Translations under genes and position numbers: made by a program
The notes under the pieces: generated by a model
The model's database searches: none
Told to the model about the DNA's origin: nothing
The model's input: the letters and a program-made list of their open reading frames with translations, nothing else
Shown here: positions 1 to 64,000 of the stretch, in pieces
Layout of the letters: each line of letters begins with the position of its first letter
How positions within the stretch are numbered: the stretch's first letter is position 1
Source: Polynucleobacter necessarius
GTDB lineage: Bacteria > Pseudomonadota > Gammaproteobacteria > Burkholderiales > Burkholderiaceae
Direction: 5' to 3'
Length of the DNA stretch: 64,000 nt
NCBI RefSeq assembly: GCF_900095175.1
Contig: NZ_LT606946.1
Coordinates: forward strand, 1,333,417-1,397,416

Positions 1-1092
1 ACGCGTCACTACTTCACGACGATGCTGCAAGAAGTATTCCAGCATTTGCTTCAGATTCAATAGGCGCGGCTGGTTATCTACCAGGGCCACCATATTCATA
101 CCGAAGTTATCTTGCAGTTGAGTGCTCTTGTACAAATTATTGAGAACTACTTCAGGCACCTCACCGCGCTTAAGCTCAATTACTACGCGCATACCTGACT
201 TATCAGACTCATCACGCAGATCAGAAATGCCTTCTACTTTTTTCTCATTCACCAACTCAGCAATACGTTCGAGCAAGTTCTTTTTATTCACCTGGTAAGG
301 CAACTCGTCAACAATGATGGCCTGACGAGCACCCTTATCAAGGTCTTCAAAGTGGATCTTGGCGCGCATCACGACACGGCCACGGCCAGTGCGATAGCCT
401 TCACGAACCCCTTGAACACCATAAATAATGCCGGCGGTCGGAAAATCCGGAGCAGGAATGATCTCAATGAGCTCATCAATCGTGCATTCTGGGTTGTGTA
501 ATACATGCAAACAGGCTGTAACCACCTCATCCAAGTTATGGGGAGGGATGTTGGTTGCCATGCCCACAGCGATGCCTGAACTGCCGTTAATCAGCAAATT
601 AGGCACTTTTGCAGGAAGAATTAAGGGTTCTTTCTCACTACCGTCGTAATTTGGCCCGAAATCCACGGTTTCCTTATCCAAATCGGCCAATAACTCATGG
701 GCGATCTTTCGAAGGCGGATCTCGGTATATCGCATCGCAGCAGCGTTATCGCCGTCTACAGAGCCAAAGTTACCCTGTCCGTCAACCAGCATATAGCGCA
801 GAGAGAAGTCCTGGGCCATACGAACAATGGTGTCATACACCGCAGAATCGCCATGTGGATGGTATTTACCGATCACATCGCCAACTATACGGGCAGATTT
901 TTTGTAAGCGCGGTTCCAATCGTTGTTTAATTCATACATAGCGAATAAAACACGTCTGTGGACCGGCTTAAGGCCGTCACGCACGTCTGGCAGGGCTCTG
1001 CCGACAATGACGCTCATTGCGTAGTCCAAATAGGACCGCCGCATTTCGTCTTCGAGGGATATTGGTAGTGTTTCTTTAGCGGCTTGTTCCAT
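1..1092 (-). CDS. gyrA: DNA gyrase subunit A, N-terminal part (3' end outside window)
   Basis: GyrA is the breakage-reunion subunit of DNA gyrase, which supercoils DNA with GyrB. The frame starts at the ATG at 1092 and stays open to base 1, giving 364 codons of a protein usually near 870-900 residues, so only the N-terminal catalytic domain is present. The start reads [20 protein letters not shown]. The quinolone-pocket motif [10 protein letters not shown] keeps the ordinary Ser and Asp of sensitive enzymes. The active-site tyrosine lies in AAMRYTEIR. The last visible residues, HRREVVTR, match the family. No lesion is visible. No strong Shine-Dalgarno is seen before the ATG. The gene is divergent from the OmpA-like gene across 159 bases. 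Confidence 0.97.
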
Positions 1093-1251
1093 TTAGAAAT
1101 AATATCATTTTGATGACTGATAGCCCCTATGCTAAGATTCCGTCAGTTTGTACGAAATTGAGATGTGTCGCTTTGCGGTTTTTGCTTCAGAGTAGGGCGA
1201 ATTACATTTAAGTTTGACTTTAATTAAAAAAGAGATTTTTGAGGACTAAAA

Positions 1252-1821
1252 ATGAACAAAACCCTAAAAGTGTTGTTAGCTTCTGTTGTTACTGTTTCTG
1301 CTTCTGCAGCAATGGCTTCTGATAACTGGGAAAACAGCGCTGGCTTGAATTGGAAAAACGGCGACGGCACATTGTGCTGGCGTGATAACAGCTGGACCCC
1401 TGCTACTGCAGCTCCTGGTTGCGATGGCTACCTGACTAAGAAAAAAGCATCAGGCGTAAGCCAAAGCAAGATCACCTTGCAAGCTGACACACTTTATGAC
1501 TTCAACAAGTCTGACTTGAAGCCAGAAGGTAAAGCTACTTTAGACAAAATCGCTGAAGACTTAAGCAAGATCAAATTAGAAGTAATTATTGCTGTTGGTA
1601 ACACTGATAGCGTTGGTACTGATGCTTACAACATGACTCTCGGCCAGCGTCGTGCTCAGTCCGTTAAAGCTTACTTAGTAAGCAAAGGTGTTGATGGTAG
1701 CCGTATTTACACAGAATCAAAAGGCAAGAGCAATCCAGTTGCATCAAATGCAACTGCTGAAGGCCGCGCTAAGAACCGCCGTACTGACATCGAAGTTGTT
1801 GGTACAGCTAAAGTTAAGTAA
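1252..1821 (+). CDS. OmpA-family outer membrane/peptidoglycan-binding protein
   Basis: This is a 189-residue envelope protein. Residues 1-22 form a Sec signal peptide (Lys near the start, a hydrophobic run, then an AMA-S cleavage region). A short linker with two cysteines precedes a C-terminal OmpA-like domain at about residues 75-185, with ADTLYDFNKSDLKPEG and a C-terminal NRRTDIEV motif that includes the conserved peptidoglycan-contacting Arg. The lack of an N-terminal beta-barrel makes it a small OmpA/Pal-like anchor rather than full OmpA. A GAGG ribosome-binding site lies about 7 bases before the ATG. Codon use is strongly biased (AAA, GCT, GGT), which suggests high expression. It is monocistronic, with a strong terminator directly after it. 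Confidence 0.92.
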   Translation: MNKTLKVLLASVVTVSASAAMASDNWENSAGLNWKNGDGTLCWRDNSWTPATAAPGCDGYLTKKKASGVSQSKITLQADTLYDFNKSDLKPEGKATLDKIAEDLSKIKLEVIIAVGNTDSVGTDAYNMTLGQRRAQSVKAYLVSKGVDGSRIYTESKGKSNPVASNATAEGRAKNRRTDIEVVGTAKVK

Positions 1822-1839
1822 TTCTTTTTACTTGTAAAA

Positions 1840-1864
1840 AAGCCCGGTTCTGCCGGGCTTTTTT
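1840..1864 (+). terminator. Rho-independent terminator of the OmpA-like gene
   Basis: The inverted repeat AAGCCCGG / CCGGGCTT (1840-1847 and 1853-1860) has a 5-base loop and is followed by a T run. It lies 18 bases after the OmpA-like stop codon. Confidence 0.9.
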
Positions 1865-1919
1865 ATTTCCGCTATATTCGTAATTCCTTTATCTCCGGCA
1901 CACATTGTGCTCTCACCCT

Positions 1920-2609
1920 ATGAACGTCGATCAATCCGAAATCGCTAAATTCAGCGCCCTAGCCCATCGCTGGTGGGATCCCGAGAGTGAATTCAAACCC
2001 TTGCATGCCATCAACCCATTGCGCCTGAACTGGATCAAGACCTTTGTCGACCTTAATGGCAAGAAAGTATTGGATGTAGGTTGTGGTGGCGGGATTCTGG
2101 CGGAGTCTATTGCCCAATCAGGCGCCGATACCTGCGGGATTGATTTGTCAGAAAAAGCTCTCAAAGTAGCTGAATTGCATGCACTTGAAGTAGGCACCAC
2201 CCTCCAATACCGCTCTATTTCTGCTGAAGCGCTCGCTGAGGAAGAGCCAGGGCAATATGACGTTGTGACTTGCATGGAGATGCTAGAGCATGTCCCTGAC
2301 CCGGCTTCAGTCGTTCAGGCCTGTGCAAAGCTCTGTAAGCCAGGTGGCACCCTCTTTTTTAGTACCCTAAACCGCAGCCCTAAATCCTACTTATTTGCCA
2401 TTATTGGCGCCGAATATGTCCTCCGCCTGCTACCAAAAGGGACGCATGAGTATGCAAAATTCATTAAACCTTCTGAGTTAGTCGCATTTACGCGCCAAGC
2501 AGGCTTAGAAATGATTGGCATGAAAGGTATGAGCTACAACCCCCTCACTCAAGTCTATAGCTTGGGTGATGATGTTGATGTGAACTACATGATTGCCGTA
2601 CGTAAATGA
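1920..2609 (+). CDS. ubiG: Ubiquinone biosynthesis O-methyltransferase UbiG
   Basis: UbiG carries out both O-methylations of ubiquinone synthesis using S-adenosylmethionine. The frame encodes 229 residues from the ATG at 1920. An in-frame TTG at 1905 is possible, but the ATG gives the family start [22 protein letters not shown] motif I is [13 protein letters not shown]. The family signatures [16 protein letters not shown] and FFSTLNR are present, and the end reads DVNYM, as in known UbiG. The stop overlaps the gph start by four bases (ATGA), so the two are probably translationally coupled. The length is normal and no lesion is seen. Intact ubiquinone synthesis fits the retained respiratory loci. 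Confidence 0.95.
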
Positions 2610-3283
2610 GTAGCAGGTTAGCAAGTCCTTACAAGGGCATCTTTTTTGACCTGGATGGCACCTTAGTTGATACCGCCCCAGACCTTGTGGCAGCAGCCAA
2701 CCAGCTTCTCATCGCCCGTAATCTTCCTCCCAAGCCATATGAGGTCTTACGCCCCTGCGCCTCTGCAGGAGCCCGTGGCTTAATTGGGGGTGCATTTGGA
2801 ATCAACCCTGAGGATCCAGACTTTATTCCGCTGCGAGATGAATTTTTCAGTAATTATGAAAAAGCACTCTTGGTCAATAGCGTCATTTTTGACAGTGTTG
2901 ACCACCTCTTAGATCAATTGGATGAAGCAAAGCTTCCTTGGGGCATTGTGACCAATAAAAGTGAACGCTTTACTCATCCCCTGACAGACCTCATGGGACT
3001 TCGTCAAAGAGCAGTCTCTACGGTTTGTGGTGACACCACCCCGCACTCAAAACCCCACCCAGAACCCATTCTTCATGCAGCTAGAATTGCCAATATCGAT
3101 CCCAGCAAGTCAGTCTATGTTGGCGATGACATCCGGGACATCATTGCGGGTAAAGCTGCAGGCATGATGACTATCGCAGCAGCTTACGGCTATTGCGGCT
3201 GTGAGGAACCTCCAGAAGCCTGGGGTGCAGATTATCTTGTACGCCACCCAAAAGAATTACTCCAAATCATCTTCCCGCAGTAG
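2606..3283 (+). CDS. gph: Phosphoglycolate phosphatase (HAD family)
   Basis: This 225-residue HAD-superfamily phosphatase most likely hydrolyses 2-phosphoglycolate. HAD motif I is [15 protein letters not shown], containing the nucleophile Asp and acid Asp. Motif II is GIVTNK, motif III includes KPHPEP, and motif IV is YVGDDIRDI. The cap region between motifs I and II matches Gph proteins. The start overlaps the ubiG stop by four bases, an arrangement common in Burkholderiales (ubiG-gph). No ribosome-binding site independent of ubiG is obvious. Other HAD phosphatases cannot be fully excluded, but neighbour and length favour Gph. Confidence 0.9.
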
Positions 3284-3362
3284 GGCTTAATTAGCAATCT
3301 GCAAGATATCCAACAATTTAAGGCTAAGAGCCTTAAAATAGAGCTTCCAATGCATGAACTCC

Positions 3363-3721
3363 GGGGTCGACGTGGTTTCGACGTGGATTACAAAGCATCA
3401 AGGGCATACCGAGGACCCGTTATCTCGTAAATCAATGGGAATGTAATAACTGCAAACGACGAACGTTTCGCACTAGCCGCTTAATTGCGGTTGCCCCTGA
3501 ACTGACTCTCTCTTGGGTCAGCTAGCGCAAGCTAGATCAGGGTCATTTACAAGAGATAAGATCATTTCATGTCACGGGGAATGGTTCGAAAACTTAGTGA
3601 ATCGCCAGCGTGGAACATGTCAGTCTGTGACTAGCTAGCTAAATTAAATGACATGACTAAGTATGTAGAACTTGTTGTAGAGGATTTGCGGACGCGGGTT
3701 CGATTCCCGCCGACTCCACCA
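3363..3721 (+). ncRNA. ssrA: Transfer-messenger RNA (tmRNA)
   Basis: tmRNA rescues ribosomes stalled on broken mRNAs by acting as both tRNA-Ala and mRNA. The 5' GGGGTCG pairs with CGACTCC before the encoded CCA (3719-3721) to make a seven-pair acceptor stem. Its third pair is G-U, the identity element read by alanyl-tRNA synthetase. The T arm GGGTTCGATTCCC is present near 3695-3710. The internal frame at 3452-3484 gives the tag ANDERFALAA after the charged Ala. It is a one-piece tmRNA of 359 bases with no sign of decay. The terminator at 3755-3779 ends it. Confidence 0.97.
3452..3484 (+). other. tmRNA proteolysis-tag reading frame
   Basis: GCA resume codon, then AAC GAC GAA CGT TTC GCA CTA GCC GCT TAA. 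This adds (A)ANDERFALAA, a ClpXP-type degron of the betaproteobacterial kind ending in LAA. Confidence 0.93.
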
Positions 3722-3754
3722 TTTTGTAGTTAATTGATTTACTGAACAGTCAAG

Positions 3755-3779
3755 CGCCACCTTCATAGGTGGCGTTTTT
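3755..3779 (+). terminator. tmRNA terminator
   Basis: The 8-bp stem CGCCACCT / AGGTGGCG (3755-3762 and 3767-3774) has a 4-base loop and is followed by TTTTT. It ends just before the stop codon of the convergent dehydratase gene. Confidence 0.9.
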
Positions 3780-3782
3780 CTT

Positions 3783-5534
3783 TTAGCGCTTCGGTGTTTT
3801 ACCAACCATCTTCACTGCTCTTAAGAAATCAAAGTCCACACCTTTGTCTGCTTGCGTGACTGTATCCAAGAATAGTTTTAGATAGCCACGCTCTGCAGTG
3901 GGCTCGACTACTGGATTCTCTTTCACGCGCTTAGCTAATTCCTCTTCGGAGACTAGCAAACTAATCTCACGATTCTTCACACTCAAACGAATGCGGTCAC
4001 CATTCTCAACATATGCTAGTGGACCACCAACTGCAGCCTCTGGTGTCACATGCAAGACGATTGTTCCGAATGCCGTGCCACTCATTCGGCCATCAGAAAT
4101 ACGCACAATATCTTTTACGCCAGCACGAGCAAGCTTCATCGGAATCGGAATATATCCTGCTTCAGGCATACCTGGCGCACCTTTGGGGCCAATATTTTTC
4201 AGTACCAAAATATCATCTGCAGTGACATCTAAATCAGGACTATCAATTCGACCGGCAAGATCTTCAGAGTTTTCAAAGACAACTGCTCTACCCTCATGCT
4301 CCATCAATTTTTCATGAGCAGCTGACTGTTTGATGATGGCGCCACCAGGCGCTAAATTGCCATGCAATACAGCGATACTGCCACGGGGGTAAATTGGGTT
4401 ACCAAACGGGCGCACTACATCTTGCTTAAAGCTTGGTGGGGCAGCATCAATTTCTTCACCCAAGGTACGGCCAGTGACTGTCATAGCATCCAGTTTCAGT
4501 AAAGGCTTTAGCTCACGCAGCAAAGTAGCCATACCACCAGCGTCATGGAAGTTCTCCATATAGTGATCACCAGAAGGCTTGAGATCAACTAGAACTGGGG
4601 TTTCATCGCCCATCTTATCCAAGGCATCCAAATCAATCTCCAAACCCATGCGACCTGCAATTGCAGCCAAATGAACAATGCCATTCGTTGACCCGCCAAT
4701 TGCTAATAACACACGCATGGCGTTTTCAAATGCATCGGCGGTGAGCACCTTATCAATAGTTAAGCCATCTTTTGCCATTTGGACTGCACGCGTGCCCGTC
4801 TCTTCTGCAATCCGAATTCGGTCTGCAGTGACCACAGGTGGCGTTGCACCGCCCGGCACAGTCATTCCCAATGCTTCAGAGATACAGGCCATCGTGCTGG
4901 CTGTACCCATCACAGAGCAAGTGCCAACGCTCGCTACCAATTGATCATTCACCTCATCTTTTTCAACTTCATCAATTTCACCGGCACGGAATTTTCCCCA
5001 ATAGCGGCGGCAGTCTGTACAGGCACCCACACGCTCACTACGATGAGACCCTGTCAACATTGAACCGGTGATTAACTGAATTGCCGGCAAGCCTGCGGAG
5101 GCTGCACCCATCATTTGAGCAGGCACAGTCTTATCGCAACCACCAATCATGACCACCGCATCCATCGGTTGAGCCCGGAGCATCTCTTCTGTATCCATGG
5201 ACATGAGATTGCGCAAATACATACTGGTTGGCGCAGCAAAACTCTCATGAATGGAGATGGTTGGGAAGTCCATTGGCAATCCGCCCGCCAACATCACGCC
5301 CCGTTTCACAGCCTCAATCAATTGCGGCATATTGCCATGACATGGGTTGTAGGAACTTCCCGTATTAATGATGCCAATGACAGGACGATCCAGGGCGCCG
5401 TTCGTATAGCCTGCACCCTTAATGAATGCTTTACGCAAAAATAAAGAGAAGTCTTTGTCACCATAACTTGTTAAGCCCTTACGCAAGCCGCTTTCAGGAG
5501 CTTGATTTTTGTCTTTATTGTTATTGCTTGTCAT
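3783..5534 (-). CDS. IlvD/Edd-family dehydratase, sugar-acid dehydratase subgroup
   Basis: The 583-residue protein starts at the ATG at 5534, preceded by AAGAGA. A frame 14 codons longer exists but lacks the family pattern. It belongs to the Fe-S dehydratases that dehydrate 2,3-dihydroxy acids. Likely cluster cysteines are C65 (PCHGNM), C133 (GGCDKT) and C206 (GTCSVMG). The TGSHRSERVGACTDC region and NTGSSYNPCHGN resemble L-arabinonate/D-xylonate dehydratases more than the branched-chain IlvD, so the symbol ilvD is withheld. Substrate is inferred only. The gene converges on tmRNA and is divergent from the broken VOC gene. It appears intact. Confidence 0.85.
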   Translation of the reverse strand: MTSNNNKDKNQAPESGLRKGLTSYGDKDFSLFLRKAFIKGAGYTNGALDRPVIGIINTGSSYNPCHGNMPQLIEAVKRGVMLAGGLPMDFPTISIHESFAAPTSMYLRNLMSMDTEEMLRAQPMDAVVMIGGCDKTVPAQMMGAASAGLPAIQLITGSMLTGSHRSERVGACTDCRRYWGKFRAGEIDEVEKDEVNDQLVASVGTCSVMGTASTMACISEALGMTVPGGATPPVVTADRIRIAEETGTRAVQMAKDGLTIDKVLTADAFENAMRVLLAIGGSTNGIVHLAAIAGRMGLEIDLDALDKMGDETPVLVDLKPSGDHYMENFHDAGGMATLLRELKPLLKLDAMTVTGRTLGEEIDAAPPSFKQDVVRPFGNPIYPRGSIAVLHGNLAPGGAIIKQSAAHEKLMEHEGRAVVFENSEDLAGRIDSPDLDVTADDILVLKNIGPKGAPGMPEAGYIPIPMKLARAGVKDIVRISDGRMSGTAFGTIVLHVTPEAAVGGPLAYVENGDRIRLSVKNREISLLVSEEELAKRVKENPVVEPTAERGYLKLFLDTVTQADKGVDFDFLRAVKMVGKTPKR

Positions 5535-5647
5535 AGGTGAATGTCTCTTATTTGGCACAATATTTTTATATCGCAAATATACTAAACTTTGCCTTAATTA
5601 ACCTTTTAAGCTTTAAAACTACAGCCAAAACAAATACAAGGACATCC

Positions 5648-6069
5648 ATGTCAACCATCCAACCCTTTCACCTTGCCTTTCCAGTTAATGACTTAGCGGC
5701 AGCGCGCAGTTTTTACGGCAATACCTTAGGCTGTCCAGAAGGGCGCAGTTCAGATGAATGGATCATTTTGATTTCTTTGGGCATCAACTCGTTGCTCATC
5801 TTGCCCCTGAAGAATCCGGCCATGCGAGCTCAAATGAGGTTGACGGACATCAAGTTCCAGTAAAACATTTTGGGGTTGTTCTCACGATGCCAGATTGGCA
5901 TGCATTGGCTGAAAAATTAACTCATAGCGGCATCAAATTCATCATCGAGCCGCAAATTCGCTTTAAAGGCAAAGTTGGTGAACAGGCCACCATGTTCTTT
6001 TTAGACTCTGCTGGCAATGCCCTGGAATTCAAAGCATTTGAAGATCCAAGCCAGCTATTTGCAAAATAA
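5648..6069 (+). pseudogene. VOC-family (glyoxalase/dioxygenase-like) protein, frameshifted
   Basis: The N-terminal part ([20 protein letters not shown], to about residue 39) and the C-terminal part ([18 protein letters not shown] to [17 protein letters not shown]) are halves of one vicinal-oxygen-chelate protein in different frames. After ...SSDEWI at 5764 the frame is off by one. Restoring a single G after ATC at 5764 gives [20 protein letters not shown], the expected family sequence with its metal-binding His. The lesion is therefore a 1-bp deletion. The upstream frame stops at about 5863. The original protein would be about 140 residues of unknown substrate. Confidence 0.85.
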
Positions 6070-6084
6070 GTAAAGCTGGATCAA

Positions 6085-6108
6085 TAGCCACTCTAAGTGG
6101 CTAGTTTT
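6085..6108 (+). terminator. Probable terminator after the VOC gene
   Basis: The inverted repeat TAGCCACT / AGTGGCTA (6085-6092 and 6096-6103) has a 3-base loop and is followed by GTTTTATT. It lies between convergent genes. The T run is interrupted, so confidence is moderate. Confidence 0.6.
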
Positions 6109-7291
6109 ATTGAATTGCTAGGCGCCACAGAGAAGTGGTTTCGGCAGACCTTGCAAAGTGCAGAAGATCGGATTGATCAAAAGGCTTATGGTGCTTTGGC
6201 TTAGTATCAATACGACTAATTACTTTAAGCCCTCCTGCCTCAATCCACTCCAGTAATTCTTTTCTTGCTCTTAACCCGAGATGTTCGGCTAAGTCAGACA
6301 AAATTAGCCAACCTTCTCCATCGGGTAGTAAATGGTTTTTTAGTTCGCCCAAAAACCCTTTCAGCATTTGGCTCTCAGGGTCATAAACAGCATGTTCCAA
6401 AGTGGAACTGGGTCTTGCGGGTATCCACGGAGGATTGCAAACAATCAAAGACGCTTTCTCTTGCGGAAATAAATTAGCCTTAATGACTTGGATGCTGGAA
6501 TCCAAGCTCAATCGTTCAATATTTTCTTTAGCACAAGCAAGCGCTCGATCATCTTGATCGGTGGCAATAATCTTTTGCACGCCTCGCATCGCCAAGATGA
6601 CTGACAGCACCCCAGTCCCTACTCCGATATCAAAAGCGATAGATTCTTTATCGAGTAATTTAGGCAACGGAACGCTACAAACTAACTCGAGATACTCCCC
6701 GCGTATCGGCGAGAAAACACCATAGTGGGGATATATAAAAATAGGTTCGCCTTCCTCATCAGCGAGAACGGGTACACCATTTTTACGCCGCTCATGCGCA
6801 CTGATCACTCCCAAGAGCTCACGCAAGGAAATTACATAAGGCTCAGTAGTTAAGCCATAGGCCTCAAGGCATGCCACCGAAACATCAGGCGCTCTTCGCA
6901 ATGGAATGGCGTGATCAGAGTTGCATTGAATTAGCAACATGCCAAGGATTCGAGCTCTTTGTGACTGGATCAAACGATGCTTGTAAAATAGATCAATCGA
7001 ACTTGGCAATTGAAGATCGCCGGAAGATTGATCTACTCGCTTACCAGCGCGCTTGGATTTCTTAGAGGGCTTATCAATGCGCCTTACCAAGGCCTGTAAT
7101 AACTGACGGGCATTCTGGAAATCACCCTTCCATAAGATCGCAGTTCCCTCGCAGGCTAGACGATAGGCGTCGTCCGCCGTAAGGGTGTCATCAGCAATGA
7201 CTACCCGTTTATGTGCAGCAATGCCATTTTCAGAATGCCATTGGGCAGAGAGCAGCTCTCCACCCTCCTCCCAATGAATTCTCTGGCTCAT
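6107..7291 (-). CDS. Class I SAM-dependent methyltransferase with NPPW motif
   Basis: The 394-residue protein has an N-terminal domain of about 190 residues of unknown role, then a Rossmann methyltransferase fold. Motif I is AFDIGVGTGVLSVILA, an acidic motif II is ATDQDD, and motif IV is VCNPPWIPA. An NPPW/NPPY motif is typical of enzymes that methylate nitrogen on nucleic acid bases or protein glutamine (PrmC, RsmC, RlmG types), so an RNA or protein target is plausible but unproven. It lies 3 bases downstream of the carboxymuconolactone-decarboxylase-like gene, suggesting one transcript. No lesion is visible. Confidence 0.8.
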   Translation of the reverse strand: MSQRIHWEEGGELLSAQWHSENGIAAHKRVVIADDTLTADDAYRLACEGTAILWKGDFQNARQLLQALVRRIDKPSKKSKRAGKRVDQSSGDLQLPSSIDLFYKHRLIQSQRARILGMLLIQCNSDHAIPLRRAPDVSVACLEAYGLTTEPYVISLRELLGVISAHERRKNGVPVLADEEGEPIFIYPHYGVFSPIRGEYLELVCSVPLPKLLDKESIAFDIGVGTGVLSVILAMRGVQKIIATDQDDRALACAKENIERLSLDSSIQVIKANLFPQEKASLIVCNPPWIPARPSSTLEHAVYDPESQMLKGFLGELKNHLLPDGEGWLILSDLAEHLGLRARKELLEWIEAGGLKVISRIDTKPKHHKPFDQSDLLHFARSAETTSLWRLAIQ

Positions 7292-7294
7292 GAA

Positions 7295-7846
7295 TTACTC
7301 AGGAGGATGCTCCTCAGGATTAACATCCAAGGCAATCAAAAATCGAGAAACCATGTTGTAGGCTGCCACCACAGTCACAAGCTCAACAGTGTCAGTATTA
7401 CCAAGCGCGGTTTGCAAACGCCTCATCAGCGCACTATCAACCTGAATATTGCGTGTCATCTGAAATGTCAGCTCTATCGCATCGTTTTCAAGGGTAGAGA
7501 ACAAGGCGGCTGGGAAGTTAGGCCGGCCAATTAAACGCAGCGCCTTCACTTGCTCCTCAGTACCGCCTGCTTTGATAAATGGAGGAGCATGATGAAAAAA
7601 CTCGTACTCAGCACCATTGAGAACAGCTACCCCACACATTGCAAGTTCACGCAGCTTTGGATCCAAGGAGAGGTTATTGCGTATCTCACCAACAAAATGA
7701 TTCCAACCCTCAGCAATAGGGGTGCTGTGTAACAGCATGCGGTCTAAATTGATAAATTGGCCACCTCGACGCTGGCGAATCGCGGCGACTAGCTCGGCCG
7801 GCTCTGCCAAATCCATATGCTGGTAAGGAATTAAGCGTTCAGACAT
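7295..7846 (-). CDS. Carboxymuconolactone decarboxylase-like (AhpD-fold) protein
   Basis: The 183-residue protein has an AhpD/CMD fold. The central helix reads LRELAMCGVAVLNGAEYEFFHH, where redox AhpD proteins have a CxxC pair. Only one Cys is present here, so peroxidase activity is unlikely and a decarboxylase-like or unknown role is more likely. The length matches the Burkholderiales group of this family. It is the first gene of a probable two-gene unit with the methyltransferase and is divergent from trhO across 103 bases. The exact substrate cannot be assigned. Confidence 0.8.
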   Translation of the reverse strand: MSERLIPYQHMDLAEPAELVAAIRQRRGGQFINLDRMLLHSTPIAEGWNHFVGEIRNNLSLDPKLRELAMCGVAVLNGAEYEFFHHAPPFIKAGGTEEQVKALRLIGRPNFPAALFSTLENDAIELTFQMTRNIQVDSALMRRLQTALGNTDTVELVTVVAAYNMVSRFLIALDVNPEEHPPE

Positions 7847-7949
7847 GGGTGCTCTTCGGGTTTTAATGGGATTGGGTATGTAGGATCGTAGATTATCACT
7901 CGAATACCATCTTCCTCGATAATGTCGCTATCGACACAAAATACTTGCC

Positions 7950-8717
7950 ATGAAACCGATTCTGAACATAGCCGCCTACTTATTTGTCAGTATAGACAAT
8001 CTGATTGAATTGCGCGCCAAAATTCTTGAGGAGTGCAACGCCCGGCAACTTAAGGGAACCATCCTCTTAACGGGTGAAGGCATCAATATGTTCTTGGCCG
8101 GTAGCGAACCAGAGTTACGGGGCTTTTTGGATTGGCTTCGATTAGATCCACGTTTCAAATTATTGGAATCAAAAGATAGCTGGTCCCAAACACAACCATT
8201 CAAAAAAATGTTGGTCAAGATCAAGAATGAAATCATTCGGATGAATCATCCTACGATTCGCCCTGAAGAGGGTCGTGCAAATTTCATTACACCGAAAAAA
8301 TTACAAGAATGGCTTGATCGCGGAACCGACGACTTGGGTCGCCCTGTAGTCATGGTGGATACGCGCAATGCATTCGAAGTTGAATATGGGACTTTTGAGA
8401 ACGCACTGCATTTCAATATCGAGAAATTTACAGAATTTCCAGCGGCAATCACTGCGCATAAAGATGCGCTAGCCGATAAAACATTGGTGAGTTTTTGCAC
8501 TGGCGGAATTCGCTGCGAAAAATCCGGTCTCTACATGCGTGAGATTGGTATGGAGCATAGCTATCAGCTAGAGGGTGGCATCCTTAAATACTTCGAGGAA
8601 GTTGGCTCAGCCCACTACACTGGGAGCTGCTTTGTATTTGATGAGAGAGAGGCCCTAGAGCCCAACCTGGACTCTATCCCACTAGAGCGCTCTATACGGA
8701 AAAAACAAACCGCCTAA
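7950..8717 (+). CDS. trhO: tRNA uridine(34) hydroxylase, rhodanese-type (TrhO/YceA family)
   Basis: TrhO carries out oxygen-dependent 5-hydroxylation of U34 in tRNA anticodons, the first step to cmo5U/mcmo5U. The 255-residue protein has an N-terminal acylphosphatase-like domain (about residues 1-95, including KGTILLTGEGINMFLAG) and a C-terminal rhodanese domain with the catalytic Cys loop CTGGIRCEKS. These are the features of the UPF0176/YceA family. Length and start are normal and there is no lesion. It is divergent from the CMD-like gene and convergent with the broken ABM gene. Confidence 0.9.
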   Translation: MKPILNIAAYLFVSIDNLIELRAKILEECNARQLKGTILLTGEGINMFLAGSEPELRGFLDWLRLDPRFKLLESKDSWSQTQPFKKMLVKIKNEIIRMNHPTIRPEEGRANFITPKKLQEWLDRGTDDLGRPVVMVDTRNAFEVEYGTFENALHFNIEKFTEFPAAITAHKDALADKTLVSFCTGGIRCEKSGLYMREIGMEHSYQLEGGILKYFEEVGSAHYTGSCFVFDEREALEPNLDSIPLERSIRKKQTA

Positions 8718-8728
8718 ATACTAAAAGC

Positions 8729-9036
8729 TCAGTCGGATTTACCTACCAAAGTCATGTGCTCAACAAAAGGGTTTTTTGCAAAGAAAGGGCCAACAATGGC
8801 TCGCCAATCAGCAAATGCTGCCGACCCCCGAAAATCCACTGTGTGATTTTCCAAGCTATCCCAATAAATTAGATTAGTAATAAGTAACGCGCTGGGCTCT
8901 CAATAGTACGATTTACCTTAAATCCTCGAAACCCTTTAGCTTTGGAGATCACGGTATTGACGCCACGCAAAATGGCCTCTTCAAACTCGGCAGACTTACT
9001 AGGATCAATTTCTATATCGCAGTGTTCCAAAATCAT
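8729..9036 (-). pseudogene. Antibiotic-biosynthesis-monooxygenase-like small protein, broken by a 5-bp duplication
   Basis: The frame starts at the ATG at 9036 after AAAGGAA: MILEHCDIEIDPSKSAEFEE, then GFRGFKVNRTIESPARYLLLI and a stop. The remainder (YWDSLENHTVDFR ... HMTLVGKSD) continues in another frame to the stop at 8729-8731. The junction carries a perfect tandem repeat ATTAG-ATTAG at 8868-8877 on the plus strand. Removing one copy restores YLLLIYWDSLENHTVDF, the normal ABM-domain sequence. The lesion is therefore a 5-bp tandem duplication, which is hard to blame on base-calling. The intact protein would be about 100 residues, a dimeric haem/quinone-type monooxygenase fold of unknown substrate. 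Confidence 0.85.
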
Positions 9037-9111
9037 GGGTATTCCTTTATAAAAATCAATAAAGATAGATAGTAAACTCAAACAGCATAATTTAATAACG
9101 ATTCGAGAGAC

Positions 9112-10086
9112 ATGGCTAATTTACCTAACGTTGTCATTCTTGGCGACTATGAGCACGCCCTCCGTCGCTTTTCCAATTGGGACAAAGTAGATCGGCAGTG
9201 CCATATCACCATTCACCATGAACCCCTTCATGGTGAAGCCCTATATGAAGCAGTTAAAGATGCGGATGTGATTGTGCTGGTGAGGGATCGCACCCCTTTT
9301 AATGAAGCCCTGATTGCTCACCTCCCAAAGCTGAAGTTATTCCTATTTACCGGCAAGCGTAACGGTACCCTAGATGCATCTGCCTTGATATCACGCAATA
9401 TTCCGGTTGCCTGCACGCCAGGAGGCCCCTCCAAGGAAACCACTACCGAGCTGACTTGGGCTTTAATCCTAGGTGCTTCAAAACACTTAGTTCGCCAAAA
9501 TAACTTGTTGCACTCTGGTGGCTGGCGCGATGAGCTCTCTGTTCCACCAATGCTGTCCGGTGAGCGTCTTGGGATTATCGGTTTAGGTTCAATCGGTAGT
9601 GCTGTTGCCAAAGTGGGGCAAGCCTTTGGAATGGAGCTTGTTACTTGGAGCCCCAACATGACAACTAAACGCGCTGCTGCCCAAAATGTCAAGTCGGTCG
9701 GTCTAGAAGAGCTTCTGAAAACATCTAAGGTTATTAGCCTGCATCTGGTAGCCGGACCAAAAACAAAGGGGTTAATTGGCGCCCAAGAATTAGCGATGAT
9801 GCGGTCCGACGCGCTGCTAGTGAACACCTCACGCTCCGCCCTCATTGATACACAGGCCCTGCAAGACGCGCTAGCCGCTGGTAGGCCCGGTCAAGCAGCG
9901 ATTGATGTGTTTGAGATTGAGCCACTCCCCACAAATGATGCCCTAAGAAACATCCCCAATTTACTCACCACGCCTCACCTAGGATTTGTGGCTGAGCCTG
10001 TTTTTGCAATGTTCTCCAAAGGAATTGTTGATACTCTAGAGGCATGGCTCGAGCACAAGCCGCTACCGTATCCATTTGAGCCTTAA
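9112..10086 (+). CDS. D-isomer-specific 2-hydroxyacid dehydrogenase
   Basis: The 324-residue NAD(P)-dependent dehydrogenase has the two-domain fold of the D-2-hydroxyacid family. The NAD-binding loop is GIIGLGSIGSAVA. The catalytic Arg is in NTSRSALID, the Glu in EIEPLP and the His in TTPHLGF. Substrate is unknown; phosphoglycerate, glyoxylate or other 2-oxoacids are all possible. Its last codons overlap the TTG start of the chromate-transporter gene by 11 bases. It is intact, unlike the paralogous gene at 15669. Confidence 0.88.
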   Translation: MANLPNVVILGDYEHALRRFSNWDKVDRQCHITIHHEPLHGEALYEAVKDADVIVLVRDRTPFNEALIAHLPKLKLFLFTGKRNGTLDASALISRNIPVACTPGGPSKETTTELTWALILGASKHLVRQNNLLHSGGWRDELSVPPMLSGERLGIIGLGSIGSAVAKVGQAFGMELVTWSPNMTTKRAAAQNVKSVGLEELLKTSKVISLHLVAGPKTKGLIGAQELAMMRSDALLVNTSRSALIDTQALQDALAAGRPGQAAIDVFEIEPLPTNDALRNIPNLLTTPHLGFVAEPVFAMFSKGIVDTLEAWLEHKPLPYPFEP

Positions 10087-10633
10087 TCATTCTTTGAAGA
10101 CACTTACCCCAACCGAATTATTCATTAGCTTCAGCAAAATCGGTATGTCTGGTTTTGGTGGCGTCCTGCCATGGGCACGACGCACACTAGTTGAGCAAGA
10201 CAAAATTCTCACATCTGAAGAATTCAGCTCCATCTTGGGTATTTGCCAGATTGTTCCTGGCCCAAATATTGTCAACCTAGCAGTGTGTATTGGCTCACGC
10301 TTTGGTGGAGCCAGGGATGCTTTTGCAGCAGTTGCAGGTCTAACACTAGGGCCAATTTGTATCGTCATGCTGCTGGCACTCTTGTATACCCACTATAGCT
10401 ATTTGGAATCGGCTCAAGGAGCACTCCGAGGAATATCTGCCGTTGGGGTTGGTTTAATCGCCTCTACTGGCATCAAGATGTTACGTGATGAGTTGCGCTT
10501 TCCGGCAATGCTCCTAGTGGTGCTTGTGACTGTAATTGCTGCCAGCTATTACCAGCTGGGTCTTGGCTGGGTGGTATTAATTGCATCACCACTTGCTTGG
10601 ATTTTGGCGCAAAAGAAAGCTCGCAAACTATGA
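10076..10633 (+). CDS. Chromate transporter, first half-size subunit (ChrA family)
   Basis: The 185-residue membrane protein of the CHR family begins at a TTG inside the end of the previous gene. It carries the family signature FSKIGMSGFGGVLPW and a CQIVPGPNIVNLA motif, followed by four or five hydrophobic helices. Short-chain CHR proteins work as a pair encoded by adjacent genes, one domain each. This subunit overlaps the second by ATGA at 10630. The reading frame is intact, but its partner is frameshifted, so it is probably useless on its own. Confidence 0.85.
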   Translation: MSLNHSLKTLTPTELFISFSKIGMSGFGGVLPWARRTLVEQDKILTSEEFSSILGICQIVPGPNIVNLAVCIGSRFGGARDAFAAVAGLTLGPICIVMLLALLYTHYSYLESAQGALRGISAVGVGLIASTGIKMLRDELRFPAMLLVVLVTVIAASYYQLGLGWVVLIASPLAWILAQKKARKL

Positions 10634-11095
10634 GTATTTTTCTAAGCCTGTTTCTCAAGCTATCGACTTTTTCGCTCATTGCCTTTGGCGGAGTAAATGC
10701 GCTACTTCCCAGCCTGCTCAATTTATCGGTTTACCAAGAGCATTGGATAGACCTTCAAACTTTTGCTGATTATTTTGCAATTGCTCAAGCCGCTCCAGGG
10801 CCGAACTTCATGACAGTCACACTGATTGGCTGGCATGTCTATGGAGTTTTAGGGGGGGCTGATTGCAACTATTGCTATTTCATGGCCCTCCTCTATCTTG
10901 GTGTATCACTTGCAGCGTCTTATCCTAAGAATGAGAGATGAGCACAAAAAGAAGTCTATTCAATATGCAGCGGCAGCTCTTGCCATTGGCTTAGTGCTTT
11001 CTTCGGCATGGCAAATTGCGCTACAAATTAATCACAGCTATGCGGCGTATGCACTCACACTCATCACCATTGGGGTTACTGCTTTTACTCGCTAG
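10630..11095 (+). pseudogene. Chromate transporter, second half-size subunit, frameshifted in a G7 tract
   Basis: From the ATG at 10630 the frame reads MSIFLSLFLKLSTFSLIAFG, with FAIAQAAPGPNFM, the second CHR signature. It then shifts at the run of seven G at 10852-10858. With six G the sequence continues GVLGGLIATIAISWPSS and joins the frame ending at 11095. The uncorrected frame stops at 10941. A single extra G is the only lesion seen. The C-terminal helices in the second frame are well conserved, so the change is recent. Confidence 0.85.
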
Positions 11096-11179
11096 CACCC
11101 TTTATATTTAATCGGGCTCGGTACAATCTTGGGCGCCATAGGGCTTGTTTAACCACCAGAATTAGCCCATTCGAAAAGC

Positions 11180-11558
11180 TTACTTCAGCGCCTGGTAGGT
11201 CAAAATACCCAAGAATGTTAAGGCGAGCGAGCCAAACAAATTTAAGAGTGCAGTACCTAGCGCCCACGTCATTTCACCGCGCTGCATAAAGCCGACAACA
11301 TCAGCAGAAAAACTAGAGAAAGTTGTGAGGCCGCCCAAGAACCCAGTAATGATGAATAACTTCCATTCAGGGGAAAGGCTGGGGTTATTGCCAAAAAAAG
11401 CTACCGCAATGCCAATTAAGTAACCACCAACCATATTAGAAATAAAAGTTCCCAAAGGAAGCGTCGCTGCAAGGCTCACTGTTGCAAGATTAAACCCCGC
11501 CCCTCAGCAAGGCTCCGAGACCAGCACCACAGAAGATTGCAAGAATAGATAGCCACAT
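11180..11558 (-). pseudogene. crcB: CrcB/Fluc fluoride channel, frameshifted
   Basis: CrcB proteins are small dual-topology fluoride exporters. The frame from the ATG at 11558 reads MWLSILAIFCGAGLGALLR and then hits a stop. Removing one base from the C4 run at 11500-11503 (plus strand) gives LLRAGFNLATVSLAATLPLG and joins the open frame with SNMVGGYLIG and FLGGLTTFSSFSAD, the family signatures. The full protein would be about 125 residues. It follows the dioxygenase gene by 9 bases on the same strand. Fluoride export by this gene is presumably lost. Confidence 0.88.
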
Positions 11559-11567
11559 GATAATTAT

Positions 11568-12347
11568 TTATTGAATTGAAAAAGTAAGCATACCGATGGA
11601 ACCCATTTCTACTCCATCCACTAATACTTTAGGCGCCTCATCGCGTTCTTGCAAAGCAAGGATATACAAGGCAGGCCAATAATGTTCCGGGGTCGGAATA
11701 GACAAATGAGCAGAGTCGCCAAATTGCTCCCAATGAATTAAAGTCTCATGGTGACCAACCTTCATCTCTGAAACAAAGAAATCATTGAACTCTCTAGCCC
11801 ATGGATAGGGTGTTACACCCTCCCCCCAATCAATAGTGCGTAAGTTATGCACAACATTGCCACTCGCCAAAATCAGAATATTCTCATCACGCAAAGGACG
11901 TAACTTCTTGGCAAGTTCGTAGTGCTCACCCGCAGACATTGAGCCATCTAAACTCAACTGAACTATAGGAACATCAGCATCGGGATAAAGGTATTTGAGG
12001 ACAGACCAGGCACCATGATCAATACCCCATTCATTCTCCTCAAGAACAACAGGAACATCGAGTAAGTCTTTAACTCGATCAGCTAACGCGGGACTGCCAG
12101 GTGCTGGATATTGAATATCAAACAAGGCCTGGGGAAATCCGCCAAAGTCATGAATTGTTTTAGGTTTAGGCATTGCGGTAACCCATACTCCCCGGGTTAC
12201 CCAATGGGCCGAGATGACTAGGATGACATCTGGGCGTTTAAGCGATTTACCAAGACTGGCCCATGCCGCTGTGTAGCGATTGGGCTCAATAGCGTACATC
12301 GGACTGCCATGGCCTGCAAATACTGCAGGTTGGCGATGGCTAGTCAT
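11568..12347 (-). CDS. DODA-type extradiol aromatic ring-opening dioxygenase (LigB/YgiD family)
   Basis: The 259-residue class III extradiol dioxygenase is related to 4,5-DOPA dioxygenase (YgiD). The N-terminal AVFAGHGSPM and SAHWVTRG supply the metal-binding His residues. GIDHGAWSVLKYLYP and SGNVVHNLR carry further conserved His. The family opens catechol-type rings using Zn or Fe. The in vivo substrate here is unknown. It is followed closely by crcB and preceded by a small membrane-protein gene on the same strand. It is intact. Confidence 0.85.
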   Translation of the reverse strand: MTSHRQPAVFAGHGSPMYAIEPNRYTAAWASLGKSLKRPDVILVISAHWVTRGVWVTAMPKPKTIHDFGGFPQALFDIQYPAPGSPALADRVKDLLDVPVVLEENEWGIDHGAWSVLKYLYPDADVPIVQLSLDGSMSAGEHYELAKKLRPLRDENILILASGNVVHNLRTIDWGEGVTPYPWAREFNDFFVSEMKVGHHETLIHWEQFGDSAHLSIPTPEHYWPALYILALQERDEAPKVLVDGVEMGSIGMLTFSIQ

Positions 12348-12356
12348 TAATGCAGA

Positions 12357-12494
12357 TTAGCCGAATACGTAACCAGTATGAGCTGCAACCAATGCAAACA
12401 AAATAGCCAAGCTAGTGGCGGCTGCCAACATCACGATCAAAGTGATGATTTTCTTATTGACTTCGTCTTTCGACTCTTTATGCCATTCGTTCAT
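12357..12494 (-). CDS. Small single-span membrane protein, 45 residues
   Basis: A short frame starts with ATG at 12494 after an AGGA box: MNEWHKESKDEVNKK, then one hydrophobic helix of about 22 residues, ending AHTGYVFG. A charged, probably cytoplasmic N-terminus with a C-terminal anchor is visible. It lies 9 bases upstream of the dioxygenase gene on the same strand. The ribosome-binding site and clean amphipathic layout support a real gene. No family was recognised. Confidence 0.65.
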   Translation of the reverse strand: MNEWHKESKDEVNKKIITLIVMLAAATSLAILFALVAAHTGYVFG

Positions 12495-12538
12495 GCTAAA
12501 TCCTCATTAAACACATTAATTAGTGTTGCAATTATCCA

Positions 12539-12706
12539 CTATCGGCCGCGGCCAGCCTTACGCATCACGCCTTTTCCGCCGCCAAAGCCTGCTTGAGGCC
12601 TTCCGCCAGGACCAGATGGGCCTTTTGGGGCTGGTGGACGGGCTACCGGCTTAGCTACTACTGGCTTAGCCGGGGTTTTTGATTCAGGTTTTTTATCATC
12701 AGTCAC
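12539..12706 (-). CDS. Small basic Pro/Gly-rich protein, 55 residues, GTG start
   Basis: The frame starts at GTG (12706) after a strong TAGGAG box 6 bases upstream: VTDDKKPESKTPAKP, with repeated AKPV and PxPKGPSGPGG elements, and ends in a basic tail RKAGRGR. It is lysine-, proline- and glycine-rich with no membrane segment and is likely disordered and nucleic-acid-binding by composition. It lies 44 bases upstream of the small membrane-protein gene. No known family is identified. Confidence 0.6.
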   Translation of the reverse strand: MTDDKKPESKTPAKPVVAKPVARPPAPKGPSGPGGRPQAGFGGGKGVMRKAGRGR

Positions 12707-12734
12707 TTTTTGCTCCTATGGATATCATATTGCC

Positions 12735-13397
12735 ATGATTACTGACTATTCTATCCAAGCTATCGCTATTAATGCGATTCCTTTGATTTTTGCCATCACC
12801 ATCCATGAGGCAGCACATGGCTATGCAGCCCGCTACTTTGGTGACAATACCGCATATATGCTGGGCAGAGTCAGCTTGAACCCCATTAAACATATAGATC
12901 CAGTGGGCACCATCCTGATCCCCCTGATGTTGATTTTGGCAAGCTCACCATTTTTAATCGGCTACGCCAAGCCAGTACCGGTGAACTTTGGGCGCTTGCG
13001 CAACCCCCGAATTGACTCAATTTGGGTAGTCCTAGCAGGACCTGGCTCAAATTTCGCTCAAGCCCTCATTTGGGCCATTTTCTTGATTACTCTCATTGGA
13101 TTTGGAGTTAATGAGCGGTTCCTATTGGGAATGTCACAAGCTGGCATTACTTGGAATTTAGTGCTCATGGTGTTTAATCTGTTCCCCCTACCACCCTTAG
13201 ACGGGGGTCGCATTCTATCCAGCCTTTTGCCGGCGCGCCAATCGATTGCCTTGGGCAAGCTGGAGCCCTGGGGCTTCTTCATTGTTCTTGGGCTTGTATT
13301 TACCGGTGTCATTGGCAGTTTTTGGATGGAGCCTTTGATCGCCTTCTTTAAGTCCATCCTCTACTTCGTAACGCTGCCATTACAGATGGTTTTCTAA
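12735..13397 (+). CDS. Site-2 protease family (M50) membrane metalloprotease
   Basis: The 220-residue integral membrane protein contains the zinc motif HEAAH (in ITIHEAAHGYAARYFGD) in its first helix. The second metal-ligand motif NLFPLPPLDGGRIL lies near residue 150. There are about five or six hydrophobic segments and no PDZ domain, which places it with the small PDZ-less S2P proteases rather than RseP. The substrate is unknown. The gene is divergent from the small basic-protein gene across 28 bases and is intact. Confidence 0.88.
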   Translation: MITDYSIQAIAINAIPLIFAITIHEAAHGYAARYFGDNTAYMLGRVSLNPIKHIDPVGTILIPLMLILASSPFLIGYAKPVPVNFGRLRNPRIDSIWVVLAGPGSNFAQALIWAIFLITLIGFGVNERFLLGMSQAGITWNLVLMVFNLFPLPPLDGGRILSSLLPARQSIALGKLEPWGFFIVLGLVFTGVIGSFWMEPLIAFFKSILYFVTLPLQMVF

Positions 13398-13486
13398 ATA
13401 AACTCCAACTGCAAGGATCGGCATTCGAGAGTATGCTGAGCAGATAGAACCTCACCCCCATATTTAATGAAATGACTGGAGCCCTT

Positions 13487-13925
13487 ATGAAACTCAAGCA
13501 CCTTGTTTTAGCAACGCTTGCACCAACATTATTGGTAAGCGGAATCGCGTATGCGCAGTTCAAAAAACCAGAAGATGCCATTAAGTATCGCCAAAGTGTT
13601 TATACGGTGATGGCTAATTCTTTCGGAAAAATTGGCGCAGTAGTCAAGGGTGAAGCGCCATTTAATAAAGATGAGGTGACCAAGAATGCAGCGGTTGTTG
13701 CTATGCTCTCCACTTTGCCATGGCAAGCATTTGGTCCCGGCACTGAGGGCGGCAACGCACTTCCAGGCGTTTGGTCAGATAACGCTAAATTTAAAGCTGC
13801 CGGAGAAAAAATGCAGCTTGCCGTGGCGAACCTCAATACTGCAGCACAGTCAGGCGATCAAGAAGGCCTTTGGTGCAGCTGGTGCTACCTGCAAAGGTTG
13901 CCATGATGACTTTAAGAAAAAGTAA
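13487..13925 (+). pseudogene. Cytochrome c' (class II c-type cytochrome), broken near the haem motif
   Basis: The frame from the ATG at 13487 has a signal peptide (MKLKHLVLATLAPTLL ... AYA) and a four-helix cytochrome c' body, but after AAQSGDQE at about 13864 it misses the haem site and stops at 13906. The haem motif CKGCH and the end HDDFKKK lie in the +1 frame, stopping at 13925. The shift sits at GCGATCAAGAAGG (13854-13866). An 11-bp deletion between two GCGATCAAGAA copies would explain it and restore GDQEAIKKAFG, though other net changes of one frame are possible. It abuts the convergent b561 gene. Confidence 0.82.
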
Positions 13926-14605
13926 TCAGCCCTTGATGAAGTAAACCAGAATTAACGCGAGCAGGCTCAGCAGCAATAAAGCCAAGCCGCGTTGCAGTCC
14001 TCCATCCCTGGAGGCTTGACCCAAGTCAGATGGCAGATACTTTGCCTGCTCGCTTGGGTCAATTTCTTTATCACCCACTAGCATGGGTTTGATTAAATTC
14101 TCGCCTTTGAATTTTTGGTAATACACAATCGCACAAAGATGGAGTGCGATCAATATGATGAGGATGTTCTCATTGATGTGGTGAATTGAGGTTAGTAGCT
14201 GAACCGTATCATTCGAAACATATTTTGCAAACGGTCCCTCAAAAGCGATATCGTCATTTGCAAATAAACCAGTTACAGCCTGAAGGCCAACTGAAAAAAG
14301 TAAACCCAAAACGGATAAAGCGCCTAGAGGGTTATGACCAAGACCAGCCTTGGTTTTACCTAATAGGTAATCAATTAGCTCTTTAGGGCTTGGAACAAAA
14401 TAAATAAGCGAGCATGGTATGAACCAATCAAGCCCCAACAGAATCGAAAAATAATTAAGCTCAGAACGCAGTAACCGACTAGCGCATGGAACTCCATAGC
14501 ATTGCCGCCAATCTTGACGGTAATAAAGCTCAGAACAATGCAAATCACCAAAAGCCAATGAAACAGGCGAATCGGCAAATCCCATACACGAATGATTTTT
14601 TTCAT
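13926..14605 (-). pseudogene. Cytochrome b561 family protein, frameshifted
   Basis: From the ATG at 14605 the frame reads MKKIIRVWDLPIRLFHW, the first b561 helix with its haem His, then FHALVGY, and it goes wrong after GSYHAR. The rest (IYFVPSPKELIDYLLG, GHNPLGALSVLGLL, SIHHINENILI) lies in another frame up to the stop at 13926. Adding one T at 14406-14407 (AA on the plus strand) gives HARFIYFVPS. One 1-bp deletion is therefore enough. Membrane b561 proteins of this type commonly pair with cytochrome c', and here both are broken. Confidence 0.85.
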
Positions 14606-14643
14606 CTGTGCAGAATAAATCAATGCAGGCACCACCACCTGAT

Positions 14644-15585
14644 TTATTTAATTTCAGGAATATCTTTTTGAATAATCTTGAGGCCTGCACGTAAAGCCTC
14701 TTGATAACGCTCTCGCTCTGCTTTCATAGTCTCTGCAGTCCAAGAATAGAATCCCTCGCCGGTTTTCATACCTAACTTACCGCTAGCAATCCGGTCACTT
14801 AAGCATTTTGCAATATCAGGCGAGTTGTTCAGGGTTGGATATATCGTTGCCCCGCCTGCACCATGAACATCCAGCCCCGCATGGTCTCTCTGCATTGCAG
14901 GGCCTGCGGCAATGTAACGAAAGCCAAAGTCAAAGCGAACAGCCTTGTCGATGTCTTTCAAGCTAGCGATGCCAGCATCGACCATGGCAAAAGCTTCGCA
15001 TGATAAAGCATGTTGCAAACGGTTAGCCAGAAAACCTGGTAGATCTTTTTTCACGGTAACGGGAACCATGCCACAAGCTGTCATCAGACGAGAAAGGCTT
15101 TCGCCAACCATGGGAGAAGTCTTCTCCCCATAAACTACCTCAACGCAAGGCACTAAATGCGCAGGCATGAAGAAGTGCAAACCAATCATTCGTGCAGCTG
15201 TCTTTAATCCTCTTAAGATATCACTAATTGGAAAGCTGGCGCTGTTACTGACTAGGACTGCTTCTGGTTTTGCGTACTGCTCCAGCTTGGCAAATAACTC
15301 TTGCTTAATATCCAAGCGTTCGGGGACGCACTCAATCACCAAATCAATCTCAGACCAATCTATTTCTTCCAAGGAGCCAGCAGTTGACAGCAAATGCAGG
15401 CGACGCTCGTAACCCAAGTCAATCATGGTGTTAGCAAAGTAGTCTGGCAAAAGTGCTCGACGCTCTGTGGTTGGCTCCAACACCTGCACAGCGCAACCCC
15501 CGCGTGCGCATACGGCTGCTACATCAGCACCCATAGTGCCGCCACCGACAATGACGACCTTTGTTTCAGACGGGGTAAACAACAT
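14644..15585 (-). CDS. 3-hydroxyacyl-CoA dehydrogenase-family protein (first paralogue)
   Basis: The 313-residue NAD-dependent dehydrogenase starts at the ATG at 15585, 8 bases after AGGAG. An ATG two codons earlier is too close to the box. The N-terminal Rossmann loop is VVIVGGGTMGADVA, the conserved LVIECVPERL region follows, and the catalytic His region is SNSASFPISDI / HFFMPAHLVP. The C-terminal 3HCDH domain starts near DLPGFLANRLQHAL. Single-domain members oxidise 3-hydroxy acids or their CoA esters (carnitine, gulonate, hydroxybutyryl-CoA), so the substrate is open. It is paralogous to the gene at 21749. Confidence 0.85.
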   Translation of the reverse strand: MLFTPSETKVVIVGGGTMGADVAAVCARGGCAVQVLEPTTERRALLPDYFANTMIDLGYERRLHLLSTAGSLEEIDWSEIDLVIECVPERLDIKQELFAKLEQYAKPEAVLVSNSASFPISDILRGLKTAARMIGLHFFMPAHLVPCVEVVYGEKTSPMVGESLSRLMTACGMVPVTVKKDLPGFLANRLQHALSCEAFAMVDAGIASLKDIDKAVRFDFGFRYIAAGPAMQRDHAGLDVHGAGGATIYPTLNNSPDIAKCLSDRIASGKLGMKTGEGFYSWTAETMKAERERYQEALRAGLKIIQKDIPEIK

Positions 15586-15668
15586 TTCCATTTCTCCTTC
15601 GGTGTAAGATAAGGATTACAAATCTTCTTACAATGATTTCATTATTCCAATAAAAAAGTAATTGAGGC

Positions 15669-16604
15669 ATGATCCCAGTCAATTCAGTACTGCAGGTCGG
15701 ACAATTTCCTGAGGTAATGCAAGCGGTAATTGACCAGCGCATTACCCCAGTTCGATATCCAGACCTCAACTCCAGCATTCCGCCCGGCTCTTACGAGAGC
15801 ATTTTGATTCGCTCAAACACCCAGTTACCTGTCGAATTACTCGAGAAACTCCCCTAGTAAAGATGGTGGCTACTTGTGGGGTGGGCTACGACAACCTTCC
15901 ATTGGATTACCTCAAGGCGAAGGGAATCAAAGCCAGTAATACCCCAGGCGTTTTAAATGACGCTGTTTGTGAACTGGCGATCGGCATGATGTTTGGCTTA
16001 TTGCGTCGTATACCCCAAGCGCATGAATTTGTTAAAAGTGCAGCCTGGTCAAAAGGTTTATTTACGGTTACCACCACTCTTGCCGGCAAGAGCATCGGCA
16101 TTGCAGGAATGGGCCGCATCGGACAAGACCTGGCTAAGCGCCTAGAAGCATTCAATGTCAAGATTGCCTACACTGGCCCAAGCCGTAAGGAAGTCCCATA
16201 TGAGTACTTCCCCGATATTCAATCTTTAGCCAAGGCATCTGACGTCCTTTTTCTGGCCTGCCCTGTCACCCCAGAAACAGAAAAAATGATCGACGCTGAA
16301 GTCTTAGAGGCCTTAGGCTCTAAGGGCTACCTCATCAATATTGCACGCGGGAGTGTAGTGGATGAGGCTGCACTTTTAGTTGCACTGCAGCAAAAAGTCA
16401 TTGCTGGTGCAGCGTTCGATGTATTTGAAAATGAACCAAACCCAAACATCGGGTTTCTAAATCTTGATAATGTCCTATTAACACCGCATATTGGAAGCGC
16501 CACTTCTGAAACGCGACAATTGATGACAAATTTAGCAATAGATAATTTAGAAGCTTTCTATAATAAAAAATCACTTCTCACTTCTGACAGAAGTAAAAAA
16601 TTAA
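15669..16604 (+). pseudogene. D-2-hydroxyacid dehydrogenase (phosphoglycerate/glyoxylate reductase type), frameshifted
   Basis: The first frame starts at 15669 after GAGG (MIPVNSVLQVGQFPEV) and ends at 15857. The second carries MVATCGVGYDNLP, the NAD loop GIAGMGRIGQDLA, catalytic Arg in NIARGSVVDE, Glu in ENEPNPN and His in TPHIGSAT. Adding one C to the C4 run at 15851-15854 gives EKLPLVKMVATCGVGYDN and joins them. Near 16586 a second, 2-bp loss seems to carry the frame past its natural stop (16602-16604) to 16681, inside the next gene. It is the second gene of this family in the window, and the one that decayed. Confidence 0.82.
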
Positions 16605-16616
16605 AACGGAGTAAGC

Positions 16617-17543
16617 ATGACAATTTCCCTACACCCTTCTACACTACCTGCGGTGCTCTCGCCTGTATTGACTCCATTTAAAGAAGATGGCAGTCCCGAT
16701 GCCCAGAAATTACTGAAACAATGTCAATGGCTTGAGGCCAATGGTGTTGGCCAAGCGATCTTCGGGACAAACTCTGAAGCTAATTCCATGTCTGCCCGCC
16801 AAAAGATGGCTACATTGACAACGCTGGTGGAGGGTGGCTTAAACCCAGCGCACATGATGCCAGGTACGGGCGCTACGTCTATTGATGCCACAGTCAATAT
16901 GACACGTCACGCTCTTGACCATAAATGCGCGGGCGTATTGATGCTGCCACCGTTCTACTACAAAGATATTACTGATGATGGTCTCTTTGCCTACTTCTCA
17001 GAAGTGATTCAAAAGGTTGGTAATGCAGCATTGCAAATTTACATTTACAGTATGCCCCCAGTCACCAAAATTAATCTAAGCCTTTCTTTACTTGAGCGCT
17101 TAGCCAAAGAATATCCAAAAACTGTTATTGGCATGAAAGACAGCTCTGGCGATTGGGCTTATACAGAATCCGTCATCAAGTTATTAGCGCCATCAGGCTT
17201 CCGCGTGTATGCTGGTAGCGAAGTCTTCCTCATGCGTGCCCTTCGTGCAGGAGGGGTTGGTTGTATTTCAGCTACTGCTAACGTAAACCCTAGGGCTATT
17301 GCTGAATTGGCAGCCCATTGGAGAGAATCTGACGTAGATCAACGCCAAGCAGCCTTAGATCAAGTACGCTCTAAATTCGCTCAGTATCAAATGGTTGCCG
17401 GTATGAAAACTGCAGTTGCCCATTTCAGTAAGGATCCAGAGTGGTTACGCGTACGCCCACCACTCATGCAACTCAGCGCGGACCAGCAAACAAAGTTACT
17501 AAGCGAGCTACAAAAAATCAATTTCAGCATGCCAGGCCTTTAA
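16617..17543 (+). CDS. DapA/NanA-family aldolase or dehydratase (class I, Schiff-base lysine)
   Basis: The 308-residue TIM-barrel protein of the dihydrodipicolinate synthase superfamily starts at the ATG at 16617, 6 bases after GGAG. The Schiff-base Lys is in TVIGMKDSSGD, and the conserved Tyr lies in the IYSMPPVT strand. The N-terminal FGTNSEANSMS stands where DapA has GTTGE, so it is not a true DapA. Relatives include 2-keto-3-deoxy sugar-acid aldolases and 5-keto-4-deoxyglucarate dehydratases. It sits between a 2-hydroxyacid dehydrogenase and a TRAP uptake system, which points to catabolism of an imported organic or sugar acid. Confidence 0.85.
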   Translation: MTISLHPSTLPAVLSPVLTPFKEDGSPDAQKLLKQCQWLEANGVGQAIFGTNSEANSMSARQKMATLTTLVEGGLNPAHMMPGTGATSIDATVNMTRHALDHKCAGVLMLPPFYYKDITDDGLFAYFSEVIQKVGNAALQIYIYSMPPVTKINLSLSLLERLAKEYPKTVIGMKDSSGDWAYTESVIKLLAPSGFRVYAGSEVFLMRALRAGGVGCISATANVNPRAIAELAAHWRESDVDQRQAALDQVRSKFAQYQMVAGMKTAVAHFSKDPEWLRVRPPLMQLSADQQTKLLSELQKINFSMPGL

Positions 17544-17572
17544 TTACATAGACGTAAAACAGGAGACAAAAA

Positions 17573-18523
17573 ATGAAGCTTATTAAAGTAATTGCAGTAT
17601 CTCTCGCCATGTTGTTCGGTGCCGCACAAGCACAGAACCTCTCAATTGCAACCGGTGGTACTGGTGGCGTTTACTACCCAATGGGTGGTGGCTTAGCCTC
17701 AGCGCTTTCTAGCAAAGTACCAGGCATGTCTGCGACTGCCGAAGTTACCGGCGGATCAGTTGATAACTTGAACCTAGTTGGCTCAGGAAAACCTTATGTT
17801 GGCTTCTCCATGGCTGATGCTGCTAAAGATGCTGAGGCTGGCCAGGGGAAATTCAAGGGTAGGCCAATTGATTTGAGCACACTACTCGTTCTCTACCCAA
17901 ATCTCATGCACGTTGTCACAGTTGAATCAACTGGCATCAAGTCTATGAAGGATCTCAAAGGTAAGCGTGTCAGCACCGGCTCACCTGGTAGCGCAACTGA
18001 AGTAATGGCCTTTCGCCTACTTGAAGCAGCTGGACTAGACAAAGACAAAGATGTTCAACGTGAGCGTTTAGGTGCCGCAGAGTCTGTTAATGTGATGAAA
18101 GACCGTAAGATTGATGCCTTTTTCTGGGAGGGCGGCTTACCAACCTCTGCAGTGACTGACTTGGCTAATAGCCCTGGTATGAATATTGTCATGGTTGATA
18201 ATGCTGATGAAGTGGCCGCTATGAACAAAAAATATGGCAATCTCTACTTCAAAGCAGTAATTCCTAAAACTACCTACAAAGGCATGGCCAAAGACAATCA
18301 AGCTGCCGGTGTTGCCAACATTTTGGTTGTTAACGCAAAAATGCCAGATGACGAAGCATACAAAATTGTTAAAGCGGTATTCGATAACAAAATTGATTTA
18401 GTTCGCACTCATAAGGAATACATTAACGTAACCCTTGAAAATCAAAAGCAAAGCTCCTCTCCAGTGCAGTATCACCCTGGTGCTTTGAAGTATTTCAAAG
18501 AAAAAAACATTAACGTAAATTAA
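17573..18523 (+). CDS. TAXI-family TRAP transporter solute receptor
   Basis: The 316-residue periplasmic receptor has a signal peptide at residues 1-20 (MKLIKVIAVSLAMLFGAAQA). The mature start LSIATGGTGGVYYPMGGG is the TAXI signature. The two-lobed binding protein captures an organic acid (family substrates include glutamate, 2-oxoglutarate and other carboxylates) and hands it to the fused TRAP permease encoded 70 bases downstream. A hairpin with a T run lies between them. It is intact. It is distinct from the second, broken TAXI-like gene at 38474-39801. Confidence 0.92.
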   Translation: MKLIKVIAVSLAMLFGAAQAQNLSIATGGTGGVYYPMGGGLASALSSKVPGMSATAEVTGGSVDNLNLVGSGKPYVGFSMADAAKDAEAGQGKFKGRPIDLSTLLVLYPNLMHVVTVESTGIKSMKDLKGKRVSTGSPGSATEVMAFRLLEAAGLDKDKDVQRERLGAAESVNVMKDRKIDAFFWEGGLPTSAVTDLANSPGMNIVMVDNADEVAAMNKKYGNLYFKAVIPKTTYKGMAKDNQAAGVANILVVNAKMPDDEAYKIVKAVFDNKIDLVRTHKEYINVTLENQKQSSSPVQYHPGALKYFKEKNINVN

Positions 18524-18532
18524 TGTAGTTAA

Positions 18533-18563
18533 AAAGAGCGGGGCATGCCTCGTTCTTTTTTTT
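18533..18563 (+). terminator. Intercistronic terminator/attenuator between receptor and permease
   Basis: An 11-bp stem AAAGAGCGGGG / CCTCGTTCTTT (with G-U pairs) at 18533-18543 and 18548-18558 is followed by a T run to 18563. It lies between the TAXI receptor and the permease. Partial termination here would give more receptor than permease. Confidence 0.7.
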
Positions 18564-18593
18564 GCAACCCCAATAAAAAATATAAGTAGAGAC

Positions 18594-20606
18594 ATGACTC
18601 AAAACGTAATAGACAACGAGACCCAAGCCAAGCTAGATGCCTTCATTAAAGAAGAGGAAGGTGATTCCAATGACTACAAAGGATTGCTAGCAAAATTTAT
18701 TACCCTGGTGACGGTGGGCATGTCACTCTTTCATCTCTATGCAGCATATTCAATTGTTCCAACCCAAGAGTTACGTGTTATTCACGTTGCCCTTGTACTC
18801 TTTTTGATCTTTTTAAGTTTCCCCATTGCATCTCGCTTTAAGAACCGACTTATGTGGTGGGACGTCATATTTGCAGTTGGCTCGCTATTAATTGCGTACT
18901 ACATGCTGAGTAATGCGGATGACTTGTTTGACAGAAATACGTTTCCAACCCAATTTGATGTTTTTGTGGGGATTTGCCTAATTCTCATGATTCTCGAAGC
19001 GGTACGCAGAACCAATGGCTTAATTTTAGTTACGGTAACCGTTCTATTCCTCTTGTACGCCTTGTATGGCAATTACCTTCCCGCTCCATGGACCCATAAA
19101 GGCTACGATCTCGATCGCTTGGTGGGCTACATGTACATGACGCTTGAGGGCATTTATGGCACCGCAGTAGACGTGTCAGCAACCCTAATTATCCTCTTTA
19201 CAATTTTTGGTGCCTTCTTGCAGTTCACTGGCGCAGGTAAATTCTTTATTGATTTTTCGTTTGCAGCTATGGGCGGCAAATCCTCTGGTGTTGGCAGAAC
19301 CATTGTGATGTCTTCATTCCTATTGGGCGGACCATCTGGTTCTGGTGTAGCTACTACCGTCACTGTGGGTTCCGTTGCTGCGCCTATGTTAGAAAAAGTC
19401 GGCTATGAAAGAAATGCTGCCGGGGGATTATTGGCTGCAGGTGGTTTAGGCGCCATCATTTCTCCGCCAGTTCTAGGGGCGGCAGCATTCTTGATTGCTG
19501 ACTTCCTCAAAATATCGTATTTAGATGTCATTCTGATGGCTACCATACCAACCATCTTGTTTTACCTTGGATTATTTGTCATGGTAGAAATTGACGTTCG
19601 TAAATATGGAATGAAGAACCTGCAATTCAAGGCAGCTGAAACCGCCTGGCAATTAACCAAAAAATACTGGTTCCACTTTTTCTCGCTAATCTCAATCGTT
19701 GTATTTATGATGATGGGATTCTCACCAATCACGTCTGTCTTTGCCGCAACAATCGTGTCGGCATTCTCAAGTATGTTGCGTGAAGATACCGCCATCATTC
19801 CTTGGGCCTGGTTTAGAGATAAAGAGCCATTTTGGTCAGGCCTTTATCAATCCAACCTAACAAAATCTCTTGCCGCTGGATCAACTGGGGTATTAGCAAT
19901 CACCGCTACTTGTGCTGGCGCCGGTCTGATTGTGGGTACGGTTACTTTAACGGGCTTAGGACTTAAATTTAGCTCTATTGTGATTCAGTATGCTGGCGGT
20001 TCGTTACTGCTAACTGCCATTTTTACCGGCTTAGTTGTCTGGGTGGTTGGTCTTGCAGTGCCAGTTACGGCGTCATATATTATTTGTGCTGTGATTGCCG
20101 CTCCTGCCCTAATTAACTTAGGTGTACCTGATTTTGCGGCGCATATGTTCATCTTCTACTACGCTGTGCTCTCTGAGGTTTCCCCTCCAACAGCCCTCTC
20201 GCCATTTGCGGCGGCAGCGATTTGCAAAGGTAATCCTTACAAGACAACACTGCAAACCTGGAAGTATGTTGCCCCCGCCATCTTGGTGCCATTTATGTTT
20301 GTTTTAGATAAGTCTGGTGTCAGCCTTTTATTAATGGGATCAACCACTGCATTAGCTCAGGCTGATTGGAGTCAAATTGCCTGGATCTCCTTTACTGCAG
20401 TCATGGGCGTTATTTGCCTTGCAGGTGGATTGCAGGGTTGGTTTATTGAAAAAACCAATGTATTTGAGCGAGTGGTGATGGTGGCTTCAGGTGTTGCTCT
20501 CGCCTACCCCGCAAATGAAACTGATTTATTAGGCTTTGCAGGATTTGGCATCGTGCTCATCACGCAAGCGCTCAGAAACCGTAGGCTTCGAAGAATTTTG
20601 CCGTAA
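18594..20606 (+). CDS. TRAP transporter fused permease (small + large subunit, TAXI type)
   Basis: The 670-residue inner-membrane protein has about 16-18 helices. The first four or so correspond to the small DctQ-like subunit and the rest to the large DctM-like subunit. The large-subunit signature GGPSGSGVATTVTVGSVAAPML near 250 and PVTASYIICAVIAAPAL near 500 are visible. It is a Na+-driven importer working with the receptor at 17573. It starts at the ATG at 18594 with weak GTAGAG upstream. Uninterrupted over its full length, so the transporter probably still works although neighbouring enzymes are broken. Confidence 0.92.
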   Translation: MTQNVIDNETQAKLDAFIKEEEGDSNDYKGLLAKFITLVTVGMSLFHLYAAYSIVPTQELRVIHVALVLFLIFLSFPIASRFKNRLMWWDVIFAVGSLLIAYYMLSNADDLFDRNTFPTQFDVFVGICLILMILEAVRRTNGLILVTVTVLFLLYALYGNYLPAPWTHKGYDLDRLVGYMYMTLEGIYGTAVDVSATLIILFTIFGAFLQFTGAGKFFIDFSFAAMGGKSSGVGRTIVMSSFLLGGPSGSGVATTVTVGSVAAPMLEKVGYERNAAGGLLAAGGLGAIISPPVLGAAAFLIADFLKISYLDVILMATIPTILFYLGLFVMVEIDVRKYGMKNLQFKAAETAWQLTKKYWFHFFSLISIVVFMMMGFSPITSVFAATIVSAFSSMLREDTAIIPWAWFRDKEPFWSGLYQSNLTKSLAAGSTGVLAITATCAGAGLIVGTVTLTGLGLKFSSIVIQYAGGSLLLTAIFTGLVVWVVGLAVPVTASYIICAVIAAPALINLGVPDFAAHMFIFYYAVLSEVSPPTALSPFAAAAICKGNPYKTTLQTWKYVAPAILVPFMFVLDKSGVSLLLMGSTTALAQADWSQIAWISFTAVMGVICLAGGLQGWFIEKTNVFERVVMVASGVALAYPANETDLLGFAGFGIVLITQALRNRRLRRILP

Positions 20607-20626
20607 ACTAAGCGTCATAAGCCAAT

Positions 20627-20657
20627 AAAAAATCCCGCATTATGTGCGGGATTTTTT
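20627..20657. terminator. Bidirectional terminator between permease and mandelate racemase-like gene
   Basis: The stem TCCCGCA / TGCGGGA (20633-20639 and 20645-20651) is flanked by six A and six T, suitable for both converging transcripts. Confidence 0.9.
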
Positions 20658-20682
20658 ATTTTCTAGCAAGCGACTAATCACA

Positions 20683-21711
20683 TTAGGTAATCTTGGTCCA
20701 GGCCACTTTACCGGCATATTTTTTAATCGCAGCTTCATCAAACTCAAAACCTAATCCTGGGGTTTTATGCAGAATTAAATCGCCGTTCTTAAAGGCCAGC
20801 TGTTTGTTAATTAATCTACGGAAGTTCAAGACCTGATCGTCCAAGAAGAATTCTACAAAGCGCGCATTGGGAGTTGCGGCCACCAAAGGCGCATGTAGGT
20901 CATGCATCCAATGCGGGCAAATAATTACACCCTTTAAATCTGCATAGGCTGAAATACGACGCCATTCGGTAATGCCGCCACACACCGCTGCATCCGACTG
21001 CAGAATAGCTGCGCCACCAGCATCAATCAACTCCCGAAAACGCCAGCGCCCAGCCTCCATCTCGCCGGTAGCAACGTTGATCTTGGTTTGGCGAGCCAGC
21101 GCCGCATGCAGGTCAATCGCATCTGGTGAAAATGGCTCCTCAATCCAGTATGGGTTGTAAGCCTCAAAGCGACGGATGTATTCCAGAGCAGTTGGCAGAT
21201 CACGCCAAGCATTATTGGCATCCAAGGTCAGTAAAACATCCTCCCCTACAGCCTTACGAGCAGCCTTAACGCGCGCTTCTTCTTCTCTTAGGGATAGACG
21301 CCCCACCTTCATTTTGACTGCCTTAAAACCCTGCTTAACGTAAGACTCCATCTCCTTGCCCAGCTTGGCAGGTGTTTTGCCATCTAAATAATATCCACCA
21401 CTGGCATAAGCTGGCACACGATCATCTACAACTGAGCCTAAGTAATGGTGAAGAGGTAATTTTGCGGCACGGGCATTTAAATCCCAAAGCGCGGTATCCA
21501 AGATGGAGATGCCACGCATGACTGCACCAGCGCGCCCTTGCAAAATAGACTCGTTATACATATCCATCCACAAGCCTTCGCTGCGATGACTGTTTTGACC
21601 AATCAGTTTTGGGGCCAGCAATTGTTCCACTGCAATCTTAGCAATATCCCCGCCAGCACTACCAACATAGCAAAAGCCAATACCCTCATTACCATCCTTA
21701 CCACGCAGTCG
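20683..21711 (-). pseudogene. Mandelate racemase/enolase-superfamily protein, 5'-truncated
   Basis: The C-terminal barrel is complete: KMKVG lysine motif, metal ligands in LDANNAW, WIEEPF and ATGEMEAG, and the His in ICPHWMHDL. This pattern fits acid-sugar dehydratases of the family. Upstream, the capping domain can be read back only to RLRGKDGNEGIGF, where a TAG (21712-21714) closes the frame. About 40 N-terminal residues and any start codon are missing, and the divergent gene begins at 21749, so there is no room for them. A GTG at about 21630 could start a fragment. A deletion that removed the 5' end and promoter is likely. Confidence 0.75.
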
Positions 21712-21748
21712 CTAATTAACATGCATCATTTACAAATTTGGGAAAGTT

Positions 21749-22675
21749 ATGAGTAAAGTCATTGTGATAGGTACAGGCACCATGGGCGTGGGTATTGCCG
21801 CCGGCTTTCTGGCATTTGGTGCCAACACGATTCTGCTGGGCAGAGATCTTGAGAAAGCAGAGCTAAGTCTCTCCAAAGTGGAGGCATGTGCTGACTCCAT
21901 TAATCCAACATGGCGAAAAAGTAGCGCACAACTCCTTGCTGGCACCATCGCAGACTGGTCGGATTGGGAGAGTACCGATCTCGTTATTGAAACTATCTCT
22001 GAGCGTCTAGAGCTTAAGCAGGCAATATTTAGCGAGCTTGATCAGCGTGTACCGCCCAGCATTCCGATTGGTAGCAATAGCTCGAGCTTCCCTATAAGCG
22101 ATATTGCACAAGGCCTTTCAACAAGTTGCCGTATGTTCAATACCCACTACTTCATGCCCGCCCATATCGTTCCTTTGGTGGAGGTGGTGTTGGGTGCAAC
22201 ATCAGATCCTCAAATGGCAGAGCAGGTTTGCAGCCTCTATCGCGCCCATGGCAAAAAACCCGTGTTGGTCAAGCGTGATATCCCGGGATTTCTGGCTAAT
22301 CGAATTCAGCATGCCTTAATGCGCGAAGCACTCTCTCTGGTGCAAGAAGGAATCGCCTCGCCAGATGATGTTGACACTGCGGTGCGCTACAGCTTTGGCT
22401 TTCGTTACGCAGCAGTTGGCCCAATGACTCAAAAAGAAATCTCCGGCTGGGAAGGTATGGCACTAGCTGCAGAGATAATCTACCCCTCTCTCTCCAACAT
22501 TAGCGCACCACCTGCTTGCGTTATGGATCTAGTGAGCAGTGGAAAAACGGGTATGGCCAAGGGCGCAGGTTTTAGAGAGTGGTCACCAGAAGAGGCAAGG
22601 GAGATGAAACAAGTCTATGAAATGCGCCTCAAGGCAGCGTTTGAGGTACTAAAAATAGCTCTCGAACTAAATTAA
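21749..22675 (+). CDS. 3-hydroxyacyl-CoA dehydrogenase-family protein (second paralogue)
   Basis: The 308-residue paralogue of the gene at 14644 shares its layout: VIVIGTGTMGVGIAAGF loop, LVIETISERLELKQ, SNSSSFPISDI, HYFMPAHIVPLVEV, and DIPGFLANRIQHAL before the C-terminal domain. Having two copies around one catabolic/uptake island suggests two related oxidation steps or redundant enzymes. It starts at the ATG at 21749 with GAAAG upstream and is intact. Substrate is not assignable from sequence alone. Confidence 0.85.
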   Translation: MSKVIVIGTGTMGVGIAAGFLAFGANTILLGRDLEKAELSLSKVEACADSINPTWRKSSAQLLAGTIADWSDWESTDLVIETISERLELKQAIFSELDQRVPPSIPIGSNSSSFPISDIAQGLSTSCRMFNTHYFMPAHIVPLVEVVLGATSDPQMAEQVCSLYRAHGKKPVLVKRDIPGFLANRIQHALMREALSLVQEGIASPDDVDTAVRYSFGFRYAAVGPMTQKEISGWEGMALAAEIIYPSLSNISAPPACVMDLVSSGKTGMAKGAGFREWSPEEAREMKQVYEMRLKAAFEVLKIALELN

Positions 22676-22746
22676 ATCGATATTGTTGCGGCACAGCATA
22701 TTCCAAAATACTCAGATCTTTCGCAACAATATTGGATAATTGATTA

Positions 22747-24207
22747 GTGAAGAAAAAAGTCTGTGAATGGCCCCTGTTTTTTAAAAGGGCAATCAAAGTA
22801 ACTGGATTTGCCCTTGTAGGGTTTATTCAACTGCCAGGGGTAGAGCTCGTCTCTAGCGCTCTAGCGCAAACTACAACCCAAAATAGTAAGGCCAGCAAAG
22901 CACCTCAAGTCAAGCAAAAGGCAGCGGTACAAAAAAGTAAGCAGGCTGGGCTTCAAGTGAAGAATGACCCTTTAAGTCAACCCTCCAAAAGCATGAGTTT
23001 AAATCCCGAGTTATTCAAACGAATTGAGGGGGCACCTAATAATCAAGATATAGCAAACCTGGATTACCGCGTCCAGCGTGGCTGTCTACGTCGCAGCGAT
23101 AACCAAGAGAATCTCCCAGCCAATTTAGGCTTGGAAGATCCCAACTTTAATGATTTTTTTAAATCTCAGACTCAAGGGTTTTTTGATCGAATGCGTGGCA
23201 ATTGCATTCCTTACGCCCTAGCGCTTGGAAGTCGCAATCGCTTTGAATCACTCAGCATCATGAATGGCCCCATACAAGATGCTAAGACAGAGATTTGGAC
23301 TTTTACACCTTCGGCAGCTGATAGCTTCTTGATTCAACAAGACTACCTCAGGGATGAGTTCAAACGCTTTACAGAGATTCAATTACCACTGAGCGATGTT
23401 TTGTATGGCCCTAAAAAAGTAGGCGATAAATTACCGGTTGAACTGGTTTGGGAGCTGAACTCGGTCATCAAGCAAATTTATCCTGAAGAAAATAATGCGC
23501 TTGAAAACACCAATAGCGTTGTTCGACTGATTGTGGACTTTGGCGATAAAGAGCGCTGGGCGCAAATTTGGGCTGCAGAAATTATTGATCCAGCAGGCGG
23601 CGAAGTTTTTTCAAGTGCATTTTGGGTTGAGAGGAATGATATTCCGGGTGGTTTTTATACCGCTAGCGGAGAATCTATTGAGCGCACTTTTTGGACCAAT
23701 CCTTTAAGCTATCGACGCATATCCAGAGGTGTCGGCAGCGTGCGAGCATCCAGCAAGAAAGCGGCACCGTCCAAGAATGGTGCCCCTGTAGCAGCACCTA
23801 AACAGCGCTATCGAACTCATATGGGTATTGATTATTCAGCGCCAAAAGGCACGCCAGTTTTTAGTGTAGCTACAGGCAAGGTAGTCCATCTCGGCTATAG
23901 CGGCGCGTTTGGCAACCTTATCATCATCGAACACCCTGGAAACTATCGTACCTACTATGCGCATTTAAGTGCCTACAACGTTGAGCTACAAGTGGGCAAT
24001 GAAGTCCGACGCGGTTTAGAGATTGGCTATGTTGGATCAACTGGTCGCTCTACTGGACCCCATCTACACTTTGAATTAAGAAAAGATGGGGTCTATGTCG
24101 ACCCCTACGCCTCAAAAACACAATTAGATTTATGGAATATGCGCGATAGCGATAGCGGCTTACTTACTAGAGAAATTCTATTGCTAGGAACGCCTGTATT
24201 AAATTAA
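22747..24207 (+). CDS. M23-family (LytM) peptidoglycan endopeptidase
   Basis: The 486-residue secreted protein starts at GTG 22747 and has a signal-like N-terminus (KKKVCEWPLFFKRAIKV, hydrophobic run, SALA). A Lys/Gln-rich linker and a central domain of unknown fold (about 90-330) precede a C-terminal LytM domain. There the zinc ligands are seen in HMGIDYSAPKGTPV, and YYAHL and GPHLHFELR supply the other His. Such enzymes cut cross-links between peptidoglycan stem peptides. No lesion was seen, and a strong terminator follows. Confidence 0.88.
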   Translation: MKKKVCEWPLFFKRAIKVTGFALVGFIQLPGVELVSSALAQTTTQNSKASKAPQVKQKAAVQKSKQAGLQVKNDPLSQPSKSMSLNPELFKRIEGAPNNQDIANLDYRVQRGCLRRSDNQENLPANLGLEDPNFNDFFKSQTQGFFDRMRGNCIPYALALGSRNRFESLSIMNGPIQDAKTEIWTFTPSAADSFLIQQDYLRDEFKRFTEIQLPLSDVLYGPKKVGDKLPVELVWELNSVIKQIYPEENNALENTNSVVRLIVDFGDKERWAQIWAAEIIDPAGGEVFSSAFWVERNDIPGGFYTASGESIERTFWTNPLSYRRISRGVGSVRASSKKAAPSKNGAPVAAPKQRYRTHMGIDYSAPKGTPVFSVATGKVVHLGYSGAFGNLIIIEHPGNYRTYYAHLSAYNVELQVGNEVRRGLEIGYVGSTGRSTGPHLHFELRKDGVYVDPYASKTQLDLWNMRDSDSGLLTREILLLGTPVLN

Positions 24208-24259
24208 TTTTGTGAATTTATTTGCTGAATTTATTTTTAGAGGGTGCAAATGAATATAG

Positions 24260-24283
24260 AAAGGGGTCCATTTGGACCCCTTT
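24260..24283. terminator. Bidirectional terminator between M23 and Usp genes
   Basis: A near-perfect palindrome AAAGGGGTCCA / TGGACCCCTTT lies between two converging genes, with A and T ends usable in either direction. Confidence 0.85.
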
Positions 24284-24300
24284 GTTTGACGCCATCGATA

Positions 24301-24741
24301 TCAACCGATAACTAAAACTGGCAACTTGGAGTGCACAATCACCTCATGCGTTTCGCTACCCAATAAAACACTCTTAATACCAGTGCGCTTATGAGAGGCC
24401 ATCACGATGACATCAGCTTTGGCTTTCTTGGCGCTATCCAAAATACCTTCGGATAGATTGCTATTGGCAATATGCAGGGTATTAGCCTTAATAGCGGCAC
24501 CCAATGCAACTGCTGACTTTTTCAGGATATCCGCAGCAAATGCATCGCATACCTTTTTATGCTCTTTTAGAGAGATGCCATACCCCATAGTGCTATCGGA
24601 ATACATCATCGGCGGCATTGGATCAGATACATAAACTAATGTCACCGCGGCCTTATCCATCTTAGCAAGCTCGGCCACCCTCTTTAAGGACTTTTTACTG
24701 ACATCCGAACCATTAACCGGTGCTAATAAGTGCTTGAACAT
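24301..24741 (-). CDS. Universal stress protein (UspA family)
   Basis: The 146-residue cytoplasmic Usp domain begins MFKHLLAPVNGSDVSKKS and ends with the nucleotide-binding stretch MASHKRTGIKSVLLGS, then SKLPVLVI, matching the G-x2-G-x9-G-S type of ATP-binding Usp. It is monocistronic, convergent with the M23 gene and divergent from the DUF2177 gene. Intact. Confidence 0.92.
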   Translation of the reverse strand: MFKHLLAPVNGSDVSKKSLKRVAELAKMDKAAVTLVYVSDPMPPMMYSDSTMGYGISLKEHKKVCDAFAADILKKSAVALGAAIKANTLHIANSNLSEGILDSAKKAKADVIVMASHKRTGIKSVLLGSETHEVIVHSKLPVLVIG

Positions 24742-24829
24742 ATTGACTCCTGTTAAATTAAGCCTTGATGGCTTTCATTACATCATAATCCTTAATACTC
24801 TCGTATAAAAGCATAAAAAGGAAACTGAA

Positions 24830-25231
24830 TTGCTCAAGTACTTAGCGGTGTATTTTTCATTTTTAGTGTCATTCGTCATCATTGACTTCATTTGGCTTCT
24901 TGGTATCGCCAAAAATCTCTATCGCGATGACATGGGCTCGCTCATGACCAGCGAACCTAAGCTATTAGCTGGACTTGGTTTCTATTTACTCTATGCACTT
25001 GGTGCATCTATTTTTGTCATCCTTCCAGCAATTTCAAAACAGTCTTGCTTATATGGGGTGCAATATGGCGCCCTATTTGGTTTCTTTTGCTATATGACTT
25101 ACGATCTCACTAACCTTGCTGTAGTCCGTGATTTCCCTATGCGACTGGCATTTGTAGATATCGCTTGGGGCTCAACGGTAACCGCGGCATCCAGCGCTCT
25201 AGCCTACTGGCTTGGTAGTAAGATAGCCTGA
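24830..25231 (+). CDS. DUF2177-family membrane protein
   Basis: The 133-residue protein starts at TTG 24830 and has four hydrophobic helices. IDFIWLLGIAKNLYR in helix 1 and YMTYDLTNLAVVRDFP near residue 90 are the hallmarks of DUF2177. AFVDIAWGSTVTAASS leads the last helix. Function of the family is unknown. It is followed 13 bases later by the SulP remnant on the same strand. Intact. Confidence 0.8.
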   Translation: MLKYLAVYFSFLVSFVIIDFIWLLGIAKNLYRDDMGSLMTSEPKLLAGLGFYLLYALGASIFVILPAISKQSCLYGVQYGALFGFFCYMTYDLTNLAVVRDFPMRLAFVDIAWGSTVTAASSALAYWLGSKIA

Positions 25232-25244
25232 AAATCTTTTTCCC

Positions 25245-26885
25245 ATGAATCTCTTTCACCCAAAACTACTTGATTCCTTTAGGGGCTATAACGGCGCCCT
25301 TTTTTTGCAAAGATATATTGGCGGGTATCACGGTTGGTGTAGTTGGCACTACCTTTAGCAATGGCCTTTGCAATTGCCAGTGGACTCAAACCAGAAGCAG
25401 GCATTTTCACAGCGATTATTGCTGGTGGACTCATTTCTGTATTAGGAGGTAGCCGCGTACAAATTGGTGGGCCAGCGGGCGCTTTCATTGTCATCGTTTA
25501 CGGCATTGTTGAGCATTACGGTCTTGCTAATTTGCTGTTGGCAACTGCCAAGTCTGGGGTGTTCTTATTTTTGATGGGACTCTTTCGACTTGGAACTTTA
25601 ATTCGCTTTATTCCAATTGCCGTCATTATTGGATTTACTAATGGTATCGCCGTCCTAATTGGTCTTTCTCGAGTCAAAGAGTTTTTTGGCTTACAAATTA
25701 CCAAGGTGCCTGCTGAATTTTTTCAAGCAATCGAAGCTTTGTATGCTGCCGCCGATACAGTAAATCCCATTGCCCTTATGTTATCCATAGGCAGCTTGGC
25801 TCTTTTAATTGCTTGGAGAACTTTTCAGAAACGCCTTGGACACCTAAGCCATATCCCAGCAACAGTCATTGCAATGACTGTTGCCACCATCATCACAAGC
25901 ATCTTTAACCTGCCTGTCGACACCATTGGTAGTCGTTTTGGCGGCATTCCGTCAGGACTACCCAGCTTTGAATGGATTCCAGTGAGCTGGAGTACTGCAT
26001 AGTTTGTCATTGCGCCTGCTATCACATTAGCCGTGCTTGGGGCCATTGAATCGCTGCTATGCGCACGCATTGCAGATGGACTGATTCATGATCGCCACAA
26101 TTCTAACCAGGGGCTGATGGCGCAGGAAGTAGCTAATTTAGTCACTCCATTTTTTGGTGGCATGCCCAGCAACAGGAACTATTGCAAGAACAGTTACCAA
26201 CATACAGAGTGGCGCTAGCACACCGATTGCCGGCATAGTTCATGCCTTGACATTGCTGGTGATTGTTTTGTTTGGAACTCCACTTGCAACCAATATTCCT
26301 TTAGCTAGCCTAGCTGCGATTCTCATGTTTGTTGCTTGGAATATGGGTGAGTGGAGAAAGTTTGCTGATCTCAAGCAATTCCGCATGCCTTATCGCTTAA
26401 CAATGTTGAGCGTGTTTTTCCTAACCATCGTCTTGGATCTCACTGTTGCAATACAGGTGGGTCTGTTATTAGCATTCATTACTTTTATTTATCGAATCTC
26501 GAGCCTCTCTCGCTATGAAGCAGCAAGTGCAATTGATTTTCCAGAACTACAAACACATCAAGGAAAAATTGCTGTTTTCAGAATCTATGGTGTCATCTTT
26601 TTTGGCGCAGTTAAGCTTCTAGAAAATATTGAGAAGGAATTGCCATCACAAGTTTTAGTCTTGGGCATGAAGAACGTGATCTATATCGACGTTTCCGGAA
26701 TGGATGCCCTGCTTGAGCTTGAGAGTGTTTGCAAATCCAAGGGTGTCAAGCTTATGATTTGTGGTCTAGTACATCAACCCCATGATATGGCAGCACGTGG
26801 AGGTCTATTTCAGAGGGTGCCTCAGGATTACATCCAAGCTGATCTGCAGCAAGGCATTCGCACTGCAGTCAGTCACATTAACTGA
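25245..26885 (+). pseudogene. SulP-family anion permease with STAS domain, heavily decayed (four lesions)
   Basis: Reading through the lesions gives a full SulP transporter of about 545 residues: LLDSFRGYNGAL, LAGITVGVV, ALPLAMAFAIASG, GGPAGAFIV, then after residue 380 a STAS domain (IYIDVSGMDALLE). The lesions are an extra T in T7 at 25300-25306, an extra G at 25345-25346, an in-frame TAG at 26000-26002 (one C-to-T step from CAG) and an extra C at 26165-26167. SulP members carry sulfate or bicarbonate; which one is unknown. It is the most degraded gene here and cannot be blamed on one sequencing slip. It converges with the SafE-like gene, overlapping by 8 bases. Confidence 0.88.
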
Positions 26886-27609
26886 TACAGAAACCACCTT
26901 TTAGTAAAGCTTCAGGTAAATACCAGGCGCGATAAAGGCCGAAGATTCCTGCGGACAATAGCAGGCCTGCAGCAATATATCTCACCCAAACATATTGCCT
27001 AAACTGCGTCAAAGCGGCTGAGAATTTAGAAATCAATAAGAGATTGGGTAAGGTGCCCAATCCAAACGCCAGCATGAGTGCGGCACCCGTCAAGACATCT
27101 CCAGACAAAAAAACTAGCGGCAAAACACTATAGACCAAGCCGCAGGGAACTAAACCCCAAACCATTCCGCTAAACCAGCGAGATGAACGACCCGTGAAAC
27201 TCCCTAAATATTTGGCCCAATAGTTAGCCATCCGTGCACCAAGCCACTTGCCGACCAATAAGGGACTATTTGATCTCTGTCGCAAAAGACGCAAGCCCAT
27301 CACCAGCAAAATCAGTGAAGTCAAAGCGAATAATGGTCGTTGAATAGGCACTACGTTTTGCTGCCACAGTACAGCGCCTACCCACCCCGCAACAGCGCCT
27401 AGCAAAACATAGGTCGTCAAACGCCCAAAGTGCATGATGAGCTGGAGATGAAAGAGCTCAGACTTGCTTTGCAATGGGATGCAGGTCGCCTCCTGCGTAT
27501 TGCCTTGGCACTCAATTGCCGCAGCTATACCGCCGCACATTAAGGCGCAATGCCATCCACTGACTAAAGCCCCCAAAAATACCGCTAGCAAAAGACTAGT
27601 AGTCAGCAT
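26878..27609 (-). CDS. SafE/DsbD-like six-helix membrane protein of the cbb3 locus
   Basis: The 243-residue protein has six to seven helices. The first helix carries GWHCALMCGG, and GLVPCGLVYSVLPL follows near residue 165. These Cys motifs identify the sulfite exporter TauE/SafE-annotated, DsbD-transmembrane-like family that sits beside cco genes in many betaproteobacteria. A role in copper delivery or redox support of oxidase assembly is likely from context, not shown. It is divergent from fnr across 81 bases. Intact. Confidence 0.78.
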   Translation of the reverse strand: MLTTSLLLAVFLGALVSGWHCALMCGGIAAAIECQGNTQEATCIPLQSKSELFHLQLIMHFGRLTTYVLLGAVAGWVGAVLWQQNVVPIQRPLFALTSLILLVMGLRLLRQRSNSPLLVGKWLGARMANYWAKYLGSFTGRSSRWFSGMVWGLVPCGLVYSVLPLVFLSGDVLTGAALMLAFGLGTLPNLLLISKFSAALTQFRQYVWVRYIAAGLLLSAGIFGLYRAWYLPEALLKGGFCIS

Positions 27610-27690
27610 TTAGGCATCCAGCGCTGCAGAGAAATATTGAAATTGCACATTATCCGAGTAGAATAAACTGAACTGGTAACTTGATCCAAT

Positions 27691-28449
27691 ATGAATTACA
27701 CCAACTCAGATGTCCCTAGTAGCAAATGCTCGGTCTGTGTATTGGGTCAGTTTTGTCTGCCAGTCGGAATCAGTCCGAGCGATATTGCCAAGATTGATAC
27801 CCTCGTCAAAGAACGTGTCCACCTAAAAAAGGGTGAAAGCCTCTACCGTCATGGAGACCCACTCTCTGCGGTGTTCAGCGTGCGTTTTGGGACTCTCAAA
27901 ACTGAATATGGCCTCGAAGATGGACGTCAACAGGTAATTGACTTTCATTTACCTGGCGAGATCTTGGGGCTGGATGGTATTGGTGAAGGTAGCTATCAAT
28001 CTGAGGCCATTGCCCTAGAGGAAAGCGAAGTCTGCATCATTCGCTATGACGCATTTGAGGATTTAGCACGCCAAATTCCAGTACTGCAAAAGCAGTTTCA
28101 CCGCATTCTAAGCCGTAAACTCACGCAAGATCAACGTCACCTACTCTCGCTCGGCAGCTTGCGTGCTGAAGAGCGTTTAGCAGCATTCTTATTGAATCTT
28201 TCTCAACGCCTAGCCGCTCGTGGCTATCAAAACAATGAATTTGATTTACGCATGAGTCGCGTAGAGATTGGTAGCTATCTGGGAATTCAGATTGAAACGG
28301 TTAGCCGCATGCTCTCACGCTTTGCTGAATCAGGCTTGATTCAAATTAAGCAGCGTCATATCAAACTGATAGATATGGATGGGCTTTATGAATTGGCCAG
28401 CATTCCCAACCCAGACCGCACACTTCAACTCAAGCCAATTAGCGCTTAA
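27691..28449 (+). CDS. fnr: FNR-type oxygen-sensing transcription regulator
   Basis: The 252-residue Crp/Fnr family protein has N-terminal Cys at 13, 16 and 22 (KCSVCVLGQFC) and a fourth at 115 (SEVC), the four ligands of the oxygen-labile [4Fe-4S] cluster. A cyclic-nucleotide-like beta roll, a dimer helix and a C-terminal helix-turn-helix (EIGSYLGIQIETVSRMLSRF) follow. The E-xx-S-R recognition pattern (ETVSRM) predicts a TTGAT-N4-ATCAA site, and such a box lies upstream of ccoN at 33721-33734. It sits inside the cbb3 locus and is intact. Confidence 0.93.
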   Translation: MNYTNSDVPSSKCSVCVLGQFCLPVGISPSDIAKIDTLVKERVHLKKGESLYRHGDPLSAVFSVRFGTLKTEYGLEDGRQQVIDFHLPGEILGLDGIGEGSYQSEAIALEESEVCIIRYDAFEDLARQIPVLQKQFHRILSRKLTQDQRHLLSLGSLRAEERLAAFLLNLSQRLAARGYQNNEFDLRMSRVEIGSYLGIQIETVSRMLSRFAESGLIQIKQRHIKLIDMDGLYELASIPNPDRTLQLKPISA

Positions 28450-28458
28450 ATACCTGGC

Positions 28459-28719
28459 TTAAATCAAGCCCTGATCTGACTCTTTACTAGTGTCCTCGCT
28501 GATGCCAGGCAGAATATAAGCAGTTAAAGCGCTCGAGAATGAGCAAAATATCCAGATGATAAAAAATCCGATGGTGTAAATACCTTCATCTGAAATATTC
28601 GGATGGTAGCCAAAGAATAACAGTTCAGAGGGATGCACAATACTGAAGAGCAAGCCTTCAGCCAGGATCGAGACCAAAAATGATGGCCACATAATCCAAA
28701 TGAATAGGCGGTACTTCAT
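28459..28719 (-). CDS. Small membrane protein of the cbb3 locus, 86 residues
   Basis: There are two hydrophobic helices (about residues 5-30 and 48-70) joined by a His/Asn-rich loop, and an acidic Ser-rich tail. The start overlaps the fixH stop by four bases, so it belongs to the cco transcript. No named family is recognised. Position suggests a lineage-specific oxidase assembly or stability factor, as inference only. Intact. Confidence 0.7.
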   Translation of the reverse strand: MKYRLFIWIMWPSFLVSILAEGLLFSIVHPSELLFFGYHPNISDEGIYTIGFFIIWIFCSFSSALTAYILPGISEDTSKESDQGLI

Positions 28720-28919
28720 TTACGATCCTGATCTACTTTAAGCTGCTCAACCTTGAGTCCACGCTTGACTACGCCATCACGAACCGGCTTATCTGAGTAA
28801 AGGTTTACAGCCAAATAAATAGTGATCACACAACCAATAGCCGCCACAGCGGGGCCGCTAATCAGTAGCCATGGCCAGAGCTGCTTAAACCAAGGCTTAT
28901 TTATTTCGTGTTCTGACAT
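28716..28919 (-). CDS. fixH: FixH/CcoH-like oxidase assembly protein, short form
   Basis: The 67-residue protein starts at the ATG at 28919, 6 bases after AGAGG. ATGs at 28925 and 28934 fall on or before that box. One membrane helix (WPWLLISGPAVAAIGCVITIYLA) is followed by a short periplasmic tail with VKRGLKVEQ. Full FixH proteins carry a larger periplasmic domain; short forms are usual in Burkholderiales. FixH associates with the copper ATPase CcoI and aids CcoN assembly. It is encoded between ccoG and the 86-residue gene. Confidence 0.75.
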   Translation of the reverse strand: MSEHEINKPWFKQLWPWLLISGPAVAAIGCVITIYLAVNLYSDKPVRDGVVKRGLKVEQLKVDQDRK

Positions 28920-28949
28920 ATTCATCCTCTCCATCTTTCGCTATCTAGC

Positions 28950-30407
28950 TTAGCGGGGAACAATAAAGCTTGATTTTTCATCGCGCGTCCTGGTAATCAA
29001 TTCATTACCCGACATCTCGTGACCAATTACATCAAAATGAATTGAGTAATTACCAGGCTCGTGCGCACCAACCGTAGTGCTTACTTTAACCGGAATCAGC
29101 AGATTACTGGCAGGGCCCACTTCAATTTCAGTAACAACTTGTCCCTGGGAATTGAGGATTTTTAAATCATCTAGGCCCGCTGCTTTTACCTGAACATTCA
29201 TATTATTTTCTGAGGCATTCATGATCTGAATACGGTAGATATTCTCTATCCGAACCCCATCCACCTCGCGAGCTAGTGCGCCACGGTCCCGCATCACATC
29301 CACTCGTAATGGGTTTCGGGTAACTAAAGAAATCAAGAAAGCGCTAGTAAGCACCGTAATGAAAGCGGTATAAATCAACACGCGAGGACGCAAGATATGG
29401 CGTATCGCACTTTGGTTAGTCTCTTTTTCTTCAATGGCTCGCTCAGTCGTATACCGAATTAAGCCTTTTGGATAATCCACCTTCTCCATCACTTGATCGC
29501 AAGCATCAATACATGCCCCGCAACCAATACACATGTACTGAAGGCCATCACGAATATCAATACCAGTTGGGCAGACTTGTACGCAAATACTGCAATCAAC
29601 ACAATCACCTAAGCCCAAGGTCGTATGATCAACTGACTTACTGCGACTCCCTCTTGGCTCGCCACGCACTTTATCGTAGGTCACCAGGAAGGTGTCTTTA
29701 TCCACCATCACGCTCTGAAAGCGTGCATATGGGCACATGTATTTACAGACTTGCTCGCGCATGAAGCCAGCATTACCCCAAGTTGCAAAGCTATAAAAAC
29801 ATAGCCAGAAGGTTTGCCATGGGCCAAGCGAAAAATGCAGAATAGCAGTACCTAAGGTTTCAATTGGGGTGAAGTAGCCAGTAAAGGTAAAGCCAGTCCA
29901 GAAGGCGATCAGGAGCCACAAGAAATGCTTGGTAATTTTGAGGCGCCACTTACGAATACTCCAAGGCCATTCCTCTCCATCCAAACGAATACGCGCGAAT
30001 CGGTCACCTTCGACCTTGCGCTCGATCCACATAAAGATTTCGGTGTAAACAGTTTGTGGACAAGCGTAACCACAAAATAAACGGCCAGCAATTGCAGTAA
30101 AGAGGAATAGCGCAAGCGCGGAAAGAATTAATAGGAGCGTGAGATAGATCACATCCTGTGGCCATAGTACGACGCCAAAAATGTAAAACTTACGCTGAGT
30201 TAGATCAAACAGAACTGCTTGACGACCATTCCAGCTAATCCATGGAAGACCATAAAATAATATTTGCGTCGCAAATACTAAGATAAAACGCCAGCGGGCG
30301 AATAGTCCAGTAACAGAGCGTGGGTAAATCTTTCGCCGGACCTCATAAAGAGATTCCTCGATAACATCTATAGGAATGGGCTTCCCAACCGGCGAATTAT
30401 CTGACAC
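28950..30407 (-). CDS. ccoG: Cytochrome c oxidase accessory protein CcoG
   Basis: The 485-residue membrane ferredoxin-like protein has several N-terminal helices and an early FCGYACPQTVY motif. Two 4Fe-4S sets are seen, CVDCSICVQVCP and CIGCGACIDACD. A C-terminal Ig-like periplasmic domain ends the protein. CcoG is a cupric reductase that feeds Cu(I) to cbb3 oxidase assembly. It lies 3 bases after ccoP in the order ccoNOQPGH. Intact. Confidence 0.94.
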   Translation of the reverse strand: MSDNSPVGKPIPIDVIEESLYEVRRKIYPRSVTGLFARWRFILVFATQILFYGLPWISWNGRQAVLFDLTQRKFYIFGVVLWPQDVIYLTLLLILSALALFLFTAIAGRLFCGYACPQTVYTEIFMWIERKVEGDRFARIRLDGEEWPWSIRKWRLKITKHFLWLLIAFWTGFTFTGYFTPIETLGTAILHFSLGPWQTFWLCFYSFATWGNAGFMREQVCKYMCPYARFQSVMVDKDTFLVTYDKVRGEPRGSRSKSVDHTTLGLGDCVDCSICVQVCPTGIDIRDGLQYMCIGCGACIDACDQVMEKVDYPKGLIRYTTERAIEEKETNQSAIRHILRPRVLIYTAFITVLTSAFLISLVTRNPLRVDVMRDRGALAREVDGVRIENIYRIQIMNASENNMNVQVKAAGLDDLKILNSQGQVVTEIEVGPASNLLIPVKVSTTVGAHEPGNYSIHFDVIGHEMSGNELITRTRDEKSSFIVPR

Positions 30408-30410
30408 TGA

Positions 30411-31334
30411 TTACTTAGCTGCCGCAGTCTTATTGTTAGATAAACCCCAAACATAAGCTGTCAAGAGATGAATCTTTTCTGGACTCAACACTTTATCTTG
30501 GGAAGGCATCATCGCCATACGACCCTTAGTGATAGTCTCAACTATCGCTGCCTCTGAACCACCATACAACCAGGTTTTATCAGTCAAGTTAGGAGCACCT
30601 AAAACAATATTACCTTTGCCATCCGCACCGTGACAGGCTACGCAATTTGCTTTAAATACTTCTGCGCCACGAGCAGCTTTCAAATCATCCGACGATAAAC
30701 CTGAAAGGCTACGTACATAGTTAGCTACATCCACGATTTGCTTACTATCAAGCTGTGGGAATGGAGGCATTACACCAGCGCGACCATTAATCAATGTAGT
30801 TTTGATATTTTCTGGGGAACCGCCATAGAGCCAGTCCTTGTCAGTTAAATTCGGGAAGCCTTTTGCACCACCCGCATCTGAACCATGACACTGAGCGCAG
30901 GAATTCAAGAGCAAACGTTGACCCATCTCGCGCGCTTTTGGATCAACAGCAACTTGCTCAATATCCATCTTCACGTATTTCGCGTAGACCGGCTTCAATT
31001 CATCATTAGCCTCTGTCATAGAGCTCATCAGAGCACCATCAGTGGAGTACCCCACCACGCCTGGATATGAACCCAAACCAGGGAACAGAACTAAATAAAC
31101 CAATCCAAAGATACAAGAGAGCAAGAACATCCACATCCACCAACGTGGTAGTGGATTATTGAGTTCACGCAAGTTGCCATCCCAAACATGACCAGTATCT
31201 GCCACTGCGCCATCAGCCGTATGAACAACTTTAGTCTTACGCTGAGAAAACAAGAGCCAGATACACCAAACAATACCGACTAATGAAACAAGCGCGATGT
31301 AATTACTCCAACCGCTATTAAAAAAGTCACTCAT
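30411..31334 (-). CDS. ccoP: cbb3 oxidase subunit III, dihaem cytochrome c
   Basis: The 307-residue subunit has an N-terminal membrane anchor (two helices, about 10-30 and 65-85) followed by two class I cytochrome c domains with CAQCH and CVACH haem motifs. It accepts electrons from soluble cytochrome c and passes them to CcoO. Each domain ends in a Met-containing axial-ligand region (GVMPPFPQ, AMMPSQ). The start overlaps the ccoQ stop (TCAT, 31331-31334). Intact; it needs the ccm system encoded at 41.8-47.5 kb. Confidence 0.95.
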   Translation of the reverse strand: MSDFFNSGWSNYIALVSLVGIVWCIWLLFSQRKTKVVHTADGAVADTGHVWDGNLRELNNPLPRWWMWMFLLSCIFGLVYLVLFPGLGSYPGVVGYSTDGALMSSMTEANDELKPVYAKYVKMDIEQVAVDPKAREMGQRLLLNSCAQCHGSDAGGAKGFPNLTDKDWLYGGSPENIKTTLINGRAGVMPPFPQLDSKQIVDVANYVRSLSGLSSDDLKAARGAEVFKANCVACHGADGKGNIVLGAPNLTDKTWLYGGSEAAIVETITKGRMAMMPSQDKVLSPEKIHLLTAYVWGLSNNKTAAAK

Positions 31335-31498
31335 GATTTGTCCTTACTAAATTCATCTGGAAGATCAAATGGAAGCTCTGCCGACTCTTCATTGGCTGAC
31401 TTTCTGCCAGGCGACCAAGCCCACCAAACAATCCCAACGAAGAAGACGAGTCCAATTACTGTTGAAAAAGCGGAGAGATAAGCTGTGATCTGTTCCAT
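31331..31498 (-). CDS. ccoQ: cbb3 oxidase subunit CcoQ
   Basis: The 55-residue single-helix protein MEQITAYLSAFSTVIG ... VWWAWSPGRK has an acidic tail, the typical CcoQ layout. CcoQ stabilises the complex. It starts at ATG 31498, 36 bases downstream of the ccoO stop, and overlaps ccoP by four bases. Confidence 0.9.
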   Translation of the reverse strand: MEQITAYLSAFSTVIGLVFFVGIVWWAWSPGRKSANEESAELPFDLPDEFSKDKS

Positions 31499-31534
31499 TT
31501 GATTTATATAGTTTTAAATTAATAACCTTGGTGA

Positions 31535-32185
31535 TTACTTCGCTACCACTTCATCAACCATGATGTAGCGACGATTGACACCCAAACCTTGTAGGTAAGC
31601 AATCAAAGCATCTTCTTCGGTCTTGCCTTCCAACTCCTTAGGAGCTTCTGCAATCATTTCATCGGTGTAAGGAACACCCAAACGACGCATTGCAACCATA
31701 TGAGACTGAATTGAGGAGGTTTCAGCAGCATTTTTCTGCAACCAAGGATATCCAGGCATATTGGACTCAGGAACCACATCACGCGGATTGCGCAGGTGAA
31801 TACGATGCCAATCATCAGAATAACGAGCACCAACACGAGCTAAATCAGGACCGATACGCTTACTACCCCACAAGAATGGATGATCAAATACTGACTCACC
31901 AGCTAAGGAATAAGGACCGTAACGCTCGACTTCAGAACGCAGTGTACGAATCTGTTGTGAGTGGCAACCAACACAACCTTCGCGCTGATATACGTCACGA
32001 CCAGCTAAACGTAATGCTGTATATGGCGCTACGCCAGGACTCGGTTCAGTTGTCGTGCGCTGAAAGAACAATGGAACAATTTGCACCAAGCCAGCAATCG
32101 AAACCACAATAATCGTGGCAATAATTAACCAACCAACGTTTTTCTCAAGCGTTCCGTGGGAAAAGAATTTATTTTCGTTAGACAT
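31535..32185 (-). CDS. ccoO: cbb3 oxidase subunit II, monohaem cytochrome c
   Basis: The 216-residue subunit has one N-terminal helix (about 20-40), the haem motif CVGCHSQQ near residue 77, and the axial Met region ESNMPGYPW. It transfers electrons from CcoP to CcoN. Its start lies 11 bases after ccoN. Intact. Confidence 0.95.
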
Positions 32186-32196
32186 TTTTCTTCCCC

Positions 32197-33672
32197 TTAG
32201 TGAGCAATTGCAGATGTTTGTGGAATTGGGGCATTCACGAATGTCTTACCAATCACTGTCTTGTAAACGTTGTATGCCATCAAGAACATGCCACTCAAGT
32301 AACAGAGGCCACCTAATAAACGAATTACGTAGAAGGGGAATGTTGCTTTTACAGATTCAACGAAGCTGTATGTCAAAGTTCCGTCTGGCTCAAAAGCCCT
32401 CCACATCAGACCTTGCATCACTCCAGCAACCCACATCGCAGCGATATACAGAACAACACCGATCGTAGCGATCCAGAAATGCACTTCAATTAAGGGTGTG
32501 CTGTACATATCCTTTTGACCAACTAAACGTGGGATCAGATAGTACAAAGAGCCGATCGTAATCATGGCAACCCAACCAAGAGCGCCTGAGTGAACGTGGC
32601 CAATAGTCCAGTCTGTGTAATGGGACAAACTATTCACAGTCTTGATCGACATCATTGAGCCTTCAAACGTAGACATACCGTAGAAAGACAGTGCTACTAC
32701 CAAGAACTTCAAAATTGGATCGGTGCGCAATTTAAACCAAGCGCCAGATAAAGTCATGATGCCGTTAATCATGCCGCCCCATGATGGAGCCAATAAAATA
32801 ATGGAGAACACGGTTCCCAATGACTGAGTCCAGTCTGGCAGGGAAGTATGTTGTAAATGGTGAGGACCCGCCCACATGTATGTGAAGTTCAAAGCCCAGA
32901 AGTGAACGATGGACAAACGATATGAGTAGATTGGACGCTCTGCTTGCTTAGGAATGGAGTAGTACATCATGCCCAAGAAGCTGGTAGTTAAGAAGAAGCC
33001 AACTGCATTATGGCCATACCACCACTGAACCATGGCATCTTGTACGCCTGCATAAGCAGAATAAGACTTCCACATCGTGGCTGGCATCTCTAAATTATTA
33101 AAGATATGCAAAATAGCAATGGTAAGAATGTACGCACCGAAGAACCAGTTAGAAACATAAATATGCTTCGTTTTGCGTTTCATGATGGTGCCGAAAAACA
33201 CTACTGCATAGGCAACCCAAACTAAAGTAATGAGGATGTCAATTGGCCACTCAAGCTCTGCGTATTCCTTAGAGGTTGAGATACCTAAAGGCAAGGTTAC
33301 TGCGGCCAATACGATAACGAGTTGCCAACCCCAGAAAGTGAAGGCAGCTAGCTTGTCACAAAAAAGTCGCGCCTGACAGGTGCGCTGCACAATGTAATAA
33401 GACGTTGCAAATAAGGCCGATCCACCGAATGCGAAAATTACCGCATTGGTATGCAAAGGACGTAAACGACCATAGCTTAACCAAGGGATATTGAGTGTGA
33501 TATCAGGCCAAATAAGTTGCGCAGCGAGGACAACCCCCACCAGCATGCCCACAATTCCCCAAAGTACCGTAACGATGGCAAATTGGCTGACAACCTTGTA
33601 ATTGAAGGTATCTTGATTGCTCCCCACGGTAATTCCCATGGCCTCTCTTTTTTTGTGGCCAAACAGCGACAT
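32197..33672 (-). CDS. ccoN: cbb3 oxidase catalytic subunit I
   Basis: The 491-residue, about 12-helix haem-copper oxidase subunit is the oxygen-reducing core. Metal-ligand helices are visible in [31 protein letters not shown] and [11 protein letters not shown]. It heads the ccoNOQP unit. The ATG at 33672 lies 14 bases after the start point predicted from the FNR-type promoter. The high-affinity oxidase implies life at low oxygen. No lesion was seen. Confidence 0.95.
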
Positions 33673-33692
33673 AATCCAAATAGACTGAGGTC

Positions 33693-33734
33693 ATTATCAA
33701 AGTAAGGCAGAGAGCGTGTTTTGATCTATGTCAA
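33693..33734 (-). promoter_or_regulatory. FNR-activated class II promoter of ccoNOQP
   Basis: Read on the minus strand, TTGACATAGATCAA (33734 to 33721) matches TTGAT-N4-ATCAA in nine of ten positions. Exactly 22 bases later stands GATAAT (33698-33693), a good -10 box. This is the spacing that centres FNR at -41.5, the class II position. The predicted start is about 33686, leaving a 14-base leader before the ATG at 33672. The cognate regulator is encoded at 27691 in the same locus. Confidence 0.8.
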
Positions 33735-33813
33735 AAAGGATGCTTGCATTTACGATTTACAGAAACTGCTGTATTAAGGCGTAATTGCTAACTAATAAAT
33801 AAAGATTTTTTAG

Positions 33814-33984
33814 TTAGCTATCACTAACATTTTTAGATTTAGGCGTATCGTCATCCATCAAAATCGCCTCACCCGGCCCCTCTAGATCATCAAACTGACC
33901 TGCCTTCACAGACCAGAAGAAAATCCAGGCCAAAAGACCAATTAAGAGCAATGAAATGGGGATTAAGAGAAAAAGGCTTTCCAT
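33814..33984 (-). CDS. ccoS: cbb3 oxidase maturation protein CcoS
   Basis: The 56-residue protein has one N-terminal helix (MESLFLLIPISLLLIG), then FFWSVKAGQFDDLEGPG, the diagnostic CcoS motif, and an acidic tail. CcoS is needed for cofactor insertion into CcoN. It starts at ATG 33984, 9 bases after the ccoI stop, making a ccoIS unit upstream of ccoN. Confidence 0.92.
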   Translation of the reverse strand: MESLFLLIPISLLLIGLLAWIFFWSVKAGQFDDLEGPGEAILMDDDTPKSKNVSDS

Positions 33985-33993
33985 CCCTGTAGT

Positions 33994-36432
33994 CTAGGCC
34001 TTTCTGAGTCGCCAGGCATTTAATGTGACTGCCAGGGAAGATAAGGACATGCCGATACCCGCAATCCACGGATTGGCCCAACCCATCATCGCCGCCGGAA
34101 TGGCCAAGAGGTTGTACACCAAGGCCCAAATCAAGTTTTCTTTAATAATCATTTGGGTTTTATCTGCCAGCAATAGGGACTTAGCTAAAGGCGCTAAGGA
34201 GCTCGCCGTCAAAATTGCATCCGCACCCGCAGTGGCGAGCGGCGCGCCTGCACCGACTGCAATCGAAACATCTGCTTTTGCTAATAGAGGTGCATCGTTA
34301 ATGCCATCGCCAATCGCCCAAACAAAATGGCCTTCTTTTTGCAAACGCCCAATGTAGTGATATTTATCTTCTGGTGAGCAAGCGCCTTGGAAGTGATCAA
34401 TCCCAACGTGATGAGCCCACCATGACACTGTTGCAGGATCATCTCCAGAAACCAAATGCACGGTGATCTTGCGAGATTTTGCGGCAGCTAATAATTTCTC
34501 AAGTCCCGCTCTCGGTGTATCTAAGAATAAAAAGCTTGCAATCAATCCTTTGTTATCAGCCAGATGCACTTGTCCATATTGCCCTTCTTGTGCAATCTGT
34601 TGAGCGCCTACCCATGCCGCACTTCCCAATCGGTATAAACCTGAGCTCAAGCCTTTACCCAATTGATTGATAACGGGCTCAGGTAAGTTTTTCAATGGGC
34701 AATTTTCAGTTTCAGCTGCACGCAATAATGAAAGTGCCAGAGGATGTTTTTGCCCAGCCTCCATCGATGCAGCAATACCAAGTACATCTTCTCTAGAAAA
34801 CTCTGAGCGCGCAATCAGCACCTCTTTTAATTCTGGCTGCCCCATGGTGAGGGTGCCAGTCTTATCCAACACCAAGTCGGTAGCTTTGACTAAACCTTCT
34901 AGGACATGGCCGCGCACAATTAATAAACCCAATTTGGTTACCGCACCTTGGGCCGCAGCCATGGCGGTTGGGACAGCCAGCGATAAAGCGCATGGACAAC
35001 TGGCAACGAGTACCGAGACTAAAACTGTCCATGCTCTACTGGGATCGAAATACCACCAAATTGCTGAAGATAGAAATGCTGCGATTAACAAGAAGCCAAC
35101 AAAATATCCAGCCCATTTTTCTGCTAAACTGACCATGATGGGTTTAGCTTGTAACGCTTGGTCCAGTAATGAGGCAATGCCTGCGATACGAGTAGATTGA
35201 CCAACTGCATCAATTCTCATGAGCATGGGATTCAAAATATTATGTGTACCTGCATACACACGATCACCAATCTTTTTATCAATGGGTTTTGATTCACCAG
35301 TCAGCAGTGACTCATCTAAAGCACTCTCACACTCAATCAAAATGCCATCGGCTGGGACCACATCACCAGGTGGAACACGAAGCACCTCACCAGGGTTGCA
35401 ATTAATGACTGGAACAATCTCTACTTGCTGAGATGCGGGATAGTTCGGCACTCTCTCGCAGGTCGCAGGCAACTGTTTTGCTAAAGCCTCTGCACCACCC
35501 TGCGCATCTTGACGTGCTAATAACTCCACATAGCGTGCCGCTAAGATGAAGACGACAAACATGGTGATGGAGTCAAAGTAACCTTGGCCTGAGCCAGTGG
35601 CAAGGTTCATGGTACCCGCAGAAAATGCTAGAGCTAAGGCTAGGGCAATAGGGACGTCCATACCCAACACATGCGTCTGACGAAATGAGGCAATACTTCG
35701 CCATGCAGCCTGAAAAATTGGACCAGCTGAATAAACCATCACTGGAACAGTAAGAGCCCAACTAGTCCAACCTAGTAAGAGATCATACTCAGCGGTAATA
35801 TCACTATCACCAACGTATGTTGGCCAGGCATACATCATGACTTGCATCATGCCTAATAAAGCAACTCCAAGTCGGGTGAGTAATTGACGACGTTCTTTCT
35901 TGGATTTTTCAATTGAGAGCGAAGGTTCAAATGGCCAAGCCTCATAACCAATGCGTTCCACTTCAAATAGCAAACGCGCTAAGCTCGTTTGCTCAGGAGA
36001 GAACTCTGCCTTGACCTTTTGACTTACGTAATTAATCTGCACATCTTTCACACCAGGAATGCGCCTGAGATGTTGCTCACATAACCACACACAAGCAGCA
36101 CAGCGAATCTTCTCAAGTCGTAAAGTCGTTTCTAGATTACCCTCCTCACCACTGGATCGAGTGTATCTTCCCAACAAAGAGGGATCGTCATAAGGAGTAA
36201 GGCTCTCTGGAATTTCATTGGAAGCAAGGTAAGCGGCAGGCTTATCGCTTGACTGTGCACGACGTGCGTAGAACACTTCCAAACCTTCACCATGAATAGT
36301 TTGCGCAATTGCCATACAGCCAGCACAACAGAATTTTCTATTGATGCCACCTAACTCAATCTCATAAGAGTCGTTTGGAAGAATAAAACTTCCACAGTGA
36401 TAGCAGCTATTAGTTGGCATGCTAGAGCTCAT
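33994..36432 (-). CDS. ccoI: Copper-translocating P1B-type ATPase CcoI
   Basis: The 812-residue inner-membrane copper ATPase supplies copper for the oxidase. The N-terminal Cys-rich segment (CYHCGS, KFCCAGCMAI) precedes a heavy-metal domain with IRCAACVWLCEQHL. About eight helices follow, with the transport motif SCPCALSLA, the phosphorylation site LDKTGTLTMG, and the hinge GDGINDAPLLAKAD. The CPC motif and N-terminal Cys-rich domain mark the CcoI/FixI group. Intact and uninterrupted. Confidence 0.94.
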   Translation of the reverse strand: MSSSMPTNSCYHCGSFILPNDSYEIELGGINRKFCCAGCMAIAQTIHGEGLEVFYARRAQSSDKPAAYLASNEIPESLTPYDDPSLLGRYTRSSGEEGNLETTLRLEKIRCAACVWLCEQHLRRIPGVKDVQINYVSQKVKAEFSPEQTSLARLLFEVERIGYEAWPFEPSLSIEKSKKERRQLLTRLGVALLGMMQVMMYAWPTYVGDSDITAEYDLLLGWTSWALTVPVMVYSAGPIFQAAWRSIASFRQTHVLGMDVPIALALALAFSAGTMNLATGSGQGYFDSITMFVVFILAARYVELLARQDAQGGAEALAKQLPATCERVPNYPASQQVEIVPVINCNPGEVLRVPPGDVVPADGILIECESALDESLLTGESKPIDKKIGDRVYAGTHNILNPMLMRIDAVGQSTRIAGIASLLDQALQAKPIMVSLAEKWAGYFVGFLLIAAFLSSAIWWYFDPSRAWTVLVSVLVASCPCALSLAVPTAMAAAQGAVTKLGLLIVRGHVLEGLVKATDLVLDKTGTLTMGQPELKEVLIARSEFSREDVLGIAASMEAGQKHPLALSLLRAAETENCPLKNLPEPVINQLGKGLSSGLYRLGSAAWVGAQQIAQEGQYGQVHLADNKGLIASFLFLDTPRAGLEKLLAAAKSRKITVHLVSGDDPATVSWWAHHVGIDHFQGACSPEDKYHYIGRLQKEGHFVWAIGDGINDAPLLAKADVSIAVGAGAPLATAGADAILTASSLAPLAKSLLLADKTQMIIKENLIWALVYNLLAIPAAMMGWANPWIAGIGMSLSSLAVTLNAWRLRKA

Positions 36433-36460
36433 GAATGCGCCATTAATTGCGATTGAGGGA

Positions 36461-37684
36461 CTAGCTTACCCAGCCATTACGGCGTTCATATAGAAGAACA
36501 AATAGAACACCCCAGATCACTATAGCGAAATATGCCCAAACCCAAGCAATTTGCGAGCTACGTGAACCCGTTAAATCAAGCACAAATCCAAAAATCGCCG
36601 GACCCAACAAGCCGCCACCAAAACCCATTAAAGAATGGAGACCCATTGCAGCACCTTTAATATTTTCTTGCGCACTCACCACCAAACCCGCAGTTAAAGT
36701 AGCAGAATCGGCCATAATAAAAATCGCGTGCCCCGTGGCCAAAGCAACAATTAACCACCAAGATTGTCCGGTTGATAGAGCCAGCGCCATACCAAATGCT
36801 GCACTAGTCAGCATGACAAAGAAGATCCATTTTTGACGCCCTATTCTCAAGGCAATCTCATTTCCCGTAATGGATGCTGGAACACCAAAAAAGTTAATGA
36901 CACCAGCAAGGGTGGTAGCGGTTAAGAGAAAAGAGTCACCAGTCGTGATTGCACAGAAAGCAAAAAAGGCAACCAACCAACTACGAGAAGCAAATAATTC
37001 GATCGAATGTACGGTGCATCCAAAAATAAAGCCTGAAGCTGTTTTATCTTGTAAAACTAAGCGCCATTTATCAACCGGAAAAATATCGTGCAATCGAATA
37101 TGAATAGGGCCGTGCCATTTTTCATGAGTGAGTGCAGGGATAAATATCAGCACAATCAATAATGCGGTAAATGGGCCTAAGGCAATGATTCCAAAAACAT
37201 AACGCCAACCCAATCCATCCAATATCCAGCCAGAGCAAAGATATGAAAAGCCAGTACCAATACCAAAGAAAGCGGTATAAAAAGCAATGTGGCGACTCAA
37301 TTCTCCAGTCTTAATACGATCAGAAAGAATCTTTAAGCCAGGCATATAGGTGCCCGCTAAACCAGCCCCATTAATCGCCATAAGATCAGGGCAGTCCAGA
37401 AGTTATAAGCAAGGATGCCCATGCCAAGCAATCCACAGGTGGCTAAAAGACCGCCTACAAGATAGACTTTTTTTGCGTCGACACGATCTGTCAACGCTGT
37501 TGCCAAAGGAACCATCAGCATATAGCCGAAAAAAAGCGCTCGCAATTAAACCCGATTGCAAATTACTGAGATGCCATTCGTCTTGCAATGTTGTTAACAC
37601 GACAGCGTAGCAAGCGAAACCTAGCAGCGCGCAGGTTTGCGCCATGAGCATGAAGGGGGTGTAACCGGTAGGTTTAAAGCGCAT
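36461..37684 (-). pseudogene. MFS transporter, two frameshifts
   Basis: Three frames carry one major-facilitator protein: MRFKPTGYTPFMLMAQTCAL to SGLIASAF, then FGYMLMVPLATALTDRVDAK to LWRLMGL, then GLAGTYMPGLKILSDR to the stop at 36461. The first shift is an extra base in A7 at 37529-37535. The second is one base missing at CC 37362-37363; restoring it gives MGLGLAGTYMPG. The restored protein is about 408 residues with 12 helices, of unknown substrate. It follows ccoI by 28 bases on the same strand. Confidence 0.85.
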
Positions 37685-37689
37685 AGGGC

Positions 37690-38444
37690 TTACTGCTGAC
37701 TACGACCCGGTGAATCCTGGAAGCCATTCGAGCGGAAAGTGAGAACGAGAGTATCTCTATAGCCGTGAGACCCTAAGGGCTGAATGGGGGTGGATTCATG
37801 AATCATGCGTTCATCATTCATTAACAATAAAGACCAAGGCTCAGAAAGGGTAAATCTCAAACCAGCAGAACCATTCGCATCAAAGATGCGAGTCTCACCA
37901 CCCTTAATATCAACCCGGTTGAGTAAAAAGACGGCTACAAAATCTACGCCATCGCGATGCGCACCTTCTGGTGTTGGTCGACCAATTCCATCAGTCGTAT
38001 CAATCCGAAATTGGTATGCCTCAACAAACCAAGTATTCACCTGCTTAACGCCACTTAATATGTTGGCCAGTCCTAGCAAAAGAGATTGCCAGGCAGGATT
38101 ATTTGTGAGCTGAGCCTGCGAGGGTTCAAACCAACGCTCGATACCTCCATGCAAGGCGTTGTAGTCAACAGACTGCCAATGGGCGCGATGCGGTACTATG
38201 GTCAGACTATCGCCCTTCATCTCGAAGCTTGAATGGCGTCGAAAGCGGTAGCGCCCCCATCCTTTAGATAAGGATCGCGTGGCAAACCTTCCCAAAACTG
38301 GTTGAGACTTAAGAGCTGCTCTAGATCCACATGCGCTATTTTCGCCACATCCTGTGAGGACAGGACTGCATAACCCTGCTCTCGCAAAGATTGGGGCAAT
38401 TCTTTAACGGGAGTCAGCGGGGGCAACAGGCTTGAGAGATTCAT
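37690..38444 (-). pseudogene. 2OG-Fe(II) dioxygenase family protein, frameshifted
   Basis: The N-terminal frame from ATG 38444 (MNLSSLLPPLTPVKELPQSL to RDPYLKDGG) and the C-terminal frame (RYRFRRHSSFEMKG to the stop at 37690) join if one C is added to the C5 run at 38254-38258. The C-terminal part has the HxD iron site in GAHRDGVDF, then GGETRIFD, as in the 2OG-Fe dioxygenase family that includes amino-acid hydroxylases. Substrate is unknown. The restored protein would be about 250 residues. Confidence 0.83.
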
Positions 38445-38473
38445 GGGTTTATTTTAGGCGTTTAGCAATCAAC

Positions 38474-39801
38474 TTAGGAATGCAAATTCAAACGGCTACG
38501 CACCTCTCCTACATGCCCCTTTAAGTCGTATAGCTCTTTTGCGTCCAGCATAGAAACCTTGATATTGCCTACCCTTCTCTCAATATCCGTTAATTCCTTA
38601 AAGTTCTTTTCCATCAGGTCTGGATTAGCAGCGTTTTTCCCTATCACCTTCAGCTCTTCATAAACTCTAGATAATTTGAGTCGTAATAACAAGTTCTTGG
38701 CTGCAGGAATATACGTAAACAAGGGAATAAAAATCACCAACAGAGGGATGACGATTTTTGCGAATCGCCCAATCCAGATTGCAGTCCAGAAAGGCAAATG
38801 GCGATGCAATAAAGAAGGTCCATCTTTTAAATAGATTTCTGCATCCACATGCAAAGGAAAATCAAGACCGGTGCCCGATGGAAACTCTCCTGGCTTTTGT
38901 AAATAGGCATAGGATTTCAGAATATCATAAGTATCGCCAAGCAATAATGTCGCCAAAGCAGGACTAATGTCTTCCTTGCCCACTAAAGTAGCTGTTGCTG
39001 CTAATACCTGAATATCTTGGCGTGGCAAGTCATACTCAATACTTACCACTCCACGCGGCACTGTTACCTTAGAAAGAAATGGGAATAAATGAACATAAGC
39101 TTCAGTCTGCTCAAAACTCATTAAGCGGATGCCGGGAGTTTCATAAAAATTTTTAAGTAAAGGTGCCTCAGCAGCGCTCACCAAAAAAATGGCGTCTAAC
39201 CCCCCCTTTTTTTGAACTTTTCTAATGCCTCCAGCAGCTTGAGCTTTTCAGCGTGGATATCGTTCATACCGATTCCGCTTGCCTCGAGCAATTTCGAGGC
39301 TAAATTTAAGGTACCACTTCCTTCATTGCCGATGGAGACGCGCTTGCCTTTCAGCTGGCTCAGCAGACCCAAACGTCCAGACTCATTAGGAAAACTAGCC
39401 TCTCGATACCAAACCCATACAGGCTCATAAAACAGCCCTGCAATAGAAACCAGGTTGGGATGTTGAGATAAATCTGCCACTCCACCTTGAACCATTGCAA
39501 AATCGACACCTGAATGCGGATCATTTAATAAGGCCAAGTTATCACTTGTGCCACCAGTAGTTCTCAAGCGCAGAGAAATTCTTTCCTCAGCAAGCTCTTT
39601 CTGAAGTCTTTCACCAAACTGCTGATACAAGCCAGTAGGAAATCCTGTTGCCAATTCGATGGACCTAGGTGGTGGTGGCACCAAAACCCACAAGGTAGCA
39701 AAAAGTGTCGCCACTAGCACTAAAAAGGCTACGCCAAATGCGATAGGGTTATAGATATTTTTACGTATGAAGTCCATAAGAATTCTTCTTGTTTTTGCCA
39801 T
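38474..39801 (-). pseudogene. Membrane-anchored TAXI-like receptor protein, frameshifted
   Basis: The first frame (39801-39196) has an N-terminal membrane helix, then RSIELATGFPTGLYQQFGER, a TAXI-type start, up to LEKFKK. The second (to 38474) continues DAIFLVSAAEAPLLKNFYE and contains a further helix near IVIPLLVIFIPLFTYIPAA and a helical tail. The junction is a run of seven A and seven G (7 C and 7 T at 39200-39213). Removing one base gives KKGGLDAIFLVS. The protein belongs to the TAXI receptors with C-terminal membrane segments, about 442 residues. Its permease is not nearby. Confidence 0.83.
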
Positions 39802-39893
39802 TATGCCCCGAGCCCATAGATCAAGAGCGGAATGAATTCATCTGGATTCATTTAGGATAAGATGAATGTTTTCAAAGAATCCTTAGGATCGAA

Positions 39894-40658
39894 ATGAACT
39901 CAAACCTCAATAAGGTAGCTCTGGTTACAGGAGTTGGAACGGGTATCGGCAAGGCGGCTGCAAAAGCGCTGCTCAAGGGCGGCTTTCAAGTTGTCTTAAC
40001 TGGCAGAAACCTTGAGAAGCTGAATAAAGCTATTCAAGATATTGGCGGGAATAGCCAAAACTGCTTAGCTCTTGCCTGCGACGTGGGTAGGCCAGAACAA
40101 GTAAAGCAGTTATTTTCAGAGATTCAAAAACACTTTGGCCGCATTGATGTGCTCTTTAATAATGCGGGTATGGGTGCTCCAGCAATCCCGATGGAAGAAA
40201 TCAGCTACGAACAATGGATGAACGTGGTCAATGCCAACCTTTGCGGGGCTTTTCTTTGCTCGCAAGAAGCAATTCGCATGATGAAGGCACAATCACCTCA
40301 AGGTGGCCGCATCATCAACAATGGTTCCATCTCAGCACATGCGCCACGCCCAATGTCTGCTCCTTACTCATCTACCAAGCATGCCATCACTGGACTAACT
40401 AAGTCCATTGCCCTAGATGGTCGGCCGTTTAATATTACCTGCGGTCAAATCGATATTGGTAATGCGGGTACTGAAATGACTATCCCTATGGCTGCCGGAA
40501 TTTTGCAAGCCGATGGCTCAAAGAAGGCTGAGCCATTAATGGACGTCGTGGATCATGTTGGGCAAGCCGTACTGCACATGGCTCAACTGCCTCCAGAGAG
40601 CAACATTCTGACGATGACCATCATGGCAAGCAATATGCCATTTGTTGGACGAGGCTAA
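39894..40658 (+). CDS. Short-chain dehydrogenase/reductase (SDR)
   Basis: The 254-residue classical SDR has the NAD(P) loop [18 protein letters not shown] at about residue 90 ([10 protein letters not shown]), and catalytic Ser-Tyr-Lys in GSISAHAP ... PYSSTKHA. Substrate is unknown. It stands alone, converging on the ccmI remnant at its stop codon. It is intact, although the genes on its left are all broken. Confidence 0.88.
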
Positions 40659-41847
40659 TTAAGGTCTAACCTGATCGATCAACAAGCGGGCATCTGTCGT
40701 GCCCACTTTGATAGTTTGTGCAGAAGAAATCAGGTCGCCAGATTCTGGCATTGCCATACCCGTTTTGGAAATACGCACCTCAACTGATACCTCAGGTAAT
40801 TGAGAGATCAAGGCATTTGGGCTCATTGCCAAAGCATCATTTAAAACAAAGCTTACTGGGAATGTAGTCACTGGGGTTTTAAGAACTGCTACTGGCATAC
40901 GTTCACCAGGCTTACGAGCAATCACCATCAAAGTATCACCCGCCTTGACTTTAGATTGCAGTGCGGAGGATATTCCCACTCGCCCACTCACCCCTCGATT
41001 ATTGATTGCTGGTGTAGTAGCAGGTGCTAGCCCACCCTTGCTGCGTGCTTCAGCAATAGAACCGGCAATTGCACGCGCCTCATCTGTTTCAGGGGGCAAT
41101 TGCTTTTCTAGTTTTTCCCAAGACTGCACTGCGACTTTGTAGTTTTGCGCATTAAAAGCTGCAGTTCCAGAAAGCCACAAGGCCAATAAATTACTTGGAT
41201 CCAGCGTCAAAGCTTTATTGAGTAATTACTGTGGTTTACCAGCGAAGTTACCATTCGCATTAGCTGCTAATACATCGGCATAGTCAGCCAATAGCTGTGG
41301 ATCAGCGTCCACAAAAGAGCCTGCACGAGCATAGGCTTTTGCGGCCTCAGCATTCCGACCCAAAATTCGGTAGGAGCGCGCTAGCATGGCCCAGCCCTTT
41401 AGGTTGTCAGGCTCTCTCTATCTTGGCAGCAAACTCAGCCACCATCTTTTCAACAGCCTCTTGAGTCATTGGCTGCTCAGCACTCTTTTCAGCAATTCGA
41501 GTGGCGTCACCAAGATAGAAATAAAAACCCGCTGAAAGCACCGCTACAAACAGACAAATCCCAACAATAGTTTTCTTTGAGGAACCCAATACAGCGAGAT
41601 CATCCGCCTCATCCGTATCTTGAAAAAGGCGTTGACGCATTTCTGCATGAGCTTGCTCATAATTATCAGCATCAACCCTGCCCGCCAAACAATCAGCTTC
41701 GAGCTTATCGAGCTCCTCCCGATAAATAGCGGCATTCATCTGACGACGAGAAGTTTCCGACTCTTTGGCCGGGAAAAATAATGGGCGTAGCAATAACACC
41801 AAGACCAAGATCAACAAAAGGAGAGCGGATATTAAAAAACTAGTCAT
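40659..41847 (-). pseudogene. ccmI: Cytochrome c maturation protein CcmI, truncated by a 2-bp loss and a nonsense codon
   Basis: CcmI (CycH) is the apocytochrome c chaperone of the haem-ligation complex. From ATG 41847 a 146-residue product can be made: helix MTSFLISALLLLILV, a loop with a helical EELDKLEADCLAGR, a second helix at about 103-120, then a stop. It ends at KIERA because the GA repeat (CTCTCTC, 41412-41418) seems to have lost two bases; adding them gives IEREPDNLKGWAMLARSY, the first TPR. A second lesion is TAA at 41226-41228 within GKPQ*LLNKALTLDP. The C-terminal TPR half is thus dead, while the N-terminal membrane half stays intact. It overlaps ccmH by 8 bases. Confidence 0.88.
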
Positions 41848-42343
41848 GTGCATTTTCTGTTGAACTGGATTTTGTATCCCGAAGTAATGCATCAATACGA
41901 CGATTGTCCTCTGCGGACAGCGTAGTACTTGGCACATTTTGATTTCTGCGGCGTAGATAAATCAATAGACCAATAATGCCAGCAAGCAAAATCACAAAAG
42001 GGCCAATCCATAAAAGCCAAGTGATCGGCTTTACAGGTGGGCGATATAAGACAAAGTCGCCGTAGCGCTCCACCATAAATTCCCGAATTTGTTTGTCGGT
42101 TTTACCTTCGCCAATCAAAATCCGAATTTCTTTACGCAAATCATTCGCTAAATCAGATCGTGATCCCGCAAGGGATTCATTCTGGCAAACCAAGCAACGC
42201 ATTTCTTCTGAAATGGTAATGAGGCGCTGCTCGGTAACTGGATCATCCGCAAGCGGGGTTGCATCTTTAGCTAAAGCAACATTCATCGTGCAAGCAATCA
42301 CAATACTTGTAAAAGTCGATAGGATTAGCCTATGCAATATCAC
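41840..42343 (-). CDS. ccmH: Cytochrome c maturation protein CcmH
   Basis: The 167-residue thioredoxin-like apocytochrome reductase has a signal peptide at residues 1-25, the redox motif RCLVCQNESLAGS at about 50, and one C-terminal helix (ITWLLWIGPFVILLAGIIGLL). It reduces apocytochrome Cys before haem ligation. The start overlaps the ccmG stop by four bases. It is the one-domain CcmH form, in which a separate CcmI is normally expected. Confidence 0.93.
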   Translation of the reverse strand: MILHRLILSTFTSIVIACTMNVALAKDATPLADDPVTEQRLITISEEMRCLVCQNESLAGSRSDLANDLRKEIRILIGEGKTDKQIREFMVERYGDFVLYRPPVKPITWLLWIGPFVILLAGIIGLLIYLRRRNQNVPSTTLSAEDNRRIDALLRDTKSSSTENAHD

Positions 42344-42864
42344 TTGAGCTCACCCAATAGAGGAATAATCTTCTTGTTCAATAGCTCCATTGTGATTGGG
42401 CCGATATGCTTGAACCGAATCACCCCGGCCTTATCAATAACATATGTCTCTGGAACACCATACACACCATAGTCAATACCAACGCGGCCGTTAGCATCAA
42501 AGGCAGATAAAACGTAGGGATTGCCTTGGCGAGCAAGCATCGCCATCGCATCCTCACGCTTGTCTTTGTAATCCAAGCCAATAATCGGCGCAACACCCAA
42601 CTTACCTAACTCAACCAAAACGGGATGCTCTTCACGGCAAGCAACACACCAAGAAGCCCATACATTCAAAATCCAAGGCTGACCTTTCATGCTATCTGGC
42701 GAAAAGGTTTTTTGGGAATCAGCCAATTGAGGCAATTCAAAAGCCGGGGCTTGCTTACCAATCAGTGGCGAAGGTATTTCATGTGGATCGCGATTCAAGC
42801 CTATCGCTAAAAATCCAACCAAAATTACAAACAAGAAAAGTGGAATTATAAACTTGGCTTTCAT
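42340..42864 (-). CDS. ccmG: Thiol:disulfide interchange protein CcmG/DsbE
   Basis: The 174-residue membrane-anchored periplasmic thioredoxin has an N-terminal helix at 5-22 and the active site WASWCVACREEHPV near 71-84, then the GVYGVPETYVID cis-Pro loop. It reduces CcmH and apocytochromes in haem attachment. It overlaps ccmF by four bases. Intact. Confidence 0.93.
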   Translation of the reverse strand: MKAKFIIPLFLFVILVGFLAIGLNRDPHEIPSPLIGKQAPAFELPQLADSQKTFSPDSMKGQPWILNVWASWCVACREEHPVLVELGKLGVAPIIGLDYKDKREDAMAMLARQGNPYVLSAFDANGRVGIDYGVYGVPETYVIDKAGVIRFKHIGPITMELLNKKIIPLLGELK

Positions 42865-44777
42865 GCTGCTGCCTTGCGTAATTTCATACGATAGCGCTTA
42901 TCGGACATTGCCAAAACGCCACCCAGAGCCATTAATAGACAACCACCCCAAATCCAATCGACAAAAGGCTTGCAATAGACGCGTACAGCCCATGCTTTAT
43001 CTTCGAGCTCTTCACCCAAGGAGACATAGATATCTCTAGTGAGGCCTGCATCAATTGCAGCCTCAGTCATTGGCATAGTTGAAGAAAAGTAGCTTCGTTT
43101 TTCTGGGTACATCGTAGCTTCCAACTTGCCATTACGAGAAAGCAAGAAAGTGCCTCGCATTGCGTTGTAGTTTGGGCCAGGCACAGTGGCAACGCTTTGA
43201 AGTTGAATTTGGTAACCACCAACACTGACACTTTCACCAGGAAGCATGCGTACGTCCTTTTCTTCTTGGTACGCACCCACCATGGTAACGCCAATAACGA
43301 ACACTGCTATCCCTAGATGCGCTACCTGCATGCCAATAAAGGAGCGGGTAGGCTTACCTGCTTTTGCCTGACGAATGATCTGCAAAACACCTGAGGAGAT
43401 CACCCAGAATGCTAATAAGAAACCAAGGCTACTGAGCCAAGTAAATTCACCCATGATGAAGGGAATCAAAGCGGCAGCAATCACCGCCACTAGAGCTGCA
43501 ATCCATAAGCGCCTAATGACATCCACAAGATTGGAGTTCTTCCAATTGGTCCAGGGCCCAATTCCCATTAAGACCAGCAAAGGAATCATGATGGGCACAA
43601 ATACGCTATTGAAGTATGGAGGACCTACTGAGATCTTTCCCAGGTGGAGAGCAATCAGCAAGGGATAGAGCGTACCCAAGAGCACTGATGCGGCCGATAC
43701 CACCAAGAAAACATTGCCGAGCAAAATAAAGGTTTCGCGGGAGGTGAAAGTGAACTTACCACCCAGCGTACTTTTGGGAGCGCGCCAAGCGTAGAGAGTT
43801 AAAGAAGAGCCCACTACCAGTACCAAGAAAATCAAAATAAAGATGCCGCGCTTAGGGTCAGTTGCAAATGCATGTACTGAAGTGAGCACTCCAGAGCGCA
43901 CTAAGAATGTTCCTAAGAGTGAAAGCGAGAAAGCCGTAATTGCCAACAGCACTGTCCAACTCTTAAATCCACCACGCTTCTCAGTAACCGCAAGCGAATG
44001 CAGCAAAGCAGTGCCAACTAACCAGGGAATGAATGAGGCATTCTCAACAGGATCCCAGAACCACCAGCCACCCCAACCCAACTCGTAATAAGCCCACCAA
44101 GAGCCTAGTGCAATACCCAGAGTTAAAAATACCCAGGCAGCCGTTGTCCAAGGGCGTGACCAGCGCGCCCAAGCAGCATCAAGGCGACCAGATAATAAAG
44201 AAGCAATTGCAAATGCAAACGCTACTGAAAAGCCAACATAACCCATATACAACATGGGTGGATGAAATACCAATCCTGGATCTTGTAAGAGCGGATTAAG
44301 TGATCGCCCCTCCTGAGCAGCTGGCAACAATCGCTCAAAGGGGTTAGAAGTTAAAAGAACAAATAAGAGTAGTCCCGTGATGACCAAGCCCAATACACCA
44401 ATGACACGAGCCACCATAAACTCATCCAAGGCTTTGGAAAGTTGGGCCACTAAAAATGTCCAAGTCGATAGCAAGAAAACCCACAACAATAGAGAGCCTT
44501 CATGACCACCCCAGACCGCACCCAAACGGTAGATGACTGGCATTTGTGAATTGGAATGATCTGCAACATAGAGCACAGAAAAATCATTCCTATAAAAGCT
44601 CCACGCCAAGATGACAAAGGCAATAGCGAGCAATAAGAAAACGGTTTGCGCAGCTGGCCTAGCTAACAAAATCCACTCACGGCGACTTTGATGTGCACCG
44701 ACTAATGGAAGAATTCCCTGAAGAATGGCAACACATAAAGCGAGGATTAACGCGTAATGCCCAAACTCAGGAATCAT
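42861..44777 (-). CDS. ccmF: Haem lyase CcmF
   Basis: The 638-residue polytopic membrane protein has about 15 helices and the haem-handling WWD motif in [16 protein letters not shown]. His residues flank periplasmic loops, as in GHEGSLLLW. CcmF removes haem from CcmE and ligates it to CXXCH sites together with CcmH and CcmI. It overlaps both ccmE and ccmG by four bases. Full length and intact. Confidence 0.95.
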
Positions 44778-45208
44778 TGTTTATTTCCATTTTTTTGAGC
44801 CTGCTCCAAAGCATGCTTGGCCTCTGGTGGCATGTAGTTCTCATCATGCTTAGCCAGCACTTCGCTAGCAACAAATTGTCCATCCGGATTTAGGTGACCT
44901 TGAATAACCGCACCCTTTCCTTCTTTAAATAAATCCGGAAGAATGCCTGTATAGGCAACAGGAATATCTTTCGCCATATCGGTAATCACAAAGTGGACAG
45001 TCAAACCATCTCGCTTGACTGATCCATCTTTGACCATACCGCCAATCCGAAAGACTTGACCAGCGGGTGACTTACCAGCAGCAACTTCGCTTGGGATGAC
45101 ATACAAAGCGATATTGCTATTTAGCGCATTCAAAATTAATACTGCCGCGATGCCAATCGCAATGAGTGCGCCAACAATAATGGCGGCCCGTTTATGTCTT
45201 GGTTTCAC
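44774..45208 (-). CDS. ccmE: Haem chaperone CcmE
   Basis: The 144-residue protein has an N-terminal helix at 8-27, an OB-fold periplasmic domain ([19 protein letters not shown]) and the covalent haem His in [13 protein letters not shown] near residue 125. It carries haem from CcmABCD to CcmF. It overlaps ccmD and ccmF by four bases. Intact. Confidence 0.94.
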
Positions 45209-45396
45209 TTGCCGCCCTTTTGATCAAACCATTCCGCCATCACTTCACGCTGAAATCTTCGCACAATAAGCTTGTGTCGCGCCCGAACAGCCAAGGGCTC
45301 AAGCAAGAGCACTAAGGCACAAACGCCAAAGCTACTCCATACATAGAGCGCATAACCCTCCATTGCAAAGAATTCAGCCGGACTATTCCACATCAA
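45205..45396 (-). CDS. ccmD: Haem exporter protein CcmD
   Basis: The 63-residue protein has one helix ([18 protein letters not shown]) followed by a basic region ([14 protein letters not shown]), the usual CcmD layout. It helps release haem-CcmE from CcmC. Four-base overlaps link it to ccmC and ccmE. Confidence 0.88.
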
Positions 45397-46163
45397 CGCT
45401 TTACCTCGTTTAATTGCTTAACCCAGTCAGTATGGGCCTCGCGCTCCAAAATGATGGCGCGCACACGCATTAACCCTACTGCGATTGAGTACATCCAGAA
45501 GCATAAAGCCATTAATAACATTCCCCACAGCATGGTCTGGGCCATGGCCGGAGCCTTAGTTAGGGAAACAGAGGCACCTTGATGCAAGGTATTCCACCAT
45601 TTCACTGAAAAATAAATGATGGGGACATTGACTACGCCAACTAAAGCCAAAATTGCACCTGCTTTATCAGCACGGCGAACATTATCAATCGATGCTTGCA
45701 GGGCGATAAATCCAAGGTATAGAAAAAGCAGAATTAACTCGGAAGTTAAGCGTGCATCCCATACCCACCATGCGCCCCACATGGGTTTACCCCAGAAGGC
45801 TCCAGTCCATAGAGATAAAAAAGCCATCCAAGCACCAATTGGTGCAAGCGCCTGAGCCATCATGGCCGACAAACGCGCATTAAATATCAAGCCTAATCCA
45901 GCCCAAGCAGCCATCACTAAGTAGATGAACATCGACATCCAAGAGGCAGGTACGTGAACAAAAATAATGCGATAACCCTGACCTTGAACAGCATCTACCG
46001 GTGCCACAAAAAAACTGACCCACAATCCAGCAAGACCAAAAATAACCGTTAGCGCCCAAAACCAAGGAATCATTTTTCCAGCGAGTGGATAAAAGGTGCT
46101 CGGGCTCGAGAATTTGAACCAGTTAATGATGCGACTAGAAGATGGATTGTTTACATTACTCAT
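45393..46163 (-). CDS. ccmC: Haem exporter protein CcmC
   Basis: The 256-residue, six-helix protein has the WWD haem-binding motif in GAWWVWDARLTSEL and flanking His (FVHVPASWM, TLHQGASVS). It loads haem onto CcmE. It overlaps ccmB and ccmD by four bases. Intact. Confidence 0.94.
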   Translation of the reverse strand: MSNVNNPSSSRIINWFKFSSPSTFYPLAGKMIPWFWALTVIFGLAGLWVSFFVAPVDAVQGQGYRIIFVHVPASWMSMFIYLVMAAWAGLGLIFNARLSAMMAQALAPIGAWMAFLSLWTGAFWGKPMWGAWWVWDARLTSELILLFLYLGFIALQASIDNVRRADKAGAILALVGVVNVPIIYFSVKWWNTLHQGASVSLTKAPAMAQTMLWGMLLMALCFWMYSIAVGLMRVRAIILEREAHTDWVKQLNEVKR

Positions 46164-46825
46164 TCGATAGCAATCTTTACTGCAATAGCACTGACCCAGG
46201 GGATAAATGCTAATGCCAAAATCAATAAGGCGCCCAATAGGGAGAAATGTCCCGTGATATCAAGCCCTACGCTGCTGGCGTACACAGCACCAGCACCAAA
46301 AATCAATACAGGAATATACAGCGGCAGAATCAGCAGGCTCATTAAAACGCTGCCACCCCTTACCCCTAGAGTTAAAGCAGCTCCAATCGAACCCACTAAA
46401 GATAAAACTGGTGTCCCCAACAATAAAGATGCCATTAATACCTGCAAAGACTGAGCATCTAAATCAAACTGAATTCCAATCACCGGCGCCAGCAAGACCA
46501 AAGGCAGTCCGCATACCAACCAATGGGCAAGCACTTTGCCAAACACCGCTACTGTAAAGGAATTCGGGGACAAGGCCAATTGCTCTAGAGTGCCATCCGC
46601 GTAGTCAGCCGAGAACATCCGCTGCAAACCAAGTAATGTAGAAAGCAAGGCAGCAACCCAAATGACGCCGGGCGCAATTTTTCTTAGTAAAGCAGTATCA
46701 ACTCCGATTCCCAATGGGAACAGGCTGGTTACGATGACAAAGAAAAATAATGCAGTTAAGACCTCGCTCTTGCGACGCATCACTAGCAATAGATCACAAT
46801 GAACAATGGCTACAAAGTCGTTCAT
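46160..46825 (-). CDS. ccmB: Haem exporter ABC permease CcmB
   Basis: The 221-residue permease has six hydrophobic helices and family features such as FADYADGTLEQL (here SADYADGTLEQLAL). It pairs with CcmA to power release of haem-CcmE. It overlaps ccmA and ccmC by four bases. Intact. Confidence 0.93.
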   Translation of the reverse strand: MNDFVAIVHCDLLLVMRRKSEVLTALFFFVIVTSLFPLGIGVDTALLRKIAPGVIWVAALLSTLLGLQRMFSADYADGTLEQLALSPNSFTVAVFGKVLAHWLVCGLPLVLLAPVIGIQFDLDAQSLQVLMASLLLGTPVLSLVGSIGAALTLGVRGGSVLMSLLILPLYIPVLIFGAGAVYASSVGLDITGHFSLLGALLILALAFIPWVSAIAVKIAIE

Positions 46826-47469
46826 AGATCTAACACTCGCAGACCAGGAATAGATAGGGGTTGATGACTTGTGAGCACCACCAAACCATTGCGCTCAAGA
46901 TGATCTGCTATCAACCCTAGCAGCTCCTGGGCTGCATGAGTATCTAGGGCATTAAAAGGTTCATCCAAAATCCAAACTTGCGCCCGTCGCGTCACCATGC
47001 GAGCCATCAAGACACGCTTTTTTTGACCTGCAGACAAGCAATTGACAGGCAGATCTTCGCGTCCCTTCAGACCAAATCGCCATAGGGAGGCAAATGCATC
47101 TTGATCAGAAAGCAAGATGCCGTCAATCGCGGCATACATGCGCAAATTTTCAAGAGCGCTGAGATCTTCTTTCAAGGCATCGCGATGACCTAAAAATAAG
47201 AGCTTGCTGTGATACTCCGATGCCACTTCTTTGATGGAATGGCCATTCCATAAGATGCCACCAGACTCAGGGGAAGCTAAGCCGGTTAGTAAACGCAAAA
47301 GGCTGGTCTTACCAACCCCATTCTCACCCCGAATATGGAGGCACTGACCAGTAAGCAGCTGAAAATTCAATCCTGAAAACAACGTCCGCTCGCCTCGCAC
47401 GCAAGCAATCTCCCGAGCTTCAAGAGCTGTATTTGGAGATGCTGGGAAGGAAGAATAAGTGGCTGTCAT
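46822..47469 (-). CDS. ccmA: Haem exporter ABC ATPase CcmA
   Basis: The 215-residue ATPase has Walker A GENGVGKTSLLRLL, signature CLSAGQKKRV and Walker B VWILDEPFNAL. It is the first gene of the ccmABCDEFGH(I) unit. The 183 bases upstream hold no recognised element. Intact. Confidence 0.94.
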   Translation of the reverse strand: MTATYSSFPASPNTALEAREIACVRGERTLFSGLNFQLLTGQCLHIRGENGVGKTSLLRLLTGLASPESGGILWNGHSIKEVASEYHSKLLFLGHRDALKEDLSALENLRMYAAIDGILLSDQDAFASLWRFGLKGREDLPVNCLSAGQKKRVLMARMVTRRAQVWILDEPFNALDTHAAQELLGLIADHLERNGLVVLTSHQPLSIPGLRVLDL

Positions 47470-47652
47470 CGGAAGAAATGGCTTGAATCAAGCCACCTCA
47501 GGCATTGTCCAAGACCCACCAGGGACTGTCAAACGACCTAAAACAGCAATCGGAGAATAAATCTCTTTTAATTCAATCGCTTAGCTAATTATAGAGGCTA
47601 TTCAAGCAGAATAGGCGCCCAGAACACCTAGGATTGCCTATGGCAAAGCGCC

Positions 47653-48063
47653 TTATTTCCAAAAAATAGCCAGTTTTTGGGGTCCAGGGCCCTGAATGAG
47701 TAAAGACTTCTTCTGGATGCTTCCCTGATAAGAGGCTTCGATCTGATATTGACCAGCAGTCAAATTAATCAACATATAGGGTCCATCGGCCTGTGCATCG
47801 AAAATCACTTGATTCTTTGTATTTAGCACTTTGATCTTTGCGCCAAAAATCCAAACGCCACGACCATTTTCCAATTGCGACAACTCAAGCAATAAAGGCC
47901 ATTGCTTTGACTCTGTCAAGATCGCTTCTGATTCTCCCTCGCCAACCCCGCCAGAGATATAAGAGATTCCTTGGGAATATTGGGTGTCTGGTATTTGTGC
48001 AAACACCATTGAAGAAAACGCGAGACATGCTGCAGAAAGAATCAATCGGGCATTGAATTTCAT
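47653..48063 (-). CDS. Secreted protein with carboxypeptidase-regulatory-like domain
   Basis: The 136-residue protein has a signal peptide at residues 1-22 (MKFNARLILSAACLAFSSMVFA). The remainder looks like a single beta-sandwich repeat with VKAKIKVLN-type and LTAGQYQIEASYQG strands, as in CarboxypepD_reg-like folds. Function is unknown. It is monocistronic, 183 bases upstream of ccmA on the same strand. No lesion is seen. Confidence 0.7.
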   Translation of the reverse strand: MKFNARLILSAACLAFSSMVFAQIPDTQYSQGISYISGGVGEGESEAILTESKQWPLLLELSQLENGRGVWIFGAKIKVLNTKNQVIFDAQADGPYMLINLTAGQYQIEASYQGSIQKKSLLIQGPGPQKLAIFWK

Positions 48064-48145
48064 GTGAGCCTCATTTCATTAGCGTAAGTGCTTACAACTT
48101 ATTTTACAGCTAAGTGGAATGTTCAAGTAAGTTAAAGGGCAAGTA

Positions 48146-48171
48146 AAAAGCCCCGCGCAAGCGGGGCTTTT
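48146..48171. terminator. Rho-independent terminator downstream of quinone oxidoreductase
   Basis: A perfect 11-bp stem AAAAGCCCCGC / GCGGGGCTTTT with loop GCAA. The A run on the plus strand serves as the T run for the minus-strand gene at 48213. Confidence 0.92.
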
Positions 48172-48212
48172 CAACAAACTGATTTAACCAAGCCAATATG
48201 CGGTAACCCACA

Positions 48213-49193
48213 TTAAGGAATCATGATGATTGCACCCGAGACTTTTCGTCCTTCGGCTGCTTTATGTGCTTCAGCAGCTTGTTCAAGCGTGAACTTGGCA
48301 CCAATTTGCACCTTCACTCGACCCTGTGCAATCGCATCAAACACCGCACGAGCATTTTCTTGAAGCAGTTCTGAAGTAGCGTTATGCGGAAATACAGAAG
48401 GTCTGGTTAAAAAGAGGCAGCCTTTCTTATTCAGAATCTCCGGCTGAATCTCTGGGGCTGGGCCTGAGGTAGCACCAAATAAGGCAACCATGCCAAATGG
48501 TGCAGCACAATCGAGCGATCCCAAGAATGTCGTTTTAGCAACCGAGTCATAAACCACATTCGCTTTACGTCCACCTGTTGCCTTGATCACTTCTTCCACC
48601 CAATTTGGGTTGGAATAATCCACCACAGCATCGCATCCCGCTTCCTTAGCTGCTGAAAACTTGGCTTGAGAGCCAACAGTGCCAACAACAAAAGCACCTA
48701 ATGATTTTGCCCAGCCAGCCAAGATTTGACCAACACCACCGGCAGCAGCATGAACTAGTACGACATCGCCAGATTTCACCTGATATGTTTTCTGAATTAA
48801 GTACTGTGCAGTCATTGCCTTAAAGAACACCGCTGCAGCGACTTCATCGGATACGTTGCCTGGCACTGAGACCAACTTATCTGCTGCGACATTACGTGCG
48901 CTCGCATAAGCACCAATACCAGCATTGATATACATCACACGATCACCGATTTTGAATCGAGTGACACCTTCACCAAGCGCCTCAACTACTCCAACCGCTT
49001 CATGACCTAAGCCTGTTGGCAGCTCGAGTGGATAATAACCAGAGCGCTGATAGACATCAATAAAGTTAAAACCAATCGCAGTTTGACGAAGCTGAACTTC
49101 CCCTTTTCCTGGAGCTGGAAGCTCTTTATCAATTAACTGAATCACATCAGCATTGCCGAGTTCTGAAAGACTAACAATTCGAGCAGTTGTCAC
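48213..49193 (-). CDS. Quinone oxidoreductase, zeta-crystallin-like (QOR/MDR family)
   Basis: The 326-residue NADPH-dependent medium-chain reductase without structural zinc has LPTGLGHEAVGVVEALG, the nucleotide loop VLVHAAAGGVGQILAGWAKSLG and QLRQTAIGFNFIDVYQRSG. It probably detoxifies quinones. It is followed by a strong terminator and preceded 17 bases upstream by the DUF2452 gene on the same strand. Intact. Confidence 0.9.
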   Translation of the reverse strand: MTTARIVSLSELGNADVIQLIDKELPAPGKGEVQLRQTAIGFNFIDVYQRSGYYPLELPTGLGHEAVGVVEALGEGVTRFKIGDRVMYINAGIGAYASARNVAADKLVSVPGNVSDEVAAAVFFKAMTAQYLIQKTYQVKSGDVVLVHAAAGGVGQILAGWAKSLGAFVVGTVGSQAKFSAAKEAGCDAVVDYSNPNWVEEVIKATGGRKANVVYDSVAKTTFLGSLDCAAPFGMVALFGATSGPAPEIQPEILNKKGCLFLTRPSVFPHNATSELLQENARAVFDAIAQGRVKVQIGAKFTLEQAAEAHKAAEGRKVSGAIIMIP

Positions 49194-49210
49194 AAGTCAC
49201 CTTATTATTT

Positions 49211-49675
49211 TTATAGAAAAAATTGTCTTACCGCAACAGCAGAAGAGACAAGCTCTTCATCCTCAACAACAGCCCAGGTGCTATCTCCGAGCTTTTTGAC
49301 CGCCATAGAATAAGTCCAGGAATCAGGAATACCGCAACTCCATTGATCTGGGCCATTCTGAATCAGTACATTGGCACCAATGCGGCCATCAAAATACAGA
49401 TGATATGTTTTGCCATGCAGAGGGTTAAAACTGAATTTGGCACTATGAACCATCTCAGTGGCATCTAATCGCGCTTGAAGCGAGCGCGCTTGCTTCATTA
49501 ATACTTCAGCCTGCTCCATAATGCGATCGTATTCGAGCTTGGCATTTTGACGAGCAACATTGACTGCCTTGTCTTTTTCTTCCAAGACTTTAATCGGCGC
49601 AAACACAGGCGCGCCCACCTCCATAGGATATTCAATGCCGGCATGCCGTGCTGGATCGGTGTCTTCTATTCTCAT
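49211..49675 (-). CDS. DUF2452-family protein
   Basis: The 154-residue soluble protein has an acidic N-terminus, a helical central segment (about 35-70), then FSFNPLHGKTYHLYFDG and a C-terminal domain. This pattern fits DUF2452, whose function is unknown. It precedes the quinone oxidoreductase gene by 17 bases, likely one transcript. Intact. Confidence 0.68.
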   Translation of the reverse strand: MRIEDTDPARHAGIEYPMEVGAPVFAPIKVLEEKDKAVNVARQNAKLEYDRIMEQAEVLMKQARSLQARLDATEMVHSAKFSFNPLHGKTYHLYFDGRIGANVLIQNGPDQWSCGIPDSWTYSMAVKKLGDSTWAVVEDEELVSSAVAVRQFFL

Positions 49676-49763
49676 GGCTTAATTAACCCACTGATTTATA
49701 TAGCGAAAGTGTGACACAAATTCACAAAATGCGTTGCTGCCGCTTACAGAGAAAATAAGTCGA

Positions 49764-51290
49764 CTATAGGGAGCTTAAATCCTTCAGAAGCCCTTTGGCA
49801 TGCAGCTGGATTTCGTGCTGATCAGCATCGCTAATACGGGATAAGTTGGCAGTCATGAGTCTGATCCGAGGGCTAACCTCAAACTGCTGACGATGCTTTA
49901 TTAAGAAACTCCAATAGAGGTTGGTCATCGGGCAAGCGCCTTCCCCAAACCGGACATCAGGCTTATATTGGCAAGAGTCGCAATAGTTGCTCATTCTCTT
50001 AATGTAGGCGCCACTCGCAATATAGGGCTTGCTGGTAAAGCGACCGCCACTCGCAAATAAGGCCATGCCCGCCGTATTAGGCAACTCCACCCACTCAATC
50101 GCATCGATATAAATAGCCAGATACCAATCACACACCTCTTTTGGCAGAATTTCTGCGAGCAAGGCAAAGTTACCCGTCACCATCAAGCGCTGAATATGAT
50201 GAGCATAGCCATACTGCAAAGTCTGCCCTATCGCCTCTTGCATACATTTCATATTCGTTTTACCAGTCCAATACCAATTGGGTGATGGATTGCGATGGTC
50301 GTAAAAATTATCCTCAGCCATTTGGGGCATATCAAGGTAGTACATGCCGCGCACAAATTCTCGCCAACCTAGAATCTGACGAATAAAGCCTTCTACTGTC
50401 GCCAACTCCAAGTCATCTTTTTTCCAAGCCAGTAAAACGGCATTAATAACTTCTCTGGGGTTGAATAACTTTAAATTCAGCGAACTCGATAGTAGGGAAT
50501 GCCAACCAAAAGGTGTATCTGTCCACATCGCATCTTCATAGATACCGAAGGTCGCTAAGCGGTGCTCAACAAATCCCTCGAATGCTTGGAGTGCTTGTTG
50601 GCGAGTCACCGGCCACTGAAAGTGAGCCAGCGATCCAGGGTGATCCGAGTAACGCTCTTCTACTTCAATCAATACGGCTTTAGTAATCGCATCTGGTTCA
50701 AATAATTCTGGAGGCGGAATAAGGCCTGGCCCCTTCTTAGGGAAGGGTTTGCGATTATCTCGATCGAAGTTCCACTGCCCACCCTCTGGATTGCCTTCTT
50801 TATCAACCAGGATGTTGTGGGTCTTGCGCATGAGTCGATAGAAATACTCCAAACGCAACTCTTTTTTGCCTGCAACCCAGTTAGAAAATTCATGGCGTGA
50901 ACAATAGAAATGGGGATCCTCCTGCATCTCTAACTCAATACCTAATTCAGAGGTTAATGTTTCAATCTCACACTTGAGTCGATACTCCCCAGGCTCAAGA
51001 CAAACTAAATGAGTGCAGTTATCTTTTTTCAGAATTTCCCGCAATGTGTCAGCAATCGATTTGGGGGATTGCTTGATATATTGCAGCGGTATACCAAGCC
51101 CCTCTAACTCCTTAGCGAAGTGACGCATAGCCGACAAAAACAAAGCAATTTTTGCCTTATGGGACCAAACATACTGAGCCTCATCCGCAGACTCAATCAT
51201 GACTACCTGATCAGCCTGAGGATTGAGATTTTTTAATACCGGACTATTAATATCTAGCTGATCACCCAGAATGAGAACAAGCTTCTTCAA
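49764..51290 (-). CDS. FeS-type bacterial cryptochrome/photolyase ((6-4) photolyase-like)
   Basis: The 508-residue flavoprotein is of the cryptochrome/deoxyribodipyrimidine photolyase-related group. LVLILGDQLDINSPVL opens the antenna domain. GFIRQILGWREFVRG and NTAGMALFASGGRF lie in the FAD domain. Near the C-terminus CDSCQY and ACPMTNLYW give three Cys, with a fourth Cys upstream in KEVCDWY, the expected [4Fe-4S] ligands. Family members repair (6-4) photoproducts or regulate by light. It ends the five-gene minus-strand unit starting at 53085. Intact, unlike the second photolyase at 54268. Confidence 0.88.
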   Translation of the reverse strand: MKKLVLILGDQLDINSPVLKNLNPQADQVVMIESADEAQYVWSHKAKIALFLSAMRHFAKELEGLGIPLQYIKQSPKSIADTLREILKKDNCTHLVCLEPGEYRLKCEIETLTSELGIELEMQEDPHFYCSRHEFSNWVAGKKELRLEYFYRLMRKTHNILVDKEGNPEGGQWNFDRDNRKPFPKKGPGLIPPPELFEPDAITKAVLIEVEERYSDHPGSLAHFQWPVTRQQALQAFEGFVEHRLATFGIYEDAMWTDTPFGWHSLLSSSLNLKLFNPREVINAVLLAWKKDDLELATVEGFIRQILGWREFVRGMYYLDMPQMAEDNFYDHRNPSPNWYWTGKTNMKCMQEAIGQTLQYGYAHHIQRLMVTGNFALLAEILPKEVCDWYLAIYIDAIEWVELPNTAGMALFASGGRFTSKPYIASGAYIKRMSNYCDSCQYKPDVRFGEGACPMTNLYWSFLIKHRQQFEVSPRIRLMTANLSRISDADQHEIQLHAKGLLKDLSSL

Positions 51291-51316
51291 ATATGTTTCC
51301 TCGCCAATCGCCGGGC

Positions 51317-51871
51317 TTAGCGCTTATAAAAGCTCAAGGTAACCTCACCAAGATCAATTCCAAATTTACTCATCTTGGCTTTATTCAGCATGGCCTTGGG
51401 TGTGACAAGGTACATCCAATCGTTAAATTGCACGTGATAAATTGTGCCGTCTACTGGCAATGCCAAGGTGTAAGCCCAGTTAAGGGCATTACCCGCTGAT
51501 TCACCCAACGCATCACCCACCACATCATCTGCCCTGCCAATATATTTACCAGGAGCAGTTTCAGTCAAAGTCCAGATACGTTTTTGCTTAGTGCCATCGG
51601 AATATTTAAAGCTTTCATCGAGGGTGCCCACTTTTTTACCATCAACAACTTTCCACTGTGCCACCAAGAGAACCGTAAATCGCTTTTTAACTTCGCCGCT
51701 TCGATCGGTAAAAATTCCATAGGCATCTATGGTGCCATTAAAGTATTCACTCAGATCTAAATTGGGTTTCTCATTAGCGTACTGCGTTACCGAAGGTGAA
51801 GAACAGCCAAATAGACCGAATGCAATCAAGCAAGCACCCAAGCACTTTGAAACGACATGAATCTTGCGCAT
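51317..51871 (-). CDS. DUF3833-family lipoprotein
   Basis: The 184-residue lipoprotein starts at the ATG at 51871, 7 bases after AGGAG and overlapping the previous stop as TAATG. An ATG at 51877 is too close to the box. The lipobox is FGLFGCSSPS. The domain has YFNGTIDAYGIFTDRSGEVKK and ends VTLSFYKR, as in DUF3833. In several bacteria this family accompanies photolyase genes. Intact. Confidence 0.82.
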   Translation of the reverse strand: MRKIHVVSKCLGACLIAFGLFGCSSPSVTQYANEKPNLDLSEYFNGTIDAYGIFTDRSGEVKKRFTVLLVAQWKVVDGKKVGTLDESFKYSDGTKQKRIWTLTETAPGKYIGRADDVVGDALGESAGNALNWAYTLALPVDGTIYHVQFNDWMYLVTPKAMLNKAKMSKFGIDLGEVTLSFYKR

Positions 51872-52419
51872 TAACATGCTCCTGAAATGAGTGGTGGTGG
51901 GCAGCCCCGTCCCAAGAGTTCTGTCCTGAGTTTTGGGACACTTGTTTTTGAGTCCAACCAAATGCCAAAAAAGGCTTTCGCAAAATCAGCACCCTGAATT
52001 TGCGATAGCTTCCTGCCCTCATAAAAGAAGCTGGTGCCCTGCCTAGGAATATAAACAGCAGCAATAGTCTGGCCAGGCTCCACGTTAGGGAGAATGCCTG
52101 CCAGCTCCTTACCCCAAGATGTTGCTTGGGCATCGGAAACACCCAAGCTTTTCATTTCATCAGCCGTACGGTTGGCAATTGCCTCACCTGAGAATGCCCT
52201 CTGATACTTCAGCTCGAGTGCGAACTCTTGAGAATCCTTAGCGGCACCACGATATAGATTGGCATCATAAACATGAAAGCCCCAAAAGTTGAGTCTGCCC
52301 AGCCCCTGCAATTGGGTTTGACCCATCATACTTTTAATATGCGGCGGCTCTTTAGCGAAACTCACAGGAGTAGCTGCGCCAAGGGCTAAGGTGATTACCA
52401 ATATACGAGAGAGCTTCAT
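51871..52419 (-). CDS. Chalcone-isomerase-like exported protein
   Basis: The 182-residue protein has a signal peptide at residues 1-22 (MKLSRILVITLALGAATPVSFA). The body carries GQTQLQGLGRLNFWGFHVYD and FFGIWLDSKTS, the chalcone isomerase-like domain found in bacterial photolyase islands. No catalytic role is established. Its last codons overlap the DUF3833 start. The final 15 residues (GRGCPPPLISGAC) look unusual and may reflect a small late frameshift, but this is uncertain. Confidence 0.8.
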   Translation of the reverse strand: MKLSRILVITLALGAATPVSFAKEPPHIKSMMGQTQLQGLGRLNFWGFHVYDANLYRGAAKDSQEFALELKYQRAFSGEAIANRTADEMKSLGVSDAQATSWGKELAGILPNVEPGQTIAAVYIPRQGTSFFYEGRKLSQIQGADFAKAFFGIWLDSKTSVPKLRTELLGRGCPPPLISGAC

Positions 52420-52423
52420 ATCC

Positions 52424-52810
52424 TTATGCCTTTCTATTCACCAGTCGCAAAGCAAGCGGTCCCAGTAGAGCTGAAATGGCATGGCGATGCTTTGCGAAGA
52501 ATCGATAGCCCATATTCCAAATCGGCTTGAGTGTTGGCCTAGAAAATAGCCATGCCAATTTAGGAAGATTGGCCCGGCTATAGGCCGCTGAAAATACCTC
52601 TACTCCTTGGATCAGCTCTCCATCATCATATTGGGCGCACATAGAAGCCAAAGCTTGGTCGCAAGAGACACCAACACGATCAGGGGCATATTGCTCCGAA
52701 TTAATATCCACGAAGCTGAGCAAGCCTGCTTGATTACGTCCAGAAAGAAACTGAATTTCTGCCTGGCATAAAGGGCACAGTCCGTCATAGAACATGGTCA
52801 GCTTTTTCAT
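52424..52810 (-). CDS. DUF393 (DCC-type thiol-disulfide) protein
   Basis: The 128-residue protein of the DCC family has the thioredoxin-like motif FYDGLCPLCQAEI near the N-terminus. A C-terminal amphipathic segment contains KPIWNMGYRFFAKHR. The redox role is inferred from the CxxC. It overlaps the TIGR03643 gene by four bases, and the chalcone-isomerase-like gene begins 4 bases downstream. Intact. Confidence 0.85.
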   Translation of the reverse strand: MKKLTMFYDGLCPLCQAEIQFLSGRNQAGLLSFVDINSEQYAPDRVGVSCDQALASMCAQYDDGELIQGVEVFSAAYSRANLPKLAWLFSRPTLKPIWNMGYRFFAKHRHAISALLGPLALRLVNRKA

Positions 52811-53085
52811 GATGCCGATTTTTGCTTGTACTGAGTTGCGCAGTAAGCGCGGTTTACCAATTTACTGCGTAGGGCGAGATGCTTAGTTGCTCTGCCAGTC
52901 ACCCTCTTACGCCACAATTCAAAGGAGTTGCGTTTCAGCTGCTTTCTCATCAAAGCAATCACTTGGGGCTCTGAATACCCAAAAGTAAGTTCGATAGCAT
53001 CAAAAGGCGTGCGATCCTCCCAGGCCATCTCAATCAACCTTGAGAGGTCCGCTTCTGAAAGCGTCTGGGGTAGTCGTGATGTCAT
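52807..53085 (-). CDS. TIGR03643/DUF2805-family protein
   Basis: The 92-residue basic protein LSRLIEMAWEDRTPFDAIEL ... FGYSEPQVIALMRKQLK has a helix-turn-helix-like N-terminal half and a basic tail (RKRVTGRATKHLALRSK). It matches the small TIGR03643 family often next to photolyases; DNA binding is plausible from charge. It is the first gene of the minus-strand unit, divergent from the SDR gene over 59 bases. Confidence 0.82.
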   Translation of the reverse strand: MTSRLPQTLSEADLSRLIEMAWEDRTPFDAIELTFGYSEPQVIALMRKQLKRNSFELWRKRVTGRATKHLALRSKLVNRAYCATQYKQKSAS

Positions 53086-53144
53086 CGAGCAAGTTTAAGA
53101 CTTATTCAATAAACTGGCTGAGACCTCCTTCAATTACCCTATTC

Positions 53145-53840
53145 ATGCCATTACTTCCAAATTCCTTCCGCGCACTCGTGATTGGCTCATCCGGAACCAT
53201 CGGCTCTGCCTTCATGGAATTGCTGGAACAGCATCCCGCATGCACGAAAGTAATAGGCATACATCGAAACTCTGCCAATCCGATTGATTACCAAGATCTC
53301 AACACCATTGAAGAGGCAGCAAAAGCTCTTTCAGGAGAGGCGCCTTTTCAGCTGATCATCAATACCATCGGCATATTGCACTCTCCTGATTGGATGCCAG
53401 AAAAGAAACTAGATGATCTCAATGCCGAGCAATTGCAGCTGTTGATGCAAATGAACGCCATTGGTCCTGGATTAACTATCAAGCACTTTTCTAAGTTACT
53501 GGATCCAGCCAACTCGGTTATGGCAACGCTCTCTGCAAAGGTTGGGAGCATTGAAGACAATCGTCTCGGCGGCTGGTATAGCTACCGCGCCTCTAAGGCA
53601 GCACTCAATATGCTGATCAAGACGGCATCGATTGAATTCTCCAGAACTAAACCCAACACTGCACTTGTGGCACTTCACCCGGGGACAGTGAATTCTCGCT
53701 TATCAAAACCGTTTAAGGGCGAGCAAATTGGTAGACCTCCTTTGGATGCCGCCAACGATATGTTGAATGTTCTTCTCTCGCTCAACAAAGAAGATTCTGG
53801 AAGCTTCATCACCTACTCTGGCGAGAGACTGCCTTGGTAG
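53145..53840 (+). CDS. SDR-family oxidoreductase of the photolyase island
   Basis: The 231-residue short-chain dehydrogenase-like protein starts at ATG 53145, where ALVIGSSGTIGSAFMELL gives the nucleotide loop. The upstream in-frame starts lack family similarity. Catalytic Tyr-Lys are in WYSYRASKAALNM, with Ser in TLSAKVGS. It is of the C-factor (CsgA)-like type. No clear ribosome-binding site is seen. It is divergent from the TIGR03643 gene and followed by the DUF2237 gene. Intact. Confidence 0.83.
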   Translation: MPLLPNSFRALVIGSSGTIGSAFMELLEQHPACTKVIGIHRNSANPIDYQDLNTIEEAAKALSGEAPFQLIINTIGILHSPDWMPEKKLDDLNAEQLQLLMQMNAIGPGLTIKHFSKLLDPANSVMATLSAKVGSIEDNRLGGWYSYRASKAALNMLIKTASIEFSRTKPNTALVALHPGTVNSRLSKPFKGEQIGRPPLDAANDMLNVLLSLNKEDSGSFITYSGERLPW

Positions 53841-53879
53841 GCAGCTCCCTTATTTAACTCCCCATCACGGAAAATATTT

Positions 53880-54260
53880 ATGCAACACGATGCATCTTTG
53901 AATGTTTTAGGCCAACCACTGGTTCCCTGTTCTTTTGATCCTTTGACGGGATTTTTTCGAGATAGTTGCTGCAAAACCAATGAACAAGATCTCGGCAGTC
54001 ATTTGGCCTGCGCAATCGTTAGCAATGACTTTTTGCAATTTAGCCTGAAGCGCGGCAACGATCTGATTACTCCAAGACCGGAGTACCAGTTTCCAGGGCT
54101 CATTGCAGGTGATCAGTGGTGCCTATGCCTCAATCGCTGGATCGAAGCTCTGGAAGCTAACTGCGCGCCAATGATTAAGCTAGAGAGCACCCACATCAAA
54201 GCTTTAGAGAAAGTCTCTCTAGAAGTGCTCGAGCAATATGCGGCAGTGGAACAGCTATAA
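53880..54260 (+). CDS. DUF2237-family protein
   Basis: The 126-residue protein has NVLGQPLVPCSFDPLTGFFR, then GSHLACAIVSNDFLQFSLKRGNDL and a GDQWCLCLNRWIEAL motif, the full DUF2237 pattern. Function is unknown; it is conserved in cyanobacteria and proteobacteria, often near photolyase genes. It follows the SDR gene by 39 bases and converges with the broken photolyase gene. Intact. Confidence 0.88.
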   Translation: MQHDASLNVLGQPLVPCSFDPLTGFFRDSCCKTNEQDLGSHLACAIVSNDFLQFSLKRGNDLITPRPEYQFPGLIAGDQWCLCLNRWIEALEANCAPMIKLESTHIKALEKVSLEVLEQYAAVEQL

Positions 54261-54267
54261 GACCCGG

Positions 54268-55521
54268 CTAAGACGAGAGCCAAAGCTTGCGGTAGATTTC
54301 TTTTGGATCGTGATCCTGAGTTTGCTTGGCCACATTGAAAGGTCTACCACCTCTAGGGTCAGTGCCGCGCCCAGCGATATAGAGCCAATTACCTTGATTG
54401 CTGTAAACGTCATAGTCTATTAATTGAGACTCAAACCATGCAGCACCTGCACGCCAGTCACCCTGCATGTCAGATATCCAGTAACTAGCCACAATCTGAC
54501 GCATCCGATTGGAGAGGTAGCCACTCTGATGCAGCTCGCGCATCCCTGCGTCCACTAAAGGAGTGCCGGTGTTGCCTGTGCGCCACTGCTCAAAGCTGGG
54601 CGCATAGGATGGCTTTACGGGCACACCAGTTAAACCACTGGCGCGATATAACTTCTGACCGTACTTAAAGTGAATAAAGCGGAAATAATCTCTCCACAGT
54701 AATTCAAACCAAAGCCAATAAGTACCATCATTAGCACCATAGCGATTTTCATAATCGCTTAATTGCGCCGCAATATCCCGCGCTGAAATACAACCTAAGG
54801 CAAGCCATGCTGAAAACTTACTGGAGTAATCCATACCAATCAGTTGATTGCGAGTCTCCTTATAGCTATCAGGCAAACGCCGCTCTAGATATTGCTTCAA
54901 ATGGGTCTGGGCATGACTAGCCCCTCCCACAAAATACGGATGTGAAGCTGATTGAGTGCTAGAAGGTGCTACTGAGCGCTGAGGCAAAGACCCTGGTAGC
55001 AAAGGAATCTTCTTGGGCGCATTGATGGGCTGTGCAAACTTGAGCCCTGCCCGCTCGACCTCACGTCTAAATGCCGTAAATACATCGGGCATGTTTTCTA
55101 AAGCAAATGGCAAGTCTTGTGACTCCAACATACTCGATTGCCAGAACTCCTGAACCTCAACTCCCTGCTCTTGCAAAATTCGTACTTGCTCTATTTCTTC
55201 AGGTGCTTCAATTTGCTCGCAATAAATTGCTGTTGCAGCAGTATCCTGAACTAGCCGCAACAATATCTCTGTCGACTTGCCAGCCAACTCGAATAGATCT
55301 GATCCCTGGGCTTGTAGCTGAGCCTTTAGGTCATCGAATGCGGCTGGCAAGAAGGCTTTTCGATGCAGCCCTTGTCACTCAAAACCATAAACCATGTCTT
55401 GCTCTTTGGAATCATGGATGTACACCAGCAAAAGAGAATCCGCATTTAAGCAAGCTTGTGCAAATGCTGGGTTATCTGCCAATCGCAAGTCATTTCGAAA
55501 CCAGTAAATTAAGGTGCGCAT
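54268..55521 (-). pseudogene. DASH-type cryptochrome/photolyase, broken by one nonsense codon
   Basis: From ATG 55521 the frame reads MRTLIYWFRNDLRLADNPAF to VYGFE, then TGA at 55375-55377, then QGLHRKAFLPAAFDDL in the same frame to the stop at 54268. Homologues have Arg or a similar residue at the stop position, so CGA to TGA (C to T) is the simplest change. The rest is intact, with SAWLALGCISARDI, WFELLWRDYFRF and GRGTDPRGGRPFN, the DASH FAD-domain marks. A restart at 55350 would lack the first part of the antenna domain. The start lies 3 bases after the DUF2256 stop. Confidence 0.88.
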
Positions 55522-55524
55522 CGA

Positions 55525-55704
55525 TTACACCTCAGCCTTACTGCCGGACTTTTTGGAGCGGCAGGCATCAGAGCAATATTTGACCTCATCCCAATTTTTG
55601 GCCCACGACTTACGCCACGTCATCTCCTTGCCGCAGACCAGGCAGGTCTTACTGGGCAAAAATGATTTATTCCCCTTAAAACCTGCTTTTTCAGATCGAG
55701 CCAT
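55525..55704 (-). CDS. DUF2256-family small zinc-ribbon-like protein
   Basis: The 59-residue protein MARSEKAGFKGNKSFLPSKT has two Cys pairs in CLVCGKEMTWRKSW and YCSDACRSKK, a likely metal ribbon. This family is typically encoded beside photolyase or cryptochrome genes, as here, with 3 bases to the photolyase start. Intact; function unknown. Confidence 0.88.
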   Translation of the reverse strand: MARSEKAGFKGNKSFLPSKTCLVCGKEMTWRKSWAKNWDEVKYCSDACRSKKSGSKAEV

Positions 55705-55769
55705 GCCTACCTATAGAAATCGAATAGACTATTCAACACAATTAAAAGTCAAATGAAAACAAGATTGCT

Positions 55770-56564
55770 TTGAAAGCTTTTTATACCGACCACTATGTTT
55801 TACCACTTCCACTGGGACACCGCTTTCCGATGGAAAAGTACAGCCAGCTGCGCGACCTAGTTGCACAACTAGAGGGCATCGAGCTCGTAGAGGCACCTGC
55901 TGTTACCGATACACAAATTCTGTATGCACACGACCCTAGCTATCTCATGAAAGTGATTGCGGGGGATTTAAGCACGAAGGAGCAACAGGAGATTGGTTTT
56001 CCTTGGAGCGAAAAAATGGTGGAGCGATCACGTCGCTCTGCTGGTGCTACTGTGGCAGCGGCAAAGGCGGCGCTAGATGAAGGTTTGGCGGCAAATCTAG
56101 CGGGCGGCACCCACCACGCCTATCGGAATATGGGTAGTGGATTTTGCGTATTTAATGACTCCGCGATTGCAGTGAGAGTCTTACAAAAAGAAGTGAGCTC
56201 AACACTGAAAGTAGCCATCGTCGATTTAGATGTACATCAAGGAAATGGCACAGCATCTATTCTTCAACATGACAAATCCATCTTCACGCTATCGATTCAT
56301 GGTGAAAATAATTTCCCATTTACTAAAGAGCAGAGTGATCTAGATATTGGCCTGCCCAATGGATGTGAAGATGAGGATTACCTCAAAGCTTTAGATCAGG
56401 GATTAGAGATGCTAGATACATTTAAACCTGACTTCATCATTTATCTAGCTGGTGCAGATCCCCATGAAGGGGATAGGCTAGGAAAGTTAAATATCAGCAA
56501 AGCGGGCATGCTGTCCATCAATAGATGGTTAGCAAAAACTGATCGATCGCATCCGCATTCTTAA
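55770..56564 (+). pseudogene. Histone-deacetylase-superfamily protein, 3'-truncated
   Basis: From TTG 55770, 247 residues match the family: GGTHHAYRNMGSGFCVFND holds the His-His pair, VAIVDLDVHQGNGT and YLAGADPHEGDRLG hold the zinc ligands. After ISKAGML (about 56511) the sequence departs from the family and ends in SINRWLAKTD... The last 50-60 residues, with the GGY catalytic loop, are missing. The alien tail is the antisense of the SYLF gene's end, so a deletion has joined two convergent genes. Members deacetylate acetoin-enzyme or polyamine substrates. Confidence 0.82.
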
Positions 56565-56917
56565 AGAGAATAATTTGATATTGATATTGATCTTGATATC
56601 CCGCACCAATGCCCTCACCGGTTTTCATGGCTTGCATAAAAATAGGTTCTGGACGGCACTTATCAAATAAAGCACCCTCACCCCCTAGCTAGTACTAATA
56701 AGACTACATTGACATTAGTAGTGCTAAAGACCGCATATCCTGGAGCGGTCTCTATATCTTTCTTAATCGCAGGGTTTTGCTTAATGAGAGCAGCCAAACC
56801 CACCTTAGACATTTCGAGTGTTGCCTCTCTTTTCTGCGCAATCTCTTGAGCAGTTAAAGGCTTTCCATCGGCACCTGTCGACTGGCAGCCAGATAGCATC
56901 ACCAAGCTAAATGCCAT
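56518..56917 (-). pseudogene. SYLF (YSC84)-domain lipoprotein, frameshifted and 3'-truncated
   Basis: The frame from 56917 has the lipoprotein motif VMLSGCQS, then GYAVFSTTNVNVVLLVLARG and a stop. Removing one base from the C5 run at 56681-56685 restores ARGEGALFDKCRPEPIFMQ, MKTGEGIGAGYQDQ, and QIILFKNADAIDQF, matching the SYLF fold. The frame then stops at 56518-56520, about 80 residues short. The signal peptide is also very short, with a stop upstream, so the 5' end may be damaged too. The 3' end overlaps the HDAC remnant at a deletion junction. Confidence 0.8.
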
Positions 56918-57000
56918 GCATAAGGCTGGAGATCCTTAATTTATAGACCTTATATCAGTTTTATAAAAGATATAGAAATGCACATTAAAATCGCCAGACT

Positions 57001-57881
57001 ATGTTTAGGATTAAAAATCTCCTCATGCTAATGGCTTTTGGGCCAGGTTTAGCTTGGGCGATCGATTTACAGCCGAACGATATTGTTGCCCCTGCACCCA
57101 ATAAAAACTACTTAACTTTGAGTTACATCAATTCAGAGAACACCACTCAATACAGAAACGGCTCCGCGCTACCTGGCAATCCAGTGATTGGTACGCAAAG
57201 CGCAATTTTGCGTGGCTCTCGCACCTTCAATATCGGTGACTTGCCTGCAGTCAGTTATCTACAGTTACCTTATGGAGCGATCAGTCCCGCCGGATCTTTT
57301 GCGAGCGCACCTGGCGATACCGGCATTGGCGACCTCAGCTTTGCTACAGCGATCTGGCCCTATGCCAATAAAAGCACCAGAACCTATTTGGGAATAGCTG
57401 GATATCTCATTACTCCAACAGGAAGCTACTCCAGCCAGAGAGCCTTTAATCTTGGTGAAAACCGTTTTCGAACAGACTTGCAGATCGGTTTTCAGACTCC
57501 AATCACTTCAAACGTCGATGGCATGATTGCCGTAGATACGATGTGGTTTGGTGGGAATAGTCAGTGTGGAGCAGCTTGCGGACTCAGTACCAACGGCGCT
57601 CCTTAAGCCAAAAACCTCTCACCACCACACAGCTTGGCCCAATCTATCGTATCAACCAAATCTTTACTGTTGGTGCCTCCTATTTTTATGTAGCAGGAGG
57701 CGCAACCTCAATTAATAACAGCTATCAAAATAATGTGGTGAACACCTAAAGATTTTTGCTAAGCGGTCAGGCGCACACACCTATTGGAAGATTCTCCCTG
57801 CAATACGGCAGAGATATGGAAATCAAAAATGGGTTTGTGCAGACTCGAGTACTCGCAATAAGACTCGCGAAAGAGTTTTAA
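57001..57881 (+). pseudogene. Phenol-degradation MetA-type outer-membrane transporter, broken
   Basis: A signal peptide (MFRIKNLLMLMAFGPGLAWA) leads a beta-barrel-like protein with YLTLSYINSENTTQYRNG and DTGIGDLSFATAIWPYAN, as in the MetA-pathway/Phenol_MetA_deg family. The frame stops at 57606. One missing base at CC 57601-57602 shifts it; the next frame (LSQKPLTTTQLGPIYRI) then meets TAA at 57747-57749 within VVNT*RFLLSGQAHTP, one C-to-T step from CAA. The true end is the TAA at 57879-57881 after RLAKEF. It carries two independent lesions and is about 293 codons when repaired. Confidence 0.85.
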
Positions 57882-57883
57882 AG

Positions 57884-58710
57884 CTATCTTGTGGGTGGTA
57901 ATGGGGAGCCGCAAGAAGAGCAATAGTGATCCTCAAGGCCATATCCATCGCGCATACAAATTAAACAGGCACGATCACCATTTGCTCGATGCGCCCTTTT
58001 TGTATAAGACATTTCTGCTGTAACAATTCCGGTGGGTGCTGCTAGAGTTCCCCAGCCCATTAGCATCATGAGCAAGGCAATTAACTTACCCAAATCTGTT
58101 TGTGGGGTGATGTCACCAAAACCTACCGTGGTCATTGTGGTGATCGCCCAATAGATCGAAACCGGGATGCTCGTATAGCCATGAGCTGGGCCCTCAACCA
58201 CATACATCAATGTTCCCATCACCATCACCACCATGAGAACAACAGATAGAAAGACCAAAATTTTTCTTCTGCTAGCTGCCATCGCATCAGCTAGATGCTG
58301 ATATTCAGACATGTATTGAGTCAGCTTAAAGATTCGGAAGACCCTAATGAGGCGCAAAATTCTGACATCAATTAAGGCGTGCAACTCTGGGAAGATTAAA
58401 GCTAAATATGTTGGCACGACAGCAAGAAGATCGATGATGCCAAAAAACTGGTGATGTATTTAATACGATTCGGGGCAGAGTAGATTCTGACAAGACATTC
58501 CACCGTAAAGAGTCCCGTAAATACCCACTCAAGAAACGAGAGCTCTGTATGGAAGTTTTTCGATACCGACTCGATGCTATCCAATACCACCACAAATAGG
58601 GAGAGTAGTATGGCAAAAATTAATACCTGGTCAAATCGAAGACCTAAAGGTGTGCTCGTCTCAAAGACAATTATTCTCAGCTTTTCTTTGAAGGAAATTT
58701 GTCTAGGCAT
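57884..58710 (-). pseudogene. Voltage-gated-type K+ channel with C-terminal zinc ribbon, frameshifted
   Basis: The first frame from ATG 58710 covers S1-S3-like helices (FDQVLIFAILLSLFVVVLDS). The second has the S4-like RILRLIRVFRIFKL with spaced Arg, the pore filter TMTTVGFGDITP and S6, then a CLIC ... CSSC ribbon. Adding one T in the A6 run at 58442-58447 gives ITSFFGIIDLLAVVPTYLA and joins them. Repaired length is about 276 residues. It is followed, after the stop at 57884, by the MetA remnant converging from the left. Confidence 0.86.
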
Positions 58711-58715
58711 TTTGT

Positions 58716-59192
58716 CTACTCAGCCCCATTCGATCTAGATGAAGTCCAATACTTTTGCATCTCGATAAAGAGAAATGAAGCAGACCAGGTGATCAGGATG
58801 AAGCCTGTGAGAGCCTCTACTCCAGTCAAATAACGTAAGTAGCCTTGTGCCACGATCTCACCATAGCCTAATGTCGTAAAGGTAACAAATGACAGGTAGG
58901 CGCAATCTAATAACATGCCATGGCCTGAAAGCTCCCCAACGAGTCCACCCATAATAGGGAACTGCAAGGTAAAGAAGTAACCTAAGGCAAATAGCCAGAT
59001 CTCCACCACGTGCGCCATGAAGATGGCGCCGACCCCTATTAGCACCCGAAAACGCGGTGCAATGTGGGCTAGCTTGGGGAGCAGCTTATCAGGCTGAAAA
59101 AGGGCCTCGTAATGCAAGAGGATCGCAATAAGTGCTAGAGATCCATTGATGACGAAGGCAGTAATGAGCAACATCGTTAAATTATCCCCCAT
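58716..59192 (-). CDS. Two-pore-helix type K+ channel-like membrane protein
   Basis: The 158-residue protein has three or four helices. The pore-like motif FTTLGYGEIVAQG precedes the last helix, where the classical filter TVGYG is TLGYG. It belongs to the Ion_trans_2 group, probably K+ selective and tetrameric. It is intact and ends 5 bases before the start of the broken voltage-gated-type channel on the same strand. Confidence 0.8.
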   Translation of the reverse strand: MGDNLTMLLITAFVINGSLALIAILLHYEALFQPDKLLPKLAHIAPRFRVLIGVGAIFMAHVVEIWLFALGYFFTLQFPIMGGLVGELSGHGMLLDCAYLSFVTFTTLGYGEIVAQGYLRYLTGVEALTGFILITWSASFLFIEMQKYWTSSRSNGAE

Positions 59193-59211
59193 TTTCAGGG
59201 GGATAAAAACA

Positions 59212-59616
59212 TCAACCAGTAATAACGGTATCGCCTTTTAGAGCATCTACTTTGGCAAAGTACTTTTTAGCGTAAGCCAATAATTGCCCATTGGTAGGAT
59301 GATCTACGGTTTCAATACCAACTACCTTTTCAGCAATAGTGTGATCGTGTTTAGCGGCATGCTTCATCAAATCCAATTTTGCAGAGCCAGGGCCCACAAT
59401 CAAAATCTCTTTAGATTCCATCACCGCTTGAATCACTTCATGTAAGTAATGCTGATCTGGTTCAGCACGTGCGCCACTGACAGAGCCACTTTTGTGATGA
59501 ACATTCTTATGAGTAGATCTAGTCTTAATGACTTCGCTCTCACTAGCAGCGGGGTTGAAGTAAATAACGTGCGCCTCTTGATGATCTATCCAAATTACTG
59601 AGTGATTAAATGACAT
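59212..59616 (-). CDS. eRF1-like/'translational machinery' small protein
   Basis: The 134-residue protein begins MSFNHSVIWIDHQEAHVIYF, with a His-rich linker (KNVHHKSGS), then LIVGPGSAKLDLMKHAAKHD and VDHPTNGQLLAYAKKYF. This matches the short bacterial proteins annotated as translational machinery components related to the eRF1 domain 3 fold. Function is unproven. Its ATG is preceded by AGAGAAAG. Intact. Confidence 0.72.
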   Translation of the reverse strand: MSFNHSVIWIDHQEAHVIYFNPAASESEVIKTRSTHKNVHHKSGSVSGARAEPDQHYLHEVIQAVMESKEILIVGPGSAKLDLMKHAAKHDHTIAEKVVGIETVDHPTNGQLLAYAKKYFAKVDALKGDTVITG

Positions 59617-59671
59617 ACTTTCTCTTTCAAATTAAAACAACAAAATATTAAATACAGTAGACCAGGAATAC

Positions 59672-59938
59672 TTAATCTAGAACTAAGTCATGACTAAACA
59701 CATGTACTGCGTCATCTACTGCATGACCGGCTAGAATTTTATTTTCCGCAATCGATAAGAGCTTTAGCTGATGATTCTGGAATAAACGCAAAGAATCCTT
59801 TTCGACTCCATCTGAATCCAAATCTTGCAGCGCTTCAAAGCTAAAAATACACTGCATTGGCTTAGCATCAAGTAATGCCGGAAATGCCACATTACCATTC
59901 TCTAATAGGCTGGCAGGGCCAATAAACTCAAGCTTCAT
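59672..59938 (-). CDS. DUF1488-like protein
   Basis: The 88-residue protein starts at ATG 59938 (a GTG lies 12 bases earlier). MKLEFIGPASLLENGNVAFP and CIFSFEALQDL follow the DUF1488 pattern of a small beta-rich domain, with an added acidic region. Function is unknown. It is monocistronic, upstream of the 59212 gene on the same strand. Intact. Confidence 0.65.
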   Translation of the reverse strand: MKLEFIGPASLLENGNVAFPALLDAKPMQCIFSFEALQDLDSDGVEKDSLRLFQNHQLKLLSIAENKILAGHAVDDAVHVFSHDLVLD

Positions 59939-60025
59939 TATAAGACTCACTTTATTTAAAAATATACAAATCGCTTTCTTACTGTGGTCTTATTTGGTGT
60001 GAAAGTGTTGATATATATCAAAGAT

Positions 60026-60844
60026 CTATCTTTCGCACTCAGAATGAGTCAAATTTCTTTGTAAAAGAAAATTCTGCGCCGTTCTAGGAAGATGAATTTC
60101 ATGGGATTTACTGAGCTGGGCAGATCGACGCAATAAATCCTCGGCCGATATCTTTAATGAATCCCCTTTACAGACAAAGAGAATTTGATTCATCCGATCA
60201 TCCTCCATGACTGCGATAGATTGATATTCAAAAATGCGATCAATCCTCTCCTGATAAACCTGATTTAAGCCTGCAGCTCCAGACAAATTAATAGCCATGA
60301 TTCCGCCTGGATTCAAAAACGCTAAGCAGCTGGCGTAAAAGTCTTCACTACAAAGCTGGGGCGCTTGCCCTGACTTGGTATATCCATCAATGAGCAAAAC
60401 ATCAAATGATTCCTCAGTATTTCTGAGGTATTCGGCGCCATCCGCCTTAATCACCTTAAAACGTGCATCGTTATCAGGGATGTGGAACTGATTCTTTAGC
60501 GCCATGACCTTGGCATTATTTTCTAGCACCAGGATGGAGGATGCAGGCAAATGATGATGGCAATACTTAGCAAGAGATCCGCCACCTAAACCAATCATGG
60601 CAATACTCTTGGGGTCAGGATGAAAGAGGAGGAAGCCCATCATGGTCTCGGTATAGCTGACTACCAAGCGCATGGGTGCCTGCATATCCATCAGGCTTTG
60701 AGTGGACTCACTATCAAAATAGAGCGCCTTGAACTTCCTGCTCTCAACGATATAGGGCTCACCCTGAATACCATCAAACCTTTCTTTTAATTTAGAAAGG
60801 CTCTCCTTGAGATTTTGCATTCCAGATGACGGGATGTGAGACAT
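60026..60844 (-). CDS. Spermidine-synthase-like SAM-fold protein
   Basis: The 272-residue protein has a Rossmann methyltransferase-like fold of the polyamine synthase superfamily: IAMIGLGGGSLAKYCHHHLP (motif I), VLENNAKV, and FDVLLIDGYTKSG with the catalytic-type Asp pattern. Typical SpeE residues at the substrate site are only partly kept, so it may be a spermidine-synthase homologue of other function. A frame free of lesions sits between decayed genes, which suggests it is still used. Confidence 0.78.
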   Translation of the reverse strand: MSHIPSSGMQNLKESLSKLKERFDGIQGEPYIVESRKFKALYFDSESTQSLMDMQAPMRLVVSYTETMMGFLLFHPDPKSIAMIGLGGGSLAKYCHHHLPASSILVLENNAKVMALKNQFHIPDNDARFKVIKADGAEYLRNTEESFDVLLIDGYTKSGQAPQLCSEDFYASCLAFLNPGGIMAINLSGAAGLNQVYQERIDRIFEYQSIAVMEDDRMNQILFVCKGDSLKISAEDLLRRSAQLSKSHEIHLPRTAQNFLLQRNLTHSECER

Positions 60845-60880
60845 CCCTCATCATAAAGCCCCACCATCAAGGATTACGTA

Positions 60881-62674
60881 CTAGTTTAGGGGTCTGGGTT
60901 TCTTAGTTTCTGAAACGGGAATCACCTTGCCACCCAAGATAGTTGCGAGAACAGAAACATTTTTAATATTGTTCACAGGAATTGTCTGCGGGTCAGAGTC
61001 AAGGATAGCGAAGTCAGCAAACTTACCAGTCTCAATAGTCCCAACTTTGTCTTCTACCCCTAGGGTGTAGGCGGCATTAATCGTAATCATCTTCATGGCG
61101 TCTGATGCCGTGACAGCTTCAGCGGGAGCCCAGACTTTGCCGTTGTTATAGACATCCTTACGAGTAACTGCTGTCCAAGCCTCTTTTAAAGGGGCAGGCG
61201 CCGATACCGGTGCATCAGAGCGAATAGAGGTCACGATGCCACTTTTAACTAAAGTGCCCAATCTTGTTGCATAAGATGCACGATCCATTCCAAGGGCCGG
61301 GTATTCCAAATTGGCGCGCTCAGAAATATAGGACATATTGGCACTCACAACCGCACCAAGCGCCTTAATCTTCATCACCATTGCTGTCGTTGGAATTCCA
61401 AAATGATTGATGGTGTAACGATGGTCAAAGCGGGGTTTTGCATCAATCATGAGTTGCAAAGCATTGATGGAGTGCTGGTTACCAATATCTCCATTGCTAT
61501 GGATATGAATGTGGAAACCGGCGTCCCACCATGGCCTCATGGTGTTAGCAAACTCTTGTGATGACTTGAAATTAGAAGAGCCTAAGGTGCCATTGGTATA
61601 GCCTGGGTGCTCCATGCGCATCGTCTCTGGAAGATAACCCCCCATCGCTATAAAACTTCACACCTTGAAAAATGAGGCGATCGTTATCTTGTTGCTTTAA
61701 ATTCTGAGCTTCAGCAATGGCCTTATCTCCATACTTCTGAATAAATGGCTCTGCATAAACCACTGGGACAAGACGTAATGCAGTATTGGGAGATTGGGTA
61801 TATGCCTTGGAAATCTTGGTTTCCATGTCAATATTCATAGTGCCAAATGCCAAATCTCCCGATGTCGTAATGCCAGCCTGCTGCATCAAGTCATTGATAT
61901 ACATAAAATCATTTGGAATCTCATGTGGCTTCAGAATATCTTTCCCTGCAACTTTGAGAATGTATTGCATTGCTGCAATCTCTAAAAATTGTCCATTTAA
62001 CTGACCATCTTTATCTAAACCCACACCTTTGATATTTTTTACCTGATCTGGTGTGATTCCGTAGGACTTAATAAATGCACTATTAACGTACATATCATGG
62101 CCGGAGATATCCCACACAATAATCGGCCTTGTTGTTGATGCTTGGTCTAAAAGCTGGCGATCAGGCTGCTTTCCCATTGACACCGCGTCATACCCCCAGG
62201 TCAGCAGAGTCTCATTGGGGTCCTTGATAGGATCCGAATACTTCTTTAACTGCGCCATTGCAGCCGGCAGGGTTGGCACACCAGGAAACGGTGCACCCCA
62301 TGGATTGGGCATTGGAGATGATGTTAGTAGTGGCTTATTAAATAGAATGCCCGCTAGCAAAGGATGAGCATGTGGCTCAATAAATCCTGGATACATTACT
62401 TTGTTTGCGAATTGGCGGTCAATTTTTGTTGGGTATTTATCTGTCCAAGGCTTCATATCTTCCAATGAGCCCACCGACAGAATACGGCCATCAGCTATAG
62501 CAACTGCAGTGGCATTTGGAATCGCAGGATCCATCGTCACAATTTTCTTAGCCACAAAGACAGTTACTTCAGAAACCTTGGGGGTTGATGGCGGATCAAT
62601 CAGTTGAACAGCAGAAGCCATTCCTGAAACAAGCCCCAGTGCACATAAATAAATAATTTTGATTTTAGATTCAT
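60881..62674 (-). pseudogene. YtcJ-like amidohydrolase, two frameshifts
   Basis: Repaired, this is an exported metal-dependent amidohydrolase of about 597 residues. EPHAHPLLAGI is the His-x-His metal site near residue 100, KFYSDGG follows, and the C-terminal half has IHIHSNGDIGNQ and SIRSDAPVSAP. The signal-peptide frame from ATG 62674 is one base short at the T4 run 62657-62660 (adding one gives KSKIIYLCALGLVSGMASA). The body shifts at an extra base in the C6 run 61638-61643, which removes DGGYLPETM. It has a second paralogue just upstream. Confidence 0.84.
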
Positions 62675-62730
62675 AAGAACTCCATCAGCCTCTTCATCTC
62701 AGATGAAATAAATTCTCATTAATTTGAGCA

Positions 62731-62764
62731 AAAAGAAACACCCGCATCAGCGAGTGTTTCTTTT
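62731..62764 (-). terminator. Terminator of the second amidohydrolase gene
   Basis: A long stem AAAGAAACAC-C-CGC / GCG-A-GTGTTTCTTT with one mismatch and a 4-base loop, and a T run on the minus strand. It follows the stop at 62786. Confidence 0.85.
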
Positions 62765-62785
62765 ACAAACTGTATTGATTAGGAC

Positions 62786-64000
62786 TTACTTAAGACTCAC
62801 CCGCTTACCATCAACCCAAGTTGCCTTGACTTTGATATTACGAATTTCTGCAGGTGGTGTCTTACGTGGATTCTTCTCCAATATCACCAAGTCAGCCCGC
62901 TTGCCGACTTCTAGGCTACCAACAAGATTGTCAGCAAAGATTTGATATGCGGCATCGATCGTAATCGCACGAATCGCATCATCAACCGAAACGGCTTGGG
63001 TTGATCCAAGCACTTTCTGCGGAGGCAGTTGCCATAAGCGTGTTACTTCTTCGCTCACATAGTTCAAGGGGCCAACATTAGAAACTGGCGAGTCACTATG
63101 CAGCGTAAATTTACCGCCCGCACGCTTAAAGTCTCCTGCCGGATCGATACGCTCAGCGCGCTCAGACCCAATAATATGGTTATTAAACGCTGCGCCCCAG
63201 TAATCAACGTGGCCGATAGTAAAGCTTGGTATCACACCCAATTTGACTGCTTTTGTAACGTGATCTGGATGATTGACCGTGAAATGCTCAATACGCAAAC
63301 GACGCTCTTGCGGCTTAGGATTACCCGCCAATAATTTAGCGTAGCTATTCAGAGCCTGATCAATTGCCTTTCACCATTGGAGTGAGAAGAAATTTGCCAG
63401 CCTTGATCAAAGTATGACTTCATAGATGCATAAATATCAGCATCCTTATAGTTGAGTGAGCCACTCCATTTACTATCTTTGGGATAGCTATACGGCTGAT
63501 TGAGTGCCGCAGTTAAACCCTGAGTAGAGCCGTCGGTAATATATTTAATACCGATGAAGCGTAACTTATCGTCCCCCTCATTCGGCTTAATAGCCTTATA
63601 CCCAGGCGGCAAAGTCTCGCTGAATAAGTATCCACGAACTCGAATCGGTGATGCATTCTTTGCAAAAATAGCTTTATAAATAGCTACTTCTTTATCAACA
63701 CCAAAATTACCACCAACACTCATATCGGAGACTGTTGTTACTCCAGTGGATGCCATTTTCTTCATGGTGCCTTCAATAGCAGCAAACAATTGCTCTTCTG
63801 TTGGGTTTGGCATTTTGGTCATAAATGGCAAATAAGTTGGTGGCTCCACTAACTTGCCAGTGAGCTGACCCTTTACATCTTTCACATAAATACCGCCGCC
63901 AGCAGGATTTGGAGTTTTGCTTGTAATACCGGCAAGCTCTAAAGCCTTGTGATTAACGTAGCCGATATGTCCAGATTGATTGACGATAAAAATGGGGACG
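62786..64000 (-). pseudogene. YtcJ-like amidohydrolase (second paralogue), frameshifted, 5' end outside window
   Basis: The frame is open from base 64000 (VPIFIVNQSGHIGYVNHKAL) through KYITDGSTQGLTAAL and WQISSHSNG to a stop at 63349. The rest (AIDQALNSYAKLLAGNP to FTLHSDSPVSNV and a stop at 62786) is in another frame. Adding one C at 63367-63368 gives SNGERAIDQALNSY and joins them. The conserved HSNG and SDSPV metal-ligand motifs remain. It is about 40% complete or more in this window; the N-terminal metal site lies outside. Confidence 0.84.

Follow-up and report, generated by a model that had tools for sequence, protein, structure and literature searches.

The question raised by this stretch of the genome of a freshwater Polynucleobacter (64,000 nucleotides, which we refer to as the window) is whether its many broken genes are real and recent losses, and what change in selection or lifestyle could lie behind them. 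We compared the window with three relatives (G104, G134 and G132), which are syntenic with it in blocks of 85–95% nucleotide identity and in which the lesioned genes are open. The comparison set comprised 73 genes taken from the relatives' ORFs. All three relatives have a counterpart of 66 of them, and in 22 of the 66 our genome alone has a frameshift, a stop or a deletion that truncates the gene; when genes with two or three relatives are counted, 23 of 71 are lesioned, by 36 events. Another gene, which belongs to the histidine phosphatase superfamily in the relatives, has been deleted at 53,839/53,896. The initial annotation, which had put the broken genes at about 20 of 77, therefore gave a fair count, and its observation of freshly broken genes is confirmed in substance, as aligning them to the relatives finds the ORFs open in G104, G134 and G132 and the lesions specific to our genome (Table 1). 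By a single-ORF measure, the longest open piece falls below 80% of the G134 protein in 13 of 65 window genes, with a further 6 at 80–90%, against 3 of 69 and a further 2 in the reverse control. The window holds multi-base tandem changes of 5, 7 and 11 bases and large deletions of about 185, 340 and 600 bases.

Table 1. Lesioned features of the window and two open cytochrome loci (window coordinates).
Feature	Position	Strand	State
Glyoxalase/dioxygenase-superfamily gene	5537–6069	+	1-base deletion; open in G104, G134, G132
ABM monooxygenase-like gene	8729–9081	-	5-base tandem duplication
Chromate transporter half-gene	10597–11152	+	1-base insertion and stop; partner half (10076–10633) open
crcB fluoride exporter	11180–11558	-	Broken, 1-base insertion
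Cytochrome c' gene	13472–13925	+	11-base deletion of tandem copy
Cytochrome b561 gene	13926–14623	-	Broken, 1-base deletion
D-2-hydroxyacid dehydrogenase	15669–16604	+	1-base deletion and 7-base tandem duplication
Mandelate racemase/muconate lactonizing-type dehydratase	20683–21722	-	5' end gone, deletion of ~185 bases
SulP/DauA-type anion transporter	25245–26885	+	Three 1-base insertions and stop
cbb3 oxidase locus (FixG-, FixP-, FixO-, COX1-, P-type ATPase-like genes)	28950–36432	-	Open
MFS transporter	36443–37684	-	2-base and 1-base deletions; late stop
2OG-Fe dioxygenase	37690–38444	-	Broken, 1-base deletion
NMT1-like (TAXI-type) binding protein	38474–39801	-	Broken, 2-base insertion
ccmI/cycH-type cytochrome c biogenesis gene	40659–41985	-	2-base deletion and stop
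ccm cluster (redoxin, CcmF, CcmE, CcmC-like, CcmB, ABC ATPase)	42340–47469	-	Open
Short-chain dehydrogenase	53040–53839	+	Mild: final base gone at edge of adjoining deletion
Deletion site, ~600 bases	53839–53899		Histidine phosphatase-superfamily gene there in relatives
DUF2237 gene	53899–54260	+	Start region gone
Photolyase/cryptochrome-family gene	54268–55521	-	One premature stop, codon 49 of 417
Small gene without Pfam match	55514–55773	+	Broken, 1-base deletion
Histone deacetylase-like gene	55770–56511	+	3' end deleted
Gene without Pfam match	56512–56929	-	Two 1-base insertions; 3' end deleted
MetA-pathway-like gene	57001–57881	+	2-base duplication and stop
Ion channel gene (Ion_trans)	57884–58710	-	Broken, 1-base deletion
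Amidohydrolase gene	60891–62674	-	Three frame-changing events; against two relatives only
Amidohydrolase gene, cut by window edge	62786–63999	-	1-base deletion

That the core stays intact, as had also been proposed, is mostly right: gyrA (which runs off the window edge), a UbiG-like methyltransferase, a Gph-like HAD hydrolase and the tmRNA are intact, and the cbb3, CcmA-, B-, C-, E- and F-like and redoxin genes are open, whereas the neighbouring ccmI-type gene and, outside the window, ftsI are broken. In-frame stops in ccmI were flagged in many relatives, and may fall within an extra 5' stretch of the query. The stop in the photolyase-family gene does not amount to a loss of all light protection, which we ruled out because two other genes are open, one of the photolyase family at 131,261 and a photolyase-related one at 49,764; in G133, one of the genomes flagged for an in-frame stop in this gene, the stop is the terminal one and not a lesion.

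Decay extends across the genome. We sampled eight areas covering 724 of 1,908 kb (38%) and scored as severely shortened any gene whose longest single open piece was below 80% of the G134 protein; 53 of 522 genes in our genome qualify, and 10 of 542 when the comparison is run in reverse as a control. All eight areas are affected, but patchily, from 1 of 73 to 12 of 58 genes per area, and the 300–380k area, where most G134 genes lack a counterpart, contributed only 9 comparable genes. A more permissive pairwise scan for lesions (115 of 525 against 67 of 546 in the control) was dropped in favour of the single-ORF measure, as alignment jitter, start-codon differences and fragments of our genome's own broken genes inflate both sides. 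Outside the window the broken genes include bioA (biotin), pabB (aminodeoxychorismate), malic enzyme and ftsI-type genes. In a wider set, lesion events lean toward less constrained genes (P = 0.018), whilst being hit or not hit shows no correlation with constraint (rho 0.04, P = 0.44), and 15 of 83 genes in its most constrained quartile are still hit. The decay proceeds without mobile-element proliferation, as judged by repeats of at least 300 bases (none found in the 724 kb sample) and by the Y1 transposase, the family searched, of which the genome has one. Insertion sequences were likewise rejected as the source of the own-specific inserts, 13 stretches without copies elsewhere in the sample examined.

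Substitution patterns point to weakened purifying selection on this branch. Polarised with the three relatives, Nd/Sd in the window is 1.5–2 times that of the relatives in intact and broken genes alike (107/303 for the broken and 154/587 for the intact set, against 0.13–0.19 in the relatives), a difference that holds over all window genes against G104 (P = 1e-9), G134 (P = 1e-6) and G132 (P = 3e-4); in a wider set with poorer polarity, G134 exceeds our genome in the window part. The proposed contrast between broken and intact genes fared less well, both being raised and the gap between them weak (P = 0.047). In the relatives the broken set is as constrained as the intact set (P = 0.29 in G104, 0.90 in G134 and 0.91 in G132), so the relaxation belongs to our lineage. 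Silent changes in the window show no excess over the nearest relative (890 against 907 in G104), and the GC-to-AT bias is without shift (1.26 against 1.13, 1.21 and 1.24). The broken genes appear to have been neutral for about 5% of the branch, a share that becomes 2.7% (-1.1 to 6.4%) and is not clearly above zero when set against the intact genes of our own genome.

Genes open in three relatives, the raised Nd/Sd and the genome-wide decay bear out the relaxed selection and recent decay read from the window at the outset. We consider it probable that these are real, recent pseudogenes of a genome in which purifying selection has lately weakened throughout, with host restriction the likeliest, though unproven, of the proposed causes. 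The weakening would be recent in this lineage and would extend over the whole genome. Lesions would arise through ordinary mutation, chiefly as small indels and nonsense changes, in a clade that lacks mutS/mutL mismatch repair; drift would then fix them, the genes having ceased to matter. The most likely trigger, itself unproven, may be a recent turn to life restricted to a host, such as the Euplotes symbionts of the genus lead.

The genus itself is supported, as similarity to Polynucleobacter strains (186 genomes in our comparison collection) is high and, among named records, the MAG Polynucleobacter sp. GWA2_45_21 comes nearest; with this similarity and with the absence of mutS, seen also in the PnecC genomes of PMC5644125, the genome may belong to cluster PnecC. 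A host-bound life for this genome is plausible, given the many pseudogenes compared with relatives that may be free-living, and a dN/dS that is raised in the window under three-relative polarity. A free-living lineage under relaxed selection, through a small population or a changed habitat, is possible but rather less probable. At 1,907,709 bases the genome is hardly smaller than its three nearest relatives (1.93, 2.0 and 2.1 Mb), so that the clear reduction of symbionts (1.56 Mb in STIR1 and 1.7–1.8 Mb given for endosymbiotic strains, in the excerpts available) is not seen at 1.91 Mb; GC content is like that of the relatives, 6 of 8 areas show ORF coverage that is lower, though only slightly, and several own-specific inserts carry cargo genes, all of which would suit a free-living cell, as would the groundwater origin that we presume from the name of the MAG. 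However, Nd/Sd is raised in intact genes too and bioA, pabB, malic enzyme and ftsI-type genes are broken, which fits host dependence better, and the strongly pseudogene-bearing members of the genus in the excerpted literature are ciliate symbionts.

Sequencing or assembly errors, scattering indels and substitutions over a normal genome, are an unlikely cause of the lesions, and we give this reading only a slim chance. Many lesions are single-base, some lie in short runs, and all were judged from the assembly itself; at its start the contig has isolated N positions and a 257-base repeat that is almost perfect, and a normally essential ftsI-type gene is among the broken. Placement inside the window also offers little against error. 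The initial annotation had argued that error would not spare about 25 consecutive kb, which is wrong as stated, the longest lesion-free gap being only 12.4 kb (41.4–53.8k) and the next 10.3 kb (26.2–36.5k). With 36 events placed at random, a largest gap this big has P = 0.0145 and the two largest together P = 0.0012, but with one event per gene these become 0.15 and 0.04; neither the tally of genes hit (23, where 26.8 are expected; P = 0.06) nor the hits in the 15 longest window genes (15 against 14.5) departs clearly from chance. Clustering within the window is thus weak evidence, and we rejected it as proof against error; the case has another basis. Errors of long-read sequencing fall mostly as indels in homopolymers and should create few stops, yet of the 84 indels counted in the sample's severely broken genes, 71 are away from any run of at least 5 bases, and 26 first in-frame stops occur as well. 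The tandem changes and large deletions of the window argue the same way, as does silent divergence without inflation. Over the sample, moreover, long genes are hit less than expected: among those of at least 600 amino acids, 4 of 34 against 10.5 predicted from length (P = 0.01). The ten longest intact genes outside the window are nrdA, ileS, polA, valS, secA, aceE, leuS, alaS, rne and clpB.

A mutator lineage, with a higher mutation rate instead of weaker selection, was rejected as extremely improbable, since the missing mutS domain and the many slippage-like indels that might suggest it are set against silent counts close to those of G104 and a mutS absence shared by 23 of 23 genus genomes searched, including G104, G134 and G132, which keep the genes open, and, with mutL, by all 20 PnecC genomes according to excerpts of PMC5644125.

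Weakened selection with possible host restriction places this genome beside known systems. The general decay pattern is already published for Polynucleobacter necessarius and its genus: excerpts of PMC4285135 describe decay by pseudogenes without mobile elements, and drift is named as the driver in the Euplotes symbionts (excerpts of PMC4285135, PMC11253213 and PMC5018217), which are also reported to carry unusual 16S rRNA mutations (PMC5018217, in excerpt). As described there, STIR1 and the other Euplotes symbionts resemble our genome in genus, in many pseudogenes and in the lack of mobile-element build-up, but our genome is larger and its decay looks younger. The early obligate symbionts Sodalis pierantonius and Serratia symbiotica likewise combine many recent pseudogenes with a still large genome (excerpts of PMC4285135), although our genome, unlike that of S. 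pierantonius, is without insertion-sequence build-up. 'Candidatus Nebulobacter yamunensis', a Euplotes symbiont of another lineage, has a near-normal genome in which 191 pseudogenes are predicted and a biotin gene is broken (excerpts of PMC9837558). It shares 79 of its pseudogenes with a free-living relative, however, and our genome's relatives have open copies.

Our genome shows what looks like a very early stage of the decay known from newly host-confined bacteria, seemingly an erosion step with many optional genes broken and the core still largely open, before any shift in size or composition. As the broken genes appear neutral for so small a part of the branch, the genome could reveal the functions that are lost earliest, and also whether small indels precede deletions.

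The oddest detail of the genome is the frameshift in its sole ftsI/penA-type septal transpeptidase gene. The genus is named for long multinucleoid symbionts, and those of the Polynucleobacter necessarius type live obligately inside Euplotes as long cells with several nucleoids. It is very doubtful that the frameshift is real and that the lineage divides with an FtsI that is disabled or only poorly expressed; if it did, such loss or throttling could directly cause both the filamentous, multinucleoid form and host dependence. The other genes of the division and cell-wall cluster are open.

The genome is a single contig of 1,907,709 bases, of which the window spans 1,333,417–1,397,416, and over a P-type ATPase gene in the window its nearest relatives are G104 (the MAG Polynucleobacter sp. 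GWA2_45_21), G134 and G132 (each single-contig), at 93%, 92% and 90% identity, respectively. Syntenic 74-kb stretches of all three align to almost all of the window, block identities being 85–95%, allowing the direct gene-by-gene test that the initial annotation had proposed; their ORFs were projected onto the window and then aligned gene by gene. Frameshifts, stops or truncating deletions specific to the studied genome occur in 22 of the 66 genes with all three counterparts and are absent from 44, bearing out the claim that genes here are freshly broken, and some of these lesions are mild (one gene is affected at its last base only, another at its start only). By a stricter count, 13/65 genes are severely broken (longest open piece <80% of the G134 protein) and six more fall at 80–90%, against 3/69 and two in a reverse control with the roles swapped, needed because the gene set was drawn from open ORFs of the relatives. 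The three severe control cases (near 1,338,953, 1,344,013 and 1,347,342) all overlap damaged genes of the studied genome, the control therefore being an upper bound.

Named from open copies in the relatives, the broken genes comprise chromate transporter, CrcB, SulP transporter, MFS transporter, NMT1-like binding protein, ion channel, ABM monooxygenase, cytochrome c', cytochrome b561, 2OG-Fe dioxygenase, short-chain dehydrogenase, CcmI, glyoxalase-like, 2-hydroxyacid dehydrogenase, enolase-superfamily dehydratase, MetA-pathway-like, DUF2237, photolyase-family and HDAC-like genes, two amidohydrolases and two genes without a Pfam match, in agreement with the set of transport, channels, redox accessories and catabolism first described. 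The set described as intact held up for gyrA, the methyltransferase, the HAD phosphatase, tmRNA, the cbb3 locus and the ccm genes, all open together with an ilvD-type dehydratase; the adjoining ccmI-type gene is broken.

Lesion placement in the window had been taken to rule out sequencing error, a claim that did not survive: genes hit were not fewer than under random placement beyond P = 0.06, long genes were not spared (15 events, 14.5 expected), and only two long lesion-free gaps were unusual (P = 0.0145 and 0.0012, rising to 0.15 and 0.04 when each gene counts as a single event). The lesions themselves count against error. Severely broken genes in a sample of eight areas (724 of 1,908 kb) hold 26 first in-frame stops and 84 frame-changing indels, of which 13 lie in homopolymer runs of at least five and a few, occurring in pairs, are alignment jitter. 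Several lesions consist of 5-, 7- or 11-base tandem duplications or deletions, or remove hundreds of bases. Across 522 genes in the eight areas, with hits taken as severe plus 80–90% cases, those of at least 600 aa were hit in 4/34 cases, where their length predicts 10.5 (P = 0.0098), and those <200 aa in 22/133, where it predicts 9.4. Beyond the window, the ten longest genes still intact, chosen as intact and thus an illustration rather than a test, are nrdA, ileS, polA, valS, secA, aceE, leuS, alaS, rne and clpB; polA shows a stop within its first codons in a lenient scan, and its true start may lie further in. In another set, 330 of 335 genes (five dropped) were ranked for constraint, as measured by changes found in G134 alone or G132 alone. 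Lesion events there leaned toward less constrained genes (P = 0.018; 0.21, 0.11, 0.36 and 0.31 events per kb in successive quartiles of falling constraint), being hit or not showed no correlation with constraint (rho 0.04, P = 0.44), and 15/83 genes of the most constrained quartile were hit.

Breaks extend beyond the window, with 431 genes lacking a counterpart, two partial and seven at an edge excluded from the eight-area count (170, two and nine in the control). ORF coverage is 84–92% against 88–95% in G134, lower in 6/8 areas. Pseudogene density is patchy, the area with 1/73 adjoining both the window and the area with 12/58. Outside the window 40 genes are severely broken, of which 20, mostly the longest, were named; these include bioA, a pabB-type fusion, a malic enzyme, aat, a fumarase, transporters, an outer-membrane efflux protein, a sensor kinase and a succinate dehydrogenase/fumarate reductase iron-sulfur gene with one intact paralogue.

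Positions of sampled areas and individual features; severe breaks are given as genes broken/genes counted.
Position	Feature	Observation
1-200k	Sampled area	10/157 severe breaks
300-380k	Sampled area	1/9
640-700k	Sampled area	5/43
900-980k	Sampled area	5/65
1173-1253k (G000:C1:1173001-1253000)	Sampled area	12/58
1253-1333k (G000:C1:1253001-1333000)	Sampled area	1/73
window	Sampled area	13/65
1397-1477k	Sampled area	6/52
L118:1-4462	Contig start	Single N at 213, 1883, 2433 and 2711; near-perfect 257-base direct repeat inside porin-like gene; perhaps an assembly join
G000:C1:42399-44172 (L120)	ftsI/penA-type gene	Single-base insertion about 2/3 along, giving a frameshift
G000:C1:136043-141504 and 157762-177633	Inserts specific to this genome	Glycosyltransferase-like, toxin-antitoxin-like and recombinase-like ORFs (translations judged by eye)
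947,605	Intact iron-sulfur paralogue	
window 6069-6107	TonB-dependent receptor gene and neighbour (~3 kb)	Present in G104 and G134, absent here and from G132
window 17573-20606 (G134); 28455-33672 (G132)	Divergent alleles of otherwise conserved genes	~74-84% identity (>90% in nearest relative); looks like allele replacement through recombination
window 33,994-36,432	P-type ATPase gene	
window 49764-57881	Gene run, apparently stress- or light-related	Half open (photolyase-related DPRP, DUF3833, chalcone isomerase-like), half broken or deleted (dehydrogenase, phosphatase, DUF2237, photolyase-family, HDAC-like and neighbours)
window ~60.2-62.7k		No counterpart in G104

The 590-aa septal transpeptidase gene (best NCBIfam matches PBP2/PenA and FtsI, both under curated cut-offs) is whole in G104, G134 and G132, and no second ftsI/penA-type copy was found in the studied genome, where other transpeptidase genes of 644 and 781 aa are open. 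Its neighbours in this division and cell-wall cluster are MraZ-, MraW-, Mur ligase-, MraY-type, FtsW-, MurG-, FtsZ- and LpxC-family genes, and cluster members at 40.7–63.1k, ftsI excepted, have full-length open counterparts here. The match occurs in 183/186 genus genomes and, among matches listed, lies in two pieces in four, this one and the drafts G088, G111 and G211 (150–290 contigs), the listed piece in G088 beginning at a contig end. The frameshift may be a sequence error; if real, it is surprising.

Selection was compared between intact and broken genes, as had been called for, using window changes polarised by three agreeing relatives. On the studied branch, replacement over silent changes came to 107/303 for the broken genes and 154/587 for the intact ones (P = 0.047), the relatives' ratios being 0.13–0.19 in both classes alike, after leaving out three genes (G134) and four genes (G132) with at least 60 private silent changes, apparently replaced alleles. 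Over all window genes the odds ratios against G104, G134 and G132 were 2.0, 1.9 and 1.5 (P = 1e-9, 1e-6 and 3e-4). Silent changes (890) are close in number to those of G104 (907), which gives no sign of a higher mutation rate. Modelling broken genes as first under baseline constraint and then neutral, the neutral share of the branch is 5% (95% 2.6–8.4%) with the relatives' constraint as baseline, and 2.7%, with an interval that includes zero (−1.1 to 6.4%), when that of the genome's own intact genes is used. In a wider set, where polarity is poorer than in the three-relative window test, hit genes have a ratio of 0.258 and unhit genes one of 0.207 (relatives 0.16–0.19); in its window part G134 (0.274) exceeds the studied genome (0.251), replaced alleles being left in there, unlike in the three-relative test.

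Small mutations would become fixed through relaxed selection and drift, in a clade that lacks mismatch repair: a mutS domain was found in 0/23 genus genomes against 11/14 controls, and PMC5644125 gives mutS and mutL as missing from all 20 PnecC genomes. P. necessarius STIR1, a symbiont of Euplotes, is described as decaying via pseudogenes without mobile elements (PMC4285135) and as having 1.56 Mb and a large pseudogene number (PMC5018217), and PMC11253213 names drift as the driver in symbiotic Polynucleobacter. The studied genome decays alike but lies outside their size criterion, and is for that reason not classed as P. necessarius in this analysis; it is an early member of an already known kind of decay.

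The split ccmI-type gene is the end gene of the ccm cluster. Among 145 genus genomes with completeness of 90% or more, 134 have a match to it, and two matches occur in seven genomes (the studied one, G074, G101, G114, G115, G175 and G217). Closer copies are split into large parts only in the studied genome, G217 and the draft G175, where they lie on two contigs; G217 is another single-contig genus genome with the gene in two pieces.
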